This document shows positions 1-64,000 of a stretch of 64,000 nucleotides of DNA, piece after piece (position 1 is the stretch's first letter; each line of letters opens with the position of its first letter). Made by a program: the position numbers and the translations under genes. A model generated the notes under the pieces. That model did not search any database and was not told the DNA's origin. It saw only the letters and a program-made list of their open reading frames with translations. This stretch comes from Paenibacillus aceti (GTDB taxonomy: Bacteria > Bacillota > Bacilli > Paenibacillales > Paenibacillaceae), in the NCBI RefSeq assembly GCF_003614185.1, contig NZ_KZ987724.1:2209360-2273359 (forward strand), written 5' to 3'.

Positions 1-490
1 TTCTGAATAAGATCGTTCTTCCGGTTGCTGGGTCTGTCCAGGTAAGATTGTTAGTCCCTAGATTAAGATCAAAGAAATCACCTTCATACAAATGTGACGC
101 ATTAACTCCGTTCTGTGTGATTTTAAACTTTTCAGAATCGATCACGATCTTATCTCCAGGAGAAAACGGGCCAGTAAATTCAATCTCATCGACATGATAT
201 CTACTAGCCTTTCCCTGCAAGGAAGAAATACCATGCATAATAGCTGATGCCATTCGTTCTAAGTTGCAGGAAGCTGACACGCCACTTTCAGCGTCCATTC
301 TGGCTACAAAGAAAACTTCACGAGTAAAGTCAGATTGCATCCCGCTATACCCGCCTAATACGGCTCTACCACCTACCTCTACCGTTGATTTTGATATCAT
401 ACCAGCGCATCCGTTAAGCACTGCTCGACCAAAAACAAATGTTGTTAGTGGACGATTATAAGGCGTTCTGTTGAATGGTCCTCCAAACAT
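1..490 (-). CDS. Phage distal-tail/baseplate-like protein, C-terminal part outside window
   Basis: The reading frame is open from an ATG at 488-490 to the window edge, so about 163 residues are seen. The start has a good binding site (AAAGGAAG) about 6 bases upstream. The protein opens with FNRTPYNRP and continues with short beta-type segments. Its visible end (LTWTDPATGRTILFR) resembles the C-terminal beta domain of distal-tail/baseplate proteins. It follows the XkdX gene, so it belongs to the tail tip module. The function is inferred from position and style, not from a firm family match. A perfect 14-bp palindrome lies 20 bases upstream of the start. Confidence 0.6.
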   Translation of the reverse strand, partial: MFGGPFNRTPYNRPLTTFVFGRAVLNGCAGMISKSTVEVGGRAVLGGYSGMQSDFTREVFFVARMDAESGVSASCNLERMASAIMHGISSLQGKASRYHVDEIEFTGPFSPGDKIVIDSEKFKITQNGVNASHLYEGDFFDLNLGTNNLTWTDPATGRTILFR

Positions 491-510
491 ATTCCCACTT
501 CCTTTAGGTC

Positions 511-524
511 AGGAAAATTTTCCT
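511..524. repeat. Dispersed palindrome, copy 1 (AGGAAAATTTTCCT)
   Basis: A perfect 14-bp palindrome flanked by GGTC on the left. It is 20 bases upstream of the start at 490. The same core occurs at 11237-11250 and 43631-43644, with variants at 19148-19159, 21904-21917 and 30006-30019. It may be an operator or a leader RNA element. Confidence 0.7.
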
Positions 525-527
525 TGG

Positions 528-668
528 CTATTCAAAATCAATTCCGGTGATCTCCTTGTACTGCTCCGCCGTGATCTCTCCAAACGGATTGGACTCAGTG
601 ATCACCGCACCCTTCAGGGCATCCGCTGTTACCCATTTCATCGTAAATGCTAATGTCCAAAACTTCAT
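528..668 (-). CDS. xkdX: XkdX family protein
   Basis: A 46-residue protein too short for the usual ORF cut-off. The sequence shows the family's core: a tryptophan-rich N-terminus (MKFWTLAFTMKW), then a VTADALKGAV segment and a final GEITAEQYKEITG motif, which is the typical XkdX signature. It overlaps the preceding gene by 4 bases (ATGA), so the two are probably translationally coupled. XkdX proteins are found in PBSX-like and many siphophage tail operons, just after the fibre genes. Their precise role is unknown. Confidence 0.88.
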   Translation of the reverse strand: MKFWTLAFTMKWVTADALKGAVITESNPFGEITAEQYKEITGIDFE

Positions 669-1219
669 GCCTGATCCGCTCCTTTTAATTTAATGACTTC
701 AAGCTTGGTTGCCGCCAGCTCCGCACCTAAAGCACCGATAGTCTGTTGCTGCTGTATACCCTCTAGCTTGGACTGTACAAGCTGTTCTCCCATACTACCG
801 ACTAACGCCTGCTGCTGAATGTTTTGTAGCTTCATGGCCGTCAGTTCTTCGCCTAGCAGATCGGTCGCCGTTGGCTCCTGCGGCTGCGGCTTAGTCAGCT
901 CCTCTATTTCCTCCGCGCTCAATCCTTCCGACCAATACCCCGATGGATCGGTCTGCTCGCCCTCTTCCCTCGCTTCCCACGCCGCCAAATCAAACTGCGG
1001 CAGATAAAGCCCCTGCGGTACCGGCACACCAACGATGTACCCCGCAATCTCTGGTTCGGTCTCTTCCTCTTCTTCGTCAACTGCCGCCTCGATATCGGTT
1101 TCCGTCTCTGGCGGATCGGCATAAAAAGGGACGACACCGGAAAAGGCATCGTCCACTAGCGTATCCTCTATATAGAGGCCGTCTGTATTTACTTTAGGTA
1201 CTGCTTTCAAGTTGATCAC
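665..1219 (-). CDS. Tail accessory protein (XkdW position)
   Basis: 184 residues lying between the large fibre gene and XkdX, where PBSX has XkdW. The middle is strongly acidic (a run of glutamates near residues 49-54). The C-terminal third has a repeated pattern of about 20 residues (GEQLVQSKLEGIQQQ, then GAELAATKLEVIKLK), which suggests a short coiled coil. No enzymatic motif is visible. It probably connects or chaperones fibres, but this rests on position only. Confidence 0.6.
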   Translation of the reverse strand: MINLKAVPKVNTDGLYIEDTLVDDAFSGVVPFYADPPETETDIEAAVDEEEEETEPEIAGYIVGVPVPQGLYLPQFDLAAWEAREEGEQTDPSGYWSEGLSAEEIEELTKPQPQEPTATDLLGEELTAMKLQNIQQQALVGSMGEQLVQSKLEGIQQQQTIGALGAELAATKLEVIKLKGADQA

Positions 1220-1222
1220 TCC

Positions 1223-4200
1223 TTATTGTTCGGCTTCGAATACAATCCCATCTAGTGACGTCCACTCATTGGCAGTTCCCTGCACAATAATCTCTCCTGT
1301 TGGGTTAACACTACAATGCATAGGAACTTTTGTTCCAATATTTGACCCAACTATGCCGAAATTATACTGTAACTTAGGGCGGTAACCAACAGGAAGCTGA
1401 AAAACAACTGTACCAAGTACCCCATTTGAAATAAGTCCTACTATATGAACTAAGCCAAATTGATCCTTATAGTATTTAGCAATAGTGCCTTTTGCACCAT
1501 ATCTTATCCATCCATTTAGTAATGTCGGCGTAATCCACCCCGGCGCATCCTTCTCCGCTTTCTCCATCGCCAGCACCGATACACCGTGTAACGCTTCGGC
1601 TACGCCTGCGGTCAAGTCAACAAGCTGCGCCTTTTCGTTAGCGGCTATCTCGCCAGTGATCGGGACAACTGGCGATTTGTCGAGCTTGAGGTAAGTGACG
1701 CTGTAGGCTGCGGATGGGTCGTAGCTTGATAGACTTATATCAGCGTACTCGTTCCCACCGCCATAATTTGCTTTTTGAACATTCCATCCCTTATCAACAG
1801 CACTGTTTTTAAAGATTTCCAAGAATCTGTCTAACTTATTTTTAAGACCTGAACCGGGATAGTTAGGAGAACTTGGAGCATTGATTCCGACGTATCCAAG
1901 TCCAGTGTTTATATACGGATTCGTCCGTTCCCGCAACACAATCCCCGTACCTACTTCTATCGCGTTATCTCCCTCAGAAAGAGTCAGGCAGCCTTCATGC
2001 GCGACAGGTTCGACTACATCGGTGCCTAGGCGGTATAGGAGATTATATGGATGGTATTCATATCCGCCTGTAACCGGAGCTATACATGTCGGAACGTCAT
2101 GAAGGACATAACCAAACCAACCATTAGAACCTATGACGTTTGATGGATGGGCGATGGCTCCCCAACATTTAACCTCTCCAACAGCTCCTGTATATAGTTG
2201 CGATGTATTACCATCACACATCCTCCACCCGTTAAAATACGCCTTAATCTCGTCTGCTGTCGGTGTGTAGGCGTCTCCCCATCCGCTGTCCGCGTTAGAG
2301 ATTGATAGTAAAAGAGAATTTATATCTAAATATATCTGACCTGCTGGAAGATTTGCAGAACTACCAAATTTCATTTGAGTTCCATCATATTTAATAGCAA
2401 ACGCAGCATTGCCCTGGTTAGCCCACCTCAAAGAATCGTCTATCCAAACTTCTTTAAGTCCAGGTCTGCTTTGACGAAATGTAAATGGTTGTGTTCCATC
2501 CAGTACAACCTTCCGCCATTTCGCCCGTCTAAAATACTGACCGTTCTTTTCATACAGTTCATCGGCATCCGCGCCAGTATCCGGGTTAGCGTGTAACTCC
2601 GTCTGAAACGCCAGCATAGACAATATCTCGGCATCCGCGCTCTTACTCGCCCGGCGGAAGATATACGGATTCTCGACCCCAATAATACCCCTTCGCCCTT
2701 GCCCGTTGATCTCTGATTTACCTTTAATTGACCCGATGTTAAACCGTGCGTCACGGGCTGCCTTGATCGTCTGTAATCCTGGTTGGAGCGTGAGTTTAGA
2801 TGTACTGGCGGCATTAAGTCGATCTGATAGAGCATCGATATCCTTCCGGTTATTCTCAACATTGGCCTGGATATAGGTATCCGCAAAGTCCTGCCGATCA
2901 TTCTGCGTTTTAAGCTCCGAAATATTGCCAACTGCGTCAGATAATGTAGCACTAATCCCCGCTTTGTAGCTTACGTCTAGCTGCGTTACGTTGGCGGTGT
3001 AGTCGTATTTGTCTAGGGTTGTATATGTCACGTAGTAATCGGCGTTAGGGTCAACGTCTTTTTCCGCCGCTTCGGCGTAAGCCATGCCGTTGTTACTCGC
3101 GACATATATCCACCAAACCGGATCAGGATCGGCCTCTTTATAGACTTGTAGAATTCGGTTTGTTCTCTTGCTCGTACTAGTAACACCAGAAATAAAATAC
3201 ACACCGTTAGCGTTCTTTTGCAGCTTTACTTTCTCCCGCTGAATAATCCCTGTCGCTACCGTCAACTGATTACCGCCAGGATGCAGCGATATAGCGCCCT
3301 CAGTCTTAATAGGCTTGATCTCCGGTTTGTCTAGCGCATAGTCTAGTGTGGCGTAGCAATCCCAGTTAGGTGCTTTGTTAGTGGATACGTAAGCTTCCGT
3401 GTTGGTTGCTGGTGCTTTTCCATCTAGAAGTGATATCCATGACGTATATTTGCTACCGTCGTTGGCTGCAGCCTTCCAGCCATTCATCAAGGCTTTGATG
3501 GCGTTGGGATTTGGATTTATACTATCAACCCAGCCACTTTCGCTATTGGCAATTGTCAAAGCACAGCCGCCACTATCAGCACCCATGTCCCAAACTAGCA
3601 CCTGATCAGATTCTGTCCAGGTTCCTGTGCCGCTTGCGGGAGCTGAGTTCAATGCTTTTCCCGTGTATTTTATTGCTCTCTGAATGTTACGGATAAAATT
3701 ATTACTACCTAATAAATAGCGAACTTCTTTAAATCCAATATAATCTCTATAGCCCATCTTCCAAGGAAAATCACCCGTTAACTTAATACCTCTCTCAACA
3801 CGCCTAATCAACTCAGCTTTATCTAACCTGACCCTTACCTCGTCACGATAACCTGCTACCTCTGCAAGCGTCTCAGGGATTATAAGCTGCTGCGGCTTAG
3901 CAGGTTCAAACGGCGTGGCTTTGTCTCCTATTTCCAATTGCCAGCTATTAAAGGTGTATGTGCCAGCCGGGAGTGAGCCAGAAGGAGCGTAGTTGGTAAA
4001 AGCTATCGTAACGGCTCTGTTTGACCCTGTATTAAATTTAACCTCTTGGTTCGATGTATGCGCCACTATGTTAGACGATCTATCTTCTGTAGCTACTGCT
4101 ACTTTGCCGTTATGCTCCACCTTGAGAACCATCGTGGTGTTAGGCATAACAGGTACAGTGATATACGAGGCGTCATTAGACCCTTTTGCATTCAGCATCA

Positions 4201-5263
4201 ACTCGTAAGGTGCTGTCATCTTTGCGTTAGCATGTAGGGTATCCGGCAGGCTAGGCAATAAGTTTTTACTAGGGTGATAGACAGACGCTCCCTGTACATG
4301 CTGCACACCGTCCACATGCGGCAGATAGTCCCGTATGTTAGTCTCATTGATATCTACACCTATACGGTTATAGAGTTCGTCCGAAACCTCGTACAGGCCT
4401 GCGCCGTCCCACTGTGTCCAAGTATCTGCGGGCACAGGAGAGTTGTTATAAAGGAGGAGCATAAGGTCACCGCGATCTTCGGTCGGAGCGATCTTTACAA
4501 AGTGTGTTTTATTGGCAGAAGATGGGTCTGTACCACCAAGTTTGTTGCCTCCTTGTGTGTTTGTTTTAAACACAGCCATAAATGCCAGTCCCGCCCCGTC
4601 AGTGACCGCATCGGCTATAAGCACATACTTCTTCCCGGCGGATATAGGGATGCTTTGACGATAAATGTACCGATAAGAAGTAGTGTTACTAGCTTTAGAC
4701 AATAACCTTTGAGCCTTGATACCATAGGCTACTTTTTCGGAAGATAATAGTTGGCTTGCCCCTCCACTAGAGATCCATCCATCCGCCAGCCCGTCATTAT
4801 TACTATCAACCTCAAAATTACCGTAACTCCCGAGCAAATTGACCCTAGTCTGGCCATACACCGTCATATCTACCGCACTAGCCTGATCCGTATTGATTAC
4901 GGATGTACCGGGGCCTAGTGTGGTGGTTAAGTCTGTAGCATCTATTTGTTTATATAAGTCTTCTATATTTTCTTTAAATGTATCATGGTCGTAAGCTGTT
5001 ACATATCTAGCTACTTTAATACCAGTTCCCCAACTCTGAGCTTTGCCCTGATACCCTCTTGTTACTCCCGTAAGTACAGTACCGTTCTTTTTCGTATAAA
5101 GTATTGTTTCAGAGGATTCATCTGTTCCTATTGTTAAAAGGTTTGGGCCGTCAAGTACAGCAGATGGATCTACAACTTTTATTGTTGTTTGCTGAGCAGT
5201 GATTGCTTCAGCAAGCTCAGTACCCGGGCTATTGGCTTGAGCGGAATACATAGTTTTCATCAA
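1223..5263 (-). CDS. Large tail fibre / minor structural protein
   Basis: At 1346 residues this is the second largest protein of the prophage. The first 85 or so residues form the beta-rich attachment-type domain common to Paenibacillus phage fibres (a TGVTRGYQGK segment followed by A.YDHDTFKENI). Two long regions, roughly residues 520-740 and 930-1200, resemble each other: both contain an SGW segment, a NGW segment and a GN..(T/E)V.TGI..RE segment, so the protein has an internal duplication. The last 100 residues form a different, terminal domain. It lies after the distal-tail genes and before the XkdX pair. It is likely the receptor-binding fibre. No endopeptidase motif was recognised. Confidence 0.75.
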   Translation of the reverse strand: MMKTMYSAQANSPGTELAEAITAQQTTIKVVDPSAVLDGPNLLTIGTDESSETILYTKKNGTVLTGVTRGYQGKAQSWGTGIKVARYVTAYDHDTFKENIEDLYKQIDATDLTTTLGPGTSVINTDQASAVDMTVYGQTRVNLLGSYGNFEVDSNNDGLADGWISSGGASQLLSSEKVAYGIKAQRLLSKASNTTSYRYIYRQSIPISAGKKYVLIADAVTDGAGLAFMAVFKTNTQGGNKLGGTDPSSANKTHFVKIAPTEDRGDLMLLLYNNSPVPADTWTQWDGAGLYEVSDELYNRIGVDINETNIRDYLPHVDGVQHVQGASVYHPSKNLLPSLPDTLHANAKMTAPYELMLNAKGSNDASYITVPVMPNTTMVLKVEHNGKVAVATEDRSSNIVAHTSNQEVKFNTGSNRAVTIAFTNYAPSGSLPAGTYTFNSWQLEIGDKATPFEPAKPQQLIIPETLAEVAGYRDEVRVRLDKAELIRRVERGIKLTGDFPWKMGYRDYIGFKEVRYLLGSNNFIRNIQRAIKYTGKALNSAPASGTGTWTESDQVLVWDMGADSGGCALTIANSESGWVDSINPNPNAIKALMNGWKAAANDGSKYTSWISLLDGKAPATNTEAYVSTNKAPNWDCYATLDYALDKPEIKPIKTEGAISLHPGGNQLTVATGIIQREKVKLQKNANGVYFISGVTSTSKRTNRILQVYKEADPDPVWWIYVASNNGMAYAEAAEKDVDPNADYYVTYTTLDKYDYTANVTQLDVSYKAGISATLSDAVGNISELKTQNDRQDFADTYIQANVENNRKDIDALSDRLNAASTSKLTLQPGLQTIKAARDARFNIGSIKGKSEINGQGRRGIIGVENPYIFRRASKSADAEILSMLAFQTELHANPDTGADADELYEKNGQYFRRAKWRKVVLDGTQPFTFRQSRPGLKEVWIDDSLRWANQGNAAFAIKYDGTQMKFGSSANLPAGQIYLDINSLLLSISNADSGWGDAYTPTADEIKAYFNGWRMCDGNTSQLYTGAVGEVKCWGAIAHPSNVIGSNGWFGYVLHDVPTCIAPVTGGYEYHPYNLLYRLGTDVVEPVAHEGCLTLSEGDNAIEVGTGIVLRERTNPYINTGLGYVGINAPSSPNYPGSGLKNKLDRFLEIFKNSAVDKGWNVQKANYGGGNEYADISLSSYDPSAAYSVTYLKLDKSPVVPITGEIAANEKAQLVDLTAGVAEALHGVSVLAMEKAEKDAPGWITPTLLNGWIRYGAKGTIAKYYKDQFGLVHIVGLISNGVLGTVVFQLPVGYRPKLQYNFGIVGSNIGTKVPMHCSVNPTGEIIVQGTANEWTSLDGIVFEAEQ

Positions 5264-5272
5264 AAATCCTCC

Positions 5273-5710
5273 TTATTCCAGCGTTAAAACGATTTGTCCC
5301 GTAAGCATTTTAAAAATGTCATTAGTCAGTATTGAGCGCGGGGTATCTAGCGCACCGAAATAGAGCAAATTTCCGCCAGTTGCTGCATCTCTAATGCCAA
5401 TGTGGGTTATTTGTCCCCAATTAGCTGATGCTGTAGGCATAACAACATCAATGTTGTTCTTGATTGTCCTTTTTGATATTGAGACTTGCTGGCCTGTTGT
5501 TGGATGGAAGATTGTATAGTTCTCAGATGTAGGCGCTCCAAACGTAACCTCCTTGCGTACATAACCACCTCCAGACACCTCTTGTCCTGTATCAGCAGCT
5601 GTTGGATTACTTGTATAAAGGGCAAGATAAACTTTACTAGGCCTTGTATAGGCGGAATTTCTAAACACCTGATTTAGCAATGCGGTCGATAAGTAATTAG
5701 ACATGTTCAT
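5273..5710 (-). CDS. Small phage tail fibre-type protein
   Basis: 145 residues. It has the pattern VYLALYTSNPTAADTG followed by EVSGGGYVRKEVTF, seen in a group of small siphophage tail proteins next to fibre genes. It is entirely beta-type with no charged coiled coil. It starts at ATG, with the alternative ATG two codons later, and is 9 bases upstream of the large fibre gene. A structural role at the tail tip is inferred. Confidence 0.65.
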   Translation of the reverse strand: MNMSNYLSTALLNQVFRNSAYTRPSKVYLALYTSNPTAADTGQEVSGGGYVRKEVTFGAPTSENYTIFHPTTGQQVSISKRTIKNNIDVVMPTASANWGQITHIGIRDAATGGNLLYFGALDTPRSILTNDIFKMLTGQIVLTLE

Positions 5711-5717
5711 AATAAGA

Positions 5718-6275
5718 TCACCCTTCCATTAGGTATTCGTTCTTTATTTTGAAGCTCTGTAATGTTGTTGTTCCTATGTTGGTTAGTACAATCACCGGGC
5801 TGGCTCGTTCATCGCCGATAGACTGCACTGAAATAACTTGTGGTGAACTAGTAATTGTCACCTCAGTGATTCTCTCATCGCTCACAGGGAACGGGTTCTC
5901 ACCCATTTTGATAGGGATCGTAATATTTCCATCAAAGATCAACTTTTCAATGGCTATTGTTCCAGCATATCTTCCGATATATCGCTTTCCCGGACGATCC
6001 GAAAAGGTGAACACGATATCCCCTTTTTTTGCATTAAAAAGAGCCGCCACTTGGGCGACTCTGTTCTGGTAATCAATTGTCGTATCGTTTGCCATGATTA
6101 CACAATCAAGGTCAAATGTTCTCGGGCCGTATGCGCTGCCAAAATCTATTTCTCCATCTCGTTCAGCAAGTTCAATGCTGTTGTCCCTAGTAGGTGGCAA
6201 GGGAGGAATATTGTGCTTCTTCACACCTAAGCCGATCGATTTTAGATCAACACCGTCGGCAGTAACTGTAATCAT
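5718..6275 (-). CDS. Distal tail protein (Dit-like)
   Basis: 185 residues, overlapping the end of the tape measure gene by 4 bases. The N-terminus has the usual distal-tail features: a D-G-V-D-L turn, then RDGEIDFGSAYGPRTFDLDC, followed by a beta sandwich (FSDRPGKRYIGRYAG). The C-terminal part (SPVIVLTNIGTTTLQSFKI) is the galectin-like extension seen in Dit proteins. This is the hub between the tail tube and the baseplate. Confidence 0.82.
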   Translation of the reverse strand: MITVTADGVDLKSIGLGVKKHNIPPLPPTRDNSIELAERDGEIDFGSAYGPRTFDLDCVIMANDTTIDYQNRVAQVAALFNAKKGDIVFTFSDRPGKRYIGRYAGTIAIEKLIFDGNITIPIKMGENPFPVSDERITEVTITSSPQVISVQSIGDERASPVIVLTNIGTTTLQSFKIKNEYLMEG

Positions 6276-9200
6276 CCTTTACCTCCTCCCCTGGCTTGCA
6301 TGCGTCTAACAAAGGAATCTCGTTCTGACCAATACGCCCTTGCCGTAGACTCATCTTCAATATAAGTATCGCCTGAATTTACTGTGAAGTAATTATGGTT
6401 TATCTGCGGATTTGAGCCTCCAGAAACAGCTGGTAGTGTAAAACTTGGCATAGTGAAGTTAAGTGACGGCATCTTGAAGTTTAAGAGCTTGAACAAGTTA
6501 CTCTGTTGTTTTTCATTAAGAAATGCCTCGCCAGCATGAGCAATTACAGGGACTTCTTGCCCCCTAACTCCTTGTACCACTCCACCTGTACTGAAATGCT
6601 GAAGCTTCTTACCGGGATCTTTTTCTAATCCGTATTTCTTTCTTAATGATTCGTTTTCAGCATGAGCAGCCATTTTCTCTTCTTTCGATGCTTTCTCATT
6701 ATGCCACTTATCTATGTTGTTGTTATAACGGATCAAGTCCTGTTCTTCTTCGGATAATCCGCTTTCTAAACTTCCTGATGGAGAAGGGGCAGAAAGTGAA
6801 TTGATCCTGTTCATTTTAGCTTGATAGTCAGCGATAAATTGGTCGAGCTGCGCTAGGATTTCGGCATTCTTCTCGCTCTCTTTCATAATCTGTATTTGCT
6901 TAAGGTCTTCTGCCTTAAATTCGATTTCGGAAGAGAATGTATCGAAGGCACTGGATAATTCGCGATAATGATCATTAGCGGCCTGGATTTGATCGTTATA
7001 ATCCTTTTCCTTCTGCTTTTTCTCGTCTTGTAGCGCCTGCTTTTGGTCTTCAAGAGACTGCTTTGCAAGATAACGTTCATGCTCCCGCTGCATTTCCTCT
7101 ATTTCCTTCTGAATCTCTTCTCTCTCTTTAATGCCATCGGGACCAACTGCTGACTGTAATTTCTCCAATCTTGCTTTCTTCTCAGCTAACTTTCGTTCAT
7201 AGTCTTCTTCTACATATATTCGACCCATAGCCTCTATCTGAGCATCGATAGCTTCGATCTTAGCATCTTGCGCAGCCAGAAACGCATCTCGTTCAGCTTC
7301 GATTGCCTTTACCGCTTCATTTCGTACGGATTCGATTTTAGTCGTAATTGTCTTTGCGGTGACAGTGACTGATTGTTGTTCGTCCTGAAGCAGCTTCTTT
7401 CTTAGGGCATAGATCTGTTCATCTGCTTGCATTCGCTGATCGGTGCCTTCGCGATACATCTCCTGAATCTTTTCCCAAGCCTTAATCTCATCCTCTGTTG
7501 AGATTTGCTCCATCGCTTTTTGATGATTAAGGCGCTTTGTAAATTCCGAGAAGTATTCTTGCTCTACCGCCTTCTTCGCTGCGTATACTTGCTCGTCAAG
7601 CTTCATCCGCTCCTCTGTTCCCTCTTTATAACGGGCTTGAACACGCAAGAGCATCTTAAGTTCTTCTTCTGCTGATACTTCCCTTATCCCCTTCTGGTGG
7701 GAAATCCACTTCATCGAAGCATCATAGGCTTCTTTTTCTTTCTTGGCTATTTCCTCTGCAAGTTGCTTCCTCAAGGCGTATACTTTCTCATCCGCCTTAA
7801 GCCTTTGCTCAGAACCAGCCTTATACCTAGCCTGGACACGTTCCCAAGCTAGAAGTTCCTGTTGGGTATTCATGCGTCCAATAGCTTTCTGATGCTCGAT
7901 ATATTTTTGTGAAGCATCAAACTGTTTTTGAAGTGGATCGTCCTTCTTACTCTTGCTCTTTGACTTATCTTTTGAACCGCCTGATTTCGAGGAGCTTACA
8001 CCAAAGTTTTTATCTTCATACATGCCTGATAGTGCCTTAATCTTCTCATCATACATATTCATTTCTTTTTCAAAGTCGTTGTAAATAGCATCGAAATCAT
8101 TTGCCATGGTCTGTTTAATGAGTTGAGAAGAATAACCTGGTACAAACATTGACATTAAATCATTGCCTGCTCCTACTGCCGCCTTGACCCCGTATAGATT
8201 TGACTTTAAGTCAGCCAGGCTTTTAATTGCCTTAGCTTCTATTCCATAAGCCTTAAGTCGTTCATCTGTGGCAGCCTTGACGTTAAATGCTGAATTCTTC
8301 TCCGCTTCAAGTTCATCAATTGCTTTCTGTATTTTTGCTTTGCGAAGAGCATCAACAGCCCCTTCTTCAAACTTCCAACCATCAGCAGTTTTATAGATGG
8401 CATCTGCAAGTTGAGGGTACTTGTTAATCAAATCAGCGGCATTGGCGGCATTGAGGGACTGTCCTTCAGCAAGATCTTTTGAGACAGAATTAAGCTCGCT
8501 GATCGCCTTGCTGTTCCCCTGAATCTGAGATTCAAGGTTTTCATGAGCTTTAATCAAATCGTCAGTAGATTGATATTGTTCATCCTGCGCGTCTGTAGCA
8601 TCGTCTAAGCTGTCTTCGTAATCATCCATGCTGCCAGCAAGATTATCAGTGCTATCAGCAGCCGAAGCAGTCTTACCGTTAAGCATATCGAGACTGTCTT
8701 GACTGCTTTGAATTTGACTGTCTAATTGCTGCAATTTCTCACTGACATCAACTAGCTTTCGTGAGAATTCTTCGGTATTGTTGTTAGGATCGAAGTCTAC
8801 ATATAAATCATTTTTGAAAATACCTTCGATACCTTTTAAGAGTCCGTGAAAATCAAAAAGACCGATTGTTCCATCGATCTTTCCTTTTAGATAATCAAGC
8901 TCTTTTTGAAGTTTTTCACGGTCAACAACCAAATCACTAAGCCGTTTTTCTTCTATTACCTTTAATGCGTTCTTATATTCCTCAGAAAATGAAGACATCT
9001 TCTCGGCGTTAATTTCCATCGCCTTTCCATCTTCATCCCATTGAGTTACCATTTCAGGCATGATCTTGCTTAGTTTTTCTATCACAGCAGTCAGTTCTTC
9101 TTTTGCCTTTTTGACCTCATTACTGGATTTTGTATTGTCATCAACGATGCTCTTTAACTCTTTGTATTTCTCCGTGAGTGCATATGCATCACGTTCGTTT

Positions 9201-11218
9201 TGCTTAGTGGTATCAATTGCTTGATTCTGAGTCCCGTTGTAATAGGACCAAGCGAGAGTAACGCCGCCAATAATCGTAGCCAGTGCGGTTAGGGTCGCTC
9301 CTATTGGAGTAGCTACGAATGCTTTTTGAGATAAATTGGCCGCATCAGTAGCCGTCTTCATCCCTAACATAGCCTTAGCTGCATTGGCAAGTCCTGTTAC
9401 TAATGAAACAAGGCTATACCCTGTAAATAGTTTTGTTCCTGTGTTAAGCGCTGTTATTGCTGCACCCAGCAAAAGAGCGCTAGTCATGGTGTTACGAATA
9501 GGATCTGGAAGGGAATTGAATCCATCTACTAGAGTTGTTGCTGTTTGTGTTAGTGCCTTTAGGATATTTAATAATCCACTATCACCCATTGTCACAATCA
9601 ATTCATCCCATGCAGCCTTGAGTTGTAACGATTGCTTTTCAAGAGTCGTCATAGCAAGGGCGTTTTCTCGTTGTGCTGATCCGAATGAGTTTTCTGATGT
9701 GACTGCTACATCCAAAGCCTTTGAGTAGTTATTCATTAGCGCGATAAATCGCGAAGCTTGGTCTCCACGAGCGACAGCTTGTGTAATTTCTGCACGCTCA
9801 ACGTCAGTTAGTACGCTCCACTTCTCTGCAATCTTGCCAAGAAGCTCAGGGAACTTCATCATTTCACCGTTAGCATGCTTCATTACGCCCACATATTTCT
9901 CAAGTTTATCAACTGCGATATCCCGGCTAGAGAAAGAAATGAACGATTTAATAGCATTGCCCGCAACTGATCCCGTGAATCCTGACTGGTTAAGGACTGT
10001 CAAGTAACCTATCAGAGTGTCAATATCTACCCCGGCATTTTTAGCAGCTGCGCCGACACGGTTAATCCCTTCAAGCAGCTTTTTAGATGTTGTCGGATAG
10101 TTATTAGATACCTCATTAAGCCTGTCCAGTAATCGTTCTGATTCCTCGGCTGCCATACCATAGTTAAGGACGGCTCCAGTCATCATTTCCTGCGCTTGTG
10201 CCGCGCTCTGGAATGATTGCTCTACGTTAGCTGCCATTAACGCCGTTTGGGCTAGAGATTCCGTCTGACGTTCGTCAAAACCCTGCTGAGCGATAAGAGT
10301 ATATACTTCTGCTACCTCGGTTAAGGCGTAACCATACTCTTTAGCGTTAGAAATCATTGATTCTTTGACAAACTCAACGTCTGCCAAATCGCCCATGATC
10401 CGCTTGATATTTACCAGTTCGTACTCAAAATCTTTAAGTACAGAAATAGCTTCTGTTGCCCCTCGCATGACAGCATAGTACATAGTACCGGAGAGCATGT
10501 ATTGAGATGACTTTTCCAGTACACTGGTCGGACTGAGCATTTTATTCATGCGCGCAGCGTGCCGCTCTTCTTCCATTTCAAGCTTACGGTTTCCATTGCT
10601 AATGAGTTGGAATTCTCGATCAATCCGCGCCTGAATCAGATTCTCTTGTGCGCCAGCTCCCATTGTCTTTTGTTGCAATAGAGCCATCTTTTGTTGGTGT
10701 TGCTGCTCCTGCCGCTCGATCTTTGCTTGACCTGATTTTAATGCCTGTTGCTCTTTTGTAAGCTTTGATTCGATAACTCGAACTGCTGCATCATTCTTGG
10801 TTTGTAGATTAAGCATGCGTTGCTGATGTTCGCGTTCTTGCTGTTCTATGCCTGCTTGCCTCTTTGCTACCAGAGCCTGTTGCGCCTGAAGCTTCGACTC
10901 AACAAGATTGTTCGTCTGGTCAAGCTGCTGCTTCTTGGCATTTAATAACTCAGCTTGAGCGGTTCTTTGTTTTACCAGAGCTTCTGATTCGGCAAGAATC
11001 TTTCTACGCCGTTCTTCAGAAGACAAGGCTATCTTATCCGCTGCACTCGCTAAAGCGGTGTAGTTCTTTTGAGTAATCGCAAGTTCTGAATTAAGAACCT
11101 TGAACGACTCTGCATTACCGCGCGCGCCCTCATCGATCGTCTTAAAAGATTGCAACATTTTAGATGTATCAAGGTTAATCCTGGCCCCGACAACATCTTT
11201 ATTTAATTCATCCGCCAC
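6272..11218 (-). CDS. Tail tape measure protein
   Basis: 1648 residues. The first 230 residues are Q/K-rich coiled coil. Residues about 235-530 carry the PhageMin tail tape measure domain (MMTGAVLNYGMAAEESERLL, then NAGVDIDTLIGYLTVLNQSG). A hydrophobic stretch with two likely membrane-inserting helices follows near residues 570-680. Three tandem repeats of about 56 residues occur around 1100-1270, each beginning like HQKAIGRMNTQQELLAWERV. The C-terminal region has the FSTGGVV..GQEVPVIAHAGE motif that ends many tape measures. It sets tail length. The start has GAAGG about 8 bases upstream, and a palindrome lies 18 bases upstream. Confidence 0.93.
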   Translation of the reverse strand: MADELNKDVVGARINLDTSKMLQSFKTIDEGARGNAESFKVLNSELAITQKNYTALASAADKIALSSEERRRKILAESEALVKQRTAQAELLNAKKQQLDQTNNLVESKLQAQQALVAKRQAGIEQQEREHQQRMLNLQTKNDAAVRVIESKLTKEQQALKSGQAKIERQEQQHQQKMALLQQKTMGAGAQENLIQARIDREFQLISNGNRKLEMEEERHAARMNKMLSPTSVLEKSSQYMLSGTMYYAVMRGATEAISVLKDFEYELVNIKRIMGDLADVEFVKESMISNAKEYGYALTEVAEVYTLIAQQGFDERQTESLAQTALMAANVEQSFQSAAQAQEMMTGAVLNYGMAAEESERLLDRLNEVSNNYPTTSKKLLEGINRVGAAAKNAGVDIDTLIGYLTVLNQSGFTGSVAGNAIKSFISFSSRDIAVDKLEKYVGVMKHANGEMMKFPELLGKIAEKWSVLTDVERAEITQAVARGDQASRFIALMNNYSKALDVAVTSENSFGSAQRENALAMTTLEKQSLQLKAAWDELIVTMGDSGLLNILKALTQTATTLVDGFNSLPDPIRNTMTSALLLGAAITALNTGTKLFTGYSLVSLVTGLANAAKAMLGMKTATDAANLSQKAFVATPIGATLTALATIIGGVTLAWSYYNGTQNQAIDTTKQNERDAYALTEKYKELKSIVDDNTKSSNEVKKAKEELTAVIEKLSKIMPEMVTQWDEDGKAMEINAEKMSSFSEEYKNALKVIEEKRLSDLVVDREKLQKELDYLKGKIDGTIGLFDFHGLLKGIEGIFKNDLYVDFDPNNNTEEFSRKLVDVSEKLQQLDSQIQSSQDSLDMLNGKTASAADSTDNLAGSMDDYEDSLDDATDAQDEQYQSTDDLIKAHENLESQIQGNSKAISELNSVSKDLAEGQSLNAANAADLINKYPQLADAIYKTADGWKFEEGAVDALRKAKIQKAIDELEAEKNSAFNVKAATDERLKAYGIEAKAIKSLADLKSNLYGVKAAVGAGNDLMSMFVPGYSSQLIKQTMANDFDAIYNDFEKEMNMYDEKIKALSGMYEDKNFGVSSSKSGGSKDKSKSKSKKDDPLQKQFDASQKYIEHQKAIGRMNTQQELLAWERVQARYKAGSEQRLKADEKVYALRKQLAEEIAKKEKEAYDASMKWISHQKGIREVSAEEELKMLLRVQARYKEGTEERMKLDEQVYAAKKAVEQEYFSEFTKRLNHQKAMEQISTEDEIKAWEKIQEMYREGTDQRMQADEQIYALRKKLLQDEQQSVTVTAKTITTKIESVRNEAVKAIEAERDAFLAAQDAKIEAIDAQIEAMGRIYVEEDYERKLAEKKARLEKLQSAVGPDGIKEREEIQKEIEEMQREHERYLAKQSLEDQKQALQDEKKQKEKDYNDQIQAANDHYRELSSAFDTFSSEIEFKAEDLKQIQIMKESEKNAEILAQLDQFIADYQAKMNRINSLSAPSPSGSLESGLSEEEQDLIRYNNNIDKWHNEKASKEEKMAAHAENESLRKKYGLEKDPGKKLQHFSTGGVVQGVRGQEVPVIAHAGEAFLNEKQQSNLFKLLNFKMPSLNFTMPSFTLPAVSGGSNPQINHNYFTVNSGDTYIEDESTARAYWSERDSFVRRMQARGGGKG

Positions 11219-11236
11219 ATGGTCACCTTCTTGCTA

Positions 11237-11250
11237 AGGAAAATTTTCCT
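11237..11250. repeat. Dispersed palindrome, copy 2
   Basis: Perfect AGGAAAATTTTCCT core with GACC on the right, in the leader of the tape measure gene, 18 bases upstream of its ATG. In the opposite orientation to copy 1 its flanks match copy 1 closely (GGTC on one side, TT-G-C on the other). Confidence 0.7.
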
Positions 11251-11263
11251 GACCTGAAAACAT

Positions 11264-11291
11264 AAAAAAAGCCCACTCCGAGGAATGGGCT
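11264..11291 (-). terminator. Rho-independent terminator overlapping the end of the chaperone extension
   Basis: On the minus strand, GCCCATTCCTCGGAGTGGGC folds into a stem-loop followed by TTTTTTT. The stem includes the last codon region of the upstream gene. Confidence 0.8.
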
Positions 11292-11565
11292 ATCTGAAGA
11301 TTCCCAAATCCGAGAGGAACTTGGCTTTCTTCGGTTTCTTATTTATTTCTCCGCCATGCAAAATAACTTCAAGTTCATTCTGCTGCTTCTTGATCTTGGA
11401 CAAGGCTCTGATCTTAGGTATTGTCATGTTCTCCCATTGGTCATCGGGAACACCCATGCTTATGCATAAAGCCCATAACTCCATCCAATCGGTTGAGTTT
11501 CCCTTATCCTGATCATCATCGTCTTCGTCCTCCTCATCATCCGAAGGAGGGAACGACTCATTATA
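11290..11565 (-). CDS. Tail assembly chaperone, frameshift extension (T part)
   Basis: This frame encodes 91 residues (an acidic SDDEEDEDDDDQDKG linker, then DWMELWALCISMG, ending FLSDLGIFR) and has no start with a convincing ribosome binding site. It runs directly out of the end of the 115-residue chaperone gene in the +1 frame. The phage rule that the tail chaperone is made in short and frameshifted long forms fits well. The slip site is probably CGA-TTT-C at 11566-11572, giving a fusion of about 205 residues. An ATG at 11484 could give a 64-residue stand-alone protein, but that is less likely. Confidence 0.65.
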   Translation of the reverse strand, partial: YNESFPPSDDEEDEDDDDQDKGNSTDWMELWALCISMGVPDDQWENMTIPKIRALSKIKKQQNELEVILHGGEINKKPKKAKFLSDLGIFR

Positions 11566-11908
11566 GAAATCGGGTCAGTAGTTCATCCAATTCTTTCAAG
11601 CCGTTTTCATCGACATTCTCATACTCTTCTTCTGTCAGGCCTTCAACTAACACGAGATTAAATGCTTCTTTGTATGCGGCTTCGACCGCCGGAAAATCAA
11701 TCTCTGGTCGTGTGTCAGTAGCTGGCATTTTGTCACGACCAATTGAAAAGGAGAATTTGTATTCCTTCCCTTTCATGATCTGCCTAACTTTACGAATCAT
11801 TCCAATGGTTCCGATCCTCACATGCTTAACAATGCCTTCTCCTAGAGTAATTTCAGATCCTATATTCAACGTTTGATCCAAAGATTGTTCGTCTTTAACT
11901 TCGCTCAT
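11561..11908 (-). CDS. Tail assembly chaperone, short form (G part)
   Basis: 115 residues with a clean AGGAGG start. It is placed between the major tail protein and the tape measure, where tail assembly chaperones sit. The fold looks like a small alpha/beta protein (ITLGEGIVKHVRIGTIGMI, then KYKFSFSIGRDK) with a helical end rich in glutamate. It ends at TAA just after TTT-CTA, which is the presumed +1 frameshift window leading into the extension downstream. Confidence 0.75.
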   Translation of the reverse strand: MSEVKDEQSLDQTLNIGSEITLGEGIVKHVRIGTIGMIRKVRQIMKGKEYKFSFSIGRDKMPATDTRPEIDFPAVEAAYKEAFNLVLVEGLTEEEYENVDENGLKELDELLTRFL

Positions 11909-11929
11909 CGTGATTCCTCCTTAAAGTGA

Positions 11930-11960
11930 GAAAGCCCCTTGTCCAAAGACAAGAGGCCTT
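11930..11960 (-). terminator. Terminator after the major tail protein gene
   Basis: GCCTCTTGTCTTTGGACAAG plus GGGC forms a strong stem-loop, followed by TTTC on the minus strand. It lies between the major tail protein and chaperone genes. Confidence 0.7.
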
Positions 11961-11967
11961 ATATTTG

Positions 11968-12753
11968 TTACATAGAGAAAATGATTTCTGCTGCGTATCC
12001 GTTTGGGTTATCTGGAGTAACATCTGGTTCCAACACTTCCAACGCCAGTGTGCTTGTAGAAGGTGTTTTTCTTGTAGCTCCGACATTGAGAGTTCCGCCG
12101 CCGATAGCCTTGTAAACAGTCAACTGCACCTGGACAGGCTCACCAGTTCTATCATTGGTCAACTCAAAACGGTGGATGAACTTGAACGGCTTAGGCTTAC
12201 GAGTGCCCTTGAATCCGTTTCTCGTACCTTTATCCTTTTTCCATTTATAAACTACGATGATATTGCTATCATCATTAGCAGTATCGGAAGTAATCTTTCC
12301 GTCTGCTGTAATGGTGTATTGATCCTTTGTCGGTGTCACCGCAGCTCTCTCCAGTTTCGTCAATTTCCCTTCTGGAGATTTCATGTAAACTTCCTCGCTA
12401 CCATCCACGAACGTCCCATTAAACTTTTCTGGAGCTTTAATCTGGTATCCAGAGGAAGTTAGGATTCCTTCCTCATTCTCATCAAATGTGACTTCTCCTT
12501 CTTCTGTTGCCGCGCCTTGGGACAATTCCGCAAGTAATGGGGAATAACGCGGAACCTCGATACTTAGCGTGTCAGCCAAGTCTTGGGCCGTCAGGTGAAA
12601 CGCATATCCAGACTCGCCGCCGAATACCTTTTCCCATGCAAATTGTGGCGCAAACATAACGCTGTTAATCTTCTCGTCAATATACTTCAACGTTCCGTCG
12701 AGTTCTCTCGTCCAGATCTTCCCGACTCCATCAAATACCAATGGTTCTGACAT
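11968..12753 (-). CDS. Major tail (tube) protein
   Basis: 261 residues, mostly beta strand. It begins MSEPLVFDGVGKIW and carries the internal pattern of tube proteins (a long loop ending KPKPFKFIHRFELTNDRTG, then a C-terminal EVLEPDVTPDNPNGYAAEII). The start has AGGAGG. It lies upstream of the chaperone pair and has its own terminator, consistent with high-level expression. Confidence 0.75.
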   Translation of the reverse strand: MSEPLVFDGVGKIWTRELDGTLKYIDEKINSVMFAPQFAWEKVFGGESGYAFHLTAQDLADTLSIEVPRYSPLLAELSQGAATEEGEVTFDENEEGILTSSGYQIKAPEKFNGTFVDGSEEVYMKSPEGKLTKLERAAVTPTKDQYTITADGKITSDTANDDSNIIVVYKWKKDKGTRNGFKGTRKPKPFKFIHRFELTNDRTGEPVQVQLTVYKAIGGGTLNVGATRKTPSTSTLALEVLEPDVTPDNPNGYAAEIIFSM

Positions 12754-12777
12754 AATAATTTATCCCTCCTTAGGTAA

Positions 12778-12811
12778 TAAAAAAGAACCTGTGAATATCA
12801 CTTCACAAGCT
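12778..12811 (-). terminator. Terminator overlapping the end of the 64-residue gene
   Basis: AGCTTGTGAAGTGATATTCA followed by CAGGTTC and TTTTTT folds into a stem-loop with a U-tract. The 5' arm contains the last codons of the upstream gene. Confidence 0.7.
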
Positions 12812-12992
12812 CCCATAATTGCTTATCGATTACCTGAATACGTTTGTATTCCTCGGTTTCTTTGTAGCCTTTAATCGGCTCCAAATCGCCCATAATGCCA
12901 AGCTTTTTAGATAAGGTGATCTTCTCGTTAATTAATCTTTCAAGTTCAGTAGGCTCCTTCTTATCCCGGACTTGCTTAGCTTCACCCACCAT
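12798..12992 (-). CDS. Small conserved phage protein, unknown
   Basis: 64 residues, very charged and helical (RDKKEPTELERLINEKITLS). I start it at ATG 12990-12992 because GTAGG is correctly spaced there; a GTG two codons earlier is possible. It lies between the tail completion protein and the tail tube gene. No family recognised. Confidence 0.6.
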   Translation of the reverse strand: MVGEAKQVRDKKEPTELERLINEKITLSKKLGIMGDLEPIKGYKETEEYKRIQVIDKQLWELVK

Positions 12993-13004
12993 ATTCACCT
13001 ACTT

Positions 13005-13439
13005 TCAATTTATTCTGTGGTAATTTACATCAAAGATGCTTTCATACCCCTTTACGCCAGAGATTCCAGTTGCAAAATAATCAGCATAAGCCAAAAAGCA
13101 ACGAGACGACATGAAGTTCTTGTCCCGGATATGCTTATCATGGAACAATTCGAATACTCTATCTGCAATCTGTTTAGCCTGATTACTGTTTTTACCGTAG
13201 ATGTCGAGAATGAATTTACCTTCATAAACAAGATAGTTACGACTAAAACGACCCGGCTTAAGGTATATCAGCATCATAGGTACATCCTGACTTGTTATGG
13301 CCTTGTCCGGTTCTATGCCTTTAACCATCCGTCTCACAATACTTTCCGAAGGCGAAGATGGAGTCAGCCCAAAGAACGCCATGAATTGCTCATCGCGCTT
13401 TAATGTATTGTATATAGCATCAATAAGCTTGTCTCCCAT
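13005..13439 (-). CDS. Tail completion/terminator-type protein
   Basis: 144 residues in the position just before the major tail protein, where tail terminators are encoded. The alpha/beta pattern (DKLIDAIYNTLKRDEQFMAF, then VPMMLIYLKPGRF and FILDIYGKNSNQAKQIADRV) matches that family's general layout. The assignment rests on position and fold pattern. Confidence 0.65.
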   Translation of the reverse strand: MGDKLIDAIYNTLKRDEQFMAFFGLTPSSPSESIVRRMVKGIEPDKAITSQDVPMMLIYLKPGRFSRNYLVYEGKFILDIYGKNSNQAKQIADRVFELFHDKHIRDKNFMSSRCFLAYADYFATGISGVKGYESIFDVNYHRIN

Positions 13440-13443
13440 CAGA

Positions 13444-14016
13444 TCACCTCTGAATAAAGTATTTGTGATACGGAAAATTAGTTATGACTTGGCTGATCCC
13501 CTCAAGGATTCTGTTCCTGTTCGATTGCAAGGCAATTCTTAGAAAGAATGTAGGTGGAGTTGGTCCATAGCTCGGATCAATATCCCCACGTGCTGCCAGT
13601 TCTTCCAAGTCTACTCCGATATAGGAACCACCTGAGCGGCGAACCTCTCCGTCAATGCCTTTGTATGTTCCTTGCGGACGACCGACAACCACCCTCGATC
13701 CTTTTGACCGGACACGGTTCCAATACTCACTATTCATGTAAGTAATCAATCCAGGGTTCTCACTCGGACCTGCCATCAATGACCCTTTACCAAACTGTTC
13801 TAACCATGCTTGCCAGTAATCCGCTGTTATTTCTCCTTCGATCATTCGATTCGCAAGGTTGGTCAGTTCCATCTTCAAGTGATTCCTGACCTCTGGATAA
13901 TAGCGTATATTGCTTTTAGCTGTAAGCATGACCAATTTGGTAAGTCCTGCAACCTCTACCGTTAAACTCCTTTGCAAATCATAGGCTGCCCTCTCTGCAT
14001 CGTATCCGGCAATCAT
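13444..14016 (-). CDS. HK97 gp10-like neck/tail protein
   Basis: 190 residues. An N-terminal helix (YDAERAAYDLQRSLTVEVAG) is followed by a segment with GRPQGTYKG and a helical end. It overlaps the preceding head-closure gene by 4 bases. Size, order and fold pattern agree with gp10-type proteins acting between head closure and tail terminator. Tentative. Confidence 0.55.
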   Translation of the reverse strand: MIAGYDAERAAYDLQRSLTVEVAGLTKLVMLTAKSNIRYYPEVRNHLKMELTNLANRMIEGEITADYWQAWLEQFGKGSLMAGPSENPGLITYMNSEYWNRVRSKGSRVVVGRPQGTYKGIDGEVRRSGGSYIGVDLEELAARGDIDPSYGPTPPTFFLRIALQSNRNRILEGISQVITNFPYHKYFIQR

Positions 14017-14585
14017 CGCATATCATCCGATAGTTGGACATGCAACAGATTTGGATACTTCAGATCGTCAACATCATCAACCTGATATGGGCGGCCATTC
14101 AGAAATACGCGATCTGGAGATTGTAACTCTTGATCTTGTGGCCGCTTTACATCAACAGATGTTTGCAAGATAAGAATGTGAGTTGTAGTTGATAGAAGCC
14201 CAGGATCTTCAAGTCGAAGCTTTGCCGTCACGAATTGAGCAAACCCGTTCACCGTTTGAACAGTGATAAAGTCAGGATCTCCCTTCGGGTTGTCGTTATC
14301 GTCATACTCTTGTTTGTAGCGTTGTATTTCGGCCGTGACGTTCGTTTTGAGTAAGGAGCAATACTTATCCTTCTCCGTAGTCAAACGCATCGTCTGAACC
14401 AAATAGAGGCCGTCTGCTTCAATGTATGAGCCAGCAGTAACATCCGAAGTTGGAGCAAACAGGCCGTTGTATAGATATTCCTTGCCTATAATCGTTGTTG
14501 CTTTAGTTTCCCTCGACAAGATAACGACATCTTGATTCCCATCCACTGTACACGGCGTATGACGATGCGAGAAATCATAAAACAT
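14013..14585 (-). CDS. Head closure-type protein
   Basis: 190 residues, mostly beta, beginning MFYDFSHRHTPCTVDG. It follows the gp6-like connector and overlaps the next gene. Position suggests the head-closure protein. A separate C-terminal piece (RVFLNGRPYQVDDVDDLKYP) looks like the usual loop and strand that contacts the next ring. Family not firmly recognised. Confidence 0.55.
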   Translation of the reverse strand: MFYDFSHRHTPCTVDGNQDVVILSRETKATTIIGKEYLYNGLFAPTSDVTAGSYIEADGLYLVQTMRLTTEKDKYCSLLKTNVTAEIQRYKQEYDDNDNPKGDPDFITVQTVNGFAQFVTAKLRLEDPGLLSTTTHILILQTSVDVKRPQDQELQSPDRVFLNGRPYQVDDVDDLKYPNLLHVQLSDDMR

Positions 14586-14593
14586 CTGATCAC

Positions 14594-15157
14594 CTACCTA
14601 AATGACCGTATCTTATATTCTGATAACAGATCGGCAATTTCGGGATTGACCATTCCACTACCGAAGTATTCAATGCTAAAATCAAAGTCCTTCTTCGCTT
14701 TAACATTACAGTTTGGATTTGAAGCAACTTGACCAACAAGCAACCCACAAGCTACCTTTACCTTTTCAGGTATCGGGTCCCAGCCACTTGAATAGGTAAC
14801 CTCCAACTCTGTATACGGTGAGCCGAATAGATTGCCTCCGCACATGACTGTTCCAATTCGCCTGTCAATATCAACATAATTAGGATCAACAGTTTCGAAT
14901 TCTGAAACGCCAAAGAAGTTATCTCCTGTCCATCCGTATGCCGCTCTCCCCTTGACTTCTTCGACATTCATCACAGGATAATAGGATAGATGACCCCTGC
15001 CGTTTGTTAACGGAATGCGTTCGGTATATGTTGACAATGAGATTGATCGTTTACAGTATCCATCTATAATGGCGGATGCCCGAAGTATTAAGCTTTCTGT
15101 CGGAACTGTGCCGGTAGGAAAATAGTCGGTATCATCAACCGTTAGATACTTGCTCAT
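14594..15157 (-). CDS. Head-tail connector (gp6-like adaptor)
   Basis: 187 residues. The N-terminal helix pair (PTESLILRASAIIDGYCKRS) and the later Y.SGWDPIPEKVKVACGLLV helix are typical of DNA-packaging adaptor proteins that sit under the portal. The gene overlaps the upstream one by 4 bases. Its location, directly after the capsid genes, agrees. Confidence 0.78.
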   Translation of the reverse strand: MSKYLTVDDTDYFPTGTVPTESLILRASAIIDGYCKRSISLSTYTERIPLTNGRGHLSYYPVMNVEEVKGRAAYGWTGDNFFGVSEFETVDPNYVDIDRRIGTVMCGGNLFGSPYTELEVTYSSGWDPIPEKVKVACGLLVGQVASNPNCNVKAKKDFDFSIEYFGSGMVNPEIADLLSEYKIRSFR

Positions 15158-15609
15158 TCAATGTATCCAGCTTTCTGCAAATCTTCGGCCAACTCAGGAG
15201 TAACGTCAGATCTTCCATCGACAAAGCTCACGATTCTATTTTTCAAGTGAATCGAATGAGTCCCTTTTCGTCCTTCATGCCAGCCTTTCAGGATAACGCC
15301 TTTTAATTCAAGATTTTGATTATCAGCAACCACTTTATTCTGTCGTTGTTCTCGTTCTTTCGAGTCTTGTATTGCCGAATCTTTGAACGCCTTTACAGAC
15401 GATACCAAACTGGCAAGCGCTTCTTCGTAAACCGACGGTTCACTATCCTTCACTTTCGAAACTGTGTCAGCTGCCCCAATTGCAGAAGTGAATTCATCGA
15501 ATGACTCTTTGGTAAATTGACCAATCTCTTCACCAATCGCCGATTCGCTTTTGATCTTGTTAGCGGCTTCTATGGCTTCTAGCAGCTTATCAAACTTTGA
15601 CTTAGCCAT
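15154..15609 (-). CDS. Conserved phage head-associated protein
   Basis: 151 residues, starting at ATG 15607-15609 with a GGGAGGGAG site. A longer frame upstream would run into the terminator hairpin, so it is not used. The N-terminal two thirds are helical and alanine-rich. The end (RIVSFVDGRSDVTPELAEDL, then QKAGYIE) matches a short domain found after capsid genes in several Firmicute phages. A decoration or connector role is possible but not shown. Confidence 0.65.
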   Translation of the reverse strand: MAKSKFDKLLEAIEAANKIKSESAIGEEIGQFTKESFDEFTSAIGAADTVSKVKDSEPSVYEEALASLVSSVKAFKDSAIQDSKEREQRQNKVVADNQNLELKGVILKGWHEGRKGTHSIHLKNRIVSFVDGRSDVTPELAEDLQKAGYIE

Positions 15610-15638
15610 TGATACTCCCTCCCTCACAAAATAGAATA

Positions 15639-15657
15639 GGCGACCGCGTAGGCCGCC
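15639..15657 (-). terminator. Terminator after the capsid gene
   Basis: GGCGGCCTACGCGGTCGCC stem-loop followed by TATTCTATTTTG on the minus strand, 14 bases past the capsid stop codon. The U-tract is imperfect. Confidence 0.65.
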
Positions 15658-15670
15658 ATTTAATCGATTA

Positions 15671-16669
15671 TTAGCCAATTTTAGCTATAGTAGGACGAAT
15701 AATCTTGCCGTATGCATGAGCATATGAGGCTCCTTTAGCAACCGGAGCGCCGTATTTGATACCAATGTATTTCATTTGAAGGTCTGATACCGTTCCAAGT
15801 TCAAACAGGAAAGCATCTTTACGACCAACGTAGTGATACTCAATCATCGGCTCTGTTACAATTGCAATACCATAGTCTGTCATTGTATTGTCTGTAGAGT
15901 TTGCCTCAGATAAAATGAACGGTTCTGGAATAATAGGTAGAATGCCAGCAGAAGTCATTACAGCTCTTACTTCCAAACCAGCAACCGTAGTTTTTGTAAG
16001 TCCAGCAATTTGAGTGTTATTGTTTGCCGCCTCGCGCTCTTCCTCTTCGAGGTAGTAGTGACCGATTGGGTCGATGTAAATAGCTGTAGGTCGAAGTTCG
16101 AATTTCTCTGAAGCAACCATCGCGGCAACTTTTGCGCGTATACCTGCAACAATAGAACCATCTGGAGCGATTTCAAATGTGTTCGTGATCTGTTTTGCGA
16201 TTCCCACATATTGAAGAGTAGTCGGAGCTGCCAGACTCGTGTCAGTCCCCCTCCAAAGCGCCTTGCCGTGCGTCAGCGTAATAGCGTTGATCATATCGTT
16301 CAGATCCTTCGCCTTTAACTCGGGGAAGTTGTTTTGCTGCCTAGCTAACTCCAAATCATAGTGACCAAAATTTACTTGGTTAGTCAAAGCCTTTACTTTC
16401 AGAGACTTTGGAGAACGGTTATTACTTACTGCTGTAGCCGAAGGATTGCGAGGATCAACGAACTCGCCGCCATTAATTTCTGTTTGTTCGTAGTAAGTTG
16501 AGAAGTCGCCTGTAGCTGGAACATAGTTCAAGCGTCCATCCAAGATGGAATTACGGCGCAAAGCGTCAGTGATTTCCTTTTGATAATCGTCAGTGATCAA
16601 TGCACCAGGGGCTACGATCTGAGCCGCTGCCGCGATATCTACCCAAGTTGTTGAAGATACTCTACTCAT
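15671..16669 (-). CDS. Major capsid protein
   Basis: 332 residues, following a protease/scaffold-type gene and preceding the connectors. It shows a long extended N-arm, then a segment rich in strands (SLKVKALTNQVNFGHYDLEL), a P-domain-like helix with THGKALWRGTD, and a peptide with YIDPIGHYYLEEEE. This resembles HK97-fold phage coat proteins of the DUF5309/encapsulin-like style. A strong terminator lies before it and another after it. Confidence 0.8.
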   Translation of the reverse strand: MSRVSSTTWVDIAAAAQIVAPGALITDDYQKEITDALRRNSILDGRLNYVPATGDFSTYYEQTEINGGEFVDPRNPSATAVSNNRSPKSLKVKALTNQVNFGHYDLELARQQNNFPELKAKDLNDMINAITLTHGKALWRGTDTSLAAPTTLQYVGIAKQITNTFEIAPDGSIVAGIRAKVAAMVASEKFELRPTAIYIDPIGHYYLEEEEREAANNNTQIAGLTKTTVAGLEVRAVMTSAGILPIIPEPFILSEANSTDNTMTDYGIAIVTEPMIEYHYVGRKDAFLFELGTVSDLQMKYIGIKYGAPVAKGASYAHAYGKIIRPTIAKIG

Positions 16670-16701
16670 GCGTTTACACGCTCCTTATTAATTTTTGGCA
16701 A

Positions 16702-16733
16702 TAAAAAAGCAGCAATCCGAATGGATTACTGCT
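16702..16733 (-). terminator. Terminator overlapping the end of the protease/scaffold gene
   Basis: AGCAGTAATCCATTCGGATT followed by GCTGCT and TTTTTT. The 5' arm lies inside the last codons of the upstream gene, whose stop is at 16726. Confidence 0.85.
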
Positions 16734-17760
16734 GTTGTTGAGTCAACTCTTTATGTTTGATTTTTAGTGTCATGGACTGCACAGAATCAAGTCCCATCTT
16801 ATCGACTGCCGCACAGAACGAAGCGTGATCATTACCTTCACCATCATCCAGCTCCTTGCCATACTTCGCAAGAAGTTGAGCTGCCGTAGCAGTCTTTCGT
16901 TCCGGCTCAGCTGGTGGCGTTCCTTTAGCTTTCAAATCAGCAATCTCTTTCTTAAGCCTTTCAGCTTCATCTTTAGCAGCTTGAAGTTCAGCGGCAGCCT
17001 GTTCCTCTTCCGTTTTCTTGTCTTCGGCTTCCTTAGCTGCCTTCACACTTTCAAGATCGGTTTTGATTTCCCCGACTTCAGTCTTTACCTCACCGATTGC
17101 TTTATCAAAGCTTGCCGAAATATCGGACTTAAATCCTTCAAGAATTTCTTTCAGTTCTTTTGGGTCCAAATCGGACACCTCCCCATTTGTTTTATGATTC
17201 TTTGCAGCAAATGTCGTTGATTTGAATGCAGCTGAATCAGCGAATAATATTGCTGCTCCAGTTCCACAGAATTCAATAACATCCAGAACATTATCATCAT
17301 CTTCCGCATTTTTAACGGATGCTGTCATTTCAAGCGAAGCACCAAACTGATATTCAGTCCATCCGTACTCTTCCACTAATCCGTTATAGTAGCGAATCGT
17401 CGCGATTACGTCCGGGAAGTCCTTTCCATAGACATAACCATCTACCCATGCATAACCATCAATTGAGCGGTATGCCTTCTCGATCACGGCCACTTTAAAC
17501 CGTGGATCGTGGTCTGTCATACCATTAACGTAGTCGATATTAAATGCCATCCCAACGAATGTTTGAAGGTATTGATCGCATACGCTTGAACTGATGCGGA
17601 TCTTCTTACCATTCGCTCCCATTGGTGAGCCATCGCTTGGCTGATCAACGGCGAATAGAGCGCACTTGAAAGGAACCTTATTGGGATGTTCGCTAGCATC
17701 CGCTAACTGAAAGCTTTTTACCTTAAGCTTCTCTGTACTCATTTTCAGCGTCTTAAGCAA
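16726..17760 (-). CDS. Capsid maturation protease / scaffold fusion
   Basis: 344 residues from a TTG start with AAAGGAGGTG 9 bases upstream. Residues 1-180 form a compact alpha/beta domain (VPFKCALFAVDQ, then GMTDHDPRFKVAVIEKAYR and GASLEMTASV) resembling prohead proteases, with plausible catalytic His and Ser but no proven triad. Residues 200-290 are an E/K/A-rich coiled coil typical of scaffolds. It lies between portal and capsid, as expected for a fused protease-scaffold. Confidence 0.7.
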   Translation of the reverse strand: MLKTLKMSTEKLKVKSFQLADASEHPNKVPFKCALFAVDQPSDGSPMGANGKKIRISSSVCDQYLQTFVGMAFNIDYVNGMTDHDPRFKVAVIEKAYRSIDGYAWVDGYVYGKDFPDVIATIRYYNGLVEEYGWTEYQFGASLEMTASVKNAEDDDNVLDVIEFCGTGAAILFADSAAFKSTTFAAKNHKTNGEVSDLDPKELKEILEGFKSDISASFDKAIGEVKTEVGEIKTDLESVKAAKEAEDKKTEEEQAAAELQAAKDEAERLKKEIADLKAKGTPPAEPERKTATAAQLLAKYGKELDDGEGNDHASFCAAVDKMGLDSVQSMTLKIKHKELTQQQQ

Positions 17761-17783
17761 TTTGTCTCACCTCCTTTCAAGGC

Positions 17784-17813
17784 AAAATAAAAACACCGTT
17801 ATTCATCGGTGTT
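17784..17813 (-). terminator. Terminator overlapping the end of the portal gene
   Basis: AACACCGATGAATAACGGTG plus TTTTTATTTT. The stem begins inside the last portal codons (stop at 17799). Confidence 0.85.
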
Positions 17814-19109
17814 AGGTTCGTCAATATTCGGTTCAACAGGATCGTCTGGCGGCTTTCCCTCTGCTGGTTCATTAATGTTAATGACTGCTGTTTTACCAGG
17901 CATCAGCAGGACTTCACCATGTTTATTAGGAAGCTCTTTCATTGCCTTGCCGTCTCTTACCTCATCAGGAGTGACAACACGTCTATCAAGGTAAATGGCA
18001 TCAATATCAGCCTTAAGCTTCTGATGTTTAAGAGATGTCTCGTAATGAAATTTAAATTCCACGGCTCCGCCTAGATGAAATATTCCATCTATGATGTGGT
18101 TATTAATATGTTCAACGATGTTTTCAGCGATGGATTGGATTGTGTCGTCGGTATCGTCATCCTCACTGTCTGCTGTACTACGGTTAACATCTTTGGTCTG
18201 ACCCAGTTTCTTCGGCGAGATATCAAACGCTATAGCTACAATCTCGATTAAGAATCTCTGCCATTCTATGAATAACGCCTTGTCGTCGGTTGCTCCCAAG
18301 TCAAGAACAGAAGTTCCTTCGAAACCGCCTATAACAGGCATTTTACCTTGTCCCATTACTTCAGAAGTCCAGTATGAAATGAATGCTTTTACAGCTTCTT
18401 TATCTGCGCCTTTTCCGAGATTAATTAACTTCTTGAGAAACGTATTCTTTGCCTGTTTACCTGCCGCACGGTGAGATTCAATGAAGTTATTTACCGATTC
18501 CCAAACCGTTTCTAGCGGCGCAAGTCCAAAAGGTGTGTTTGTTCTCGGATTCATTCGGATATACATCATTTCAGAAGCTTTTAATGAGACATGTTTGCCA
18601 TTAACGCGCTGTGCATAACGGTATGAATCTGGTTTCCCATCCCAATCTGGGTACAAATCAATTGAGAAGCTATCTGTCGGATACATCCTGAATGGTCTCT
18701 GCGGATCTCCAGCCTTAAGGATCTCTGACGACCCAGCGCTGCAAACAAGCATATCTTCAACAATTTGTTCAAGCCACGTGCGAAATGAATCAGCTGGGTT
18801 AGGCTTAAGGAGTGACCTTTCAATAATCTTACATACTTCTTTGTATTTATCAGAGTCATTCTCATCAATTGCAGCTACTGACCAGTTAAGCTTTGTTATC
18901 CCGTTCTTAATGACGTTGATCGCGCGACGAGGAATAGGTGATTCTGATAATAATCTAAGGTTAGCCGCAGTCCTCTTCGGTACAGGCTGATTATTGCCCT
19001 TGCTCATCATAATTCCGAAAGGAAAAGGAAAACTCTCTGTCTGCCGATCCGGTTCATTCTTAGTGCGTCCAGCTTCCAACCAATCTATTACCCATTGTCT
19101 TAAACCCAA
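17799..19109 (-). CDS. Portal protein
   Basis: 436 residues from a TTG start with GGAGGGG upstream. It contains the typical portal core: an N-terminal helix, a FRTWLEQIVEDMLVCSAGSS segment, a Y..N.RTNTPFGLAPLE clip, then the long C-terminal helices (FLIEIVAIAFDISPKKLG). A very acidic, proline-rich tail follows. The dodecameric ring made from it is the DNA channel. It is placed after terminase and before the protease, as usual. Confidence 0.9.
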   Translation of the reverse strand: MGLRQWVIDWLEAGRTKNEPDRQTESFPFPFGIMMSKGNNQPVPKRTAANLRLLSESPIPRRAINVIKNGITKLNWSVAAIDENDSDKYKEVCKIIERSLLKPNPADSFRTWLEQIVEDMLVCSAGSSEILKAGDPQRPFRMYPTDSFSIDLYPDWDGKPDSYRYAQRVNGKHVSLKASEMMYIRMNPRTNTPFGLAPLETVWESVNNFIESHRAAGKQAKNTFLKKLINLGKGADKEAVKAFISYWTSEVMGQGKMPVIGGFEGTSVLDLGATDDKALFIEWQRFLIEIVAIAFDISPKKLGQTKDVNRSTADSEDDDTDDTIQSIAENIVEHINNHIIDGIFHLGGAVEFKFHYETSLKHQKLKADIDAIYLDRRVVTPDEVRDGKAMKELPNKHGEVLLMPGKTAVININEPAEGKPPDDPVEPNIDEPNTDE

Positions 19110-19134
19110 CTCATCCCCTCCTTCCCAGAAACAT

Positions 19135-19165
19135 AAAAAAGAGGCTCAGGAAAATTCCTGACCTC
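19135..19165 (-). terminator. Terminator containing a variant of the dispersed palindrome
   Basis: GAGGTCAGGAATTTTCCTGA followed by GCCTC and TTTTTT makes a strong terminator. Its core (19148-19159) is a one-base-shorter version of the AGGAAAATTTTCCT palindrome. It sits 38 bases upstream of the portal start. Confidence 0.8.
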
Positions 19166-19226
19166 AATTAGTCATTCTTATCTGTATAAAATATATCATT
19201 TGATTATTGCTAGATTACTACGGATT

Positions 19227-19541
19227 TTATTGATTCAGTTTCTTCTTAACATAAATAGCCCCAGCAGCTTGCTTCATTTCAGTCCATGACTTGAATTTTG
19301 TGTATTCAAGCACGTATTCATCTAGTTTTGACTCATCGATGCTTTCAAAATCTTCTTGAGTTTTGATTTGGAAAGGACTGTTATCAAAAAATTCCGTTAT
19401 GTTGCTGAAACTTGTATTAGCAGACATGAAATCAGCGTTGAATAATTCTTCAAACTTAACTTCACCATCAACTTGCTTTTTGATATTTTCTGTTATTCTT
19501 TTTAGTTGCTTCTCTAGATCGTTCAAACCAGTAATTTTCAT
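19227..19541 (-). CDS. Conserved phage protein between terminase and portal
   Basis: 104 residues from ATG 19539-19541, with AGGAGG correctly spaced. It has a pattern found in many small Firmicute phage proteins: FEELFNADFM, then NTSFSNITEFF, EDFESIDESKLDEYV and TKFKSWTEMKQAA. Function unknown. It follows the large terminase gene by about 50 bases. Confidence 0.7.
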   Translation of the reverse strand: MKITGLNDLEKQLKRITENIKKQVDGEVKFEELFNADFMSANTSFSNITEFFDNSPFQIKTQEDFESIDESKLDEYVLEYTKFKSWTEMKQAAGAIYVKKKLNQ

Positions 19542-19588
19542 GTGTATCACCTCCTGCTACTATGTTCGACATATGTTAACAAAAACCT

Positions 19589-21010
19589 TTAGGATGTTAT
19601 CGAACCAAAAGCGAATCCAGTATCAGTTTTACGATCATTATAAATAGCGTATCGCTTTGAGTCTTGTGTATGATTATTCTTGTCTTCTGGAGTTTCAGAG
19701 TGCTGCCCATCTCTATTTTCTTTCCATTTATAGTTTTCAGTTTCTTTGATCTCATTTTTACATTCGCGATTAACGTACAAATTTGGTCTGCCGGTTCCTG
19801 ATTTTACCTTATACAGACTTGCAACTTCCTTGATACCGGGGCCTATAGCATTATCCGCTTCCTTAACTGGTAAATCATACTTTCTATACGTACTAATGTA
19901 TTCCGGTTCTGAAGGATCGGCCCATATTTCATCAAAATGATATTTGGAATCAAACTCCTTGTAACGCTTAACCAAACAATCTTCTAGTTTTCCGTTATCA
20001 TCTACAACCAGGACATTTATATGCTGGACATATGATTCTTCTACAATGTAATAATCTTCATCAGTACAGCCTATAACAAGCAACACGGCAGGATCGTTCC
20101 ATCCATGGTCCATCCCTCCGATAAATCTATTGAATATAATGTCCTTCTGTTCTCCGTTAGCATAGGTTACTTCATACAAGTTCATTCCGGCATCAATGCA
20201 TTTCATAGATACTAAATGGACATCACGCCTAAATTCATCATAAACTTGACCATGAAACACGTTAAACTTCGCGTATATTTCGCGCTGAACATACCTATCT
20301 GGATAGGTTTCAATCATTCGTTGAATGTTTCTTTGTAACTCTGGGATCGGGTTATCAATAGAGGTCCAGTAGAAGTTTCGCCACTCTGGATCATTTTGAT
20401 ATTGTTCATCTTCTAATCCAGCATCGATCCATTGCCCCTTAAGAACGATTTCTTCTGCGAACCAGTTAATACCCTCCGGAGTAGTAGTCCATACGCTCCA
20501 ACCGCCTTTATCTGCCAATGCATAGGCTAAATAACCAGACCAAGTTTCTGCTTTCATCTTGGACGCTTCATCCAACCAAACGCCATCTAACCCCTTACCT
20601 ACGAGCGATTTTGGTTTATCTGCTGATTTAAATTGAATAAGGACCCATCCTTTTAACCATACACGGTTTTTGGACAGGTCCCATGATTCAATCATTTCTT
20701 CGGGTAATACATCTGATAATTCTTCTTGTTGGATTTCTGACATAGCATATGTTGGAGAAATACACCAATATTCAAGTCGAGGTTTAGGCTTCTTCATCTT
20801 CTTCAGGTTTTTAGGTGGTCGATAGGGAAGTCCTTTTCCGTGTTCAATATCATCAAGAATATTATCGAAGAACTTGCGCGCCCCAACATTCGTTTTTCCT
20901 CCGCGTCGCCCACAATTCAGAACGTTATTACGCGCTCTGCTTTCCATAACCTCAATTTGCTTGTCGTGAGGTTTCCAATCGGCAAAGGGATCAACTTCAA
21001 CAAGCGTCAT
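19589..21010 (-). CDS. Terminase large subunit
   Basis: 473 residues. The ATPase half has Walker A GRRGGKT at about residues 34-40 and Walker B GVWLDEASKM with the catalytic glutamate. The nuclease half begins with GGMDHGWNDP and has a later acidic site DPSEPEY. These are the motifs of the RNase H-fold nuclease that cuts concatemers. It overlaps the small subunit gene by 4 bases. It translocates DNA through the portal. Confidence 0.93.
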   Translation of the reverse strand: MTLVEVDPFADWKPHDKQIEVMESRARNNVLNCGRRGGKTNVGARKFFDNILDDIEHGKGLPYRPPKNLKKMKKPKPRLEYWCISPTYAMSEIQQEELSDVLPEEMIESWDLSKNRVWLKGWVLIQFKSADKPKSLVGKGLDGVWLDEASKMKAETWSGYLAYALADKGGWSVWTTTPEGINWFAEEIVLKGQWIDAGLEDEQYQNDPEWRNFYWTSIDNPIPELQRNIQRMIETYPDRYVQREIYAKFNVFHGQVYDEFRRDVHLVSMKCIDAGMNLYEVTYANGEQKDIIFNRFIGGMDHGWNDPAVLLVIGCTDEDYYIVEESYVQHINVLVVDDNGKLEDCLVKRYKEFDSKYHFDEIWADPSEPEYISTYRKYDLPVKEADNAIGPGIKEVASLYKVKSGTGRPNLYVNRECKNEIKETENYKWKENRDGQHSETPEDKNNHTQDSKRYAIYNDRKTDTGFAFGSITS

Positions 21011-21801
21011 TTAGACCACCTTCTTACAACAACCTCTGTAGGTTTATCTTCTTCATCCTCTAATTTGGAACGCTCCAATTCAAATTTTTGTTGATCTTTC
21101 TCATCAAGAATTCGAAGCGTCTGGCGTTGAGCCTTCTGAATTTTTTCGAATGAATTCACAACATTGACCAACTTAGCATCATTCAAAGCATCTACGGTTT
21201 CCACGATGATCTTTTCATCAAATTCACCCGGACCGTATCCGGTACGTAATTTTTCAACTACCTTATAAAATTCGCGGTCGTCGTTGATTGCATCCTCAAC
21301 GATTTTGAGAAGCTTGTCAGAGATGCGTAAATGTCGTGCTGTTGCTCGCGCAATGTCGTTACTCAATAGATGTGTTGTAATTTCAGCACTTTTTTCCTTC
21401 ACACCCTCTGTATGCTTTCTTCGCTTCTCCACCCAATTATGTTCTGCTGAATATTTCATTATAGAACTAGAACTGATTCCGTATTTTTTTGCAAGCTGCT
21501 CCAATGTCCAACCTTTTTTTCTGATATCAGTGACATAATCATTTTCAATTTCCGCCCAAGATATTCCTTCTAGCTCCGTTCCGTTTGATTCGGAACGTTC
21601 CGTATTTATTGGAGCGTTCTTTTCTTCAGATTGGAACGTTCCGTTCCGTTGGTCATCCCATTTATCTTTAGCCTTCCATCCTCTAATCGTTCCATCTGCA
21701 ACGCCTAGCTGTGTGGCGATGTCAATTAGACTGATTTCGCCATTAGAGGATAAGTATATTTCTTTTGCTTTATCTCTATTAGGATCTCTTTGACGGCCCA
21801 T
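21007..21801 (-). CDS. Terminase small subunit
   Basis: 264 residues. The first 60 residues carry an HTH domain (RDKAKEIYLSSNGEISLIDI, then ATQLGVADGTIRGWKAKDKW) like the Phage_terminase N-terminal family. A second HTH follows (QLAKKYGISSSSIMKY), then a long helical oligomerisation part. It recognises the pac or cos site. The linker between the two HTHs is encoded by DNA with repeated GGAACGTTCC palindromes, which may be the recognition site itself. Confidence 0.85.
   Translation of the reverse strand: MGRQRDPNRDKAKEIYLSSNGEISLIDIATQLGVADGTIRGWKAKDKWDDQRNGTFQSEEKNAPINTERSESNGTELEGISWAEIENDYVTDIRKKGWTLEQLAKKYGISSSSIMKYSAEHNWVEKRRKHTEGVKEKSAEITTHLLSNDIARATARHLRISDKLLKIVEDAINDDREFYKVVEKLRTGYGPGEFDEKIIVETVDALNDAKLVNVVNSFEKIQKAQRQTLRILDEKDQQKFELERSKLEDEEDKPTEVVVRRWSK
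21583..21655. repeat. Inverted repeat cluster inside the small terminase gene (candidate pac/cos)
   Basis: Palindromes CGGAACGTTCCG (21591-21602) and GGAACGTTCC (21633-21642), plus half sites GTTCCG nearby, lie within 75 bp. Phages of the SPP1 and P22 type carry the packaging site within or next to the small terminase gene, so this is a candidate packaging site. No direct evidence. Confidence 0.4.
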
Positions 21802-21830
21802 ATCTTATTGATCACCACCTTGTTATTATT

Positions 21831-21879
21831 CGGCCCCCGCTGCGCTAAGCTGATTCGGTCGATTCGGGGGCCTTCGGCC
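21831..21879. repeat. GC-rich dispersed hairpin element, copy 1
   Basis: On the minus strand the block starts with GGCCGAAGGCC and ends with CGCAGCGGGGGCCG. A partner with the same ends and a different centre is at 25213-25262. It lies in the leader of the small terminase gene. A third partial GGCCTTCGGCC is near 25643. Confidence 0.55.
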
Positions 21880-21923
21880 AATTACATCAGTTTTACGATG
21901 GTAAGGTAAATTTTCCTGAGCAA

Positions 21924-21947
21924 AGAAAAAGCCGCCTATTGGCGACT
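21924..21947 (-). terminator. Terminator before the terminase operon, with palindrome variant just after it
   Basis: AGTCGCCAATAGGCGGCT followed by TTTTTCTTT. Next to it at 21904-21917 is a degenerate copy (AGGTAAATTTTCCT on the plus strand) of the dispersed palindrome. Confidence 0.7.
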
Positions 21948-22094
21948 GAACCACTTCAACTTCTCTTCTTCATTCAATTCCTCTTCGATCTCTTTTTCGT
22001 ACTCTTCCAAGTCTTTGATGGCTTCCTGATGCACCCTGTATGCCTCATCGCTATTAAAGCTATTCTTAGCAAACCACATTAAACGTTCTTTCAT
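21936..22094 (-). CDS. Small acidic helical protein, start uncertain
   Basis: 52 residues from ATG 22092-22094 (MKERLMWFAKNSFNSDEAYR onward), rich in Glu and Lys. The same frame is open for about 14 more codons upstream, but the good binding site (GAGGTGATATA) points to a GTG in another frame, which stops after 23 codons. A one-base change in the A-rich stretch near 22125 would join them. This may be a frameshifted gene. Confidence 0.4.
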   Translation of the reverse strand: MKERLMWFAKNSFNSDEAYRVHQEAIKDLEEYEKEIEEELNEEEKLKWFSRQ

Positions 22095-22291
22095 GAATGC
22101 ATTGAGTCGTTTTAACTTCTCTTTTTTCTTTATCCACTATATCACCTCAAGTGTATTTTAAATTATGTACGCCGACACTTATTTACGCGGTCGGCAGCGC
22201 CCAGGATCTCACTCTTTAACCGTTCTGGTCACGGCCTGTTAAGGGAGGAGTGGATAACAAGAGTGGAGTAACGAATATGTTAAGGTTAGAA

Positions 22292-22465
22292 TTACCTGTG
22301 TTGAATGTGATCTAATGAGTATTGTTTGGTGCAATTAAAAAATCTTACTTTCACGACTTTTATGCCGTCCATCGTTTTCCGATTCACACTGATAATCTCG
22401 CCGTATTCATGTGTAATCTTGTTACCCTTCTGGAATCCGAACTGTCGTTTATCTCCAACTTTCAT
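22292..22465 (-). CDS. Small phage protein, unknown (57 residues)
   Basis: Starts at ATG 22463-22465 with GTGAGGTGATC upstream. The product (MKVGDKRQFGFQKG, then YGEIISVNRKTMDGIKVVKV) looks like a small beta-barrel with an IISV strand, similar in style to phage SH3-like proteins. It lies just before the terminase operon. Function unknown. Confidence 0.65.
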   Translation of the reverse strand: MKVGDKRQFGFQKGNKITHEYGEIISVNRKTMDGIKVVKVRFFNCTKQYSLDHIQHR

Positions 22466-22480
22466 TCGATCACCTCACGG

Positions 22481-22503
22481 GTATAATTAAGCGGTAATTA
22501 TAC
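22481..22503. repeat. Inverted repeat upstream of the 57-residue gene
   Basis: GTATAATTA, a 5-base loop AGCGG, and TAATTATAC: a perfect 9-bp inverted repeat 15 bases upstream of the gene start. It may be an operator; GTATAATTA also resembles a -10 region. Confidence 0.5.
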
Positions 22504-22582
22504 GGATACCGCCAATCCGTCCGGTTCAGGCTTTTTGTGGAGGGAAAACAGCACCAGCCAACGCGAAACCCTCACAGTAATA

Positions 22583-22707
22583 AGATGTGGGCAAGGATTT
22601 GCACCTTGCACGATGCTCTACCTTATCCGAGTGATCAAACCGCTATGTCGCGACCATAACGGTTGGAGCATCCACTCGCCAGCGTCTACCTATTCCGCCA
22701 CCACATC
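22583..22707 (-). ncRNA. tRNA-Leu-like structured element with abnormal middle
   Basis: On the minus strand a perfect 7-bp acceptor-like stem (GATGTGG with CCACATC) encloses a Leu-type D arm (TGGCGGAATAGGTAGACGC) and a T arm-like hairpin CAAGG-TGCAAAT-CCTTG. The T loop has G in place of the usual second T, and one extra base separates the T stem from the acceptor. No normal anticodon arm is visible. Instead about 70 bases fold into a 10-bp hairpin with loop GTCGCGA (AACCGTTATG with CATAGCGGTT), enclosed by CGAGTG/CACTCG, and could also pair GATGCTC with GAGCATC as a pseudoknot. It is either a decayed tRNA or a tRNA mimic. Confidence 0.45.
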
Positions 22708-22778
22708 ATTCAATATTCTTATTTCATGTTTTATTATAAATCCTATTCAATACGTTATCGCTACGGATTATCAGGTCG

Positions 22779-23417
22779 TTAGCTCGCTCCGGGCAATCGT
22801 AATCCTATTTCTCCTTCTTCGCTGCGCCCATTTCCATAGGTGATTATCACACAATCCAAAGTGCGATTGATCTTAAGGCTGTTTGCTAAGTTAGAAATAG
22901 CTTTGCGGCGCTTGTCTGCGAATGTTGTCGCGGAGATAGGATAGATATCTTTCCTGTACCCTTTGCTCAAGTATTCCTGAGCTTTGAGATACTTCATGCC
23001 ATCCAGAAATAGAAGCTTTGCAATCAATCCTTCATGCGGATCTCTCAGGTTATTGATTGCGAATTTAATATTATTTGAAATGAAGAGATAGTATTTATAA
23101 TTGGTATGCCGCTTGTCTTTGAGTACCACGGAATTTGCCGTTACGTCAGCGGTCAGTTCTTGGCCTGTTTCCCTTTTTCCGGCTGTCCCCTCAGCCGTGA
23201 GTAGCTGGTATGCATCCAAGCCGTTCTCGATCTGGCTCAAAGCGAATTCATAGTTCTTGATGATGTCGATCATGTCAGTGTACTTGCCTAAGAGCCATTT
23301 AGTTTTACGAACATCATCGGCATTTATATCATCGAAGAATGTTATTTGAATGATTTTATCTGTATCTAATACATCATCGTTAATTTCACTTGATTGCACT
23401 TCTTGATGACTGTTCAT
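22779..23417 (-). CDS. ArpU/RinA-like late transcription regulator
   Basis: 212 residues from ATG 23415-23417, which has GGGGAGGAG 6 bases upstream. A longer frame starting 8 codons earlier lacks a site. The last 90 residues look like an ArpU/RinA or sigma region-4-like domain: a LLFLDGMKYLKAQEYLSKGY helix pair, then ISATTFADKRRKAISNLANS. The gene sits at the end of the early block, just before the packaging genes, where such activators of late genes are found. It may drive the structural operon. Confidence 0.6.
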   Translation of the reverse strand: MNSHQEVQSSEINDDVLDTDKIIQITFFDDINADDVRKTKWLLGKYTDMIDIIKNYEFALSQIENGLDAYQLLTAEGTAGKRETGQELTADVTANSVVLKDKRHTNYKYYLFISNNIKFAINNLRDPHEGLIAKLLFLDGMKYLKAQEYLSKGYRKDIYPISATTFADKRRKAISNLANSLKINRTLDCVIITYGNGRSEEGEIGLRLPGAS

Positions 23418-23419
23418 GT

Positions 23420-23656
23420 CTACTCCTCCCCTGTAAACCAATCAAATCCTTCTGTCGGATCAGGGAGATTTAACTCTGCATAGTGTGTAACGTTATTGAT
23501 TAAAGTAATGCTGTCCTTTTGCTCCCAATATAATTGTGCGTGTTTAACATCAAATAAAAGTATGGCACTAAATACGCTACCATCTATACGATGTACTAAA
23601 AATGCTTTGCCTACTTCTGGCGGATTGTTTTGATTATATATTTTCCAATTAATCAT
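23420..23656 (-). CDS. DUF551-like small phage protein
   Basis: 78 residues. It begins WKIYNQNNPPEVGKAFLV, has a central LLFDVKHAQLYWEQ strand and ends VTHYAELNLPDPTEGFDW. This is the general layout of DUF551 proteins, whose end is usually HWMPLPEPP. Function unknown. It overlaps the preceding short gene by 3 bases. Confidence 0.6.
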   Translation of the reverse strand: MINWKIYNQNNPPEVGKAFLVHRIDGSVFSAILLFDVKHAQLYWEQKDSITLINNVTHYAELNLPDPTEGFDWFTGEE

Positions 23657-23724
23657 TCCTCTTCCTCCCCTAATACAGCTAATAGAGCAGCTTTACAACG
23701 TTCTTGTATCTCTTCATGTGTCAT
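23653..23724 (-). CDS. Tiny ORF, 23 residues
   Basis: MTHEEIQERCKAALLAVLGE, then three more residues. It has a very strong site (GAGGAGGT, 6 bases before ATG) and couples by ATGA overlap to the next gene. An amphipathic helix is likely. It may act only as a coupling leader. Confidence 0.5.
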   Translation of the reverse strand: MTHEEIQERCKAALLAVLGEEEE

Positions 23725-23846
23725 GCTTCTACCTCCTCAACTGGTTCGTCATAAAACCAACCTCCACAACCGTTAATACACTCATAATCCGCAAACTCAC
23801 TTTCCGACATTTCTTTTCCGCATCCTGGACAAATTGGATTGCTCAC
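23721..23846 (-). CDS. Zinc-ribbon mini-protein
   Basis: 41 residues from a GTG start with AAGGAGGG upstream. Two Cys pairs (CPGC near residue 6 and CINGC near residue 23) predict a zinc ribbon. It overlaps both neighbours by 4 bases. Function unknown. Confidence 0.65.
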   Translation of the reverse strand: MSNPICPGCGKEMSESEFADYECINGCGGWFYDEPVEEVEA

Positions 23847-24184
23847 TTTGTTTCTCCCTCCTTATCTAAGGGATACAGGGATGATAATAAATCCATTGCC
23901 CTGTTCTCACCGTCTGGAATCATCAATAAACCATCATCGATAAGGCTTTCTATTGCTTCACGTAGTTTCTTTTCCCGAATCTGCAAATTTAGTATTTCGC
24001 GCTGTTTCTGCTGATTCACTTCGCATAATTTTTTTGTTTCTTGTAGCCAGTATTCTAATGCATATTCAATTGGTTCAGACGGTGCGAACTGACCATGAAA
24101 CATTGGTTGAATCCCGTTAACAAGCGTTTGAGCAAATTTAAAGTTTTCAACTATCTTCATATCCTTTTCCCAGTCTCTATCCAT
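23843..24184 (-). CDS. Helical phage protein, unknown
   Basis: 113 residues, largely helical, with a coiled-coil stretch (LCEVNQQKQREILNLQIREK) in the middle. It overlaps the zinc-ribbon genes on both sides. No known family recognised. Confidence 0.6.
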   Translation of the reverse strand: MDRDWEKDMKIVENFKFAQTLVNGIQPMFHGQFAPSEPIEYALEYWLQETKKLCEVNQQKQREILNLQIREKKLREAIESLIDDGLLMIPDGENRAMDLLSSLYPLDKEGETK

Positions 24185-24323
24185 GGGATATTACCTCCAC
24201 ATCATTCGCAGGAACAACTTGCATATGTCCATGCGGATTGCACTTTGTACATGGCACAAGAATATTAGTACCTTCAATGCGCAAATATTGCTTATCGTCA
24301 CATTTTTCGCATTTGTCAGTCAT
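24177..24323 (-). CDS. Small Cys-pair protein (zinc ribbon)
   Basis: 48 residues beginning MTDKCEKCDDKQYLRIEGTN, with a second CTKC pair. The four cysteines suggest a zinc ribbon. GAGGTATCCC precedes the ATG. It overlaps genes at both ends. Confidence 0.6.
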   Translation of the reverse strand: MTDKCEKCDDKQYLRIEGTNILVPCTKCNPHGHMQVVPANDVEVISHG

Positions 24324-24645
24324 GGGATACCTCCAAATCACTTAGATATACCTCGTACTCATCTTTGTCCTTTAATGCAGTAACCATCGGTTCACTCATG
24401 ATTCTTACCCGACCTAAATCGGAATGAATTGCCTTATCTCCCGGCTTTATGGTTGGTAAGGTGATAGGATCAACATCGAACTTACCTGACTCAATTTGCC
24501 TAATAATGTCTGTCAATACTGTTTCACGCCCCAAGTAAAAACGAGTATTCTTTTCGTTAAACTTCTCCTTGATGCAAAACTCTGCTTCCTTTTTTAAGCA
24601 TTCCAGTAGCCAATCTGCATCTATTAGTCTTAGTTGTTTATACAT
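24316..24645 (-). CDS. Small phage protein, RLIDAD type
   Basis: 109 residues starting MYKQLRLIDADWLLECLKKE, a start shared by many phage early proteins. The C-terminal half has a loop with KPGDKAIHSDLGRVRIMSEP, like a small beta barrel. Function unknown. Confidence 0.6.
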   Translation of the reverse strand: MYKQLRLIDADWLLECLKKEAEFCIKEKFNEKNTRFYLGRETVLTDIIRQIESGKFDVDPITLPTIKPGDKAIHSDLGRVRIMSEPMVTALKDKDEYEVYLSDLEVSHD

Positions 24646-24651
24646 TACTCT

Positions 24652-24888
24652 CTAACCTCCCCTAAAACTTGATTCATATAGTGATCCCTGCAAATCTAGT
24701 CTGCGTAGATCCTGTAAAAAGTCCTCAATGGCATGTTTGTGGACGGCGTGGTTTTCTTGCTCCAGTTCATACGCCCCCTTTAGATCGGGATCGGTCGTTG
24801 CGTGCTTTAGGCGCCTAGCTTCTTCGTACTTTTCCATGTGTAATCTCAAAAGTTCAGTATATTTTTCGATTAACTTCTGCTTAGTCAC
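24652..24888 (-). CDS. Helical hypothetical phage protein
   Basis: 78 residues, highly charged helices (KYTELLRLHMEKYEEARRLK). A GTG/ATG start follows a GGAGGG site. A hairpin (AGAGG...CCTCT type) lies just upstream at about 24905-24935. Confidence 0.55.
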   Translation of the reverse strand: MTKQKLIEKYTELLRLHMEKYEEARRLKHATTDPDLKGAYELEQENHAVHKHAIEDFLQDLRRLDLQGSLYESSFRGG

Positions 24889-24936
24889 GCTTTGTATCCC
24901 TCCTGGTATGGATAGGAGAGGCGTTTATACCTCTTC

Positions 24937-25131
24937 CTAAGACTTTTTCAATAGGTTGCTTGCTGATTGTTTTACCACTTCGATTTTTTCTCTGCCTGAA
25001 AGATCCGAAAACGCCTCACATACTTCATCTGGTACGCTATCATAATACCCTTCCAGTTCAACGAGATCAGATAAAAAGTCATATCCAGTATTAGATAGCC
25101 AATCTACTACAACCCTTTGATTTTTTGTCAT
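24937..25131 (-). CDS. Hypothetical phage protein (64 residues)
   Basis: MTKNQRVVVDWLSNTGYDFL onward, acidic in the middle, with AGGAAGGAG 5 bases before the ATG. No motif recognised. Confidence 0.55.
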   Translation of the reverse strand: MTKNQRVVVDWLSNTGYDFLSDLVELEGYYDSVPDEVCEAFSDLSGREKIEVVKQSASNLLKKS

Positions 25132-25212
25132 ATGACTCCTTCCTTTCTAATGCTCCTTTGTAATAGGACAGAGGCTTGGTTATGCCTCTATCCCGACAAT
25201 AAAATCTTTATA

Positions 25213-25262
25213 CGGCCCCCGCTTCGCTAGGATTATTCGGTCGCTGTCGATGGCCTTCGGCC
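25213..25262. repeat. GC-rich dispersed hairpin element, copy 2
   Basis: Starts GGCCGAAGGCC and ends GCGAAGCGGGGGCCG on the minus strand, with GACCGAAT in the centre shared with copy 1 at 21831-21879. It lies between two early genes. Confidence 0.55.
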
Positions 25263-25265
25263 GTT

Positions 25266-25625
25266 TTAAGCGTGTGTAAAATCTCTAGCATCAATCCAGC
25301 AATCCTCTGAACCATCGTCCCAAACTACAAGAATTTCATGTTCCATTAGTCCATCTGGCATTTCATTAGACTTGATATCAATTACAAATCCCGTATCTTC
25401 TGAATAATGTCCGCTGTCCTCATAACTGCTTGAAGTCAGCTCAACGCGGTCATTGATTCCAAACGGCGGTTCTTGAAGATGCTTGATAGCCTGATTTAAA
25501 TCACATCTATAGTGTCTGATCGCTTGTTTAATGATGTCTGGAGTATCTGGATTTTCTGTATCCCACGTATTCAGATCAGAAAGTGTTTTTTTCATTCCGA
25601 TAATCATGTGATTCATATCTATCAA
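25266..25625 (-). CDS. Hypothetical early phage protein (119 residues)
   Basis: An N-terminal helical part (MKKTLSDLNTWDTENPDTPD) is followed by a beta-rich part ending VVWDDGSEDCWIDARDFTHA, like a small SH3-type barrel. It is divergent from the plus-strand gene at 25764. Function unknown. Confidence 0.6.
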   Translation of the reverse strand: MIDMNHMIIGMKKTLSDLNTWDTENPDTPDIIKQAIRHYRCDLNQAIKHLQEPPFGINDRVELTSSSYEDSGHYSEDTGFVIDIKSNEMPDGLMEHEILVVWDDGSEDCWIDARDFTHA

Positions 25626-25763
25626 TCTCCCTTTGGTTTATTTGATGGCCTTCGGCCTAGTGCATCATCGCTTACTCTTCTATAGCCGATCGACAAAACC
25701 TTACAAAACTAACCTCTATCATTCTGCCGCTGGCCATATTAAAATTGATGCGAGGTGATATAA

Positions 25764-25931
25764 ATGAATAACAATATCAAATTCTTGCATGAATTATCTT
25801 TATTGGGCGACTCAGGAGTCGACCCATACGAAGAATTCAAACAATCTCTTCTAGCTCAAGGCGTCAATGAACTTGATGCCACACACGAAACCGCATTATT
25901 CATGAATATGGTCTGCGATATGATGGATTAA
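25764..25931 (+). CDS. Isolated plus-strand small gene (55 residues)
   Basis: ATG with a strong GCGAGGTGATATAA leader. The product (MNNNIKFLHELSLLGDSGVD, then PYEEFKQSLLAQGVNELDAT) is acidic and helical. It is the only plus-strand gene between 1 and 31 kb, and it is divergent from its left neighbour. A GGGCAATCTGCCC hairpin follows the stop. Function unknown; it may be a small regulator or anti-host protein. Confidence 0.65.
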   Translation: MNNNIKFLHELSLLGDSGVDPYEEFKQSLLAQGVNELDATHETALFMNMVCDMMD

Positions 25932-25968
25932 TGGGCAATCTGCCCATTCCATCTTCGCTATCCTAGGG

Positions 25969-26187
25969 CTACTTGCTTACCCTGAATAATCGTTTATGAC
26001 AACCTGCACAGTATGCGTATTTACCGCCCCTATAGGTCAAGCCTTCATACATTTCTCCATTCTCTGCTTCTGTGCCATCGAAATTGGAATACGCTCTAGA
26101 AGGCCCGCTGACTTGATACTTTTGATAATAAGAACCGCCTCCACAATGTGGACACTCTTTCATTTGTTTTACATCCTCTATACTCAT
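25969..26187 (-). CDS. Zinc-ribbon phage protein
   Basis: 72 residues with CPHC near residue 12 and CAGC near residue 60, giving a probable zinc ribbon with an inserted loop. It overlaps the upstream gene by 4 bases. Function unknown. Confidence 0.6.
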   Translation of the reverse strand: MSIEDVKQMKECPHCGGGSYYQKYQVSGPSRAYSNFDGTEAENGEMYEGLTYRGGKYAYCAGCHKRLFRVSK

Positions 26188-26555
26188 TCCTTATCAGCCT
26201 TTCTCAGTACTCTGTACGCAATGCCTAAAGCGTCACCCATCGCATAGCATTCCGGTATTTTTCGGGCATATTTGTCATATAAATCTCTATCTGCAAAGTA
26301 CAAAGAGTGCCAAATATCACTTCTACCTGAAAGATGTTTTCCAAATAAGTTCTTGCTATAATCCATCTGAAATTCCCTATAGTCTGGGTTTCTGAACATT
26401 GCCCAAATCTTCCCGATATGTCTCCTGTGATGCCACGCAGCATATGTCTTAATCAGAAGCATTGCTAACGCCTTGTTATCCTCGCATCTTTCCAACAACT
26501 CACTTTTAAATTCGATCCTTGATTGTTTGTATCTTCGCTTTAGGATTTTACTCAT
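26184..26555 (-). CDS. Hypothetical phage protein (123 residues)
   Basis: Basic, helical N-terminus (MSKILKRRYKQSRIEFKSEL), then HHRRHIGKIWAMFRNPDYRE. No catalytic motif was recognised. It is in an operon with overlapping neighbours. Confidence 0.55.
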   Translation of the reverse strand: MSKILKRRYKQSRIEFKSELLERCEDNKALAMLLIKTYAAWHHRRHIGKIWAMFRNPDYREFQMDYSKNLFGKHLSGRSDIWHSLYFADRDLYDKYARKIPECYAMGDALGIAYRVLRKADKE

Positions 26556-27019
26556 TCCTTATCACCTTCCCCTAACGTAGCGTCAATTTCCTTGATAGCA
26601 TCCTCACCTGTATTAATTACTAAATATGGACTTTCTGCATAGAGCCCTATTCTTTGGATGTTGCGCTTTGCTTCTTCTAGTGCTTTACGTAGGCCAGAGC
26701 ATTCCTCAATCATTTTGCTCAGACGTTCATCACGCCTATCAATCATTCGTCTTAACTCCGCTGCTTCTTTCTCTTTCTTTAGGTACTGCCGATCTGCATT
26801 ATCAAATGCTTTTTCCCACTTTTTAGATTGTTCTTCCAACCGTTCTATGGTTGCGTCCTTCTCGGTAAGCTGCCGCTGAGACTTTTCTGCAATTTCGATC
26901 AGCATGATTACATCCTTTGGTTCAAGGCTTAAAACTTCACCAGTGCTTAATAATGCCCTAAAATCGCTAGTAGCCTGATTCAACGCATTTTTGACTACTT
27001 CCCATTCCATTCCTTTCAC
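26552..27019 (-). CDS. Coiled-coil phage protein
   Basis: 155 residues. Residues about 45-125 form a continuous coiled coil (LTEKDATIERLEEQSKKWEK onward). The end (YLVINTGEDAIKEIDATLGE) is the short acidic tail seen in many small phage early proteins. Function unknown. Confidence 0.6.
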   Translation of the reverse strand: MKGMEWEVVKNALNQATSDFRALLSTGEVLSLEPKDVIMLIEIAEKSQRQLTEKDATIERLEEQSKKWEKAFDNADRQYLKKEKEAAELRRMIDRRDERLSKMIEECSGLRKALEEAKRNIQRIGLYAESPYLVINTGEDAIKEIDATLGEGDKE

Positions 27020-27045
27020 CTCTCCCCTCTATGGGTTTATAGTGT

Positions 27046-27282
27046 TCAGTCAATGTAATTTCCGTTTTCATCAAGTTGCATCACGATGTTTTCTTTTCCA
27101 TCAATCACGACTTCCGCTGTGCCAAGTTCTCTCAAATCTTCGCTTTCATAGCTGTACAATTTCCCACGGAGGGTAGTTTGTAATGATTGAGGCTCGAATA
27201 TCATTTTAGTGCAGATCACAAATTGATAGCAGCTATCTACTTGATATAAAAATGGTACTGGCAACTTTACATAACCGTTCAT
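27046..27282 (-). CDS. Hypothetical phage protein (78 residues)
   Basis: I use ATG 27280-27282 because the upstream AAAGG is too close to the earlier ATG at 27294. The product has several beta strands (YVKLPVPFLYQVDSCYQFVI) and ends NIVMQLDENGNYID. No family recognised. Confidence 0.5.
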   Translation of the reverse strand: MNGYVKLPVPFLYQVDSCYQFVICTKMIFEPQSLQTTLRGKLYSYESEDLRELGTAEVVIDGKENIVMQLDENGNYID

Positions 27283-27333
27283 GTGTTTATTCATCCTTTC
27301 AGGTGGGATAAAGCCTGTGTCCGGTCTATATTG

Positions 27334-27534
27334 TTACTCATGGGTATTAGCCTCCTTGTAGATAATGAGGGCCGAACCCCAAAATCGCTGACCAACCAAA
27401 GTTGACGCATACTTTATATCAATGATTTCAAATTCGTTCATTTGATTTACGGCACGATTCACAGCTTCATCAACTCGACTATATTGATTTTCATATACGG
27501 CAATTGTCTTGATTTCGCTCGCTTTACCTAACAT
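27334..27534 (-). CDS. Cse60-like small protein
   Basis: 66 residues from ATG 27532-27534 with AAGGAGGAATCC upstream. The pattern is a strand, a helix (YSRVDEAVNRAVNQMNEFEI), then EIIDIKYASTLVGQRF and SALIIYKE. This fits the Cse60/DUF2758 family known from Bacillus sporulation and phages. The role in phage is unknown. Confidence 0.6.
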   Translation of the reverse strand: MLGKASEIKTIAVYENQYSRVDEAVNRAVNQMNEFEIIDIKYASTLVGQRFWGSALIIYKEANTHE

Positions 27535-27609
27535 GTGGATTCCTCCTTGTATTTTCATCTGAAAACTAAGATTTAGAAGTTGACTATTCCGCAATCCTAC
27601 CAAATCGGG

Positions 27610-28023
27610 TTAATTATTTTGTGAATAAATATTCCCAATCAGCTTGGAATCAGCTATCCAGTCATAAGCACCGTCGCTTTCAACTAATTCTGACATCCAT
27701 ACATATCCATCTTCGAAAGAGTCTGAGACAAGCACAAAGCCACATATACTGTACTCGATCTTACAAGTGATTAATTCATCTTCATATTTAAGTTCAATAA
27801 TGTCTCCAGACCAAAGTTTGCTATATCCGTTGTCTGTTTCATGGCCATCTTCACATCCGGTAAACATTCCTGCTGTCTCTTTCTTTATCTCTTGCATCTT
27901 AATATGACCGCCGTCATCAAGATAAGATATTGCTAGAGATCCGCTTTTACTGACTTTTACTAATGAACCAAATATAAATTCATTAGTATCTTTAGGTATC
28001 CCTCGAAATTTAGTAGGAATCAA
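27610..28023 (-). CDS. YopX family protein
   Basis: 137 residues from TTG 28021-28023, where GGGAGGG is correctly spaced and the TTGA overlap couples it to the upstream gene. The YopX features are visible: IPTKFRGIPKDTNEFIFGSL at the start, MFTGCEDGHETDNG, then GDIIELKYED and a final KLIGNIYSQN. The family is common in Firmicute phages and its function is not known. Confidence 0.75.
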   Translation of the reverse strand: MIPTKFRGIPKDTNEFIFGSLVKVSKSGSLAISYLDDGGHIKMQEIKKETAGMFTGCEDGHETDNGYSKLWSGDIIELKYEDELITCKIEYSICGFVLVSDSFEDGYVWMSELVESDGAYDWIADSKLIGNIYSQNN

Positions 28024-28466
28024 CCCAATCCCTCCCAATTCCATAGTCCTTGTTGCCCTTTAGCCGGAATAGGCTCAGTTATCAGTCGTACCGTGCGCAG
28101 TTCCCAAGCGTAGCGCCCTTCCTCATACCAGCCAAAGGCGAATTCGTCTCCCTCAACGTGCATTGCTATTTCGCCATTCTGATTTACTGAGCCAGCAAAA
28201 CTGTCTCTGGCAACTGTTATCTGATGCACTTCTTCCAAATTGCACACGGTCACTATTGCGCCAGTAGGAAGGTTATCCGCAGTGTATCCCTGCCGTTCCA
28301 GCGCTCTGCTGATCTCCGGCTGCATGCAAGCTTCCTTATCGATCTTCTTACCAGCGTGTATTGCAATCAGCCCTCTATATTTCGTAGGCCAACTCCGTGT
28401 CTCAAATCGTTTTTCCCCGAGCGCGATCAACGTTGCCCACGGTTGAATAATAGTAATAGCTTTCAT
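28020..28466 (-). CDS. ASCH-domain protein
   Basis: 148 residues. The start MKAITIIQPWATLIALGEKR followed by FETRSWPTKYRGLIAIHAGK is the ASCH signature (PUA-like fold). The later FAFGWYEEGRYAWELRTVRL also fits. ASCH domains bind or act on nucleic acids (some are RNA hydrolases or deaminases of modified cytosine). Here it may act on host or phage RNA, but the target is unknown. Confidence 0.8.
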   Translation of the reverse strand: MKAITIIQPWATLIALGEKRFETRSWPTKYRGLIAIHAGKKIDKEACMQPEISRALERQGYTADNLPTGAIVTVCNLEEVHQITVARDSFAGSVNQNGEIAMHVEGDEFAFGWYEEGRYAWELRTVRLITEPIPAKGQQGLWNWEGLG

Positions 28467-28477
28467 AGTTTATCCTC

Positions 28478-28795
28478 CTAACTAAGCCCTGCGAGGGCAT
28501 ATACAAGATTTACTTGCTGCCAACCAACAAGCTCTTTCAACTCTTCTTCTGTCTTCTTGTTAGCCAACTCTTTGACCTTGGCCATGAATTCATCTTTATT
28601 AACATCAAGTCTATAGAACAAAGCTTTCAAGGATATCTCACACATTTCCTTATCCTTGATATATTTTCTGCAATATTCATCAAACATTACTTCATCGATC
28701 ATTTGCTCAATATCTTTTGAAGAAAATCCATACATTTTAGCAGTAAAATAAACCATCGGATACTTGTTATGAAACTCCATATCAGTTCCGTGCAT
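28478..28795 (-). CDS. Hypothetical phage protein (105 residues)
   Basis: Mostly helical (YGFSSKDIEQMIDEVMFDEY, then KTEEELKELVGWQQVNLVYA). GGAGTG precedes the ATG. Function unknown. Confidence 0.55.
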   Translation of the reverse strand: MHGTDMEFHNKYPMVYFTAKMYGFSSKDIEQMIDEVMFDEYCRKYIKDKEMCEISLKALFYRLDVNKDEFMAKVKELANKKTEEELKELVGWQQVNLVYALAGLS

Positions 28796-28806
28796 AAGAT
28801 CACTCC

Positions 28807-29388
28807 TTAATCTTCGAATCTCTCTCCATATGCATAAGATGGTTTTATAGAATGAGTTGCTACCAAGTCAGAAATCATTGAAGCAAATACGGCCATTTCC
28901 TTATCATCAAAACCTTCAAGAAGACGCAATTCTTTGGCCTTTAGAGATCGACCAGCAGCTGTGGAAATCAATTCTGCTACCGGCTTGATTTGATTCATCC
29001 GCTCTCTCTTCTCTTCTTCAGCGGCCTTGATAGCTTCCTGCTTGCGGTTGTACTCTTCCCAATCTTGTTCATCAAACCAGAAATACTCACCATACTTGTC
29101 GCGGTAGACCGAAATCCAATGCGGCATAACATGATGTGTTGTTGTTGCTTCAGCAGCCTTACAATGCTGGCATACTCCGCTTGATTCAGTTATCAGTTCC
29201 GTGATAACTTCCTTTGGAAACTCACCGCGCTCCCTTGTGCTTGGTCTTGATGTGTGGTGAGAGAGAATGTCCTTCTTCCATTCTGGAACATCCCTCTTGG
29301 CTTTTGGTTTTCGTTGCTGAAGACTGTTATATACCTTCTTCTCTTTCGCCTGTTTCTCAGGCTTCCAAAATGTCTGATGCATTCTCAC
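28807..29388 (-). CDS. HNH-like protein lacking its second metal-binding half
   Basis: 193 residues. Residues about 70-95 read GVCQHCKAAEATTTHHVMPH, which matches the first half of an HNH nuclease (CxxC then HH). The second CxxCH expected 20-30 residues later is missing; a charged helix follows instead. The nuclease is therefore probably inactive or has been reused. The basic first 60 residues may bind DNA. Confidence 0.55.
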   Translation of the reverse strand: MRMHQTFWKPEKQAKEKKVYNSLQQRKPKAKRDVPEWKKDILSHHTSRPSTRERGEFPKEVITELITESSGVCQHCKAAEATTTHHVMPHWISVYRDKYGEYFWFDEQDWEEYNRKQEAIKAAEEEKRERMNQIKPVAELISTAAGRSLKAKELRLLEGFDDKEMAVFASMISDLVATHSIKPSYAYGERFED

Positions 29389-29466
29389 TCACCACCCTTC
29401 ACGTTTACTTTGTTTATACTTATATTTTGAGCCTATTCCACTACGCGCCCACTACGGATTTTAGCT

Positions 29467-29643
29467 TTATGCCCCTAAACTTTCGATATAACCAGCTTGT
29501 TCCAATACTTTGTAATGATGCTCCCTTTCTGCCGCTGAGAAGCTTAATGGAAGAACGGTATGAGCCGCGTAAAAAGCGATTGCTTCTCGAAGCTCTTTTG
29601 GTTGATCATCAAGCTCTAGTAGATTGATAGACTTAGTAGACAT
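29467..29643 (-). CDS. Small helical protein (58 residues)
   Basis: Starts ATG 29641-29643 with GGAGGGGG upstream. The product (INLLELDDQPKELREAIAFY onward) is helical with an aromatic patch. Unknown. Confidence 0.55.
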   Translation of the reverse strand: MSTKSINLLELDDQPKELREAIAFYAAHTVLPLSFSAAEREHHYKVLEQAGYIESLGA

Positions 29644-29658
29644 TTGTTCCCCCTCCGA

Positions 29659-29985
29659 TCAGTAATGTGATCTTTCATACGCCTGTTTTGCTTCTTCGAT
29701 CGTTTTGAAATCGAACTCTCGATATACAGAATGAACAATGCTTGCTATCTGTTTGTCTGTGTAACTAATATTTTTTGCTCCAAGAATGACATATCCTAGA
29801 CAAGCATTGTTACTCCATTCCACGCTAGAAAAAAGCTGAGCATCCTTATATCCGGCCTGATAAGCCTTGTTGAACTTTTGTTCAACTCTATCGAGGATCT
29901 TTATCTGCTCCGTATTCATCCCATCAGGGAATAATTCATCTTCCAATTCCATCCTTAATACCACTGCTAAGTTATAATCTTGCAT
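29659..29985 (-). CDS. Hypothetical phage protein (108 residues)
   Basis: Helix-rich (QIKILDRVEQKFNKAYQAGY, then FKTIEEAKQAYERSHY). It starts at ATG with GAAGGGAG upstream. A near-perfect palindrome, 30006-30019, lies 20 bases upstream. Unknown function. Confidence 0.55.
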   Translation of the reverse strand: MQDYNLAVVLRMELEDELFPDGMNTEQIKILDRVEQKFNKAYQAGYKDAQLFSSVEWSNNACLGYVILGAKNISYTDKQIASIVHSVYREFDFKTIEEAKQAYERSHY

Positions 29986-30005
29986 ACAGTTTCTCCCTTC
30001 ACGTC

Positions 30006-30019
30006 AGGAAAACTTTCCT
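30006..30019. repeat. Dispersed palindrome, copy with one change
   Basis: AGGAAAACTTTCCT with GTC and GACC flanks. The spacing to the downstream ATG (20 bases) is the same as copy 1. Confidence 0.6.
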
Positions 30020-30107
30020 GACCTTGTTTTTGGATCGGATATCCGCGACCATCGCGCCGAAAGGCGCTAGGTTTCGGCTGGTATCCCTCCAGCCATCATC
30101 AGGCGGT

Positions 30108-30191
30108 TTATTTACGTCTAATCGTCCGGATCAGCACGACAATCGATAAGACCAATGCTGCAAAGGCGATAATAGTCGTTACTGTTTCCAC
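30108..30191 (-). CDS. Tiny membrane peptide (27 residues)
   Basis: GTG start with GGAGGT upstream. METVTTIIAFAALVLSIVVL followed by IRTIRRK is one transmembrane helix with a basic end, like small phage membrane peptides. Role unknown. Confidence 0.6.
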   Translation of the reverse strand: METVTTIIAFAALVLSIVVLIRTIRRK

Positions 30192-30205
30192 GTTTATACC
30201 TCCTC

Positions 30206-30577
30206 TTATTTAATGAACCAGCATCCTAAAACCTCTACTACTTCGGTATATTCCCTCCCGGCGATCTCCTCCGGATGGGCGCAGTGTTTACCTGCTATAA
30301 ATGTACGCCCATCATCACGGCGGTAAATTGCGCGATTCAGGTTCTTTTTCCACGGATTCATACCGGGCTGTTTTATGTTCGTTTTGCCGATCCGTTCCAT
30401 CTCAAGTTCTTGCATTTTTGAATTAACTACATCGTGAAACATGAGATGCCAATTACTATATTTAAATCCTTTATAATCTTTCTCGGCACTTACTTTTTCG
30501 ACTGAATAACCCAACGCCTTCATGGCGCTCTCTAGCAATATCACATTAGCCCTCGTCGCTCTATACTTTTTAAACAT
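30206..30577 (-). CDS. Hypothetical phage protein (123 residues)
   Basis: I use ATG 30575-30577, which has GGGAGGT at the right distance. The product is basic with a WHLMFHDVV segment and ends EYTEVVEVLGCWFIK. Unknown. Confidence 0.5.
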   Translation of the reverse strand: MFKKYRATRANVILLESAMKALGYSVEKVSAEKDYKGFKYSNWHLMFHDVVNSKMQELEMERIGKTNIKQPGMNPWKKNLNRAIYRRDDGRTFIAGKHCAHPEEIAGREYTEVVEVLGCWFIK

Positions 30578-30698
30578 CTTCATACCTCCCATTTATATTT
30601 CGAATCATTTATGTTAAGATTGGGAGGAGAGGGGCGCTAACCCTCTCCAATGGAACCTATTTACGTTTGCCGCGCGGGCTGCGTTTTTTGGTTCCTTT

Positions 30699-30926
30699 TC
30701 ATTTTGCCACGCCGACTAAACTATTTACTCCTAATCTTCGTCCCCGCACTATCCCATCGTTGCAGCTTTTAAGCATTGCCGTAATGGTTTTTCCTGTTTT
30801 GCTTACGATCACATCCACGACCTCAGATTTGTAGCCGAAGTTCCAAACGCATACATCCCCTACTTTTAGTTCTCCGGCTGATATAGCACTTACAGAACCG
30901 ACTCCTTGCAAATTAATTGTCCCCAT
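30699..30926 (-). CDS. Product of the second divergent switch (75 residues)
   Basis: The gene has a textbook promoter: TTGACA at 31002-30997, a 17-base spacer and TATAAT at 30979-30974. One of three repeat sites lies in the spacer. The product starts MGTINLQGVGSVSAISAGEL and has KVGDVCVWNFGYKSEVVDVI, a small beta barrel. It may be the first gene of the early transcript that continues leftward. Function unknown. Confidence 0.65.
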   Translation of the reverse strand: MGTINLQGVGSVSAISAGELKVGDVCVWNFGYKSEVVDVIVSKTGKTITAMLKSCNDGIVRGRRLGVNSLVGVAK

Positions 30927-30951
30927 CTTTATTACCTCCCGTTAATTACAC

Positions 30952-31046
30952 AATTTCGTTATTTCGTACTTTTATTATAATTCCGTTATATCGTAATGTC
31001 AATACTAAAATACGAAATTGCGTAATTATATTTCTTGTGATAATAT
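30952..31046. promoter_or_regulatory. Divergent promoter region with three operator-like repeats
   Basis: Three 17-bp sites match AATTnCGnnATnTCGTA: 30952-30968, 30979-30995 and 31011-31027 (reverse). The minus promoter is TTGACA/TATAAT with a 17-base spacer (31002-30974). The plus promoter is TTGCGT/TAATAT with a 17-base spacer (31018-31046). Sites 2 and 3 overlap these promoters, so the XRE protein encoded at 31070 probably represses one or both. Confidence 0.75.
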
Positions 31047-31069
31047 TTAAGCAACGGAGGTGCGTGAAC

Positions 31070-31291
31070 ATGGTATCTATTGTGATTAAAGTCCAAGAAA
31101 TATTAGATGAAAGAGATATGTCACAAAAGCAGCTAGCCGAAATGACGGGATTGCGTCGGGCTGCTGTAAGCGAAATATGTAATAATTTGCGAACTTCGAT
31201 CAATCGAGATCATCTAGAAAAGATTGCCGAAGCGTTGAAGCTTAACGATATTAGCCAGTTAATAGAGTTAAGGGTGGAGCAAGAGGAATAG
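31070..31291 (+). CDS. XRE-family (Cro/CI) regulator
   Basis: 73 residues from ATG 31070 with GGAGG 9 bases upstream. Residues about 10-55 form an HTH (VQEILDERDMSQKQLAEMTG, then LRRAAVSEICNNLR). It is one of few plus-strand genes of the early region and reads away from the 30926 gene. It probably binds the three sites at 30952-31027 and is a second regulator distinct from the CI/Cro pair near the integrase. Confidence 0.8.
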   Translation: MVSIVIKVQEILDERDMSQKQLAEMTGLRRAAVSEICNNLRTSINRDHLEKIAEALKLNDISQLIELRVEQEE

Positions 31292-31297
31292 AATCCT

Positions 31298-31498
31298 CTA
31301 TGCTCCGTTTTTATTTTTCTTGTCCTGACGACTTTTGAATTCGGGCGGCCTGATCGGTCGAGAATTAGTTTCCCAATATTCGTCTGGCGGCATGGCTCGA
31401 TACTTTGCTAATTCTACATCCGAGAGGTAGTATTGTTCATATGTCCCGTAAGGTCCAGTAATCATTTTTCGTTCCCCAGGTTTTCTTTTAATCCCCAT
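31298..31498 (-). CDS. Small basic phage protein (66 residues)
   Basis: Starts at ATG 31496-31498 (GCGGGTGA upstream). The product has a GPYGTYEQYYLSDVELAKYR segment and a basic end. It overlaps the frame of the helicase gene only at its first codons. Unknown. Confidence 0.5.
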   Translation of the reverse strand: MGIKRKPGERKMITGPYGTYEQYYLSDVELAKYRAMPPDEYWETNSRPIRPPEFKSRQDKKNKNGA

Positions 31499-31503
31499 AA
31501 CAT

Positions 31504-33258
31504 TCACCCGCGTTTCTTCAATTTCTCGATTACTTTATCAAGGTGCTTGCCGATCTCCACCTGAGCTATAGCTTTGTCTTCTTCTGATTCCGTTTTTTCG
31601 CCCATGATCCCAGCAAACTGAGCCGTTTTAAACCCTAGAGCCTCCATCATTTGCTCATCACTACCTTGACCGCATACAAGGTAGTAGCTCAATACTGAAT
31701 CCTTTTGACCCATACGATGCGTACGATCCTCGCATTGGCTATGAATGCCCGGCGACCAATCCAATTCCCCGAATACGTTGATATTTGCCCTATTTTGCAA
31801 GCCATCAATACCAGCAGCAGCCCGAAGCGATATGACAATTAAGTTAGTCCTTCCTTTGATAAACTGCTCTTTGGCGTATTCCTTTTGTGTATGTGTTTCT
31901 GCTCCAGTTACTCGAACTGGATTAAATGCCTTTAACTCTTCCACCCAAATTTCATATACAGAATGATGGTATCCGTATAAGACAACAGCTTCTCCAGCTT
32001 CAAGCAGCATCCGAACAAATGCTGCCACATAAGGAGCTTTAGCTACGCCAGTAGCTTGCCTTACCTCCTGGGCTATTTCCCGTTTGGCCCTACCTTTTTC
32101 AAAGTTATCCGCTATCGTGTCATAACGTTCTATCAATTCGAATACGGATTTCATTTCCCTTATGAATGTCTTCTCATCAGCATCGATCTCCTGGACGATT
32201 CGGCGTTTTGGCGGAAGCTCTGTAAGAACTTGCTCTTTTGTGCGCCGGAGCATAAGCCCTTCGCGCCGTAGATGTTCCCCAAGAAGCTCAGGATCGGTCA
32301 CAGTCGTTTCTCCGTATCCATAGCACCATTCCCGTGTAAAACTGCCCCAATCACCAAGACATTGATTCTCTATGATGTTCATGACGTTCCAGATTTCTCC
32401 GCCCTGGTTGTAAACTGGTGTGCCTGACAAACCGATTGAATTACCAACGCTTTCTGACAAGAGAGAAGATGCACTATATTTCTCAGTACCGGCTCTCCGT
32501 AATTCTTGAATTTCATCAAAGACCGCAAATTCAAAATTGTAGCTAGGTAATACACTTTTCCAACCTCGAAGCAATCCATAATGGATAATGTAGAAGTTTG
32601 CTGGTGGAAGTTCGTATGGTGTCAAGCCTTTGATGATATGAACTGACTTATCTGGATTGGGAAATAAGGCTATTTCTCCTGTCGCAAGCTGCGGAACGAT
32701 AAACTTAAGGATCTGGCTTTTCCATTGAGTTTGCACACTTGTTGGAGCTACTATGATACCTGGATAACGATTCTGGTGAGCTATCCAAGCCAGTGCTTCT
32801 ACTGTCTTTCCAAGCCCCATATCGTCAGCCAGAAGAGTTGGAGCGTTGTTATTGAGAAATGCTACCCCTTCCTTTTGAAACTCTGCCAGAACTCCGTTAA
32901 AGTACATTCGAGACGGTTCGATTTTTTGGGGCCCGCGCCTGATCTCGTTACGCTTGAGAACATAATTAACTGCCTCATTAAATTGCCGATCCCATTTATC
33001 CTGATCGATGATCCTGAGTGGATAACGCATCATGAGCCAGTTCAGATCACCATTTGTACGCTTGTTGCTCTTAAACTTAGCAATTCCCTTGTATCTTCCT
33101 TCCGCTCCTGGAAATAGCCGTTTAGCTGCCTGACAAACTACTGGTTCGCCTTCGATTATCCAACTATCAGTTCTATCTTCATATCTCAAAGTTCCGTAGT
33201 AATAATCAGCCGCTCCAGGAGACTTAAGATAGGCAGGAATCTCTTCTAATGCTTCCAA
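31504..33258 (-). CDS. SNF2-type DNA helicase/translocase
   Basis: 584 residues. Walker A (ADDMGLGKT) is near residue 148, APTSVQTQWKSQILKF follows, motif II is DEIQ rather than the usual DEAH, and motif III is LSGTPVYNQ. The C-terminal half has the typical RTHRMGQKDSV motif VI. The pair with the nuclease-like gene upstream is common in phages and probably works in replication restart or recombination. Confidence 0.88.
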   Translation of the reverse strand: MEALEEIPAYLKSPGAADYYYGTLRYEDRTDSWIIEGEPVVCQAAKRLFPGAEGRYKGIAKFKSNKRTNGDLNWLMMRYPLRIIDQDKWDRQFNEAVNYVLKRNEIRRGPQKIEPSRMYFNGVLAEFQKEGVAFLNNNAPTLLADDMGLGKTVEALAWIAHQNRYPGIIVAPTSVQTQWKSQILKFIVPQLATGEIALFPNPDKSVHIIKGLTPYELPPANFYIIHYGLLRGWKSVLPSYNFEFAVFDEIQELRRAGTEKYSASSLLSESVGNSIGLSGTPVYNQGGEIWNVMNIIENQCLGDWGSFTREWCYGYGETTVTDPELLGEHLRREGLMLRRTKEQVLTELPPKRRIVQEIDADEKTFIREMKSVFELIERYDTIADNFEKGRAKREIAQEVRQATGVAKAPYVAAFVRMLLEAGEAVVLYGYHHSVYEIWVEELKAFNPVRVTGAETHTQKEYAKEQFIKGRTNLIVISLRAAAGIDGLQNRANINVFGELDWSPGIHSQCEDRTHRMGQKDSVLSYYLVCGQGSDEQMMEALGFKTAQFAGIMGEKTESEEDKAIAQVEIGKHLDKVIEKLKKRG

Positions 33259-33269
33259 TTACAATCACC

Positions 33270-33632
33270 TCATTTACTCGATATTCCCCAAAGCTTTCGA
33301 AGTCCGATTGATACAACAGGTTTACCGTTAATGGTTTCAGGCAGGTCCATATACCGTTCGATTACGAGAATCAATCCTTTTACATCATCGAATCCAGCGT
33401 AGCGTTCAAGCTGTTTATAAACGCTAACCTCGTTTGGTTTACCCTTTTTGGCTTCAATGCCGATCCCATCACCAGTAAGAAAGTCAATTCGATTTCGTGG
33501 GGCCAGAGGGACTTCATGTTGAAATGAAATCCCTGCGGCAGTAAGCTGCTGTGCTATCATGTTGTGAAGCTTATATTCATCAGTAATGACATGACACCTA
33601 ATTTTCTTGATAGATGAAATTACTTGTTCCAT
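33270..33632 (-). CDS. PD-(D/E)XK nuclease-like protein
   Basis: 120 residues. The core RIDFLTGDGIGIEAKKGKPN has the D...ExK layout of restriction-type and VRR-type nucleases, preceded by a helix with LHNMIAQQLTAAG. It is next to the SNF2 gene. Likely a DNA structure nuclease; the exact family is not decided. Confidence 0.65.
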   Translation of the reverse strand: MEQVISSIKKIRCHVITDEYKLHNMIAQQLTAAGISFQHEVPLAPRNRIDFLTGDGIGIEAKKGKPNEVSVYKQLERYAGFDDVKGLILVIERYMDLPETINGKPVVSIGLRKLWGISSK

Positions 33633-33635
33633 AAC

Positions 33636-33941
33636 CTATCCTTCATGATCATTGAGAACTAAAGTATCATTCTCGATCTGAGCGGTAACTTGGTTGGGAT
33701 CTTCGGAAAATCCCCAATGACCATGATCTTTCATGATTGCGATTACTTCTGGAGCATATGGTTCATCGGTATTAACAACCAGATAGGTATTCGCCGCATC
33801 CTTACCTTCTTCGTAGCGGCCTTGCTCAATCTTCCAGAGGATACGAGACAGTTCGCTTCTGTCACGATCATCAAGATATTTATCTACGTCCTCGTTTTTG
33901 ATTACCGTGAATTTCATTTCCATTCCAAGAATTTCGGTCAT
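33636..33941 (-). CDS. Hypothetical phage protein (101 residues)
   Basis: Starts MTEILGMEMKFTVIKNEDVD with GGGAAG upstream; an internal ATG at 33917-33923 would remove the overlap of about 60 bases with the preceding gene. It is acidic and has a DRSELSRILWKIEQGRYEEG helix. Unknown. Confidence 0.5.
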   Translation of the reverse strand: MTEILGMEMKFTVIKNEDVDKYLDDRDRSELSRILWKIEQGRYEEGKDAANTYLVVNTDEPYAPEVIAIMKDHGHWGFSEDPNQVTAQIENDTLVLNDHEG

Positions 33942-34410
33942 TCTTCATCTTCCCTTCTGCTTGGTTTAATAGCTTGTTTCTGGCCCGTTTCCGAGCCGCT
34001 TTCTCTTTTTTGACTTGCTCCAACGGCACAAATTCGCCGCGCTTTTTTATTAGTATTTCGATGTGGAAAGTCGGATACAAGGCCTGAAAGAGCTTGAGTT
34101 TTACCATAAAGGTAGATGTTTCTACTCCTTTGATATCTATTACTCGTTTTGATCCGTCAAGATCGGTGATAAGGAAATCTGCGATATATGTGATTTTTGG
34201 CTGCTCCTGAAGAACGAACTTCGGCTGGCATGAGAAGTCTTTTATCTCTCCGTATTTCTTCTTCAGAAGCAGTTCTTGATAATACTCGCCTTCCATCTTG
34301 CTATCAAAGAGTATGCCTTGTACGTCAAGTTCATATTTTTCTACTAACCACGCTTCGAATAATGTTCCATCAGGGGTGACAATGACCTTAGTAGCGTTGT
34401 ATTTACTCAC
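33880..34410 (-). CDS. DUF1064 family protein (RusA/resolvase-type neighbour)
   Basis: 176 residues. It contains FDSKMEGEYYQELLLKKKYG, then FVLQEQPKITYIADFLITDL and RVIDIKGVETSTFMVKLKLF. This matches DUF1064, a restriction-endonuclease-like fold with D and D/E-x-K residues found in Gram-positive phages. The C-terminus is very basic. It is thought to process recombination or replication DNA. Confidence 0.75.
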   Translation of the reverse strand: MSKYNATKVIVTPDGTLFEAWLVEKYELDVQGILFDSKMEGEYYQELLLKKKYGEIKDFSCQPKFVLQEQPKITYIADFLITDLDGSKRVIDIKGVETSTFMVKLKLFQALYPTFHIEILIKKRGEFVPLEQVKKEKAARKRARNKLLNQAEGKMKNDRNSWNGNEIHGNQKRGRR

Positions 34411-34414
34411 GATG

Positions 34415-35521
34415 CTATTTACCCTCCGATATGCGATAAGGTAGGATCAGGTGGGTATCAGTTTCGTTTCCAACGCCCTTGAATACAATTGGACTCATCC
34501 TACCTGTATAGTTAATGGCTACTTCTTCCGTTTCTATGGTCTTAAGAGCGCTTAAAGCGAAGTTAGCGTTGAATGCAACCATAAATTCCTTTCCGCTTAA
34601 TTCTTGTACCCCAACAAATTCGTTGGCTTTCCCTTCATCCGATTCAGATCTCAATTCGATTTCATCGCCCACGGACATTTTTACCAAGCCTTTTTTCTCT
34701 CTGGCGAAAATATTTACTCCCTGAAGCGCTTCGATAAAATCCTGAGTTTTTACTGTGGCTACAGATTCGAAGTTTGTCGGAGTGATCCTGTCAACGTCTG
34801 GATAAGCACCTTCTAGCACCCTTGACAAAAAGACAAACGATTCAGATTTAACGATAAATTTACCTCTAAACAAAGAGATGCTTATGACTTCTTTATCCGG
34901 TAATATTTTAATGAGTTCATTTAATGCAGCAGCTCCAACTACGGTTTCAAAATCGAATCCTTCTTCGGATTTTCCTGAAGTCTTTGACAGCCTGTGCCTG
35001 TCCGTTCCTGTGACTTCGATTTCGTTATCAATCGACCGGAGTCTTAAACCAGTGAGAATAGGAGCGTCCTCTTCCGTGTACGTAGCAAATGAAGTCTTGC
35101 TGACCAGTTCTTTTAAGGTTTGACCAGTAATTCGAACCGTCTTTCCCAATTCCTCTTCAAATTCTGGATATTCTGCCGGGTCCATGCCAACCATTTCAAA
35201 CTTCGATCTGCCGCTCTTAATCTCAGTTGTCTGTCCCTCTGCGGATAGATCAACTACATCCTTAGCCTTTTTAACAACTTCCAGAAATCTCTTTCCTGGG
35301 ATAGCCACTGATCCGGGGCTAATCAATTGGAAATCATCCGCTGGAATCTTAGTTCGAAGGAATACAGTGCCATCACCGCCAGTCAGGGATAGACCTTCTT
35401 CGTTTGCAATGACTAATATTTCGGAGAGTATTGGAATAATTGTTTTGCTGCTCAATACCTTAGATACTCGATCCAAAGCTTTAAATAGAGTAGATTTATC
35501 GATCGATATTTTCATTTTCAA
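34415..35521 (-). CDS. dnaN: DNA polymerase III beta subunit (sliding clamp), phage copy
   Basis: 368 residues spanning all three clamp domains. Recognisable parts are SKTIIPILSEILVIANEEGL, SFATYTEEDAPILTGLRLRS, GTDRHRLSK in the second domain and the C-terminal PIVFKGVGNETDTHLILPYR. The family's usual length (about 370) is kept, so it looks functional. It would hold the host polymerase on phage DNA or displace the host clamp. It overlaps the preceding small gene by 26 bases. Confidence 0.92.
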   Translation of the reverse strand: MKMKISIDKSTLFKALDRVSKVLSSKTIIPILSEILVIANEEGLSLTGGDGTVFLRTKIPADDFQLISPGSVAIPGKRFLEVVKKAKDVVDLSAEGQTTEIKSGRSKFEMVGMDPAEYPEFEEELGKTVRITGQTLKELVSKTSFATYTEEDAPILTGLRLRSIDNEIEVTGTDRHRLSKTSGKSEEGFDFETVVGAAALNELIKILPDKEVISISLFRGKFIVKSESFVFLSRVLEGAYPDVDRITPTNFESVATVKTQDFIEALQGVNIFAREKKGLVKMSVGDEIELRSESDEGKANEFVGVQELSGKEFMVAFNANFALSALKTIETEEVAINYTGRMSPIVFKGVGNETDTHLILPYRISEGK

Positions 35522-35618
35522 TTACCTTCCCTTCTGGATCTAATCCAAAGGACTCTAATCCCTTTCTGATAAAAAGGTCAAAATCTTGATCAAAAAGTTC
35601 GTAATCATCATGTTTCAA
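35496..35618 (-). CDS. Small protein between helicase loader and clamp (40 residues)
   Basis: From TTG 35616-35618 with AGAAGGAGGG upstream: KHDDYELFDQDFDLFIRKGL onward. It is very acidic. An in-frame ATG further upstream would overlap the loader gene and has no good site, so I prefer the TTG. Confidence 0.5.
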   Translation of the reverse strand: MKHDDYELFDQDFDLFIRKGLESFGLDPEGKVIENENIDR

Positions 35619-35622
35619 AGGG

Positions 35623-36570
35623 TTAATCCCTCCTTCTGTTTCGTCCGCCAACTGGAAGCACCTTAACAAATGGCTCAATTCGTTCGATGATACGTTCAGC
35701 CTTCTTCTCGTGTTGCTTTCGATCCGCATCCTTTGCATCCTTAACATTTGCAAGGTGATATCTAAGCTCATTGATAGTTAAGTTTGAGGTATAAATAGTT
35801 GGAAGTTCTTCCATCCGTCGTTGCAATATCGCCCCTAACACCTCGTCTCTTGTCCATGACGTTAGTGGTTCAGCCCCGATATCATCCAGAATGAGAACGG
35901 AAGCTTCTTTCAATGCTTCTAACTTAGATAGAACTCCGTTTGATCCAATAGAATCCTTAACTTCGGCGAGAAAATCAGGCACATAAACCATCAGAACATC
36001 TGTTCCACGCTTCGCAAGTTCCTGAGCGATTGCCCCAGCTACTCTGCTCTTTCCAACTCCCATATTTCCGTAAAAGTAAAGCCCCTTGACGGTCTCCCCA
36101 GGAGCAAATTCCGCGCAGAAGCGCATTGCTTCTACAATAGCTGCTCTTCTTGGTGGATCTGGTTCGATATCCTCAAACGTGGCATTGACAATACTTTTGG
36201 GAATGTGATGGCTCTTGATTAATCTTTCAATCTTTTGCTGCTTCTCATAGCCAATTAAAACGGGGCATTTCGCCAGTCTGAAATTCAGACATGATTTATC
36301 AGGATCAACATCAACAACGCTCATATGCCCCTTCTGATCGTTCTGACATCCACTTAAACCGGGGCATGACTTACAATGATCAAAGTATGTGAGGTGCTGT
36401 GATAAATCCCTATACATGATCGGCTTAAGCAGGTCGTTAGATTGGTCAGGATAATCCCTCAAAATCCTTCTAACCTCATCATGGTTAGTCATCTGCTTAA
36501 TTATCTTTGCTTGTCGATCCGCAAAGTTTGAAGGGACTAGCTTTTTAAGCTCTTCTCCCAATGTCTGCAC
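35623..36570 (-). CDS. DnaI/DnaC-type helicase loader
   Basis: 315 residues. The N-terminal half has a Cys cluster (CKSCPGLSGC near 66-75, plus C94 and C102) as in the DnaI zinc domain. Residues 168-175 are Walker A (GNMGVGKS), 225-231 Walker B (VLILDDIG), followed by SNLTINEL. The loader places the replicative helicase at the phage origin. No phage helicase or primase is seen nearby, so it probably recruits the host DnaB/DnaC helicase. Confidence 0.9.
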   Translation of the reverse strand: MQTLGEELKKLVPSNFADRQAKIIKQMTNHDEVRRILRDYPDQSNDLLKPIMYRDLSQHLTYFDHCKSCPGLSGCQNDQKGHMSVVDVDPDKSCLNFRLAKCPVLIGYEKQQKIERLIKSHHIPKSIVNATFEDIEPDPPRRAAIVEAMRFCAEFAPGETVKGLYFYGNMGVGKSRVAGAIAQELAKRGTDVLMVYVPDFLAEVKDSIGSNGVLSKLEALKEASVLILDDIGAEPLTSWTRDEVLGAILQRRMEELPTIYTSNLTINELRYHLANVKDAKDADRKQHEKKAERIIERIEPFVKVLPVGGRNRRRD

Positions 36571-36576
36571 AGATCA

Positions 36577-37665
36577 TCACCCCTTGCGATTAGCCTTTAG
36601 CTGCTCTAGCATCCGCTGCACATCATCTTCACTGTATTCGCTAGATTCGATTCGCTCAGAAGCGGCAGAAATCAAATCGCTTTCCGGTTTGTCATCTTCG
36701 GATGGATTGACTGCATGAAGTGAGTAAATCACTGGAGCGCAATAACTTAGGGAATGAACTTCATCACGCTTATGCTTTGGTTTGAACTTGTCAAAAGCTT
36801 GGTCAATGCCATCTAAAGTTGTTTGAAGCGGAACTCCGTCTTTAATCAACTCATCAATCACTTGTTCATCGGATTTCGTAATTTCTAATCCCTTACCACG
36901 TCTCCGAAGATATTTATCAGCTGTAGCCTGGCGATAATCGATATCCGAAGATGATATTTTGTCCTGAATAGAGTCGGTACCTGTTTCAGAAGTGACAGGA
37001 TTCCATTCCTGTCGGGTAAACGGCATCCCCTCATCCTTCGTTTTCGATTCGCCGTCAGGCGTATTAAAACAACAACAATTGTCTTTAATATTGTCTTTAA
37101 ACATGTCTTTAGACACCCTCTCCGCCTTAGAGCCGCAAGGGATTGAGTCACCTTCGACTTCATGTTTTGTGAAGTTTTCACCCTCTGAAACTTCATGTTT
37201 TGTGAAGTCGTACTTCATGTTTTGTGAAGTTTTATCATTCTCCCCTTGGTCTAATGGCTTGCTTTGATCATCCGAAAACTTCATGTTTTGTGAAGTTTTT
37301 CTTTTGAGATTTTGATGGATTAGATTATCAAATCTGTCCGAATCCCACCCCATAACCGGGCTAATTTGCCAAAGGTCATAATCCTTATTAATGGAGAATA
37401 GTTTTTCGCTATGTTGCCAAGTGATTACCTTGGCATTTTCAAGGAACAAGAGTTCTTTCTTGATGTGTGTTGCTGGTATGCCGCAGATTTCAAAATCCTT
37501 TAGCTTTGGGATATAAGCATCCTTTAGATTGCAGCCATACGATAATCTCCAGATAAATAGAAGAATATCTTTCTGCCTCTTGGTGAAATTACGCCTGATT
37601 AACTCATTCCAAAGCTCATTTGCCAGTTTCACATACCCGTTCTCAGGTTGAGGATTCTTTGCCAC
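36577..37665 (-). CDS. Replication initiation protein (Rep_O / DnaD-like)
   Basis: 362 residues. The first 110 residues form a winged-helix domain (NELIRRNFTKRQKDILLFIW, then RLSYGCNLKDAYIPKL), as in lambda O-type initiators. The middle linker (about residues 140-175) is encoded by four copies of a 19-bp iteron. The C-terminal half is helical. It lies upstream of the loader gene. It presumably binds its own gene's iterons and opens the origin. Confidence 0.85.
   Translation of the reverse strand: MAKNPQPENGYVKLANELWNELIRRNFTKRQKDILLFIWRLSYGCNLKDAYIPKLKDFEICGIPATHIKKELLFLENAKVITWQHSEKLFSINKDYDLWQISPVMGWDSDRFDNLIHQNLKRKTSQNMKFSDDQSKPLDQGENDKTSQNMKYDFTKHEVSEGENFTKHEVEGDSIPCGSKAERVSKDMFKDNIKDNCCCFNTPDGESKTKDEGMPFTRQEWNPVTSETGTDSIQDKISSSDIDYRQATADKYLRRRGKGLEITKSDEQVIDELIKDGVPLQTTLDGIDQAFDKFKPKHKRDEVHSLSYCAPVIYSLHAVNPSEDDKPESDLISAASERIESSEYSEDDVQRMLEQLKANRKG
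37157..37296. repeat. Origin iterons inside the initiator gene
   Basis: Four perfect copies of ACTTCATGTTTTGTGAAGT at 37157-37175, 37190-37208, 37212-37230 and 37278-37296. Each is nearly palindromic (ACTTCA...TGAAGT). Two copies are read as TSQNMK and two as FTKHEV, so they are in different reading frames. This means the DNA, not the protein, is conserved. Likely the phage replication origin. Confidence 0.85.
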
Positions 37666-37670
37666 TCACC

Positions 37671-38003
37671 TCACCCCATCGATTCAAGCACATACCGATT
37701 ACCACCGATCTCTATCGTTTTAAATGTGCCATCATCAAGAACTTCTTTTACATGTATGGATACTCTCCGCCTTATCTTAACCTCCATATAGGCCGGTTCG
37801 TCGGGAGGTACAATTTCGATAGCCCTACCCGAACCGTGAATACGGCGAATCAATCCCTTTTGCTCTAGTCGCTCTATGTGACCAGCAACCGTTGATGATG
37901 ACTTAAGACCAACGCCAATACCTATTTCTCGGAATGTAGGCGAATAGCCATTTTCTTGTTGATATTGAGCGATAAAATCCAGTATTCTTTGTTGCGTTTT
38001 CAT
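37671..38003 (-). CDS. LexA-type winged-helix protein without peptidase
   Basis: 110 residues. The first 65 match the LexA DNA-binding domain ([20 protein letters not shown], then [20 protein letters not shown] and [10 protein letters not shown]). The rest is a short beta part and lacks the Ser-Lys autoprotease. It overlaps no other gene and directly precedes the initiator. It may repress early or replication genes. Confidence 0.75.
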
Positions 38004-38017
38004 ATAATCATCACCCG

Positions 38018-38422
38018 CTATCTTCGATCATTCGCTAGGTTGTCATACTCATTCAATAAAACCCTGAGACTATATTTAAGAGCGTTTATTACCTGCTCAT
38101 TACTCGTTACAGCATTGGTCCAGCGTACCTTCTCTGCTTCTAGATCAGCTTCTTCAATCCTCAAATCTACTACAGCCAATTCAGCACGCTGGGCCTTATC
38201 CTTACTTGCCGATACATAAGCTTCTGCGTATACACGTTTTCTCTCTGCGTACTTATGCTTGTAATCTCTCACGGCATCAGCAGCTTTGCGCCCAATAATT
38301 ATTTGTACCTCTGATAATATTTCAATCTTACGTGCAAGCGTTTCAGGGTACTCGTGGCTGCACTGATCCGCCATGTTATATAGCTGTCCAAGTGTATATT
38401 GCTTGTTAAGCAGCGCAGACAC
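38018..38422 (-). CDS. Helical phage protein next to SSB
   Basis: 134 residues, with several long helices ([20 protein letters not shown], then [20 protein letters not shown]). Lambda-type phages often have such a protein beside SSB. No motif recognised. Confidence 0.55.
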
Positions 38423-38436
38423 ATCCCTTCAATGCG

Positions 38437-38874
38437 TTAGAATGGCAAGTCATCGTCTGAAATATCAATAGGTTTTCCGTCATCTGAGAATGGATCTGAA
38501 TCATTACTGTGTGATGAATGTCTGGTACTATTTCCTCCGCTCGATCCATTGTCGCGGTTCGATTCTAGGAACCGGACGTTATCGGCTACAATCTCAGTAA
38601 CATATATACGCCTGCCCTCGTTGTTCTCGTAATTTCTTACCTGGATGCGTCCTTCTACAGCAACCAGACGACCTTTACGCAAGTAATTCGCACACGTCTC
38701 AGCAAGCTGTCTCCAGGTTACAACTGGAATAAAGTCTGCTTCGCGTTCGCCACTTTGCGAGGTGAATGGTCTGTCAACAGCTACAGTAAATTGGGTAACA
38801 GCAACGCCAGAAGGCGTATATCGAAGATCTGGATCGCGAGTTAAACGACCGATCAGAATGACACGATTCAACAT
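38437..38874 (-). CDS. ssb: Single-stranded DNA-binding protein
   Basis: 145 residues. The OB-fold is clear: [20 protein letters not shown], then [27 protein letters not shown] and [20 protein letters not shown]. The C-terminal tail is acidic and ends DISDDDLPF, the interaction tip typical of SSB proteins. It supports replication and the annealing protein encoded next to it. Confidence 0.95.
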
Positions 38875-38888
38875 TTAAGTCACCTTCC

Positions 38889-39923
38889 TCATTTGATCCC
38901 CATGAGCTGGGCCAACGTTTTACATAACGGCCACTTATTCTTGGATGTAATGGATGCCGGCATTTGAAAGCTATATTCAGCAGCAAGTTGGAGAATCAAA
39001 GAGTTATCCGCCGCCATTAGCTCTTCAAGAGTTTTTGGACGATCAATTGCTATTTCATGTTGATTATTATGGTCCTCTGATTCAACTTCATTGTCGTCAT
39101 CAGACCCTAATTGATCCTCTAACTTAAACAGCCATCCTTTAATTTCATATGCTTCTGCTTTTGTCAGATTTGCTGGATCATTGGTGATAGCACCCTCAGA
39201 CCTAGTCTTATACCACTCTCGGAGCTTAATGTCCGAATTAAACCCCTTGACTCTAGCAAGATCCATTAGTTGTAGGTATCCTTTAGAGTCTATGACCTTA
39301 TCGATCTTGCGGGGTCGCAAATCATCTGTAGGATCAGCACCAGTTACTAGATCGTCATCCAACGTTCCTAGGTATGCATCAGCTCCGACACCAAGGAATG
39401 AGGTTGCCCGTTTGATACCTTTAGTAAGCATCCCTTTACGCGCAGCTCCTTTTTCCCTGAAATGCTCATGATCAGTAGGTATTGGCGGTAAACTGTGAAC
39501 TGTGATCCATTCCCATTGGTTCGTTTCCTCATTTAAAACTCGGTATCCAATAAGAAGCTCAATCTCAGCTGAATACTGGTGCTTTGTATATCCTCCGCCT
39601 GTTGTCAGGCTACCATCATATGTTTCGTTTTGGATTGCCCACGTCCAATTTGTCGGCCCGAAAACCCAATTCATACGGTCTACATGAGCTTGATAGGAGT
39701 AACCCGTTGTATCATACCCTTTTTTTGTCTCGCTCCCTTTGGACTCTTGAATAGCATCCTCATCCAGCGGTAAACGGAGAAGAGGAAGAAGCTTATTAAC
39801 ATCATCTGGCGTGAATGGAGATTTAATTGGAATCTCTACTCCAAACTCTTCAGCAATCTGTTTAAGATCTCCGAAGGTTTTAGGCGCTTTTGGAAGTTGC
39901 CTTTTCGTTTCGGTTGTGGTCAT
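38889..39923 (-). CDS. Rad52/Sak-type single-strand annealing protein
   Basis: 344 residues. Core features: GYSYQAHVDRMNWVFGPTNW, then TGGGYTKHQYSAEIELLIGY, ARKGMLTKGIKRATSFLGVG and DAYLGTLDDD. These match the Rad52/22 (Sak) annealase family. The C-terminus is acidic and may bind SSB. With the ATPase upstream it forms the phage recombination module. Confidence 0.85.
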   Translation of the reverse strand: MTTTETKRQLPKAPKTFGDLKQIAEEFGVEIPIKSPFTPDDVNKLLPLLRLPLDEDAIQESKGSETKKGYDTTGYSYQAHVDRMNWVFGPTNWTWAIQNETYDGSLTTGGGYTKHQYSAEIELLIGYRVLNEETNQWEWITVHSLPPIPTDHEHFREKGAARKGMLTKGIKRATSFLGVGADAYLGTLDDDLVTGADPTDDLRPRKIDKVIDSKGYLQLMDLARVKGFNSDIKLREWYKTRSEGAITNDPANLTKAEAYEIKGWLFKLEDQLGSDDDNEVESEDHNNQHEIAIDRPKTLEELMAADNSLILQLAAEYSFQMPASITSKNKWPLCKTLAQLMGIK

Positions 39924-40258
39924 TTTCTCGCCTTCCTTTCAAAGCTCACATCATCCAGCCACAAACTAGCAAGATACGCACACCCGGCCATCTTATGCTC
40001 ATGTTTAGGTTCTCTCGATGCCAATATTGCTCCGATGTGATAGAGAGCTTTCTGAGGGTTTATGCCGTCCTTTCGTTCGATCTCAAGATGGTCAACCCCG
40101 TCATAAAACCAGCTTGATATAAATTCATTCCATTTAGTGCGACGATTCATATCCTTAAACTCATCAGGGATATCCTCATATTTCGGCAACAGCTTGTTGA
40201 CATCACCGCCGTAAACAAATTCAGTAGCTGTAACTTCTTGTGGTATCAACTCAGGCAT
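39920..40258 (-). CDS. Conserved recombination-module protein (112 residues)
   Basis: Starts at ATG 40256-40258 with GGAAGGTG upstream, and overlaps both neighbours by 4-8 bases. A HNRRTKW-type segment and KALYHIGAILASREPKHEHK are visible. Its position between annealase and ATPase in an overlapping operon suggests a role in recombination. Family not recognised. Confidence 0.6.
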   Translation of the reverse strand: MPELIPQEVTATEFVYGGDVNKLLPKYEDIPDEFKDMNRRTKWNEFISSWFYDGVDHLEIERKDGINPQKALYHIGAILASREPKHEHKMAGCAYLASLWLDDVSFERKARK

Positions 40259-41795
40259 TGACAACACCTTCCTTCACCTCAAGCTCAGTAAATGGGATCA
40301 TGCGGGCTATGAATGTCTGTGTATGTTGTTCGGGTATTTCCTCTATTGACTCAGCCCAATCTATAAATACCGGGAAATCAGCTTTAGAAAATGTTCGGAA
40401 CAATTTTGAAAATTCAAGGAAGCAAAGCATTTCTTCTGATGTGGACAATACCCTAATCGGTTTACCATCGAATTCAGCCTTAAATGCAGGTTTGATCTCT
40501 CCAGTGCTTCTTACGACTTCGAATAACCTAATCGAAGCGCGGTTAAGATGTTTTTGAACATCCTCCATCTGCATTTCGCAACGCTTGATATTAAATGCCT
40601 TAGCCGCCTTTATACGAGCCTCAGCTTTTTCTATAGCTTGAGCTATTCTGGTCTTGTCATCACGGACAGAATTCTGCCGCCCCTTCGCCTTCTTACGGTT
40701 TTCGTGAAGAACTTTAACCTCTAAGTTGTGCTTCTGAGTAACTTCAAGATTAGATTCTAGTTGCTTCAACTCCGCGCGAAGTTCGGCAAGCGAAGCGTCG
40801 TTGGCAGATTTAAATTCGTCTGCCGCTTTCTGATCCGCCGTCTGGATAGATTCAATTTCAGAAGCAATCTTCTTACCCTCGGCTTGAATATCAACCATTT
40901 TCTTAGTGATCTCTTCGTTTTTCTTGGCCTGCTCTGCATTTAAGTTGATCTCGTGACCGCAATTTTCGCAGGTTATGAAATGATCTTCTTCAAATACCAA
41001 GCCGGATTGAAGGGCTTTATACTCTCCTAGCAAGGACTGACGCTTATTCTGAAGATCTGAAATATTCGTAGGAACAGGCTTTAGTCCTTCAATTGCCTTA
41101 ATGGCTTCTTTTAAACCGTTAATCTCTGTCATATCCACTGGAATCTCATCAGGTATTTCAGCTGATAGCGCTTCCCTTATCTCTTCCTCTTTACCTTCAA
41201 GCCTGATTAATTCTTCCTTCAATTGCTTTAGTTCCTCTGATTCCTTAGAGATAAAAACCCTTGGATCGATCAAAGGAACGCCTTTCAACACTTCAATTGA
41301 ATCTGAATTCTCTTCCTCCAATTCAGCGTATACATCTTTATCCCGTGGCAAAGGAATTAATGAAACAAACTCAGTCTCCATTTCTTTATCAGACATTGTT
41401 AGAAGAAATTGGGGCAAGAACGAGATCAAGAATCTTCGCTTGTTGCCAATAATTTGATCGATTTGATCTTGAGAGCCTTGCAATCGGTTAATGTATATCC
41501 TGGTATCCATCTTTGATTTCATCCTCGTTACATGGCGTTCAATCTCGTATATTTTCCCGTCGGATTCAAGTTCGATGGAAATCACCATTTCATTTCCCTT
41601 GTCGTTCATAAGTCGGTCAGCGCAACGTTCCTTACCGTACTTATCAACCCCAGCTAATCCAAATGATATAGCCTCCATGATGGATGACTTTCCGCGTCTA
41701 TTTCCGCCTTCTATCTCATTGATCATTCCAAATTCGAAATGACGATACTCTTGATAACCGCGGAAGCCCTTGACTCCCAAACTCCTGATGATCAT
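40251..41795 (-). CDS. SMC/Rad50/RecF-like ATPase
   Basis: 514 residues. Walker A (EGGNRRGKSS) is at about 29-38. A coiled-coil region runs from about 185 to 400 and contains a CENC pair near 276-279, like the Rad50 zinc hook. The C-terminal part has an ABC-type signature (STSEEMLCFLEFS) and Walker B (FPVFIDWAESI). Phage examples pair with a nuclease or annealase. No Mre11/SbcD-type nuclease is encoded beside it, which is unusual. Confidence 0.85.
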   Translation of the reverse strand: MIIRSLGVKGFRGYQEYRHFEFGMINEIEGGNRRGKSSIMEAISFGLAGVDKYGKERCADRLMNDKGNEMVISIELESDGKIYEIERHVTRMKSKMDTRIYINRLQGSQDQIDQIIGNKRRFLISFLPQFLLTMSDKEMETEFVSLIPLPRDKDVYAELEEENSDSIEVLKGVPLIDPRVFISKESEELKQLKEELIRLEGKEEEIREALSAEIPDEIPVDMTEINGLKEAIKAIEGLKPVPTNISDLQNKRQSLLGEYKALQSGLVFEEDHFITCENCGHEINLNAEQAKKNEEITKKMVDIQAEGKKIASEIESIQTADQKAADEFKSANDASLAELRAELKQLESNLEVTQKHNLEVKVLHENRKKAKGRQNSVRDDKTRIAQAIEKAEARIKAAKAFNIKRCEMQMEDVQKHLNRASIRLFEVVRSTGEIKPAFKAEFDGKPIRVLSTSEEMLCFLEFSKLFRTFSKADFPVFIDWAESIEEIPEQHTQTFIARMIPFTELEVKEGVVNA

Positions 41796-41826
41796 TCACA
41801 TTTCCTCCAAATCATGTTATTATGGA

Positions 41827-41861
41827 GGCGAAAACATGTTTTAGCGGACGATGTTTTCGCC
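41827..41861. promoter_or_regulatory. Long hairpin in the leader of the ATPase gene
   Basis: GGCGAAAACAT and ATGTTTTCGCC form a perfect 11-bp stem with a 13-base loop, 32 bases upstream of the ATPase start. On the plus strand the hairpin is followed by a T-rich stretch. It may be a bidirectional attenuator or an operator. Confidence 0.5.
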
Positions 41862-41874
41862 AAAGTGTTATTTT

Positions 41875-42075
41875 TCATTGATGATCACGTTCTCCAGCGT
41901 GGTCATTTTTCGTTTCAATAACAGCAAGTGCGGTCTCAAGGTCATCTATAACCACTTGAAAATCTTGCTTAAAGAACCATCCTGCCGACTCCATCGCAGT
42001 TCCTATAGAAACACCCGTTGTCTCATTTTGAAGCTTCCTGAGCTTATCTAGGGCTTTCTGTACGTGGTATTTCAT
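41875..42075 (-). CDS. Small phage protein (66 residues)
   Basis: Helical (MKYHVQKALDKLRKLQNETT, then DFQVVIDDLETALAVIETKN). GGGGTGAG precedes the ATG. Unknown. Confidence 0.5.
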   Translation of the reverse strand: MKYHVQKALDKLRKLQNETTGVSIGTAMESAGWFFKQDFQVVIDDLETALAVIETKNDHAGERDHQ

Positions 42076-42090
42076 CTTTACATCTCACCC

Positions 42091-42255
42091 CTATGCAGAA
42101 TGATTAATTAGTTCAAACTCATGCTGAAGATCGTCTATTTCCTTATCAAGCCAATCCTCGCCAGCGTCCAGAACTACTCCGCTATTTCTAAAGCGAATAA
42201 GGTTTTGGAGATGCCGCCATGCCTTCCAACCTTCCAACAGCCTGTTCTCACTCAT
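42091..42255 (-). CDS. Small phage protein (54 residues)
   Basis: MSENRLLEGWKAWRHLQNLI onward, with GGGAGGT upstream and a 4-base overlap with the next gene. A tryptophan-rich helix. Unknown. Confidence 0.55.
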   Translation of the reverse strand: MSENRLLEGWKAWRHLQNLIRFRNSGVVLDAGEDWLDKEIDDLQHEFELINHSA

Positions 42256-42467
42256 GCTGTACCTCCCGCTGGATATTGTTTTTTGATATTACGAGCATAG
42301 AAGCTTCCTACTGAGTCAGCGTTAATCAAGTCGTTGTAGACTTCTTTCGGTACTTGGTGATGCTCATAAACCTTCTGACTGCTCTTAAACTGGATATAAA
42401 ACACTTGCTTAGACTCATCGTAACCAACAGCAGCAACATTTGAAGATGCAACAGGTATAAGTTCCAT
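42252..42467 (-). CDS. KTSC-domain protein
   Basis: 71 residues from ATG 42465-42467. The KTSC features are clear: MELIPVASSNVAAVGYDESK, then FYIQFKSSQKVYEHHQVPKE and SVGSFYARNIKKQY. KTSC domains bind nucleic acid in other systems. Function here unknown. Confidence 0.8.
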   Translation of the reverse strand: MELIPVASSNVAAVGYDESKQVFYIQFKSSQKVYEHHQVPKEVYNDLINADSVGSFYARNIKKQYPAGGTA

Positions 42468-42468
42468 A

Positions 42469-42891
42469 TTAGATATAATCCTCCGGTCTAAAATTTTTAA
42501 CGAAATCAATAGAATCATCAAAGTCTATTCTGCGAACATGGCTATATTTAGCCACTTCAAAGCGTTCCTTAAGCTTGCTCCAAATCATTCTGCGGTAACG
42601 TCCTACCATATCCTTAAAGCTATCGTCAGCCTCTCTGTACCGATGTTTTGTAAGCTCATTAGACTTGATCCGTACAGCTTGCTGTAGTTGATAGCACTCA
42701 GCATCTGTCAAAGTAACGCTATCCCTAACCTCCTGAACCATGATCTGAACTTCCTCAACCTTTTCTGTCATTTCAACATGCATTTGCTTCATTCCATCAA
42801 ATAGCATCCTAATAGCAGCTCCTTGCTGCTCAGTTAGCTGTAACTGTCTTTCTATCACCGGGAAGTAATCGGCTTGCTCAATCATTGCCAT
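42469..42891 (-). CDS. ORF6C-type antirepressor-like protein
   Basis: 140 residues. The C-terminal half (TDAECYQLQQAVRIKSNELT, then DMVGRYRRMIWSKLKERFEV and SHVRRIDFDDSIDFVKNFRP) is the ORF6C domain found in phage antirepressors. The usual BRO or ORF6N N-terminal half is missing, so it is a single-domain form. It lies in the early operon and may modulate the repressor. Confidence 0.8.
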   Translation of the reverse strand: MAMIEQADYFPVIERQLQLTEQQGAAIRMLFDGMKQMHVEMTEKVEEVQIMVQEVRDSVTLTDAECYQLQQAVRIKSNELTKHRYREADDSFKDMVGRYRRMIWSKLKERFEVAKYSHVRRIDFDDSIDFVKNFRPEDYI

Positions 42892-44002
42892 GATTATTTA
42901 CCACCTTTCTGCCGTTTACGGCTGGTCTTAATTGTTCGATGAATGACTCTAACATATCTAAACTCTCTGAGAGGCGCTTCTTTTCGCTGCTGCTGGCTCC
43001 AGAGACTGCTCCAAGCATAAGCGTTGTGATCCCTACCTTTTGGAGAAATTGCTTGATATGAATACTGACTTGAATCGTGTTACTGTCAGCTTCAAAGCGT
43101 AATTTCTTCATACGAGCTATTTCCTGCTGTTCGTCGAAATCATCAGGCTGCTGCAACTTCAAGGCTTCGATCTCTTCTTTGGCCCGTTGATAACCTGACT
43201 TCAGTTGTTCTACCTTAACTCGCTCAGATTCTATATCTTCCTTGAGTTTGTTCTTCCAGTATTCATCACGCTGTTTAAGTTGAGCCTCCGCTTCCTTCTC
43301 TTTTTGCTTGATAAACACCGTTGTTTCTTCCTCATGACGTTCAACCGCTGCCGCAATTGCATCATCAAGTTGATCTGCAGGAATGGCGTTCTTGTACTGT
43401 CGTTGAAGCTCTTGCTTCTCCTGCTCCGCCCGTTCAGCCCGTTCCTCAGCTTCCCTAAGCCTATTCCTAGTTTCGATAAAGGCTTTATGAGTGCTGATTA
43501 AGCCTGCATCAAGCTGCTGAATAATTTCAGGAGTAGCGTTTTCTGCGATGAATTTCGCTTTGTCATATTGCTTCCCAGAGCCGAATCCAGCTTGTTCCGC
43601 AACAATATCTCTTACTTGACCGGACTGCTCAGGAAAATTTTCCTTGCCTCCAGACATCCGTTCCTTGGCTTTGATACGTTCCACATCTTCAAGCCGTTTA
43701 GCCCATTCGATCCGTTCCGAGAAGGTGAATTCTTTACGGTGTTCGTTCTCACTGATCTCCAATCGGAGTTGATGCTCGTAATCTGTAATCTCCATTATCC
43801 GAGCAAGAACTTGTTTTCTGCCAAGGAACTCATGTGCCCGTAACCGCCGTTCTCCAGCGACTAATTGATAATCAGGTGTAACTACAATTGGATTTATAAG
43901 TCCGTTTTGTTCTATATCATGAGCCAACTCTTCTATGCCACCGAAATCTTTCCGAATGCGGTCACTGACTTTGATTTTTTCGATATCAATTAGCACTTTC
44001 AT
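42878..44002 (-). CDS. ParB-like nuclease/partition domain protein
   Basis: 374 residues. The first 110 residues are ParB-N (IKVSDRIRKDFGGIEELAHD, then QLVAGERRLRAHEFLGRKQV). The middle has a DNA-binding region and the last 170 residues form a coiled coil. One palindrome copy (43631-43644) lies within its coding region and encodes the KENFPEQ segment. In phages such proteins act in DNA regulation rather than partition. Confidence 0.8.
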   Translation of the reverse strand: MKVLIDIEKIKVSDRIRKDFGGIEELAHDIEQNGLINPIVVTPDYQLVAGERRLRAHEFLGRKQVLARIMEITDYEHQLRLEISENEHRKEFTFSERIEWAKRLEDVERIKAKERMSGGKENFPEQSGQVRDIVAEQAGFGSGKQYDKAKFIAENATPEIIQQLDAGLISTHKAFIETRNRLREAEERAERAEQEKQELQRQYKNAIPADQLDDAIAAAVERHEEETTVFIKQKEKEAEAQLKQRDEYWKNKLKEDIESERVKVEQLKSGYQRAKEEIEALKLQQPDDFDEQQEIARMKKLRFEADSNTIQVSIHIKQFLQKVGITTLMLGAVSGASSSEKKRLSESLDMLESFIEQLRPAVNGRKVVNNHGND

Positions 44003-44306
44003 CCCCCTTTCTATGTCCCTTCTTATAATTCGAAGCCCTTTGTTCAGCTCTATAAGCCTCCAAGTCAGATAGCCGGATTATAATTTTTGGTTTGCGAGAA
44101 CCAGGAACTCCGTATCTTTCATGCGGAATAATACCTTCTTGGCACAGTTGATACATTAATTTATCAGATATGCGGACATAATCTGCCGCTTCGTGAACAG
44201 TAAGACTACGATCTAACTGCTCAGGCAAAAGAGCTAGAATACGACTTTCAACTGCTGCTATCTCCTCAACTACGATTGCTCGAATTGCTTCTTCTAAACC
44301 AGTCAT
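43986..44306 (-). CDS. Excisionase/MerR-type HTH protein
   Basis: 106 residues. Residues about 35-80 carry an HTH_17 motif (SLTVHEAADYVRISDKLMYQ, then LCQEGIIPHERYG). The position just after the Cro-like gene is right for an Xis-like or early regulator. It may serve as recombination directionality factor for the integrase. Confidence 0.65.
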   Translation of the reverse strand: MTGLEEAIRAIVVEEIAAVESRILALLPEQLDRSLTVHEAADYVRISDKLMYQLCQEGIIPHERYGVPGSRKPKIIIRLSDLEAYRAEQRASNYKKGHRKGDESAN

Positions 44307-44372
44307 GGCGCTTCACTCTCCAACACTAAATGGAATTACATAAGGTTGAATCACTCATCTTATTTCGGGAGT

Positions 44373-44567
44373 TTATGACAAAAAATAATCAACGGTAACT
44401 CCGAAATAATCAGCCAAAACCTTTAACTTATCTGTTTTTGGTTTGTATTTACCCTGTTTCCAATTCGTCAATGTAGCCGTAGAAACGCCAGTGTCTTTAG
44501 AAACTTGATATGATGTTTTTCCGGTCTCCTCTAATAGAACAAGGAATTTCTCGTACAATTTACACAC
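44373..44567 (-). CDS. Cro-like XRE repressor
   Basis: 64 residues: YEKFLVLLEETGKTSYQVSK, then DTGVSTATLTNWKQGKYKPK and VLADYFGVTVDYFLS. It is strikingly similar to the N-terminal half of the CI-like protein at 44776, as expected for a Cro/CI pair that share operators. The gene is the first of the leftward early transcript. Confidence 0.85.
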   Translation of the reverse strand: MCKLYEKFLVLLEETGKTSYQVSKDTGVSTATLTNWKQGKYKPKTDKLKVLADYFGVTVDYFLS

Positions 44568-44584
44568 TCCTCCTTAATAATATG

Positions 44585-44744
44585 TTGACTATTAGCTAAG
44601 GTTTCTTATATAATCTAAGTGTCACCTAAGTTATATAAGATTTCTCAGCTACTTCTTTTTATTAGCTCAGTTTTCTAAGCTATGTCTGTATATTAGCATA
44701 GCTTTCTGAGTTAGTCAATGGATTTTAGCTTAGTTTTCTGACTT
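44585..44744. promoter_or_regulatory. Lysis/lysogeny switch region with operator array
   Basis: Up to five sites of the form TTAGCTnAGnTTTCTnAGCT: 44592-44608, a half site near 44641-44650, 44661-44682, 44692-44714 and 44725-44744. A plus-strand promoter candidate is TTGACT (44585-44590), 18 bases, TATAAT (44609-44614). A minus-strand candidate is TTGACT (44718-44713), 17 bases, TAATAT (44695-44690). The operators overlap both. Confidence 0.8.
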
Positions 44745-44775
44745 CATTTTTAATAAAAATTACGGAGGAAAACTA

Positions 44776-45213
44776 ATGTACGAAATATTCGAAGAACTAT
44801 TAGAAAAGCACAACGTTACAGCCTATCGTGTTGCAAAAGAAACGGGAATTACCACTGCTACTTTCACCAGTTGGAAGCAAGGTAAGTACACTCCGAAACA
44901 GGATAAACTCCAAAAGATTGCTGATTATTTCGGTGTGACTCTTGATTACCTCATGGGGAATAAGGACGGATCCGCCCTAATCTGTGAGGACAAAGCACCG
45001 TACTATACGCTTTCTGATAAAGATAATCGCGACATTGCCAAAGAGTTGGAACGCATGATGGAGGAACTAGACAGTGGAACGTCCTTAGCATTCATGGGTG
45101 AGCCAATGGATGAAGAGGATAGGGAGTTATTGAGGATATCACTTGAAAACACTCTTCGCATGTCTAAAGAAATGGCAAAGAAAAAATTCACACCAAAAAA
45201 ATACAGAAAATAA
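44776..45213 (+). CDS. CI-like phage repressor
   Basis: 145 residues. HTH domain in residues 1-60 (YRVAKETGITTATFTSWKQG, then KLQKIADYFGVTLDYL), followed by an acidic helical part (ELERMMEELDSGTSLAFMGE) and a basic end. There is no LexA-type peptidase, so induction is expected to depend on the ImmA-like protease encoded next to it. GGAGG lies 6 bases upstream. It keeps element 1 dormant. Confidence 0.88.
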   Translation: MYEIFEELLEKHNVTAYRVAKETGITTATFTSWKQGKYTPKQDKLQKIADYFGVTLDYLMGNKDGSALICEDKAPYYTLSDKDNRDIAKELERMMEELDSGTSLAFMGEPMDEEDRELLRISLENTLRMSKEMAKKKFTPKKYRK

Positions 45214-45231
45214 CCTTCCGGGGGTTATCAA

Positions 45232-45642
45232 ATGGAGATTTTACTTTCTAAGAGACTGATCAAAACCCACGGAACCAACAACCCATCACGAATTGCATCT
45301 GAGACTAATCTAGTGGTTCTGTACGAAGATTTAGGAAAGAACACTTGGGGGTACTATTCTTGTATAAATAGGATTCCTTGTATACACATAAATTGCCGCT
45401 TGGATGGATTTTCGGCCACCTTTGCTCTGGCTCATGAATTGGGACACCATTTTCTTCATCCGGGTGTAAACACTCCGTTTTTAAGAAAGAGCACCCTTTT
45501 TTCAATAGAGAAGATCGAGCGGGAAGCTAACCGCTTTGCCTTGTATCTATTGATTGGTGAGGCACAACCAGAAATTAACGAAACTAAGTGCAACTTTTTG
45601 AAACGGTGTGGTATACCAGAGGAATTCCATGTTTTTTACTAA
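45232..45642 (+). CDS. ImmA/IrrE-family metallopeptidase
   Basis: 136 residues. The zinc motif is HELGHH (AHELGHHFLH, around residue 62), with EREANRFALYLL downstream supplying the third ligand. It follows the CI gene by 18 bases. In ICEBs1, ImmA cleaves the cognate repressor to induce excision, and the same is likely here. Confidence 0.88.
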   Translation: MEILLSKRLIKTHGTNNPSRIASETNLVVLYEDLGKNTWGYYSCINRIPCIHINCRLDGFSATFALAHELGHHFLHPGVNTPFLRKSTLFSIEKIEREANRFALYLLIGEAQPEINETKCNFLKRCGIPEEFHVFY

Positions 45643-45717
45643 TCTTTGCGCTTTCCAGCTGCAAGGCTGTTTAAATACAATTATAAATAGAACGTATGTT
45701 CCTGAGGTGGTGCAAAA

Positions 45718-47019
45718 ATGGCAAAAGGCAGCATTGAGAAACGAGGAGTAAATACCTGGAGGCTAACGGTTGATCTTGGATTTAATCATGACGGTACTAG
45801 AAATCGTCCAAGAAAACGGGTCGAGGTGGATGATCCAGAAATTCTGAGGTCGAAGAGAGCTCTAGATGAGTATCTCGATGGTGAATTATTTAAGTTTAAA
45901 CAGGAAGTTGAGTCAGGCGAGTACATCAAGCCAGAAAAAATGACCTTTGAAGCGTTTGTCTTGGATGAATGGATGGAAAAGTACGCTAACGACCCAAATA
46001 ACCTCTCCCCCACTACACTCGCTACTTATGAAGGGATAATTGAATCTCGATTAATTCCGCAATTTGGTCATAAGCAAATCGATAAGATTAGCACAATGAG
46101 TCTTGTTACTTTTATGAAAAGCTTAGAAAAACCAGGGGCAAGAAGACCACCTGTCACTAAAAAACCACTTACTGAAAAGCAAAAGAAAAAACTTATGGAG
46201 CCATTAGAACCTGGTACAATTGTTTATATCTATAGAGTGCTTAAAAACATATTCAAACAAGCTTTTGATTGGAGAGTAATCAAAGTCAACCCAATGGATG
46301 GTGTTAAAAAACCATCCGAGAGAAATTCTAAGGAAAAAATAATAGCTCAACGTAAAAATCCACAATATTACGATGAGGATGAAGCGCAACAAGTTGTTGA
46401 TGCTCTCTATAAAGAATCTCGAAAGTGGAGACTTCTTATTCTTGGCTCAATGATCGGTGGTTTCAGAAGAGGTGAATTATTAGGATTAGAATGGCCGCTA
46501 GTTTTTTTCGAGCGTAACTTCATCTCTGTGGAAAATAACATTCCTTATACTAAAAAAGGGAAAGCCATCGAGAAAGGTCCTAAATCATCATCATCTTATC
46601 GAGATACTGATATGCCGGAGTGGTATATGGAAGAGTTAGAGATTTATAAAAAGGAGTGGGAAGAAGAAAAAGAATTCTTAGACGACAAATGGGAAGGTGA
46701 AGATCGACAATTCGTATTTCATAATGGTAAAGGAAAGCCATACTACTATCAGCATCCATCAAAATGGTGGAAACGATTTTGTAAGCGACATGGAATTAGA
46801 TACATTAAATTTCATGGCTTGCGTCATAGCTCAGGAACTCTTCTTTTGGAAGATGAGGATGAAACTAATTTTGACTCAATTTTGAAAGTCATTCAAGAGC
46901 GGTTAGGACACGCCAGATTATCAACTACTACCGATATCTATGTTCACGTTACCAAAAAAGTAATAAGACGTACAACCGGGAAATTTGATAAATTCGCGCG
47001 TGGTAGTAAAAAAAAATAA
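45718..47019 (+). CDS. int: Tyrosine integrase of element 1
   Basis: 433 residues with GAGGTGG upstream. Arm-binding domain in the first 60 residues, core-binding domain about 75-190, and catalytic motifs GGFRRGELLGL (Arg), KFHGLRHSSG (H-x-x-R), ERLGHARLSTTTDIYVH (GH and the Tyr). It ends 184 bases before the tRNA-derived repeat at 47203-47252, the probable attP core. Confidence 0.93.
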   Translation: MAKGSIEKRGVNTWRLTVDLGFNHDGTRNRPRKRVEVDDPEILRSKRALDEYLDGELFKFKQEVESGEYIKPEKMTFEAFVLDEWMEKYANDPNNLSPTTLATYEGIIESRLIPQFGHKQIDKISTMSLVTFMKSLEKPGARRPPVTKKPLTEKQKKKLMEPLEPGTIVYIYRVLKNIFKQAFDWRVIKVNPMDGVKKPSERNSKEKIIAQRKNPQYYDEDEAQQVVDALYKESRKWRLLILGSMIGGFRRGELLGLEWPLVFFERNFISVENNIPYTKKGKAIEKGPKSSSSYRDTDMPEWYMEELEIYKKEWEEEKEFLDDKWEGEDRQFVFHNGKGKPYYYQHPSKWWKRFCKRHGIRYIKFHGLRHSSGTLLLEDEDETNFDSILKVIQERLGHARLSTTTDIYVHVTKKVIRRTTGKFDKFARGSKKK

Positions 47020-47207
47020 AAACAATGTGATTATGAATCATTTTACCAACTATCGATACGTTATTTTTAATGGGGACAAAACGGGGACGGAATACAGTGT
47101 TTTATATAGAATTCATTCAATATGAGAACAACATGCGAACACCTGAAAGCCTTGATATTACTGGTTATTCAGAAATTGTTCCATTTAAAATACGTTACCT
47201 ATCCACC

Positions 47208-47252
47208 TTGACAGGGTGGGGGTCAGTGGTTCGAGCCCACTACAGATCATTA
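47208..47252. repeat. Att core: 3' part of tRNA-Val(GAC), left copy
   Basis: 45 bp identical to 63590-63634. Read on the plus strand it contains the anticodon loop TTGACAG (GAC), GGTGG, variable loop GGGTC, T arm AGTGG-TTCGAGC-CCACT and ACAGATC for the acceptor. Here CCACC (47203-47207) also precedes the loop, so the anticodon stem is complete. No D arm or acceptor 5' strand is upstream, so this is not a whole tRNA gene. It separates elements 1 and 2. Confidence 0.85.
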
Positions 47253-47331
47253 TGCCTTATGGCACAAGGGTTTCCAGCGATTCATCCACTTATCAATAAT
47301 AGGTGGTCGATAACTGACACGTTTATATCAC

Positions 47332-47382
47332 AAAAAACCACTATCTTTAAGGACACAATCTCCTTGAAGGTGGTGGTTTTTT
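47332..47382. terminator. Bidirectional terminator-like hairpin covering the integrase ribosome site
   Basis: A 22-bp stem, fully paired including three G-U pairs, with a 7-base loop. The 5' arm begins with six A, the 3' arm ends with six T. The 3' arm contains GAAGGTGGTGG, the presumed ribosome binding site of the integrase, 8 bases before its ATG. Readthrough RNA from the tRNA side would therefore be terminated or not translated. Confidence 0.75.
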
Positions 47383-47384
47383 CT

Positions 47385-48305
47385 ATGCTATTCAAATTCG
47401 CGTTGACTGAGTTTAAAGCAGACCGAGAATATCGAAATGTGAGTGATCGTACTCTAACTGCGTACATGAATCAGTTGAATGAATTTCATCAGTATTGTGT
47501 TAATCATGACGTGGTGAATCTGGAGGATTGTACAGCATCATTCATCAAACAGTATTTACTCCATTGTAAGGAGAAAGGCAACAACCCAACAACGGTAAAT
47601 ACAAAGTTACACATCTTAAAAATCTTCTTCAATTACTTTGAAACTGAAATGGAAGTATTTACTCCCAAGACTAATCCCACTAAACGGATAATCTTTGCCA
47701 AAGAAGAAATCAAAATCGAGGTATTTTCAGACGCACATATTAAACAGATGCTTAGATATTACCAATCCCTTAAATATCGGGATAAATCGCTTTACGCTTA
47801 TCGAGATTACTTTATGATTATCTTTTTACTTGGTTCTGCTTGTCGTATCGGTGAAACTGCAAATCTTAGGTGGAAAGATGTTGATCTCGTTAATCAAATC
47901 ATTACCGTCAACGGAAAGAAACGAATAGCTAGTAGTATTCCTATGTCGGACAAGTTAAAAGCAGAGTTTTTAGAGTATCGACTGTTTATTGATCAACACT
48001 TCCCTACAATGCCCGAAATGGTGTTTACAAATCGAGACGGAAAACCATTAACCGATAATGCAATTAAGTGCATTTTCAAGCATCTAAAGGCAATCATGAA
48101 CTTTAAAGATGTTCGGCTTAGTGGGCATACGTTTCGCCACACAGCAGCGCATAGAATGTTGATCGCAGGTGCAGATGTTGGCACAATACAGAAGATGCTA
48201 CGCCATTCTAACGTTAGCATGACGCTAAGATATTTCTCTTTATGGGGAACCGCATTGGCAGAGCAAAACGAAAAGTTTAATGCATTAAATTCATTTGACC
48301 TATGA
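47385..48305 (+). CDS. int: Tyrosine integrase of element 2
   Basis: 306 residues from ATG 47385-47387. The frame is open upstream to 47070, but that extension reads through the att repeat and the hairpin and has no integrase character, so it is not used. A SAM-like core-binding domain (residues 1-95) is followed by ACRIGETANLRWKDV (Arg), GHTFRHTAAH (H-x-x-R), MLRHSNVSMTLRYF (His and Tyr). It is a short XerC-like integrase without an arm-binding domain and is clearly different from the element 1 integrase. Confidence 0.92.
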   Translation: MLFKFALTEFKADREYRNVSDRTLTAYMNQLNEFHQYCVNHDVVNLEDCTASFIKQYLLHCKEKGNNPTTVNTKLHILKIFFNYFETEMEVFTPKTNPTKRIIFAKEEIKIEVFSDAHIKQMLRYYQSLKYRDKSLYAYRDYFMIIFLLGSACRIGETANLRWKDVDLVNQIITVNGKKRIASSIPMSDKLKAEFLEYRLFIDQHFPTMPEMVFTNRDGKPLTDNAIKCIFKHLKAIMNFKDVRLSGHTFRHTAAHRMLIAGADVGTIQKMLRHSNVSMTLRYFSLWGTALAEQNEKFNALNSFDL

Positions 48306-48484
48306 CAAATCACCATCCCATAAACGACAAAACATTAGTTTTACTCAAAATACTGTCTCAGCAAACCTCAACGCTACTAAAGGAGTATCAAAGCTCATCA
48401 TTAGACCGCAAAAGGGCTATAATGTACGAAATTGAACGTTTGCGAATGAAACGAGAATCACTTATTCAAACCAAACTAATTTAA
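48302..48484 (+). CDS. Small protein coupled to the integrase (60 residues)
   Basis: Overlaps the integrase stop by 4 bases (ATGA). The product is a helical, basic protein (TLLKEYQSSSLDRKRAIMYE, then IERLRMKRESLIQ). Translational coupling suggests a role in excision or integration; it could be a directionality factor, but no HTH is seen. Confidence 0.6.
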   Translation: MTNHHPINDKTLVLLKILSQQTSTLLKEYQSSSLDRKRAIMYEIERLRMKRESLIQTKLI

Positions 48485-48500
48485 GAGGAGAGATTTAACT

Positions 48501-48815
48501 ATGACAACTTTAAAAATGACGTTTGATGTAAAGAAAATGGATGACATGAACGCTGAGGAAATGAATCAATTACTCTTCAACACTTTAGACGAAGGGAAGC
48601 ATGGATTACTCCTCTTTGTTTATCATATGGCTGGTAAGACAATGTTTGAGGATTATAATTTTTACATTCGTAATGATAAAGCTGCTAAAGACTTTATTGA
48701 TAATATTTGGGACGGAAATTTTGAAGACTTTAAAGGGAATATGCAACGCTATGTTGATAAATACATCTATTCAGTCGATGAAGTGGAAGAGGATTATTCA
48801 CACCTGATTAATTAA
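48501..48815 (+). CDS. Plus-strand accessory protein of element 2 (104 residues)
   Basis: Starts MTTLKMTFDVKKMDDMNAEE with AGAGGAGAG upstream. It is acidic and probably all-alpha, with aromatic residues near the end (QRYVDKYIYSVDEVEEDYSH). No known family recognised. Its place, following the integrase and convergent with the structural operon, is where satellites keep accessory genes. Confidence 0.6.
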   Translation: MTTLKMTFDVKKMDDMNAEEMNQLLFNTLDEGKHGLLLFVYHMAGKTMFEDYNFYIRNDKAAKDFIDNIWDGNFEDFKGNMQRYVDKYIYSVDEVEEDYSHLIN

Positions 48816-48831
48816 CTCAAAATAAATTAGT

Positions 48832-48865
48832 AGAGGGTAGTCCATAATCGGGCTGCCCTCTTTCT
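48832..48865. terminator. Bidirectional terminator between convergent operons
   Basis: AGAGGGTAGTCC, ATAAT, GGGCTGCCCTCT and a T-rich end. It separates the plus-strand integrase group from the long minus-strand operon. Confidence 0.75.
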
Positions 48866-48869
48866 ACGC

Positions 48870-50027
48870 TTAATAGAGTCCCTTAATTCGTATCCGTTGC
48901 CATGTTGATATGCGTGGATCGTCTACAGATGTTGTGAGTAGTTGCATATAAAACATATCACTTTTAGCCGTAATTGTAATTGCATTGCCTGATATTGCAG
49001 ATGTATATTTTGTTGTACTAACAGTAGATGTTTTATCGTCTGCGAAAACTTGGAATGTTACTGCATTGCTTGTAGAGACATCACCATCATAAATAGTTCC
49101 TGTAAATGTTACTGATGTATTAATAGTGATATAGAAATAGTCATCTGTCTTGTTGTTGGGTTTGCTTGATGTAATTACAATCGTCTTAACCTCTGGGATA
49201 TCCTCAACACTAATATCGACTGTATCGTATATGAAGCCATTACTGGCATTTGTGACGGTTATAGTGACATTCCCATCTGCTAGTCCACTAACAACCCCTA
49301 AACCGTCTACAGTGGCAACAAAAGCGTCTGACGTTGTGAATGTCACTGGTGCATTATTTGTACTCGTCCAATTCAATTGAAACGTGCTCCCAACAAATAC
49401 ACTAATAGGGTTACTGTTCGTTACGTTAATAGGACATGCTTTCCCATTAGCAATATTATGTTCTACATCATCTAATGCGGGATTAATTTGTGTTCTCTCA
49501 CAAGTCAGAATAGCAATCCCAGGTTGAGTAAAAGTGTCATTCGTAACTATTTTAAATTTGTTCCCCTGAATCATAAATTCATCACCACTTATGACACTCA
49601 ATTCCATTGTATGAATAGGAAGATATACAACTATCTTGTCTTGGATGAGTGTTAATACGGTTCCGTTTTTAAACGATGGATTACTATTTTCTATATAAGC
49701 AAATGCAGACTCAAACACGCACTTGTGACTGAATGTAATCTCATGTGGTAAAGGGCGTATAAGCCCCTTGTAGTGTCCGTAGCGCTTATCATTGACCTCA
49801 CTGATAACCATATACTTATTGCCGTTATAGTCAATCAGATCCCCCCGTTGAAGAGTCTCAATAGTAGATATCTTTCTATCATCATAATCTGTATTCAGAT
49901 TCGTGCTAGTATTTGTTATTGTTGCTTTTATTGGAGTGGGGCTGTTATTAACAGTTACGCTGCGACCTACATTATCAAGCATAAATTGAAAATTGGATTC
50001 GTTGTCTATATCGAATAGATTGATCAT
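48870..50027 (-). CDS. Ig-domain (Big_2) head/neck protein of element 2
   Basis: 385 residues. The first 170 residues form a beta-rich domain (LFDIDNESNFQFMLDNVGRS, then YMVISEVNDKRYGHYKGLIR) of the head-closure/neck style. Residues about 205-290 are a Big_2 repeat: PISVFVGSTFQLNWTSTNNA, then VTFTTSDAFVATVDGLGVVS and GLADGNVTITVT. A second Ig-like part follows to the end. It is last in the portal-connector group. It may be a neck protein that also meets the helper tail, or a decoration protein. Confidence 0.65.
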   Translation of the reverse strand: MINLFDIDNESNFQFMLDNVGRSVTVNNSPTPIKATITNTSTNLNTDYDDRKISTIETLQRGDLIDYNGNKYMVISEVNDKRYGHYKGLIRPLPHEITFSHKCVFESAFAYIENSNPSFKNGTVLTLIQDKIVVYLPIHTMELSVISGDEFMIQGNKFKIVTNDTFTQPGIAILTCERTQINPALDDVEHNIANGKACPINVTNSNPISVFVGSTFQLNWTSTNNAPVTFTTSDAFVATVDGLGVVSGLADGNVTITVTNASNGFIYDTVDISVEDIPEVKTIVITSSKPNNKTDDYFYITINTSVTFTGTIYDGDVSTSNAVTFQVFADDKTSTVSTTKYTSAISGNAITITAKSDMFYMQLLTTSVDDPRISTWQRIRIKGLY

Positions 50028-50070
50028 ATTGTTATCCTTTCTTATTTTGTAGATTAATTACAAAAGAAAA

Positions 50071-50123
50071 AGAAGGTCATCCCGTTACCTAGCGGATTAC
50101 ACTAGGACAATAGGACACCTTCT
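50071..50123 (-). terminator. Terminator downstream of the 52-residue membrane gene
   Basis: AGAAGGT and ACCTTCT enclose a second hairpin (CCTAG...CTAGG), followed by TTTTTC on the minus strand. Confidence 0.6.
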
Positions 50124-50154
50124 AAATTTAGTGTATACTGTTTAAAATTAATGC

Positions 50155-50313
50155 TTAGAATTGTTTTCTTGTTTTGTTTCTAACGATGCCCATGATACTA
50201 ATGATAATAGCCCCAATAAGAGCCATAAAAGGCAGTGTGGACAGGTTACCTAGTGTAAGCATCATTGTAGTAGATGCCAAGATACAAAGAACGTATAGAC
50301 CATTTTTAACCAT
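50155..50313 (-). CDS. Two-helix membrane peptide (52 residues)
   Basis: From ATG 50311-50313 with AGGGGGCGG upstream. MVKNGLYVLCILASTTMMLT is one transmembrane helix and FMALIGAIIISIMGIVRNKT the second, with a basic end. Size and topology resemble small holins, but no lysin is in the element and the role is open. Confidence 0.5.
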   Translation of the reverse strand: MVKNGLYVLCILASTTMMLTLGNLSTLPFMALIGAIIISIMGIVRNKTRKQF

Positions 50314-50385
50314 ATGTACCGCCCCCTTGAGGAATATTATGGATTTATTCAGTTGCATTATATCATATATAATAGTTACTTTATA

Positions 50386-50730
50386 CTAATGATTAAACAA
50401 CATAAATGTGCTCCCTTGTGTCCCTGAATCGCCATTAGAAGGTAACAGGCGTATCTTTTGATCAAGTTGATCAATTCGATTCTGTAGTGACTCTGCAAAG
50501 TCAGAAACAGTCATATCATCGAGTTTACGGCTTGCCATGAGTTGCGGATTATTAGCAATCGCTTCTAGGCAGGAAAGAGCCGTTTGATATATGTAACGTT
50601 TACTATTATTAAATGCTGGATTATACTCCTCTGTTGGTGATAGTGATGATTCTTCCAGGAAAATAGATAGTTCATCATCCGTGAACCCTGATTGTTGTAT
50701 TTCGAGTTTTAAACGGTCGAGATTTGTCAT
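50386..50730 (-). CDS. Head-tail connector-type protein of element 2
   Basis: 114 residues: LKLEIQQSGFTDDELSIFLE, then LSCLEAIANNPQLMASRKLD and DFAESLQNRIDQLDQK. The pattern of one helix, a variable loop and two helices is that of packaging adaptor proteins below the portal. It gives the particle a proper head opening, so only the tail is missing. Confidence 0.7.
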   Translation of the reverse strand: MTNLDRLKLEIQQSGFTDDELSIFLEESSLSPTEEYNPAFNNSKRYIYQTALSCLEAIANNPQLMASRKLDDMTVSDFAESLQNRIDQLDQKIRLLPSNGDSGTQGSTFMLFNH

Positions 50731-50763
50731 GTTTAATTACTCCTTTTTGAATTCTTGTTAAAG

Positions 50764-50786
50764 AAAAAACCGCCTTAATTGGCGGT
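50764..50786 (-). terminator. Terminator after the 211-residue membrane protein gene
   Basis: ACCGCCAATTAAGGCGGT followed by TTTTTTC on the minus strand. Confidence 0.85.
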
Positions 50787-50788
50787 CA

Positions 50789-51424
50789 TTAGTATGAAAT
50801 ATCAACAATTTGAAATTTCTTACTACTACGATTGTTATCGACAGTATAATATACTTTCTTATATATCTTTTCTCCAAGACCATTTGTTACTTCCATGTCA
50901 TATAATAATTCAATTTGATCATACGTATCTCCATATGTAAATTCAAATGAATCAGTCGATTCTCTTAGGATTTTTATCTCTGAATCACTTTTCTCACGTT
51001 CCTTATAGTATTCTAATTCTTGTTTTAAATAATCATTGAAATCTTTATACTTTTCTTTTCCATTGCCATAATTAACATCAATTTCATACATATCGTGATC
51101 CTTGGTATACGTTTTTAAGGGTTTTTCTTTATCAATTACTCTAATAAATTTATAGTCCAATACATTAATAAAATCATTGACCCCACTTTCTACATAATCA
51201 TATGTGCTCTTACCTTGCTGAATTGCCTTTATGTATTTGGCTACTGTAATCTTTGCTTTGGCTTGTGTGGTCATAAAGTTATAATAATAAAGTGATCCAC
51301 CCACAACTAAAATAACTACAACCAAAAGAGAAATAATCTTGCTTTTATGCCTTATCAGTTTATCGATGGTACTTTCCTTAGTCTCTATAGTTTCGAAATC
51401 CACTTCCACATTCCTCCAATTCAA
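50789..51424 (-). CDS. Membrane-anchored protein of unknown function (211 residues)
   Basis: One transmembrane segment at about residues 31-50 (IISLLVVVILVVGGSLYYYN) preceded by a cytoplasmic acidic start. The outside part (about 155 residues) resembles small NTF2-like or DUF4878-like domains with charged helices and strands. It lies between the connector and the portal with its own terminator, but does not look structural. Possible moron: superinfection exclusion or envelope protein. Confidence 0.5.
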   Translation of the reverse strand: MNWRNVEVDFETIETKESTIDKLIRHKSKIISLLVVVILVVGGSLYYYNFMTTQAKAKITVAKYIKAIQQGKSTYDYVESGVNDFINVLDYKFIRVIDKEKPLKTYTKDHDMYEIDVNYGNGKEKYKDFNDYLKQELEYYKEREKSDSEIKILRESTDSFEFTYGDTYDQIELLYDMEVTNGLGEKIYKKVYYTVDNNRSSKKFQIVDISY

Positions 51425-52089
51425 TATTTCCCATCATTCTACCATTTTCGATAATATAGGTCTATGAGATTAGTAAAATATCAGGTTAGTGGTCTGAAGT
51501 GTTTTTATTAATTTTGGTCATCCAATTTTTATTTTTTAATTTTTCAAAATTAGTTCAGTTATGCAGAAATGGGTATGCTAGAGGCTCACTTTTTCGATTA
51601 GGGGTAGTCAACTTTCCCACTCATTTCACCCTAATTCCTCCACAATATCCCACGATTATCTTCAACATACCTCATCATAATATGTAGAATAGTGCAAACT
51701 TCACCCCGAAATAACCTATTTACTAGTGAATTGGATAATATTAGTCGATAATCAGACCACTAACTATATGATATAGTGGTCTAGTAGGTCTGATTTTCCT
51801 TGATATGACTAGGATTGAAGGGTAATTATATATAATGGAAGTAATATCCATAACTCGTGCATAACTGATATTATACACGGGTTTTTTATGCAGAAACAAA
51901 AAAGAAGAGGAGAAAAAAATTGTAAAAAAACGAGAGTTTAAAAATGAATACATTGAAATATGTATTAAAGAACACAAATTGGTACCCGATACTAAATTTA
52001 TATAATAACAAGAGCGCATGATGCAACATAGTTCCCTAATTATTATCTCTAATGTTTCCTTACTCTTCCCTACTCATTAAGACTCTTGA
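51425..52089. other. 665-bp intergenic region with structured plus-strand elements
   Basis: No convincing gene. AATCAGACCAC...GTGGTCT and a second GGTCTGATT (51750-51795) fold together. A plus-strand terminator lies at 51852-51888. The region may encode a small RNA on the plus strand. It separates the portal and 211-residue genes. Confidence 0.45.
51852..51888 (+). terminator. Orphan plus-strand terminator
   Basis: AACTCGTGCATAA with TTATACACGGGTT and TTTTTT. No plus-strand protein gene is upstream, so it may end a small RNA. Confidence 0.55.
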
Positions 52090-53397
52090 TTACTTAGCTT
52101 TATTCTTATATACTCCATTTCCCTCACTGATAATCAAATCCATCTCACTTGCTACATCACTCACATATGGATTGTGCTTCAACACAGACTCTAAACTAAT
52201 GCTATTCATTTCTCTCAATGTCTGCATATTATCTATAATATCCTTTGCAGAAGAAGGCATTGCATACTGAAAAGTTATAGTTATGCTGTCCCATTGTTCA
52301 TTTGTATACCTCATACCTTGTTTATCTAACAGCGTTCTAAACTTAGTCAATCTATCCTTTAATCCTTCTCTTATGTATCGCTCTGTCATCATGGCTTTAA
52401 GGTTAGCCACACTATATAGTAACTTCAATGATACTTCTGAAATGTTGGAAATCTCAGCACGTCCAAAGGCTACACTAGGCGTACCGCTCACATCCATCAA
52501 TGACATAGTTAGATGGTTGTACAATGTTTTAAATGCTTCATGATCAAACTCATTATTTTCGAATTTGAAATCAGCATCGCTATCTAATGTTATCCCACCG
52601 CCTACAATTTCAGTAGGCAAAGCATCTTCACCAGTCAAACGTTGTCCTTTTACAACTGGAATACCAGTGATAAATTTGTAAAAGCCGTCCACTGACTTAG
52701 AAATCATGTCTTCCATACTGTCAATAATATTAATGTAATCCTCTAAATCACTACGTCCAAACACATCATCAATGGGGTTATCATTACGATACAATACAGG
52801 CAATCCAGTTAAATTTGTATATGTCCCTCTATGCTTAATATCTCCACCGTTGTTGTAATACTTCTCAACTCGATCATTATAGTAAACATTCCAAAAACTA
52901 ACATTGTTAACTGTGTAACTCTCTACGAATCCAATGTATTCATTATCATCATCTACAACAGGATAAGAGTCCGCTGCATCAATCAATTTACTTTTGACTT
53001 TGCCATCCTTGATATATACATACTCCCAACTGTTACCGTATCTATATACGCTTTGGACAATATCAAAGTCTAGGTTCTCGTATCCATTCTTGTAAATGCT
53101 TTGAATTGCTGATACAACTTCCTTGTCTCCACTGTACGTAACGTTATTACCAACTAAATAAGCCGTAGCATAATCAATCAATCTGGAACCATATGAAAGC
53201 AATATCTTTCTGGGCATAAATGGTTTACCGTTGAACATCTCAGGAGGTCTATTATTAATCTTATGCTGTCCTGCTAAATAGAGTTTTTTATCTATGATAT
53301 CGTTAATCCTCATTTGATTCCTGGCATCATTCACGAAATCAACAAACCAATTACTACTGTATCGATTTTCATTAATAAACTGTTCAATACTACTCAT
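52090..53397 (-). CDS. Portal protein of element 2 (SPP1 gp6-type)
   Basis: 435 residues. It has the start typical of SPP1-type portals (a helix, then YLAGQHKINNRPPEMFNGKP and GSRLIDYATAYLVGNNVTY), the clip region near VFGRSDLEDYINIIDSMEDM, and SGTPSVAFGRAEISNISEVS at the crown. It is unrelated to the element 1 portal, so this head is an independent one. Confidence 0.9.
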   Translation of the reverse strand: MSSIEQFINENRYSSNWFVDFVNDARNQMRINDIIDKKLYLAGQHKINNRPPEMFNGKPFMPRKILLSYGSRLIDYATAYLVGNNVTYSGDKEVVSAIQSIYKNGYENLDFDIVQSVYRYGNSWEYVYIKDGKVKSKLIDAADSYPVVDDDNEYIGFVESYTVNNVSFWNVYYNDRVEKYYNNGGDIKHRGTYTNLTGLPVLYRNDNPIDDVFGRSDLEDYINIIDSMEDMISKSVDGFYKFITGIPVVKGQRLTGEDALPTEIVGGGITLDSDADFKFENNEFDHEAFKTLYNHLTMSLMDVSGTPSVAFGRAEISNISEVSLKLLYSVANLKAMMTERYIREGLKDRLTKFRTLLDKQGMRYTNEQWDSITITFQYAMPSSAKDIIDNMQTLREMNSISLESVLKHNPYVSDVASEMDLIISEGNGVYKNKAK

Positions 53398-53418
53398 ATA
53401 ATTATCGCCCCTTATCGT

Positions 53419-55047
53419 CTATACGTACCACTTATTAGCCTTCTTAGCCTGAATACACAAACCATGAGAGATAACCAAATCATCATGATTGTTCCTGCCA
53501 CCTTTATTGCCTGTTTTACCTTTTGAATCCTCTATAAACAATTGCATTTGCTGTAATGTCTCTTGACTGTTAATTAATATGTATCCACGTTCAAAGTTCT
53601 CTTTTAAATCGCTAATCATAATACTTTTGGTGACCTCAGTAGTGAGCCATCCTAGTATCAATTTGCGTTTACCTCTATTATCAAAAGTCTTATGCTTATA
53701 TAAATTCATATATTGATAATCTTCACGTAATCTCTGGATAACTGGCAATCCATAACTATTCTTTTCGATTGCCAAATAAGCGTAATTATACAGTCTGCCT
53801 ACTATATTCAGGAACTCGGCAAACTCATAAACGCTGATTTTATTATTATGAAAACTTAACACCTCTACACCTTCAGCATCCATTAAGGTCAATGTAGATG
53901 AATCACCGCCTGAACCACTTGATACATCTGAACCACCATAGAATTTTACATTATGCTTAGGTAAATGGTAGACACTCAAACCTTTTCCCAACCATTTATG
54001 TAATGTCTGCGGTAAACCTTTTTTCAATATTTCCTTATCAATAGGAGGGAAAAGGTTATTCAAGCGGTCAATTATTTTACCTTGATCAAATACATTCCTG
54101 CCACTTGTTTTAAACGCCTCAGTGTGTGTACTAGGATACTCTGTTTGAAAGTCCACTGTTGACATACTGGTTAGTTTCCACTGTCTCCAGCACAACATGG
54201 CGTAGGTTGCACCAGCTTTATGTAGTCGCTTATCTTCATCAGTTGTTAGATCACTCTTATTCATTAATTGACCACGATTAATAGACTTGTACCATCCAAC
54301 CGCATCATTAATCTCAGTTTTAAATTGAGTTTTATGTGCGTCACTAATCCAACCGTAAAAGTATGCTTTAAAATTTGTATTACCTTTAAATGATTTATTG
54401 AACACCTCATAAAAATAATTACTTGTACCGTTGGCTGTACTTTCGATTACAATTTTACTGTCAGGATTTTTGGCTAGTGCTTGGGTAACACTTGTTAATA
54501 ACTTAGCCTGATCAATCTCATAAAAAGCATACTCACTAAGTAATATGTATTGGTATGTAGATCCACGTCCAATGTGCTCGGCTGGTGGTGAAATCTGTAT
54601 ACGGCTGCCGTTAGATAGTAGCAATTCATCTTTGTTATCACGAACAGTTACAGGGAAGGTATATATATCCCTTGGTAGATTATCATTCATCAATTTTAAA
54701 CGTTCAAACAACGTTGATACTTGCTTTCTATCTAACGAGACGATCATGTAACTACTGTTAGGACGATTAACCGCATTCCACAGACATATAGCAAGGGATA
54801 CTGTAGAAAATCCAATTTGACGGCTTTTGAGGATTATATTGAACTTTCCCATAGATTCAACAAAATCTGCCTGCTCCTTGTTAAATTTAAAGGGAATCAA
54901 TTCACCAAAGTTGTCAAGAATCTTCACAAAGTCAGTACAGAAGAGGGGGAAGTTACCCATAATCTCATTGAATCGTTCCTGTTTGATATCCTTTGTTTTC
55001 TTAATAGTTTTTTTGTTGCTTGTAAGTGGTTTAACCTTTAATGCCAT
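53419..55047 (-). CDS. Terminase large subunit of element 2
   Basis: 542 residues. Walker A is KSRQIGFS (about 74-81), the usual form of this family. Walker B is YILLSEYAFYE with the catalytic Glu. The nuclease half starts with YGGSDVSSGSGGDSSTLTLM and ends with a DD near the C-terminus (GRNNHDDLVISHGLC). It is distinct from the element 1 large subunit. Confidence 0.9.
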   Translation of the reverse strand: MALKVKPLTSNKKTIKKTKDIKQERFNEIMGNFPLFCTDFVKILDNFGELIPFKFNKEQADFVESMGKFNIILKSRQIGFSTVSLAICLWNAVNRPNSSYMIVSLDRKQVSTLFERLKLMNDNLPRDIYTFPVTVRDNKDELLLSNGSRIQISPPAEHIGRGSTYQYILLSEYAFYEIDQAKLLTSVTQALAKNPDSKIVIESTANGTSNYFYEVFNKSFKGNTNFKAYFYGWISDAHKTQFKTEINDAVGWYKSINRGQLMNKSDLTTDEDKRLHKAGATYAMLCWRQWKLTSMSTVDFQTEYPSTHTEAFKTSGRNVFDQGKIIDRLNNLFPPIDKEILKKGLPQTLHKWLGKGLSVYHLPKHNVKFYGGSDVSSGSGGDSSTLTLMDAEGVEVLSFHNNKISVYEFAEFLNIVGRLYNYAYLAIEKNSYGLPVIQRLREDYQYMNLYKHKTFDNRGKRKLILGWLTTEVTKSIMISDLKENFERGYILINSQETLQQMQLFIEDSKGKTGNKGGRNNHDDLVISHGLCIQAKKANKWYV

Positions 55048-55075
55048 TTCATTTCCTTCCTTTCACTTTTAACGC

Positions 55076-55110
55076 AAAAAAAGAGGAATCCTATAAATAA
55101 GGAATCCTCT
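55076..55110 (-). terminator. Terminator after the small terminase gene
   Basis: AGAGGATTCCTTATTTATAG followed by GATTCCTCT and TTTTTTT on the minus strand. Confidence 0.85.
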
Positions 55111-55133
55111 GAAAATAGTTACTATTTGATTAT

Positions 55134-55502
55134 CTACTCACCTTGAAAATACTTTTGCGCTTCTCTGTAATGCTCATTGATTTCCTTTTGCAATTTCAAC
55201 ATTAATTCAACATCTTTAGGTTGTGGATCATTGTTAACTCGTTCCTTGACCTTTATGTATATCTCTTCCAAGTCCTTACCTTGATTCATCTGAAGCACAA
55301 GGGAGGTTATATGCTTAAACTGTTCGCTATTTTCCCATTCCCTAAAACTATCTAGACTTTTAACCTTCATTTTCAACAGTAGTTCTTCTTCATTCGCTGG
55401 AACCTTATCCAATTGTCTCCAAAGATTGAAACGCCATTTCACATAAACTTTTCGCTTAATGCTCAGGCTCCGTATTACATCATATATACTTACATTTTCC
55501 AT
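55134..55502 (-). CDS. Probable small terminase subunit of element 2
   Basis: 122 residues, directly upstream of the large subunit. The first 50 residues could form an HTH (YDVIRSLSIKRKVYVKWRFN); the rest is helical (SFREWENSEQFKHITSLVLQ), ending with an oligomerisation helix. The assignment is mostly positional. A dedicated small subunit lets the satellite choose its own DNA for packaging. Confidence 0.6.
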   Translation of the reverse strand: MENVSIYDVIRSLSIKRKVYVKWRFNLWRQLDKVPANEEELLLKMKVKSLDSFREWENSEQFKHITSLVLQMNQGKDLEEIYIKVKERVNNDPQPKDVELMLKLQKEINEHYREAQKYFQGE

Positions 55503-55716
55503 TTGCTATTCACTCCAGTTTAAAATAAGGGACAATAGAGATAATTCCAACTATTCCAATGTGTTACTACAAAAGATGTACGAAATCACTCATAATACAT
55601 TATTTATTATTATATACGCACTTATGACCTATTCTCTTGAACCTAATCCCTTGATTTATAAGGTACTAGGTAGTATAAGGCGCAAATCGATAATTTTATT
55701 GTAAATTTATGTATTT

Positions 55717-57171
55717 TTATCTTATTAAAGCTTCATATTGTCGCCTAGGTAATAACTTTTTTAAATCTTTATTTGTGAAATAGAATGTCATACATAAATC
55801 GAAACTATTCAACTTATCCGTAGTAAATAAGTTATCACTTCGTTCTGAATTCGGAACTAAGTCTTCAATACTTATTCTATATAAATTGGGCAACTTCTTA
55901 GCCAATCCACCTATTTTAGGAATTCTGTTCCGTTCAACAATCTCAATAACACCAAGTTTCTCCAGTTTATTGGCTTGTTGCTTAACTGCTTGGTCGTATA
56001 GTCCCGTTGCTTCCTGTATCATCGTATAAGGCATAAAAAACACACCTTTACCGTCTGCGTGGCGTTTACTATGTATTAACATTGCATATGTAATTAATTT
56101 CTGGTTCTTCTCTGGACACTTTTCAATAATCCATTTCATTTCATCGTATGAAACTGTTAAATCTCTGTTACTGGCTGCTAAATTATAATTTTTCTCATAC
56201 ATATTTTTAACTGTAGCGTCAATTTCTTTGTAACATTCATTAAGTGGAGTTGAATATAAATTTGTATCCTGTCTCTCCATCCAGTTATATAATTCCAATT
56301 TACATTGTTCCTGATCAAATCCTTGATATTTTAAGTATAAACCAACCAAAAACATAGAATTATTACGGCTACCTTGCGCTTTTAGCCCGTTTAAAAACAA
56401 ATTTTTTGCATGGTCAATTGAATAGTCCTCAGACTGATAATAACTAGGTAACGGTTTATGTGAACTAATAGCATTTTCTAGTTTAGGAATTTCCCTTTTA
56501 GCATTTTTGATTTCTATTTCAGCGGCTCCAATTAAATCTATAATCAATGTTTTACTCGTTTTCTTGATAGTGAACAGATATTCTTCTGATTCATTTTTAT
56601 CCATAACCGCTAATCCAGTTTCAATCAAACAGAATCCGCAATAATTACCCGTTTTCTGATGAATACCTAAAGGAATCTTCACACCTTGTTTATCTGTTGG
56701 ACGAAATTCAACTTCTCCATCAATAAAATGTTGCCTTATATCAGCTTCATCTAAGACAGAATCAAATAATTTTCTTGCGTGGGAAATTTGAATAGGTTCA
56801 TCAGAAAATAATTCAATATGATATCCTTTGCCGCCACTAGAACTAATGTAATGATCATGTAATCCTAAATTGTTTAAAGTGTTACATACTGCGTAAGTCA
56901 TCCATTTGGCTAGTTCAGGATTATTTCCAAAATCAACATCAAAAGTTATGAACTTAGTAAAAACCTTACCTCCAAATGTGCCAATTGTATGTTTCCCATC
57001 TAGATGATTTTGATATTGCCAAGGTTGAATATACTTTGTCTTCCTGCCGTTTCTAACTTCACCTTTTATGTATGTTCGGTATCCAATTGGTTCAGGATAT
57101 TGGATTAAATAATGCCCCCATTGTATAAGATATAAGTCGTCTAGTTTTTCCTTGATTTTCGGTTTATCCAA
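55717..57171 (-). CDS. Archaeo-eukaryotic-type primase with winged-helix C-terminus
   Basis: 484 residues. The primase core has FITFDVDFG (two Asp, residues 78-80) and SSSGGKGYHIE (residues 111-119), matching the TOTE/PrimPol class of AEP primases. A helical middle part follows. Residues about 360-450 are a winged-helix domain (MPYTMIQEATGLYDQAVKQQ, then ANKLEKLGVIEIV). There is no helicase motif. It starts DNA synthesis for the satellite and implies autonomous replication after induction. Confidence 0.85.
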   Translation of the reverse strand: MDKPKIKEKLDDLYLIQWGHYLIQYPEPIGYRTYIKGEVRNGRKTKYIQPWQYQNHLDGKHTIGTFGGKVFTKFITFDVDFGNNPELAKWMTYAVCNTLNNLGLHDHYISSSGGKGYHIELFSDEPIQISHARKLFDSVLDEADIRQHFIDGEVEFRPTDKQGVKIPLGIHQKTGNYCGFCLIETGLAVMDKNESEEYLFTIKKTSKTLIIDLIGAAEIEIKNAKREIPKLENAISSHKPLPSYYQSEDYSIDHAKNLFLNGLKAQGSRNNSMFLVGLYLKYQGFDQEQCKLELYNWMERQDTNLYSTPLNECYKEIDATVKNMYEKNYNLAASNRDLTVSYDEMKWIIEKCPEKNQKLITYAMLIHSKRHADGKGVFFMPYTMIQEATGLYDQAVKQQANKLEKLGVIEIVERNRIPKIGGLAKKLPNLYRISIEDLVPNSERSDNLFTTDKLNSFDLCMTFYFTNKDLKKLLPRRQYEALIR

Positions 57172-57187
57172 TTAAGGTTTATCCTTC

Positions 57188-57358
57188 CTATTCATTTTTC
57201 TTGTATTCGTTTATTGCGCTTGTTAATTCTTGCGTTTGCAGAAATAAATGAAATATTCGGTTAGTTTTAATGTGTCTTGCTTTTGTGATGAAACTAATGT
57301 CCTTCGTGAACCGTAGATATTTTGCTAGTTGCTCATTGTAGCAGTAAAATAATCCCAC
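57188..57358 (-). CDS. DUF5659-like small protein (56 residues)
   Basis: From GTG 57356-57358 with GGAGGG about 9 bases upstream. The product, GLFYCYNEQLAKYLRFTKDI then SFITKARHIKTNRIFHLFLQ, resembles DUF5659 proteins, which often lie upstream of phage or satellite replication genes. It precedes the primase by 16 bases and is likely in its operon. Confidence 0.65.
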   Translation of the reverse strand: MGLFYCYNEQLAKYLRFTKDISFITKARHIKTNRIFHLFLQTQELTSAINEYKKNE

Positions 57359-57441
57359 TTTCCTATTCCCTCCATTTCCTGAAAAATCACCCTACACATT
57401 AAGTCTATTTTTCAACCTTCTGTTTGTAAGGAGAATGACAC

Positions 57442-57472
57442 AAAAAAGGAACAAGCCCAATCGACCTGTTCC
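57442..57472 (-). terminator. Terminator of the fibre/capsid operon, now cut off by the IS
   Basis: GGAACAGGTCGATTGGGCTT, then GTTCC and TTTTTTG on the minus strand. The nearest upstream gene on this strand is the fibre gene at 58956, on the other side of the IS. Confidence 0.75.
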
Positions 57473-57494
57473 AGTGCTGTTTTATATGTGAGCG

Positions 57495-58841
57495 TTTTGC
57501 AGTAATCTGAGGCCTTGAGCCGTAAGGATTTTCGGACATAAAAAAGGGACTTCACCCCAACTTGGAGAAGTTTTCAAGTGACCAAACCCAAAAACCTCAA
57601 GGATGGAGGAAGTCACTTTGTATATTCTCCAAGAATGTCTGTTTTCCTTCGAAGAACTTTTAAAAATTCAACCCAAGGAGAGATTGCCGATCTTCTTCAG
57701 TTCTCTCGATCTGAGACCGTATGCCAAGGAACTGAGAAGCCGTTCACCCCGAGGCGCTGAGGGATACTGCAGACAAGGTATTCTACGAGCACTCTTGGCT
57801 GCGCCGCTTGAAGGAATAAGTACCTTTTCAGGGTTGCATAAGCGTTTGGATACGGATCTCCGGTTTCGTTATCAGTGTGGTCTTCCGCTGGATCGAGAAG
57901 CTCCTTCCATATCCACATTAAGCCGAGTTTTCTCAGAACTGACGAGAAAGGACTTGGCAAAACGGCTTTTTGAGGATTTGGTCACACGCTGTCAGCAGGA
58001 AGGTATCATAGAAGGCAGTAACGTCGCCATAGACAGCGCCGCTCTCCGCGCTTACGAGAAAAAGCAGCCCAAACGCAAAAGCGAGCAAACGGGTAATGCG
58101 AACTGGGGCGCAAAAATTGATTCCTTCGGCAATAAAATCACATGGTTTGGTTACAAAATTCATCTGGCGGTCGATACGAAAAGTGAATTGCCGATCGCCT
58201 TGGAAGTAACGCCGGCGCATGTCAATGATGGAGAAATGGCGCCGGGCCTGATCGAGAAAACAGCGTCCAGGACGAGCACACGATTTTTCATACTCGATGC
58301 GGGCTACGACCAAATGAAAGTTTATGAGGCCGCCCGCAACGTCAAGGCACAAGCCATCATTCCCCTTAATCTGCGGGGGGAGAAGGAACCGCCTGCTGGC
58401 ATGACCTCGAACGGAACACCGTGCTGTTCCATGGGTTATGCGATGACATACTGGGGAGTTGACGGCGATATGCATAAATTTCGCTGCCCGCATGCCACGG
58501 GTAAAGTCGACTGTCCGCTTGGCATGGCTGCCTGCTCGTCTTCAAACTATGGAATGGTCGTCAAAGTAAATGCGAAGGATGATCTCCGGCGATACAGCAT
58601 CCCTCATCGGGATACAAAGCGTTGGAAGGAACTTTACAATGAACGAACCAGCGTAGAACGCTGCAACTCCCGATTGAAAACCTATTTGACGGCAGACGCC
58701 GCACATGTCCGGGGCATTCAGAAAGTCACAACTCACCAGTATTTGAATGCCATTGTTCTGCTTGCATCTGCGCTCGCCGTTTCTCATCATTCAAAACGGG
58801 CTGCCGCTTAAAAAACGAGCTGTTCTAAAATTCTGCAAGTC
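57495..58841. mobile_element. Insertion sequence, IS4/IS5 superfamily (IS1182-like)
   Basis: Contains one transposase gene. The GC content is clearly higher than the flanking DNA. Approximate ends are taken from the weak inverted match TTTTGCAG (left) and CTGCAA (right); the true ends and any target duplication are not resolved. It separates the fibre gene from its terminator. Confidence 0.65.
57603..58811 (+). CDS. DDE transposase
   Basis: 402 residues. Catalytic residues can be placed: Asp in NVAIDSAALRAY, Asp in FFILDAGYD, Glu in YNERTSVERCNSRLK, which has the Y-x2-R-x3-E-x6-K pattern of this superfamily. An N-terminal DUF772-type domain (GYCRQGILRALLAAPLEGIS) is present. The reading frame is intact, so the IS may be active. 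Confidence 0.85.
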   Translation: MEEVTLYILQECLFSFEELLKIQPKERLPIFFSSLDLRPYAKELRSRSPRGAEGYCRQGILRALLAAPLEGISTFSGLHKRLDTDLRFRYQCGLPLDREAPSISTLSRVFSELTRKDLAKRLFEDLVTRCQQEGIIEGSNVAIDSAALRAYEKKQPKRKSEQTGNANWGAKIDSFGNKITWFGYKIHLAVDTKSELPIALEVTPAHVNDGEMAPGLIEKTASRTSTRFFILDAGYDQMKVYEAARNVKAQAIIPLNLRGEKEPPAGMTSNGTPCCSMGYAMTYWGVDGDMHKFRCPHATGKVDCPLGMAACSSSNYGMVVKVNAKDDLRRYSIPHRDTKRWKELYNERTSVERCNSRLKTYLTADAAHVRGIQKVTTHQYLNAIVLLASALAVSHHSKRAAA

Positions 58842-58955
58842 TGCCCTTTTCTTCACCCATATAATACCATTTTCGAAAATTACCCCTTAACGACAGTGAA
58901 TATGCTATCGCTTCTTCTCTGAAACGGAATTATGCAAAACACTCATGTAGTTTAG

Positions 58956-60281
58956 TTATGTAAAATCGTAACCATTTGGAGCCGATACAGTTACCTTATT
59001 CGTACCAACAACATTTATATCTTTACCTTCGATAGTTACAGTACCATTATCATGGGCTTTAATAGTGATTCCCATATCATCTAACTTAACCTCACGAATT
59101 GCCCCTGTATTACTCCTGTGATATGTAATATTGAGATTATCTGGTTCTTTTTTGATAAAAGCTTTTGCAGACTCGGAAGTTTTACCGTCACCTCTGCCTA
59201 ACTGCATTACTGGATAAGAGTCAACTCCCTGACCTTCGAGATAGAGTTTAAACTTTTCAACTGGTTCATATGTAAGATTATAAAATGGATATGATGTTGT
59301 CTCAGTGGTCAATTGTGATTTAGCAGCATCAACCCAATACAAAAGATTACCATTACCATCCTTTGCGTGTTGACGGTCTGTAATCGTACCTGTAACGAGT
59401 TTAAAATAATTATCACGTGCGTAGACATAATCAACACTGTCACCAATAGAATCCGATTTATCCAACGTTTTCAATGCATTAACAGTAAGGTTATTTATAA
59501 ATCCATCTTCAGCAGTTAGCGTTCCTGCTTGAATAAATTGAGCGTCAAGGGCTCCAACGCCAACTATATCCCAATTATTCATATAAAATTTTCGAGTTGT
59601 GGAATCCAATAAAGCGGTATTGTTTCCGTCTGTAACTTTAACCTTTTTAAATTTTGCTTGTCCAGACATATCGGCATGTGTTCTTAATTTGCGTAATTTC
59701 TTTTTGTCTTGAATCCTATACTCAAATTTGTTGATTTTAATATGATACTTGTCAGTTGCATCTAATTGATACAGTATACATTTTCCGCCTACTTTTTCAT
59801 CAACAACATGGTTATAAGCTCCTAGTATGGCTTGGTGAGGGCGAACACTTAGCTTGAATTGTTGATATATATAATCTATAGCGTCATCGCTATTTGCTCC
59901 TGCTGCCCCTAGATCATTATTTCTGATTATGTCTGGTAGAGTTTCAAAATTAAGCAAATTGCTAATTGTGTACATGACATACCTACCATTGTTATCAACT
60001 GTTAGTACGTAAACGCCAATTTCACCTTTATATTTGTCATATGCGTCCTTGGTGATTTTTTTAATATCGGAAAGTTGCTGATTACTAAATTCAATTTCCT
60101 CAAAAATTTGCTCAACTGCTGGTAAGTATCCCATACCAAAAACAATCTTATCACCAAAGACTCTGGCTTTCTCGCAGTTGTCATGTATGTGATAACTAAG
60201 ACCATTTTTTTCGGTGGATACTCTTGTATCACTGTAAATCCACGCTTTACCTTCATATCCTAGATAAACGATCATGCTCAT
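58956..60281 (-). CDS. Ntn-hydrolase-like domain fused to a fibre/spike protein
   Basis: 441 residues. Residues 1-190 look like a proteasome/HslV-type Ntn-hydrolase: SMIVYLGYEGKAWIYSDTRV at the start (Ser 2 as possible nucleophile after Met removal), then ARVFGDKIVFGMGYLPAVEQ and a central GAYNHVVDEKVGG. Residues about 230-441 are fibre-like (AGTLTAEDGFINNLTVNALK, then LQLGRGDGKTSESAK and a GTVTIEGKD end). It is in the capsid operon of an element that has no other tail gene. It may be the satellite's own receptor or spike component. The Ntn call is by eye. Confidence 0.6.
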   Translation of the reverse strand: MSMIVYLGYEGKAWIYSDTRVSTEKNGLSYHIHDNCEKARVFGDKIVFGMGYLPAVEQIFEEIEFSNQQLSDIKKITKDAYDKYKGEIGVYVLTVDNNGRYVMYTISNLLNFETLPDIIRNNDLGAAGANSDDAIDYIYQQFKLSVRPHQAILGAYNHVVDEKVGGKCILYQLDATDKYHIKINKFEYRIQDKKKLRKLRTHADMSGQAKFKKVKVTDGNNTALLDSTTRKFYMNNWDIVGVGALDAQFIQAGTLTAEDGFINNLTVNALKTLDKSDSIGDSVDYVYARDNYFKLVTGTITDRQHAKDGNGNLLYWVDAAKSQLTTETTSYPFYNLTYEPVEKFKLYLEGQGVDSYPVMQLGRGDGKTSESAKAFIKKEPDNLNITYHRSNTGAIREVKLDDMGITIKAHDNGTVTIEGKDINVVGTNKVTVSAPNGYDFT

Positions 60282-60463
60282 ATAGTCACCTTAAGATACT
60301 CAATTTGATCTGCTTTAAAACTAACAGGTTCCTTTGTGTCAAAGTTAAAATTTAACTCATATCCCTTAGATAATCCGTCAATTACTTGTTGTACCTGTTC
60401 GCTTGTGTACTCTGCCCATCCATTTGCCTGAGTTCCATCAGTAAATTTAAATGATAGTTTCAT
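60278..60463 (-). CDS. Small protein of element 2 (61 residues)
   Basis: Starts MKLSFKFTDGTQANGWAEYT, ends EPVSFKADQIEYLKVTI. A small beta-type protein. It overlaps the fibre gene by 4 bases, so it is probably coupled to it. Unknown. Confidence 0.55.
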   Translation of the reverse strand: MKLSFKFTDGTQANGWAEYTSEQVQQVIDGLSKGYELNFNFDTKEPVSFKADQIEYLKVTI

Positions 60464-60486
60464 TTTATTATTATCTCCTTTAATTT

Positions 60487-60675
60487 CTATTTTTTAGTAT
60501 TATCATGTGTCAAAATATAATTACAGTAACTTGCATAATGATCACTTGTTAGTGTGTTTCTTCCGTTTTCGTGAGCGCAAACATATGAGATTGATCTATC
60601 AATATGCTTTGCAATTTCTGTTAGTGTGAGTTTTCTAGAAATGCGTTCAAGTCTCCATTTAGTCCTATCGTCCAT
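60487..60675 (-). CDS. Small XRE-type regulator in the capsid operon (62 residues)
   Basis: HTH region RKLTLTEIAKHIDRSISYVC, then AHENGRNTLTSDHYASYCNY. It lies between the capsid terminator and the next gene. It could regulate the element 2 late genes; no other repressor was recognised in the element. Confidence 0.65.
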   Translation of the reverse strand: MDDRTKWRLERISRKLTLTEIAKHIDRSISYVCAHENGRNTLTSDHYASYCNYILTHDNTKK

Positions 60676-60715
60676 TATATAAACACTCCTTTAGTTCCAG
60701 TTCAAAATTGAAGAT

Positions 60716-60744
60716 AAAAAAGAGAGTAGGAACCCCTACCCTCT
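60716..60744 (-). terminator. Terminator after the capsid gene of element 2
   Basis: AGAGGGTAGGGGTTCCTACT, then CTCT and TTTTTT on the minus strand. It may limit readthrough from the strongly expressed capsid gene. Confidence 0.85.
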
Positions 60745-60753
60745 GGTTATGTA

Positions 60754-61617
60754 TTAGGCAATTGCAAACGATGCGGCAGCTTTACTATTAAGTAGCTTCA
60801 ATCCGAATTGAGTTTCTAAGTAAACTGATTGTTTAGAACCGCTAACTGGTTCTACTTGTCCGTGAAATGGAATCAAGATACCCAACTCTAAATATTCAGG
60901 ATTAACTACAAACAGTTTATTTGTGATTTTCTCTGTTAATACGAACCGAACACGACCAAATGGGGAAACATACTCCTCCACATCAACACCTGCTAGGCTG
61001 TCTTTAGCAAAATACTGGAAGTTTTTGAAGTCATTAAGTTTAAGTTTCATTTGTGCTGGTAAATAGCAAAGCATATTATCACCGCTACCAGCGTTATACA
61101 TCTTCTCGATAGTTTCAAGAAACTTTGTTTCCGTGAATGTTGCATTTGTCACCTGGTTAGCCGTATTAATTTGTTCGAGAATTCCATCTGTCTTATATGT
61201 TTTCGTTGCAGATTCAAACCCTTTAACCCCATTGATTAACCTGTCTTCAATAGCTAACTTGATAGCCTTAGTTTTATTTGCAATATCCTTTGCCAAAAGA
61301 TCACCAATACCAACCGCCGAACTGTGTTGTGCCGTATTTGATACTGCCGCAGTAACCCCAATCAATTCGCAAAAATTTGACATAGGTTCGAGTGAGTCAT
61401 CAACACGGTCTGGTGCGTCTGCTGATTCTGCTAAAGTTACGGCTGCCGCCTCATTAATAGCTTCTTCAATCCAATTCATAGTTGGTGACGTTGCTTTTAC
61501 AGTCTTATTTAGTAAAAGTGTAGTAAAAGGGGTTTTAACTGGTGTTGTTTGGATGAGAACATCCTTCATATCAATGTTTTGACCTGGAACAAAATTATCA
61601 GTTGTAAAAGTATTCAT
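60754..61617 (-). CDS. Major capsid protein of element 2 (DUF5309/SU10-like)
   Basis: 287 residues. The HK97-fold pattern is visible: IQTTPVKTPFTTLLLNKTVK in the N-arm, then FCELIGVTAAVSNTAQHSSA, NTANQVTNATFTETKFLETI (the long helix) and FVLTEKITNKLFVVNPEYLE. It is smaller than and unlike the element 1 coat protein (332 residues). Confidence 0.85.
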   Translation of the reverse strand: MNTFTTDNFVPGQNIDMKDVLIQTTPVKTPFTTLLLNKTVKATSPTMNWIEEAINEAAAVTLAESADAPDRVDDSLEPMSNFCELIGVTAAVSNTAQHSSAVGIGDLLAKDIANKTKAIKLAIEDRLINGVKGFESATKTYKTDGILEQINTANQVTNATFTETKFLETIEKMYNAGSGDNMLCYLPAQMKLKLNDFKNFQYFAKDSLAGVDVEEYVSPFGRVRFVLTEKITNKLFVVNPEYLELGILIPFHGQVEPVSGSKQSVYLETQFGLKLLNSKAAASFAIA

Positions 61618-61643
61618 TATTTCAACATCTCCTAAAATTTGTA

Positions 61644-62057
61644 TTATTTAAACAAAGCCTTGATCATACCAAGAGTATCCCCTTTAGCTGCTGACCGTTC
61701 GTATGCACTCGTTTGTTTGTGATTATCTGGTACGAATGACTTATTTACTGTCCGTGCTTCCAAAACTGTAGAAAGGTTATCAATTTTACTTTGCATTTCA
61801 CTTTCATCATCAGCACTAACATAGTCAATAAAGTCAATTAGGTTTGCCTTTTCCAATGCAGACACAAGTCTTTGATGATTCAACTCAGCCTGTAGTTGTT
61901 TAATCATCTTTTCCTGTTCGCTTTCTTCTTTGGGCTGAAACTTGAGCAATTCATCCCGTTCAGCAATCACTGGGGCTAATTGTTCTGATTCCCAAGTCGC
62001 CTTTTCATCAGCAATAATTTGATTGATATGAGTTTGTTGTTCTTCTGTAAATTCCAT
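61644..62057 (-). CDS. Scaffolding protein of element 2
   Basis: 137 residues, directly upstream of the capsid gene. It is charged and helical (LKFQPKEESEQEKMIKQLQA, then AYERSAAKGDTLGMIKALFK at the end, the capsid-binding helix). No protease is encoded in the element, so the head is probably assembled without proteolysis. Confidence 0.75.
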   Translation of the reverse strand: MEFTEEQQTHINQIIADEKATWESEQLAPVIAERDELLKFQPKEESEQEKMIKQLQAELNHQRLVSALEKANLIDFIDYVSADDESEMQSKIDNLSTVLEARTVNKSFVPDNHKQTSAYERSAAKGDTLGMIKALFK

Positions 62058-63589
62058 TTAAAACACCTTCCTTTTGATTAGATTTGAAGTTCAATTTTGA
62101 AATCAAAGAATAGGAAAGAAGCCTAGCCGAGTGACTAGACTTAATTCCATCATCCACTAATGAGATGATAAGTTAGAGGAGATAAATAATATTAAATTGA
62201 AACTAAAATTAAAGCACTATTGACCGAGTTGACTGGACTTAGTTAGGTTCAACAAACTAAATCATAATAATCAATCCTCTCAATAATGTAGAAGGCTAAA
62301 GCCCTCTATGAACCGTATATCAACCCCAAGGAAGGTATAAGCAAGGATATACGGATTATACAGGGATTTATACTCTCTATCTATATATAAAAAATATTAT
62401 TTTTATTCTCTCTTTGCTTTTCTGTCTTATAATTTCTTCTGTGTTCCTTCCAACACAGCTCACAATATTTCCTAATTTTACCTCTGTTTTCGATCTTGTT
62501 AGGTTATTGTAGTGTCCTCCATAGTAGACACTTATCTTTTATAGTTAATAATATTATTAATTCCTTTGAGACGACTAAAATAATCAGTTAAATCAACGTA
62601 TTATTAGAATAATGAGCTAAGGTAGTTTTACTATTAGAAATAGATGACATACAAATTACGTTGATTTTATTGAGTTTTATGATGATTTCTAAATGTCGGA
62701 TTTTTGCCTATTTCTATTAATTCTATCCCATTCTCTCTGTTTCTCTAGTCTATTTTCCTTCCTACATGACTCACAGAATTTAGTACGATTGGATTTCTTT
62801 TCTGTTTTCGATCCTGTTAGGATTATGTAGTCCCTCCATTAAAGACGTTTATCTTTTCATGTATTCATATATTTCACGTTTTAAAATTCACTAAAAAACA
62901 CAATGAAATCAAGTGATTTTAAAATTACTTATAGAAATTATTTTAAAGATAGCAAATATAAATATGTAAAAAAACGTTGATTTTATTGAGTTATTTATTG
63001 TTTTCTAAATGCTAACAGATTCATCTTGCTCCCAATTTTATATTCTCCCTTTAATTTTAGTTTTGATAAGAAAAGTACCCCTTATCATATGGGAACCTTT
63101 GATACCATTAAAAAACCCTTGTTATATATGGGAATTTCACTATATTTATTTTAAAAGTGTGTCGTTTTTGGTGAAACCCCCTATACTTTGGACATTAGGT
63201 TAGGATATGCTCTCCCTTAAAGACCATTATGTTTTTAGTACATTTTAATTTCGATTTGTAAAAAATCCTTTATGTATAAGGGTTTTTGGTTTCAAGTAAA
63301 GATTCATTTGCGATGTTATATGTATATAAAGATTAAAATATCCAATGTTTATATGGATTTATACAAGAAAGCTATTTGCTAACAATCTTTTGCCCTTCTT
63401 TTGCGCATAAGCTCCCTTTGATATTCTTTTCTATGTATATCGCGACACGAACTACAATATTTTCTACTGACCACTTTACTTTGTTTCTCGAACACTTTAT
63501 AATAATACCAAGTTGTTTTTAAAGTTAGTGGTTTATTGAATATAGACGTATAATAACCCTTTTGGGACGTACATTTGACCTCTGTTTAT
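62058..63589. other. 1.5-kb AT-rich region without an intact gene
   Basis: It holds imperfect repeats spaced by about 315 bp and three frame-disrupted remains of a small Cys-finger protein on the minus strand. Shared segments include ACGTTGATTTTATTGAGTT at about 62658 and 62973. The region may hold the promoter of the capsid operon and possibly the replication origin of the satellite. Confidence 0.5.
62395..63420 (-). pseudogene. Degenerate copies of a small Cys-finger gene
   Basis: Minus-strand frames at about 62400-62470, 62705-62790 and 63380-63480 end with RKYCELCWKEHRRNYKTEKQ, FCESCRKENRLEKQREWDRI and RKYCSSCRDIHRKEYQREL. Each has CxxC followed by a basic helix. In the first two the upstream GGAGG/ATG lies in a different frame, so they appear decayed. 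None has a proper start in frame. Confidence 0.45.
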
Positions 63590-63634
63590 TTGACAGGGTG
63601 GGGGTCAGTGGTTCGAGCCCACTACAGATCATTA
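63590..63634. repeat. Att core, right copy (end of element 2)
   Basis: 45 bp identical to 47208-47252. The CCACC anticodon stem of the left copy is missing here, so identity with the tRNA starts at the anticodon loop. It is followed directly by a strong terminator, as expected at the chromosomal end of the former tRNA locus. Confidence 0.85.
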
Positions 63635-63636
63635 AG

Positions 63637-63663
63637 AAAAACCCTTGCATAGCAAGGGTTTTT
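63637..63663. terminator. Terminator of the original tRNA locus
   Basis: AAAAACCCTTGC, AT, AGCAAGGG and TTTTT: strong and bidirectional. It lies 2 bases past the att core. Confidence 0.85.
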
Positions 63664-63783
63664 GCTTGTTCTAGGAGATTTGTTTGTATACAACGTGCTA
63701 CAAACTAGGCCTTTTGGTCAAACGGGTATCGATCATTGTTCAGATTCGGGAAAATAAACCTAGAAATTCGGACAAACGAAAAC

Positions 63784-63822
63784 AAGCACACCTCCACAGT
63801 TAAGCATAGGTGTGCTTGTAAG
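63784..63822 (-). terminator. Terminator of the SLH gene
   Basis: ACAAGCACACCT...AGGTGTGCTTGT with TTTTCGTTT on the minus strand, 11 bases past the stop codon. Confidence 0.85.
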
Positions 63823-63832
63823 TCAGTACAAT

Positions 63833-64000
63833 TTACTTAATCATAATATTGTAAAGTATCTGCGCAAATTCCGCTCTGGTTGCTTTATCTACTGGTAAGA
63901 TGTTACCGTTAGATCCAGATATAACTCCGGCATTTACAAAGAATGTCATAGCATCCATTGCATAAGCAGAAACTGTACCTGCATCTTTAAAGTCTTTCAG
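63833..64000 (-). CDS. SLH-domain protein, C-terminal end only
   Basis: The frame is open from the window edge to TAA at 63833-63835. The visible 55 residues read LKDFKDAGTVSAYAMDAMTF, then FVNAGVISGSNGNILPVDKA and TRAEFAQILYNIMIK. This is a complete last SLH repeat with the usual TRAEFA end. SLH domains bind the cell wall in Paenibacillus and relatives. This gene is chromosomal and marks the right end of the integrated elements. Confidence 0.9.
   Translation of the reverse strand: MKDFKDAGTVSAYAMDAMTFFVNAGVISGSNGNILPVDKATRAEFAQILYNIMIK

Follow-up and report, generated by a model that had tools for sequence, protein, structure and literature searches.

A probable capsid-forming phage satellite with an SU10-type capsid and an SPbeta-like neck protein in Paenibacillus aceti

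The element lies within a 64,000-nucleotide stretch of Paenibacillus aceti DNA, referred to here as the window. Its ends are marked by a 45-bp perfect direct repeat, with attL at 47208..47252 (+), which includes the 3' part of tRNA-Val(GAC), and attR at 63590..63634 (+). The core pattern of this repeat occurs twice in the 64-kb window, against zero occurrences expected. A third copy in the genome lies 57.7 kb to the left, within an intact tRNA-Val(GAC) gene, which places the neighbouring siphoprophage and the element in tandem at one attachment site; a fourth is found on contig C4 in another tRNA-Val. From repeat to repeat the element measures 16,382 bp including an insertion sequence (IS), and without the IS it comes to the roughly 15 kb that the original prediction had given. 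Promoter and terminator scans returned results at chance level only.

A tyrosine integrase (47070..48305, +; PF00589 6.6e-30) crosses the left end. Its match to phrog_1 begins at residue 105 (about 47382), so the initial stretch of the frame across attL is probably untranslated; the protein is 56–83% identical among Paenibacillus-type relatives. It is followed by o60, a small conserved protein (48302..48484, +) with matches in 5 of the 101 loci of the family described below, and by a 104-aa protein of unknown function (48501..48815, +) with relatives in none of them. The same holds for a 67-aa hypothetical protein (50155..50358, −), and o61, a 61-aa hypothetical protein (60278..60463, −), is present in 2 of the 101. 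The middle of the element is occupied by a primase of the archaeo-eukaryotic type (AEP; 55717..57171, −; PF22548 1.7e-10, with phrog_5362 and phrog_678), which also carries PriCT_1 and a C-terminal part resembling a replication initiator. Between the primase and a 441-aa gene sits the IS, whose transposase (57603..58811, +; PF01609 3.7e-21) interrupts no recognised gene; a search for IS terminal repeats at the insertion found none. A 62-aa helix-turn-helix (HTH) protein (60487..60675, −), directly downstream of the capsid gene, has a weak match to HTH_31 (0.0059) and belongs to a family found in 64 of the 101 loci. An AlpA-type regulator is typical of PICIs; no window protein matches the AlpA family, and this weakly matching HTH protein is present.

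The head and packaging genes are all on the minus strand. The large terminase subunit, TerL (53419..55047, −; phrog_2 2.6e-31, PF17289 4.6e-5), is the longest frame of the element at 542 aa. It is followed by an SPP1-type portal (52090..53397, −; PF05133 8.7e-58, phrog_64 2.2e-55), and the major capsid protein (60754..61617, −; PF17236 4e-60, phrog_1328 1.7e-44) is of the SU10 type, with profile matches to 9ny2 and 7z45 in the PDB. All three frames are intact, and the Pfam and PHROG matches bear out the integrase, primase, TerL, portal and capsid that had been named from the DNA alone. The small subunit and scaffold named alongside them stand less firmly. The probable TerS (55134..55502, −) has no match as a single window protein and is proposed from its position before TerL and from its family alignment, where phrog_24579 ('terminase small subunit') is matched by 11 of the 40 members, the best at 9.8e-5. 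The probable capsid scaffolding protein (61644..62057, −; phrog_172 5.5e-4) matches PF14265 weakly, its 3e-4 falling under the family cut-off, and a scaffold gene adjoins the capsid gene in 68 of the 101 loci.

The last gene of the core order encodes a neck protein of the head-closure type with an Ig-like C-terminal part (48870..50027, −; Big_2 1.9e-7, phrog_939 'head protein'). Within its family 4 of 53 members match the Hc1 PHROG. Profile comparison by hhalign relates it to ORF201 of Psychrobacillus phage Perkons (97.2%, E 3.9e-11) and to a phage protein in genome G142 (99.9%, E 4.1e-36). Its homology to the necks of SPbeta-like siphophages extends over the full length of the protein, which is a new finding. 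The neck profile showed no relation to the head-closure protein of Enterococcus phage VEsP-1 (0.3%), and this comparison, together with the failed ones of the 114-aa protein, serves as a negative control for the Perkons match.

Immediately before the neck gene, wherever it occurs, stands the gene for a 114-aa protein (50386..50730, −), present in 75 of the 101 loci. Its position makes it a candidate adaptor. A PHROG search with 36 members gave scattered weak matches only, and a PDB search gave no sensible match. Assignment as an adaptor by homology was tried and rejected: hhalign failed against the neighbouring prophage's adaptor, the VEsP-1 adaptor and head closure, the small neck genes of phi127, Perkons and BcoS-136, and eight phage adaptors compared as a set. 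The connector of the original prediction is supported by hhalign as to the neck and by position only as to the adaptor. Between the portal and the 114-aa gene lies a variable cargo position, held here by a protein of 211 aa (50789..51424, −) in which one membrane helix is likely; it has relatives in 2 of the 101 loci and drew no PADLOC match. Two spanin PHROGs listed for it, at E 0.22 and 0.42, are at noise level. Defence genes were considered as the cargo and found in none of 49 cargo proteins by PADLOC.

The element had been said to lack tape measure, tube, chaperone and lysis genes. A scan of 17 window proteins, which left out small frames such as 51741–52019 and those at 62.1–63.6 kb, agrees: it gave no match to tape measure, tube or chaperone families, and no clear one to a lysis family. 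The claim needs one amendment. Residues 197–425 of the 441-aa protein (58956..60281, −; phrog_6211 5.4e-31) resemble the C-terminal region of a family of minor tail proteins, and the absence is accordingly one of tail-assembly genes rather than of every tail gene. A PDB search gave no solved relative, and an Ntn-hydrolase-like domain suggested by a motif in its N-terminal part was unsupported by Pfam or PDB. The family of this protein occurs in only 8 of the 101 loci, and elsewhere its place is mostly taken by an unrelated protein of 270–300 aa.

The element belongs to a family. Viral contigs yielded 108 TerL relatives, of which 80 were kept, 75 of these on contigs shorter than 20 kb, and a TerL alignment search of named genomes gave 20 loci; a capsid search of genome contigs with the window protein alone found no match. 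The conserved order runs scaffold, capsid and HTH gene and then, further on, TerS, TerL, portal, cargo, 114-aa protein and neck. Flanking repeats of 25–97 bp were present in 9 of 21 loci examined, bounding 13.9–17.2 kb, and seven of these nine delimited relatives are inserted in a tRNA gene (six in tRNA-Val(GAC), one in tRNA-Sec). The longest called frame in the nine is 599 aa. In two of them (L088 and L120) TerL is in pieces, which indicates that some family copies have decayed. In the TerL tree the 55 family rows fall together on a single branch (100/98), which excludes the seven TerLs from phages, prophages or plasmids. The check for tail genes covered 80 of the 83 non-core frames of the nine relatives, and no tail family is among the 25 of 64 families listed for them; holin-like genes occur in some relatives. 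These small elements of Bacillota, of soil bacteria and their kin, seem to make their own heads and no tails, and the family probably borrows tails and lysis from other phages. The capsid gene has been exchanged between members of the family. If the satellite reading is right, one must ask what keeps scaffold and portal compatible with a capsid that is swapped alone.

Among described satellites, canonical PICIs and SaPIs have no capsid and portal genes of their own and remodel helper capsids (PMC10690885, in excerpt); this element, by contrast, encodes both. In its probable way of working the element resembles the capsid-forming PICIs (cf-PICIs), which excerpts of PMC10690885 and PMC10803314 describe as integrated elements of about 14–17 kb with integrase, primase, their own capsid, portal, terminase and connectors, and no tail genes. 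The element shares with them its own capsid, portal and TerL, and an island that is bounded by att repeats and encodes an integrase and a primase. A head maturation protease and an HNH nuclease are further members of the defining set in the same excerpt of PMC10690885. The 17 window proteins gave no match to either; HNH endonucleases are likewise absent from the families listed for the nine relatives, and a 'peptidase' PHROG (4e-9) appears in one relative among the 25 of 64 families listed for the 80 non-core frames. The element further differs in its SU10-type capsid with a scaffold and in its gene order, with capsid first, primase in the middle, then terminase and portal, then neck genes. 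The proposed match to cf-PICIs is supported as regards a capsid-encoding, tail-less satellite and unsupported as regards protease, HNH and capsid type. The Streptomyces satellites MulchRoom and MiniFlayer, likened here by their description in an excerpt of PMC10690885, share their own TerS, TerL, portal, capsid, scaffold and adaptor, with tails thought to be helper-derived, but are actinobacterial and have virulent helpers, terminal repeats and no obvious replicase. A literature search run without the main cf-PICI paper and a satellite survey found no satellite family of Paenibacillus.

We consider the element to be, with a probability of about 0.83 on sequence evidence, a capsid-forming phage satellite that makes its own head, carries no recognised tail-assembly gene and depends on a helper for tails and lysis. 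From this we infer packaging, helper use and tail use by the element. Once induced by a helper phage, as cf-PICIs are induced and mobilised by a temperate one, the element would excise and replicate with its own primase. Its terminase and portal would package its DNA into a small SU10-type head of its own, which its neck protein would close, and a long-tailed helper would supply tails and lysis.

A self-sufficient small phage, with a short or unusual tail built from the neck and the fibre-like 441-aa protein, would account for the Ig-like part of the neck, the minor-tail-like domain and the holin-like genes of some relatives. Such a phage is very improbable, given that the window element has no recognised lysis gene, that the 441-aa family is so often replaced by an unrelated protein and that the neck is of the kind that joins long tails. 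The adjoining siphoprophage and the entry of the IS might instead suggest the remnant of a complete siphophage, a reading that is hardly credible. The element is not a deleted siphophage, since the core genes stand in an unchanged order in the nine repeat-bounded relatives of 13.9–17.2 kb. Distant relatives have this gene plan and size too, and TerL, portal and capsid are intact. The best-ranked phage matches of these three proteins are 24–27% identical, with all matches below 60%. Complete siphophages among the close relatives would have refuted the original prediction; the relatives share the small size and the lack of tails, and 50,697 phage records contained none that is closely related. 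A plasmid search returned distant TerLs only (best 27%). Phages with SU10-type capsids, LUZ24-like and others (for example Pseudomonas phage UFV-P2 and VEsP-1), share the capsid fold family, but their capsids are 23–27% identical to that of the element, and VEsP-1 has full tails of its own. A satellite of a kind already known, belonging to a published cf-PICI radiation, is unlikely yet deserves more weight than either of these. Excerpts report cf-PICIs in Bacillaceae averaging 14 kb (PMC10803314) and three distinct radiations of cf-PICI capsids (PMC11389934), one of which might be that of the element. Against this stand the SU10-type capsid and the protease and HNH, which were not found, and on these grounds the element is treated here as a lineage separate from cf-PICIs, set apart by their descriptions. 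More tentatively, and a little short of an even chance, the family would be an old, separate lineage in Bacilli and Clostridia, unrelated to cf-PICIs, that uses an SPbeta-type neck to dock SPbeta-like tails and has swapped its capsid and kept its packaging genes. If so, on at least one further occasion heads without tails gave rise to a lasting satellite way of life, in Gram-positives and with another capsid type.

Within the preferred reading of a capsid-forming satellite, the neck homology directly suggests, in a form open to testing, what class of phage the helper belongs to, a clue usually missing for satellites found by sequence. It may point, with odds about evenly balanced, to tails of the SPbeta-like siphophage type. 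Perkons, Bacillus phage vB_BcoS-136 and Mammaliicoccus phage phi127 have homologous necks, but are tailed phages of 134–161 kb that encode TerL, capsid and tails themselves. An SPbeta-like TerL of the type searched for was not found in the element's own genome, and a search there with the Perkons portal, run without a positive control, was empty. Genomes with such a TerL (6 of 296) and with the satellite (10 of 296) do not overlap, in numbers too small to tell. That the adjacent siphoprophage is the specific helper and tail donor, as first proposed, is a rather doubtful sub-case. The neck shows no detectable relation to the protein that is the candidate for head closure in the neighbour (probability 3.5%), nor does the 114-aa protein match its adaptor (0.1%), and inspection by eye of frames of at least 350 aa over 20 kb on each side showed no tape-measure-like gene in three genomes (G350, G284 and G198). 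On the other side, the two are integrated in tandem at the same tRNA-Val site, and the neighbour's tape measure resembles SPbeta-like ones (1e-72 to 2.5e-22 in five of six loci), which weakens the case against the neighbour as tail donor.

A perfect 45-bp repeat bounds the element at 47208 and 63634, and 0 occurrences of its core pattern are expected by chance. A further copy of the core lies 57.7 kb leftward within an intact tRNA-Val(GAC), so the adjoining siphoprophage (57.7 kb) and the element (16.4 kb) are tandem insertions in one site. Each insertion has a separate integrase (45718-47019 and 47070-48305), and G+C is mostly 40-46% in the siphoprophage and mostly 30-38% in the element, rising at the insertion sequence (IS).

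On the minus strand, in transcription order, the element encodes a probable scaffold, an SU10-type capsid, a small HTH protein, a 61-aa protein and a 441-aa protein (58956..60281) whose C-terminal domain is minor-tail-like, followed by an AEP primase, a probable TerS, TerL, an SPP1-type portal, a 211-aa protein, a 114-aa protein (50386..50730; adaptor by position only), a 67-aa protein and a head-closure-type neck protein with an Ig-like part (48870..50027). The IS transposase gene (57603..58811) sits on the opposite strand between the 441-aa protein and primase genes, while the integrase and two small genes are read from the other end. The capsid gene has one copy in the genome. The original prediction was that tape measure, tube, chaperone and lysis genes are missing; in line with it, the 17 element proteins scanned matched none of the first three families and no clear lysis family.

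The element is a family member, not a remnant. Of 21 loci examined, nine (L155, L156, L157, L159, L105, L106, L107, L120 and L088) have flanking repeats of 25-97 bp enclosing 13,909-17,171 bp; two have 14-bp matches only and ten none, in several cases because the locus is incomplete. The site is tRNA-Val(GAC) in six of the nine delimited relatives and tRNA-Sec in one (ARAGORN, L088 left out). All nine keep the order scaffold-capsid-HTH-...-TerS-TerL-portal-...-114-neck, with TerL fragmented in L088 and L120, and their longest called frame is 599 aa. Their non-core frames cover replication, regulation, holin (2 members), one peptidase and unknowns, with no tail family among the 25 of 64 PHROG families listed for 80 of the 83 frames. 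Deletion from a complete siphophage, the alternative originally considered, is opposed by these equally small relatives with the same plan. A variable cargo site between the portal and 114-aa genes of relatives holds 83 frames in 51 clusters, and none of 49 proteins tested there matched PADLOC defence genes. Most relatives carry, between HTH and primase, a conserved 270-300-aa protein (in L005 at 8373-9257, and in 55 further loci); it has no relative in Pfam or the PDB and no clear one in PHROGs. The element has its 441-aa protein in that place.

Single TerL and capsid queries brought up small contigs first. The TerL alignment search gave 108 viral-contig relatives; 75 of the best 80 lie on contigs <20 kb, many being fragments. 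It also gave 20 loci in named genomes, which belong to Paenibacillus, Fictibacillus, Bacillus, Heyndrickxia, Piscibacillus, Caproiciproducens, Anaerophilus and several Clostridia assemblies. One member, L109, is in an assembly that bears the name Chryseobacterium sp. ISL-80, far from Bacillota and possibly mislabelled. A profile census of 101 loci, some representing the same contig twice and many incomplete at their ends, detected TerL in all 101, portal in 98, TerS-like in 86, the 114-aa protein in 75, neck and scaffold in 68 each, capsid in 67, HTH in 64 and integrase in 59, in stereotyped order. TerL matched at E 2e-200 or better in 10 of 296 Paenibacillaceae genomes, its own included; the next match was 2e-73. 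The full plan was present in six of the seven other positive genomes viewed (of nine), and G018 has no recognisable scaffold or capsid beside its TerL. Five loci from the next block belong to another type of prophage, in which TerL is longer and neighbouring proteins measure 627-661 aa. Paenibacillaceae prophages L162-L169 combine a sister TerL and 627-661-aa neighbour with 1478-1595-aa frames near housekeeping genes.

Among 50,697 phage records, the best-ranked matches to the element have 25.8% (TerL), 24.3% (portal) and 24.8% (capsid) identity, with Enterococcus phage VEsP-1 at 26.9% over part of the capsid, and every match of these three proteins is <60%. In a midpoint-rooted TerL tree with a small outside sample, 55 family rows lie on one side of a branch (100/98) and seven phage, prophage or plasmid rows opposite.

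Within the family, capsid relationships conflict with those of TerL. Fifteen loci with TerL 58-80% identical to that of the window have capsids at 23-26% (ten) or without a match at 1e-3 (five), whereas in 12 loci the capsids are 47-70% identical and the TerLs only 41-52%. In the capsid tree the element's row falls in a nine-row branch (100/100), apart from its TerL neighbours. Its capsid belongs to a minority lineage of the family, its TerL, portal, scaffold and integrase to the Paenibacillus type. Because scaffold (identity 38-53% vs 33-39%) and integrase similarity track TerL rather than capsid, the conflict suggests a replacement of the capsid gene in which the scaffold apparently took no part.

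The neck protein may bear on tail type. A tblastn search of phage records with the full-length window protein gave no match. In relative L005 the protein has a 188-aa form, which matches ORF201 of Psychrobacillus phage Perkons (28.8%, E 8e-5), encoded there between the capsid and tape-measure genes, and weakly matches phi127 and vB_BcoS-136. These phages are labelled SPbeta-like because the vB_BcoS-136 terminase is annotated as a homologue of YonF, an SPbeta gene. In profile comparisons the satellite neck family matches ORF201 (97.2%, E 3.9e-11) and a 408-aa prophage protein of genome G142 (99.9%, E 4.1e-36, 343 columns), the latter 25% identical to the window protein (E 5e-24) and 39% to the best satellite (E 6e-58). 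VEsP-1 head closure, a negative comparison, scored 0.3%. Neck homologues lie upstream of a tape-measure match in six prophage loci of five genomes. Because its tape measure matches those of five of the six (1e-72 to 2.5e-22), the neighbour may have tails of the same broad kind. This weakens the case against the neighbour, first proposed as a possible tail source; its head-closure candidate scored 3.5% against the satellite neck family, likewise a negative comparison.

Beside the observed anatomy, unit size, conservation and neck homology stands a life cycle that we infer: a helper phage would induce the element, which would build its own head and package its own DNA, the helper providing tails and lysis. 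Judged from its genes, the element works like a capsid-forming PICI (cf-PICI), and to that extent the original assignment stands, but two features of the definition quoted in PMC10690885 were not found for it. It is set beside cf-PICIs by that quoted definition, not by the published radiations (PMC11389934). Since cf-PICIs are already reported in Bacillaceae (PMC10803314), we regard the element as a variant: the form is new, the kind known.

At the right end of the element, 62100-63590 is 1.5 kb with no frame >64 aa and holds degenerate copies at ~317 bp spacing; a 38-aa frame (63379-63495, minus strand) bears two CxxC-like pairs. Elsewhere in the same genome (L202:22-2694; contig C1, about 5.125-5.128 Mb), an integrase interrupted by a transposase precedes a small gene like the conserved one at 48302..48484 (plus strand), with a second long tape-measure-like frame further along.
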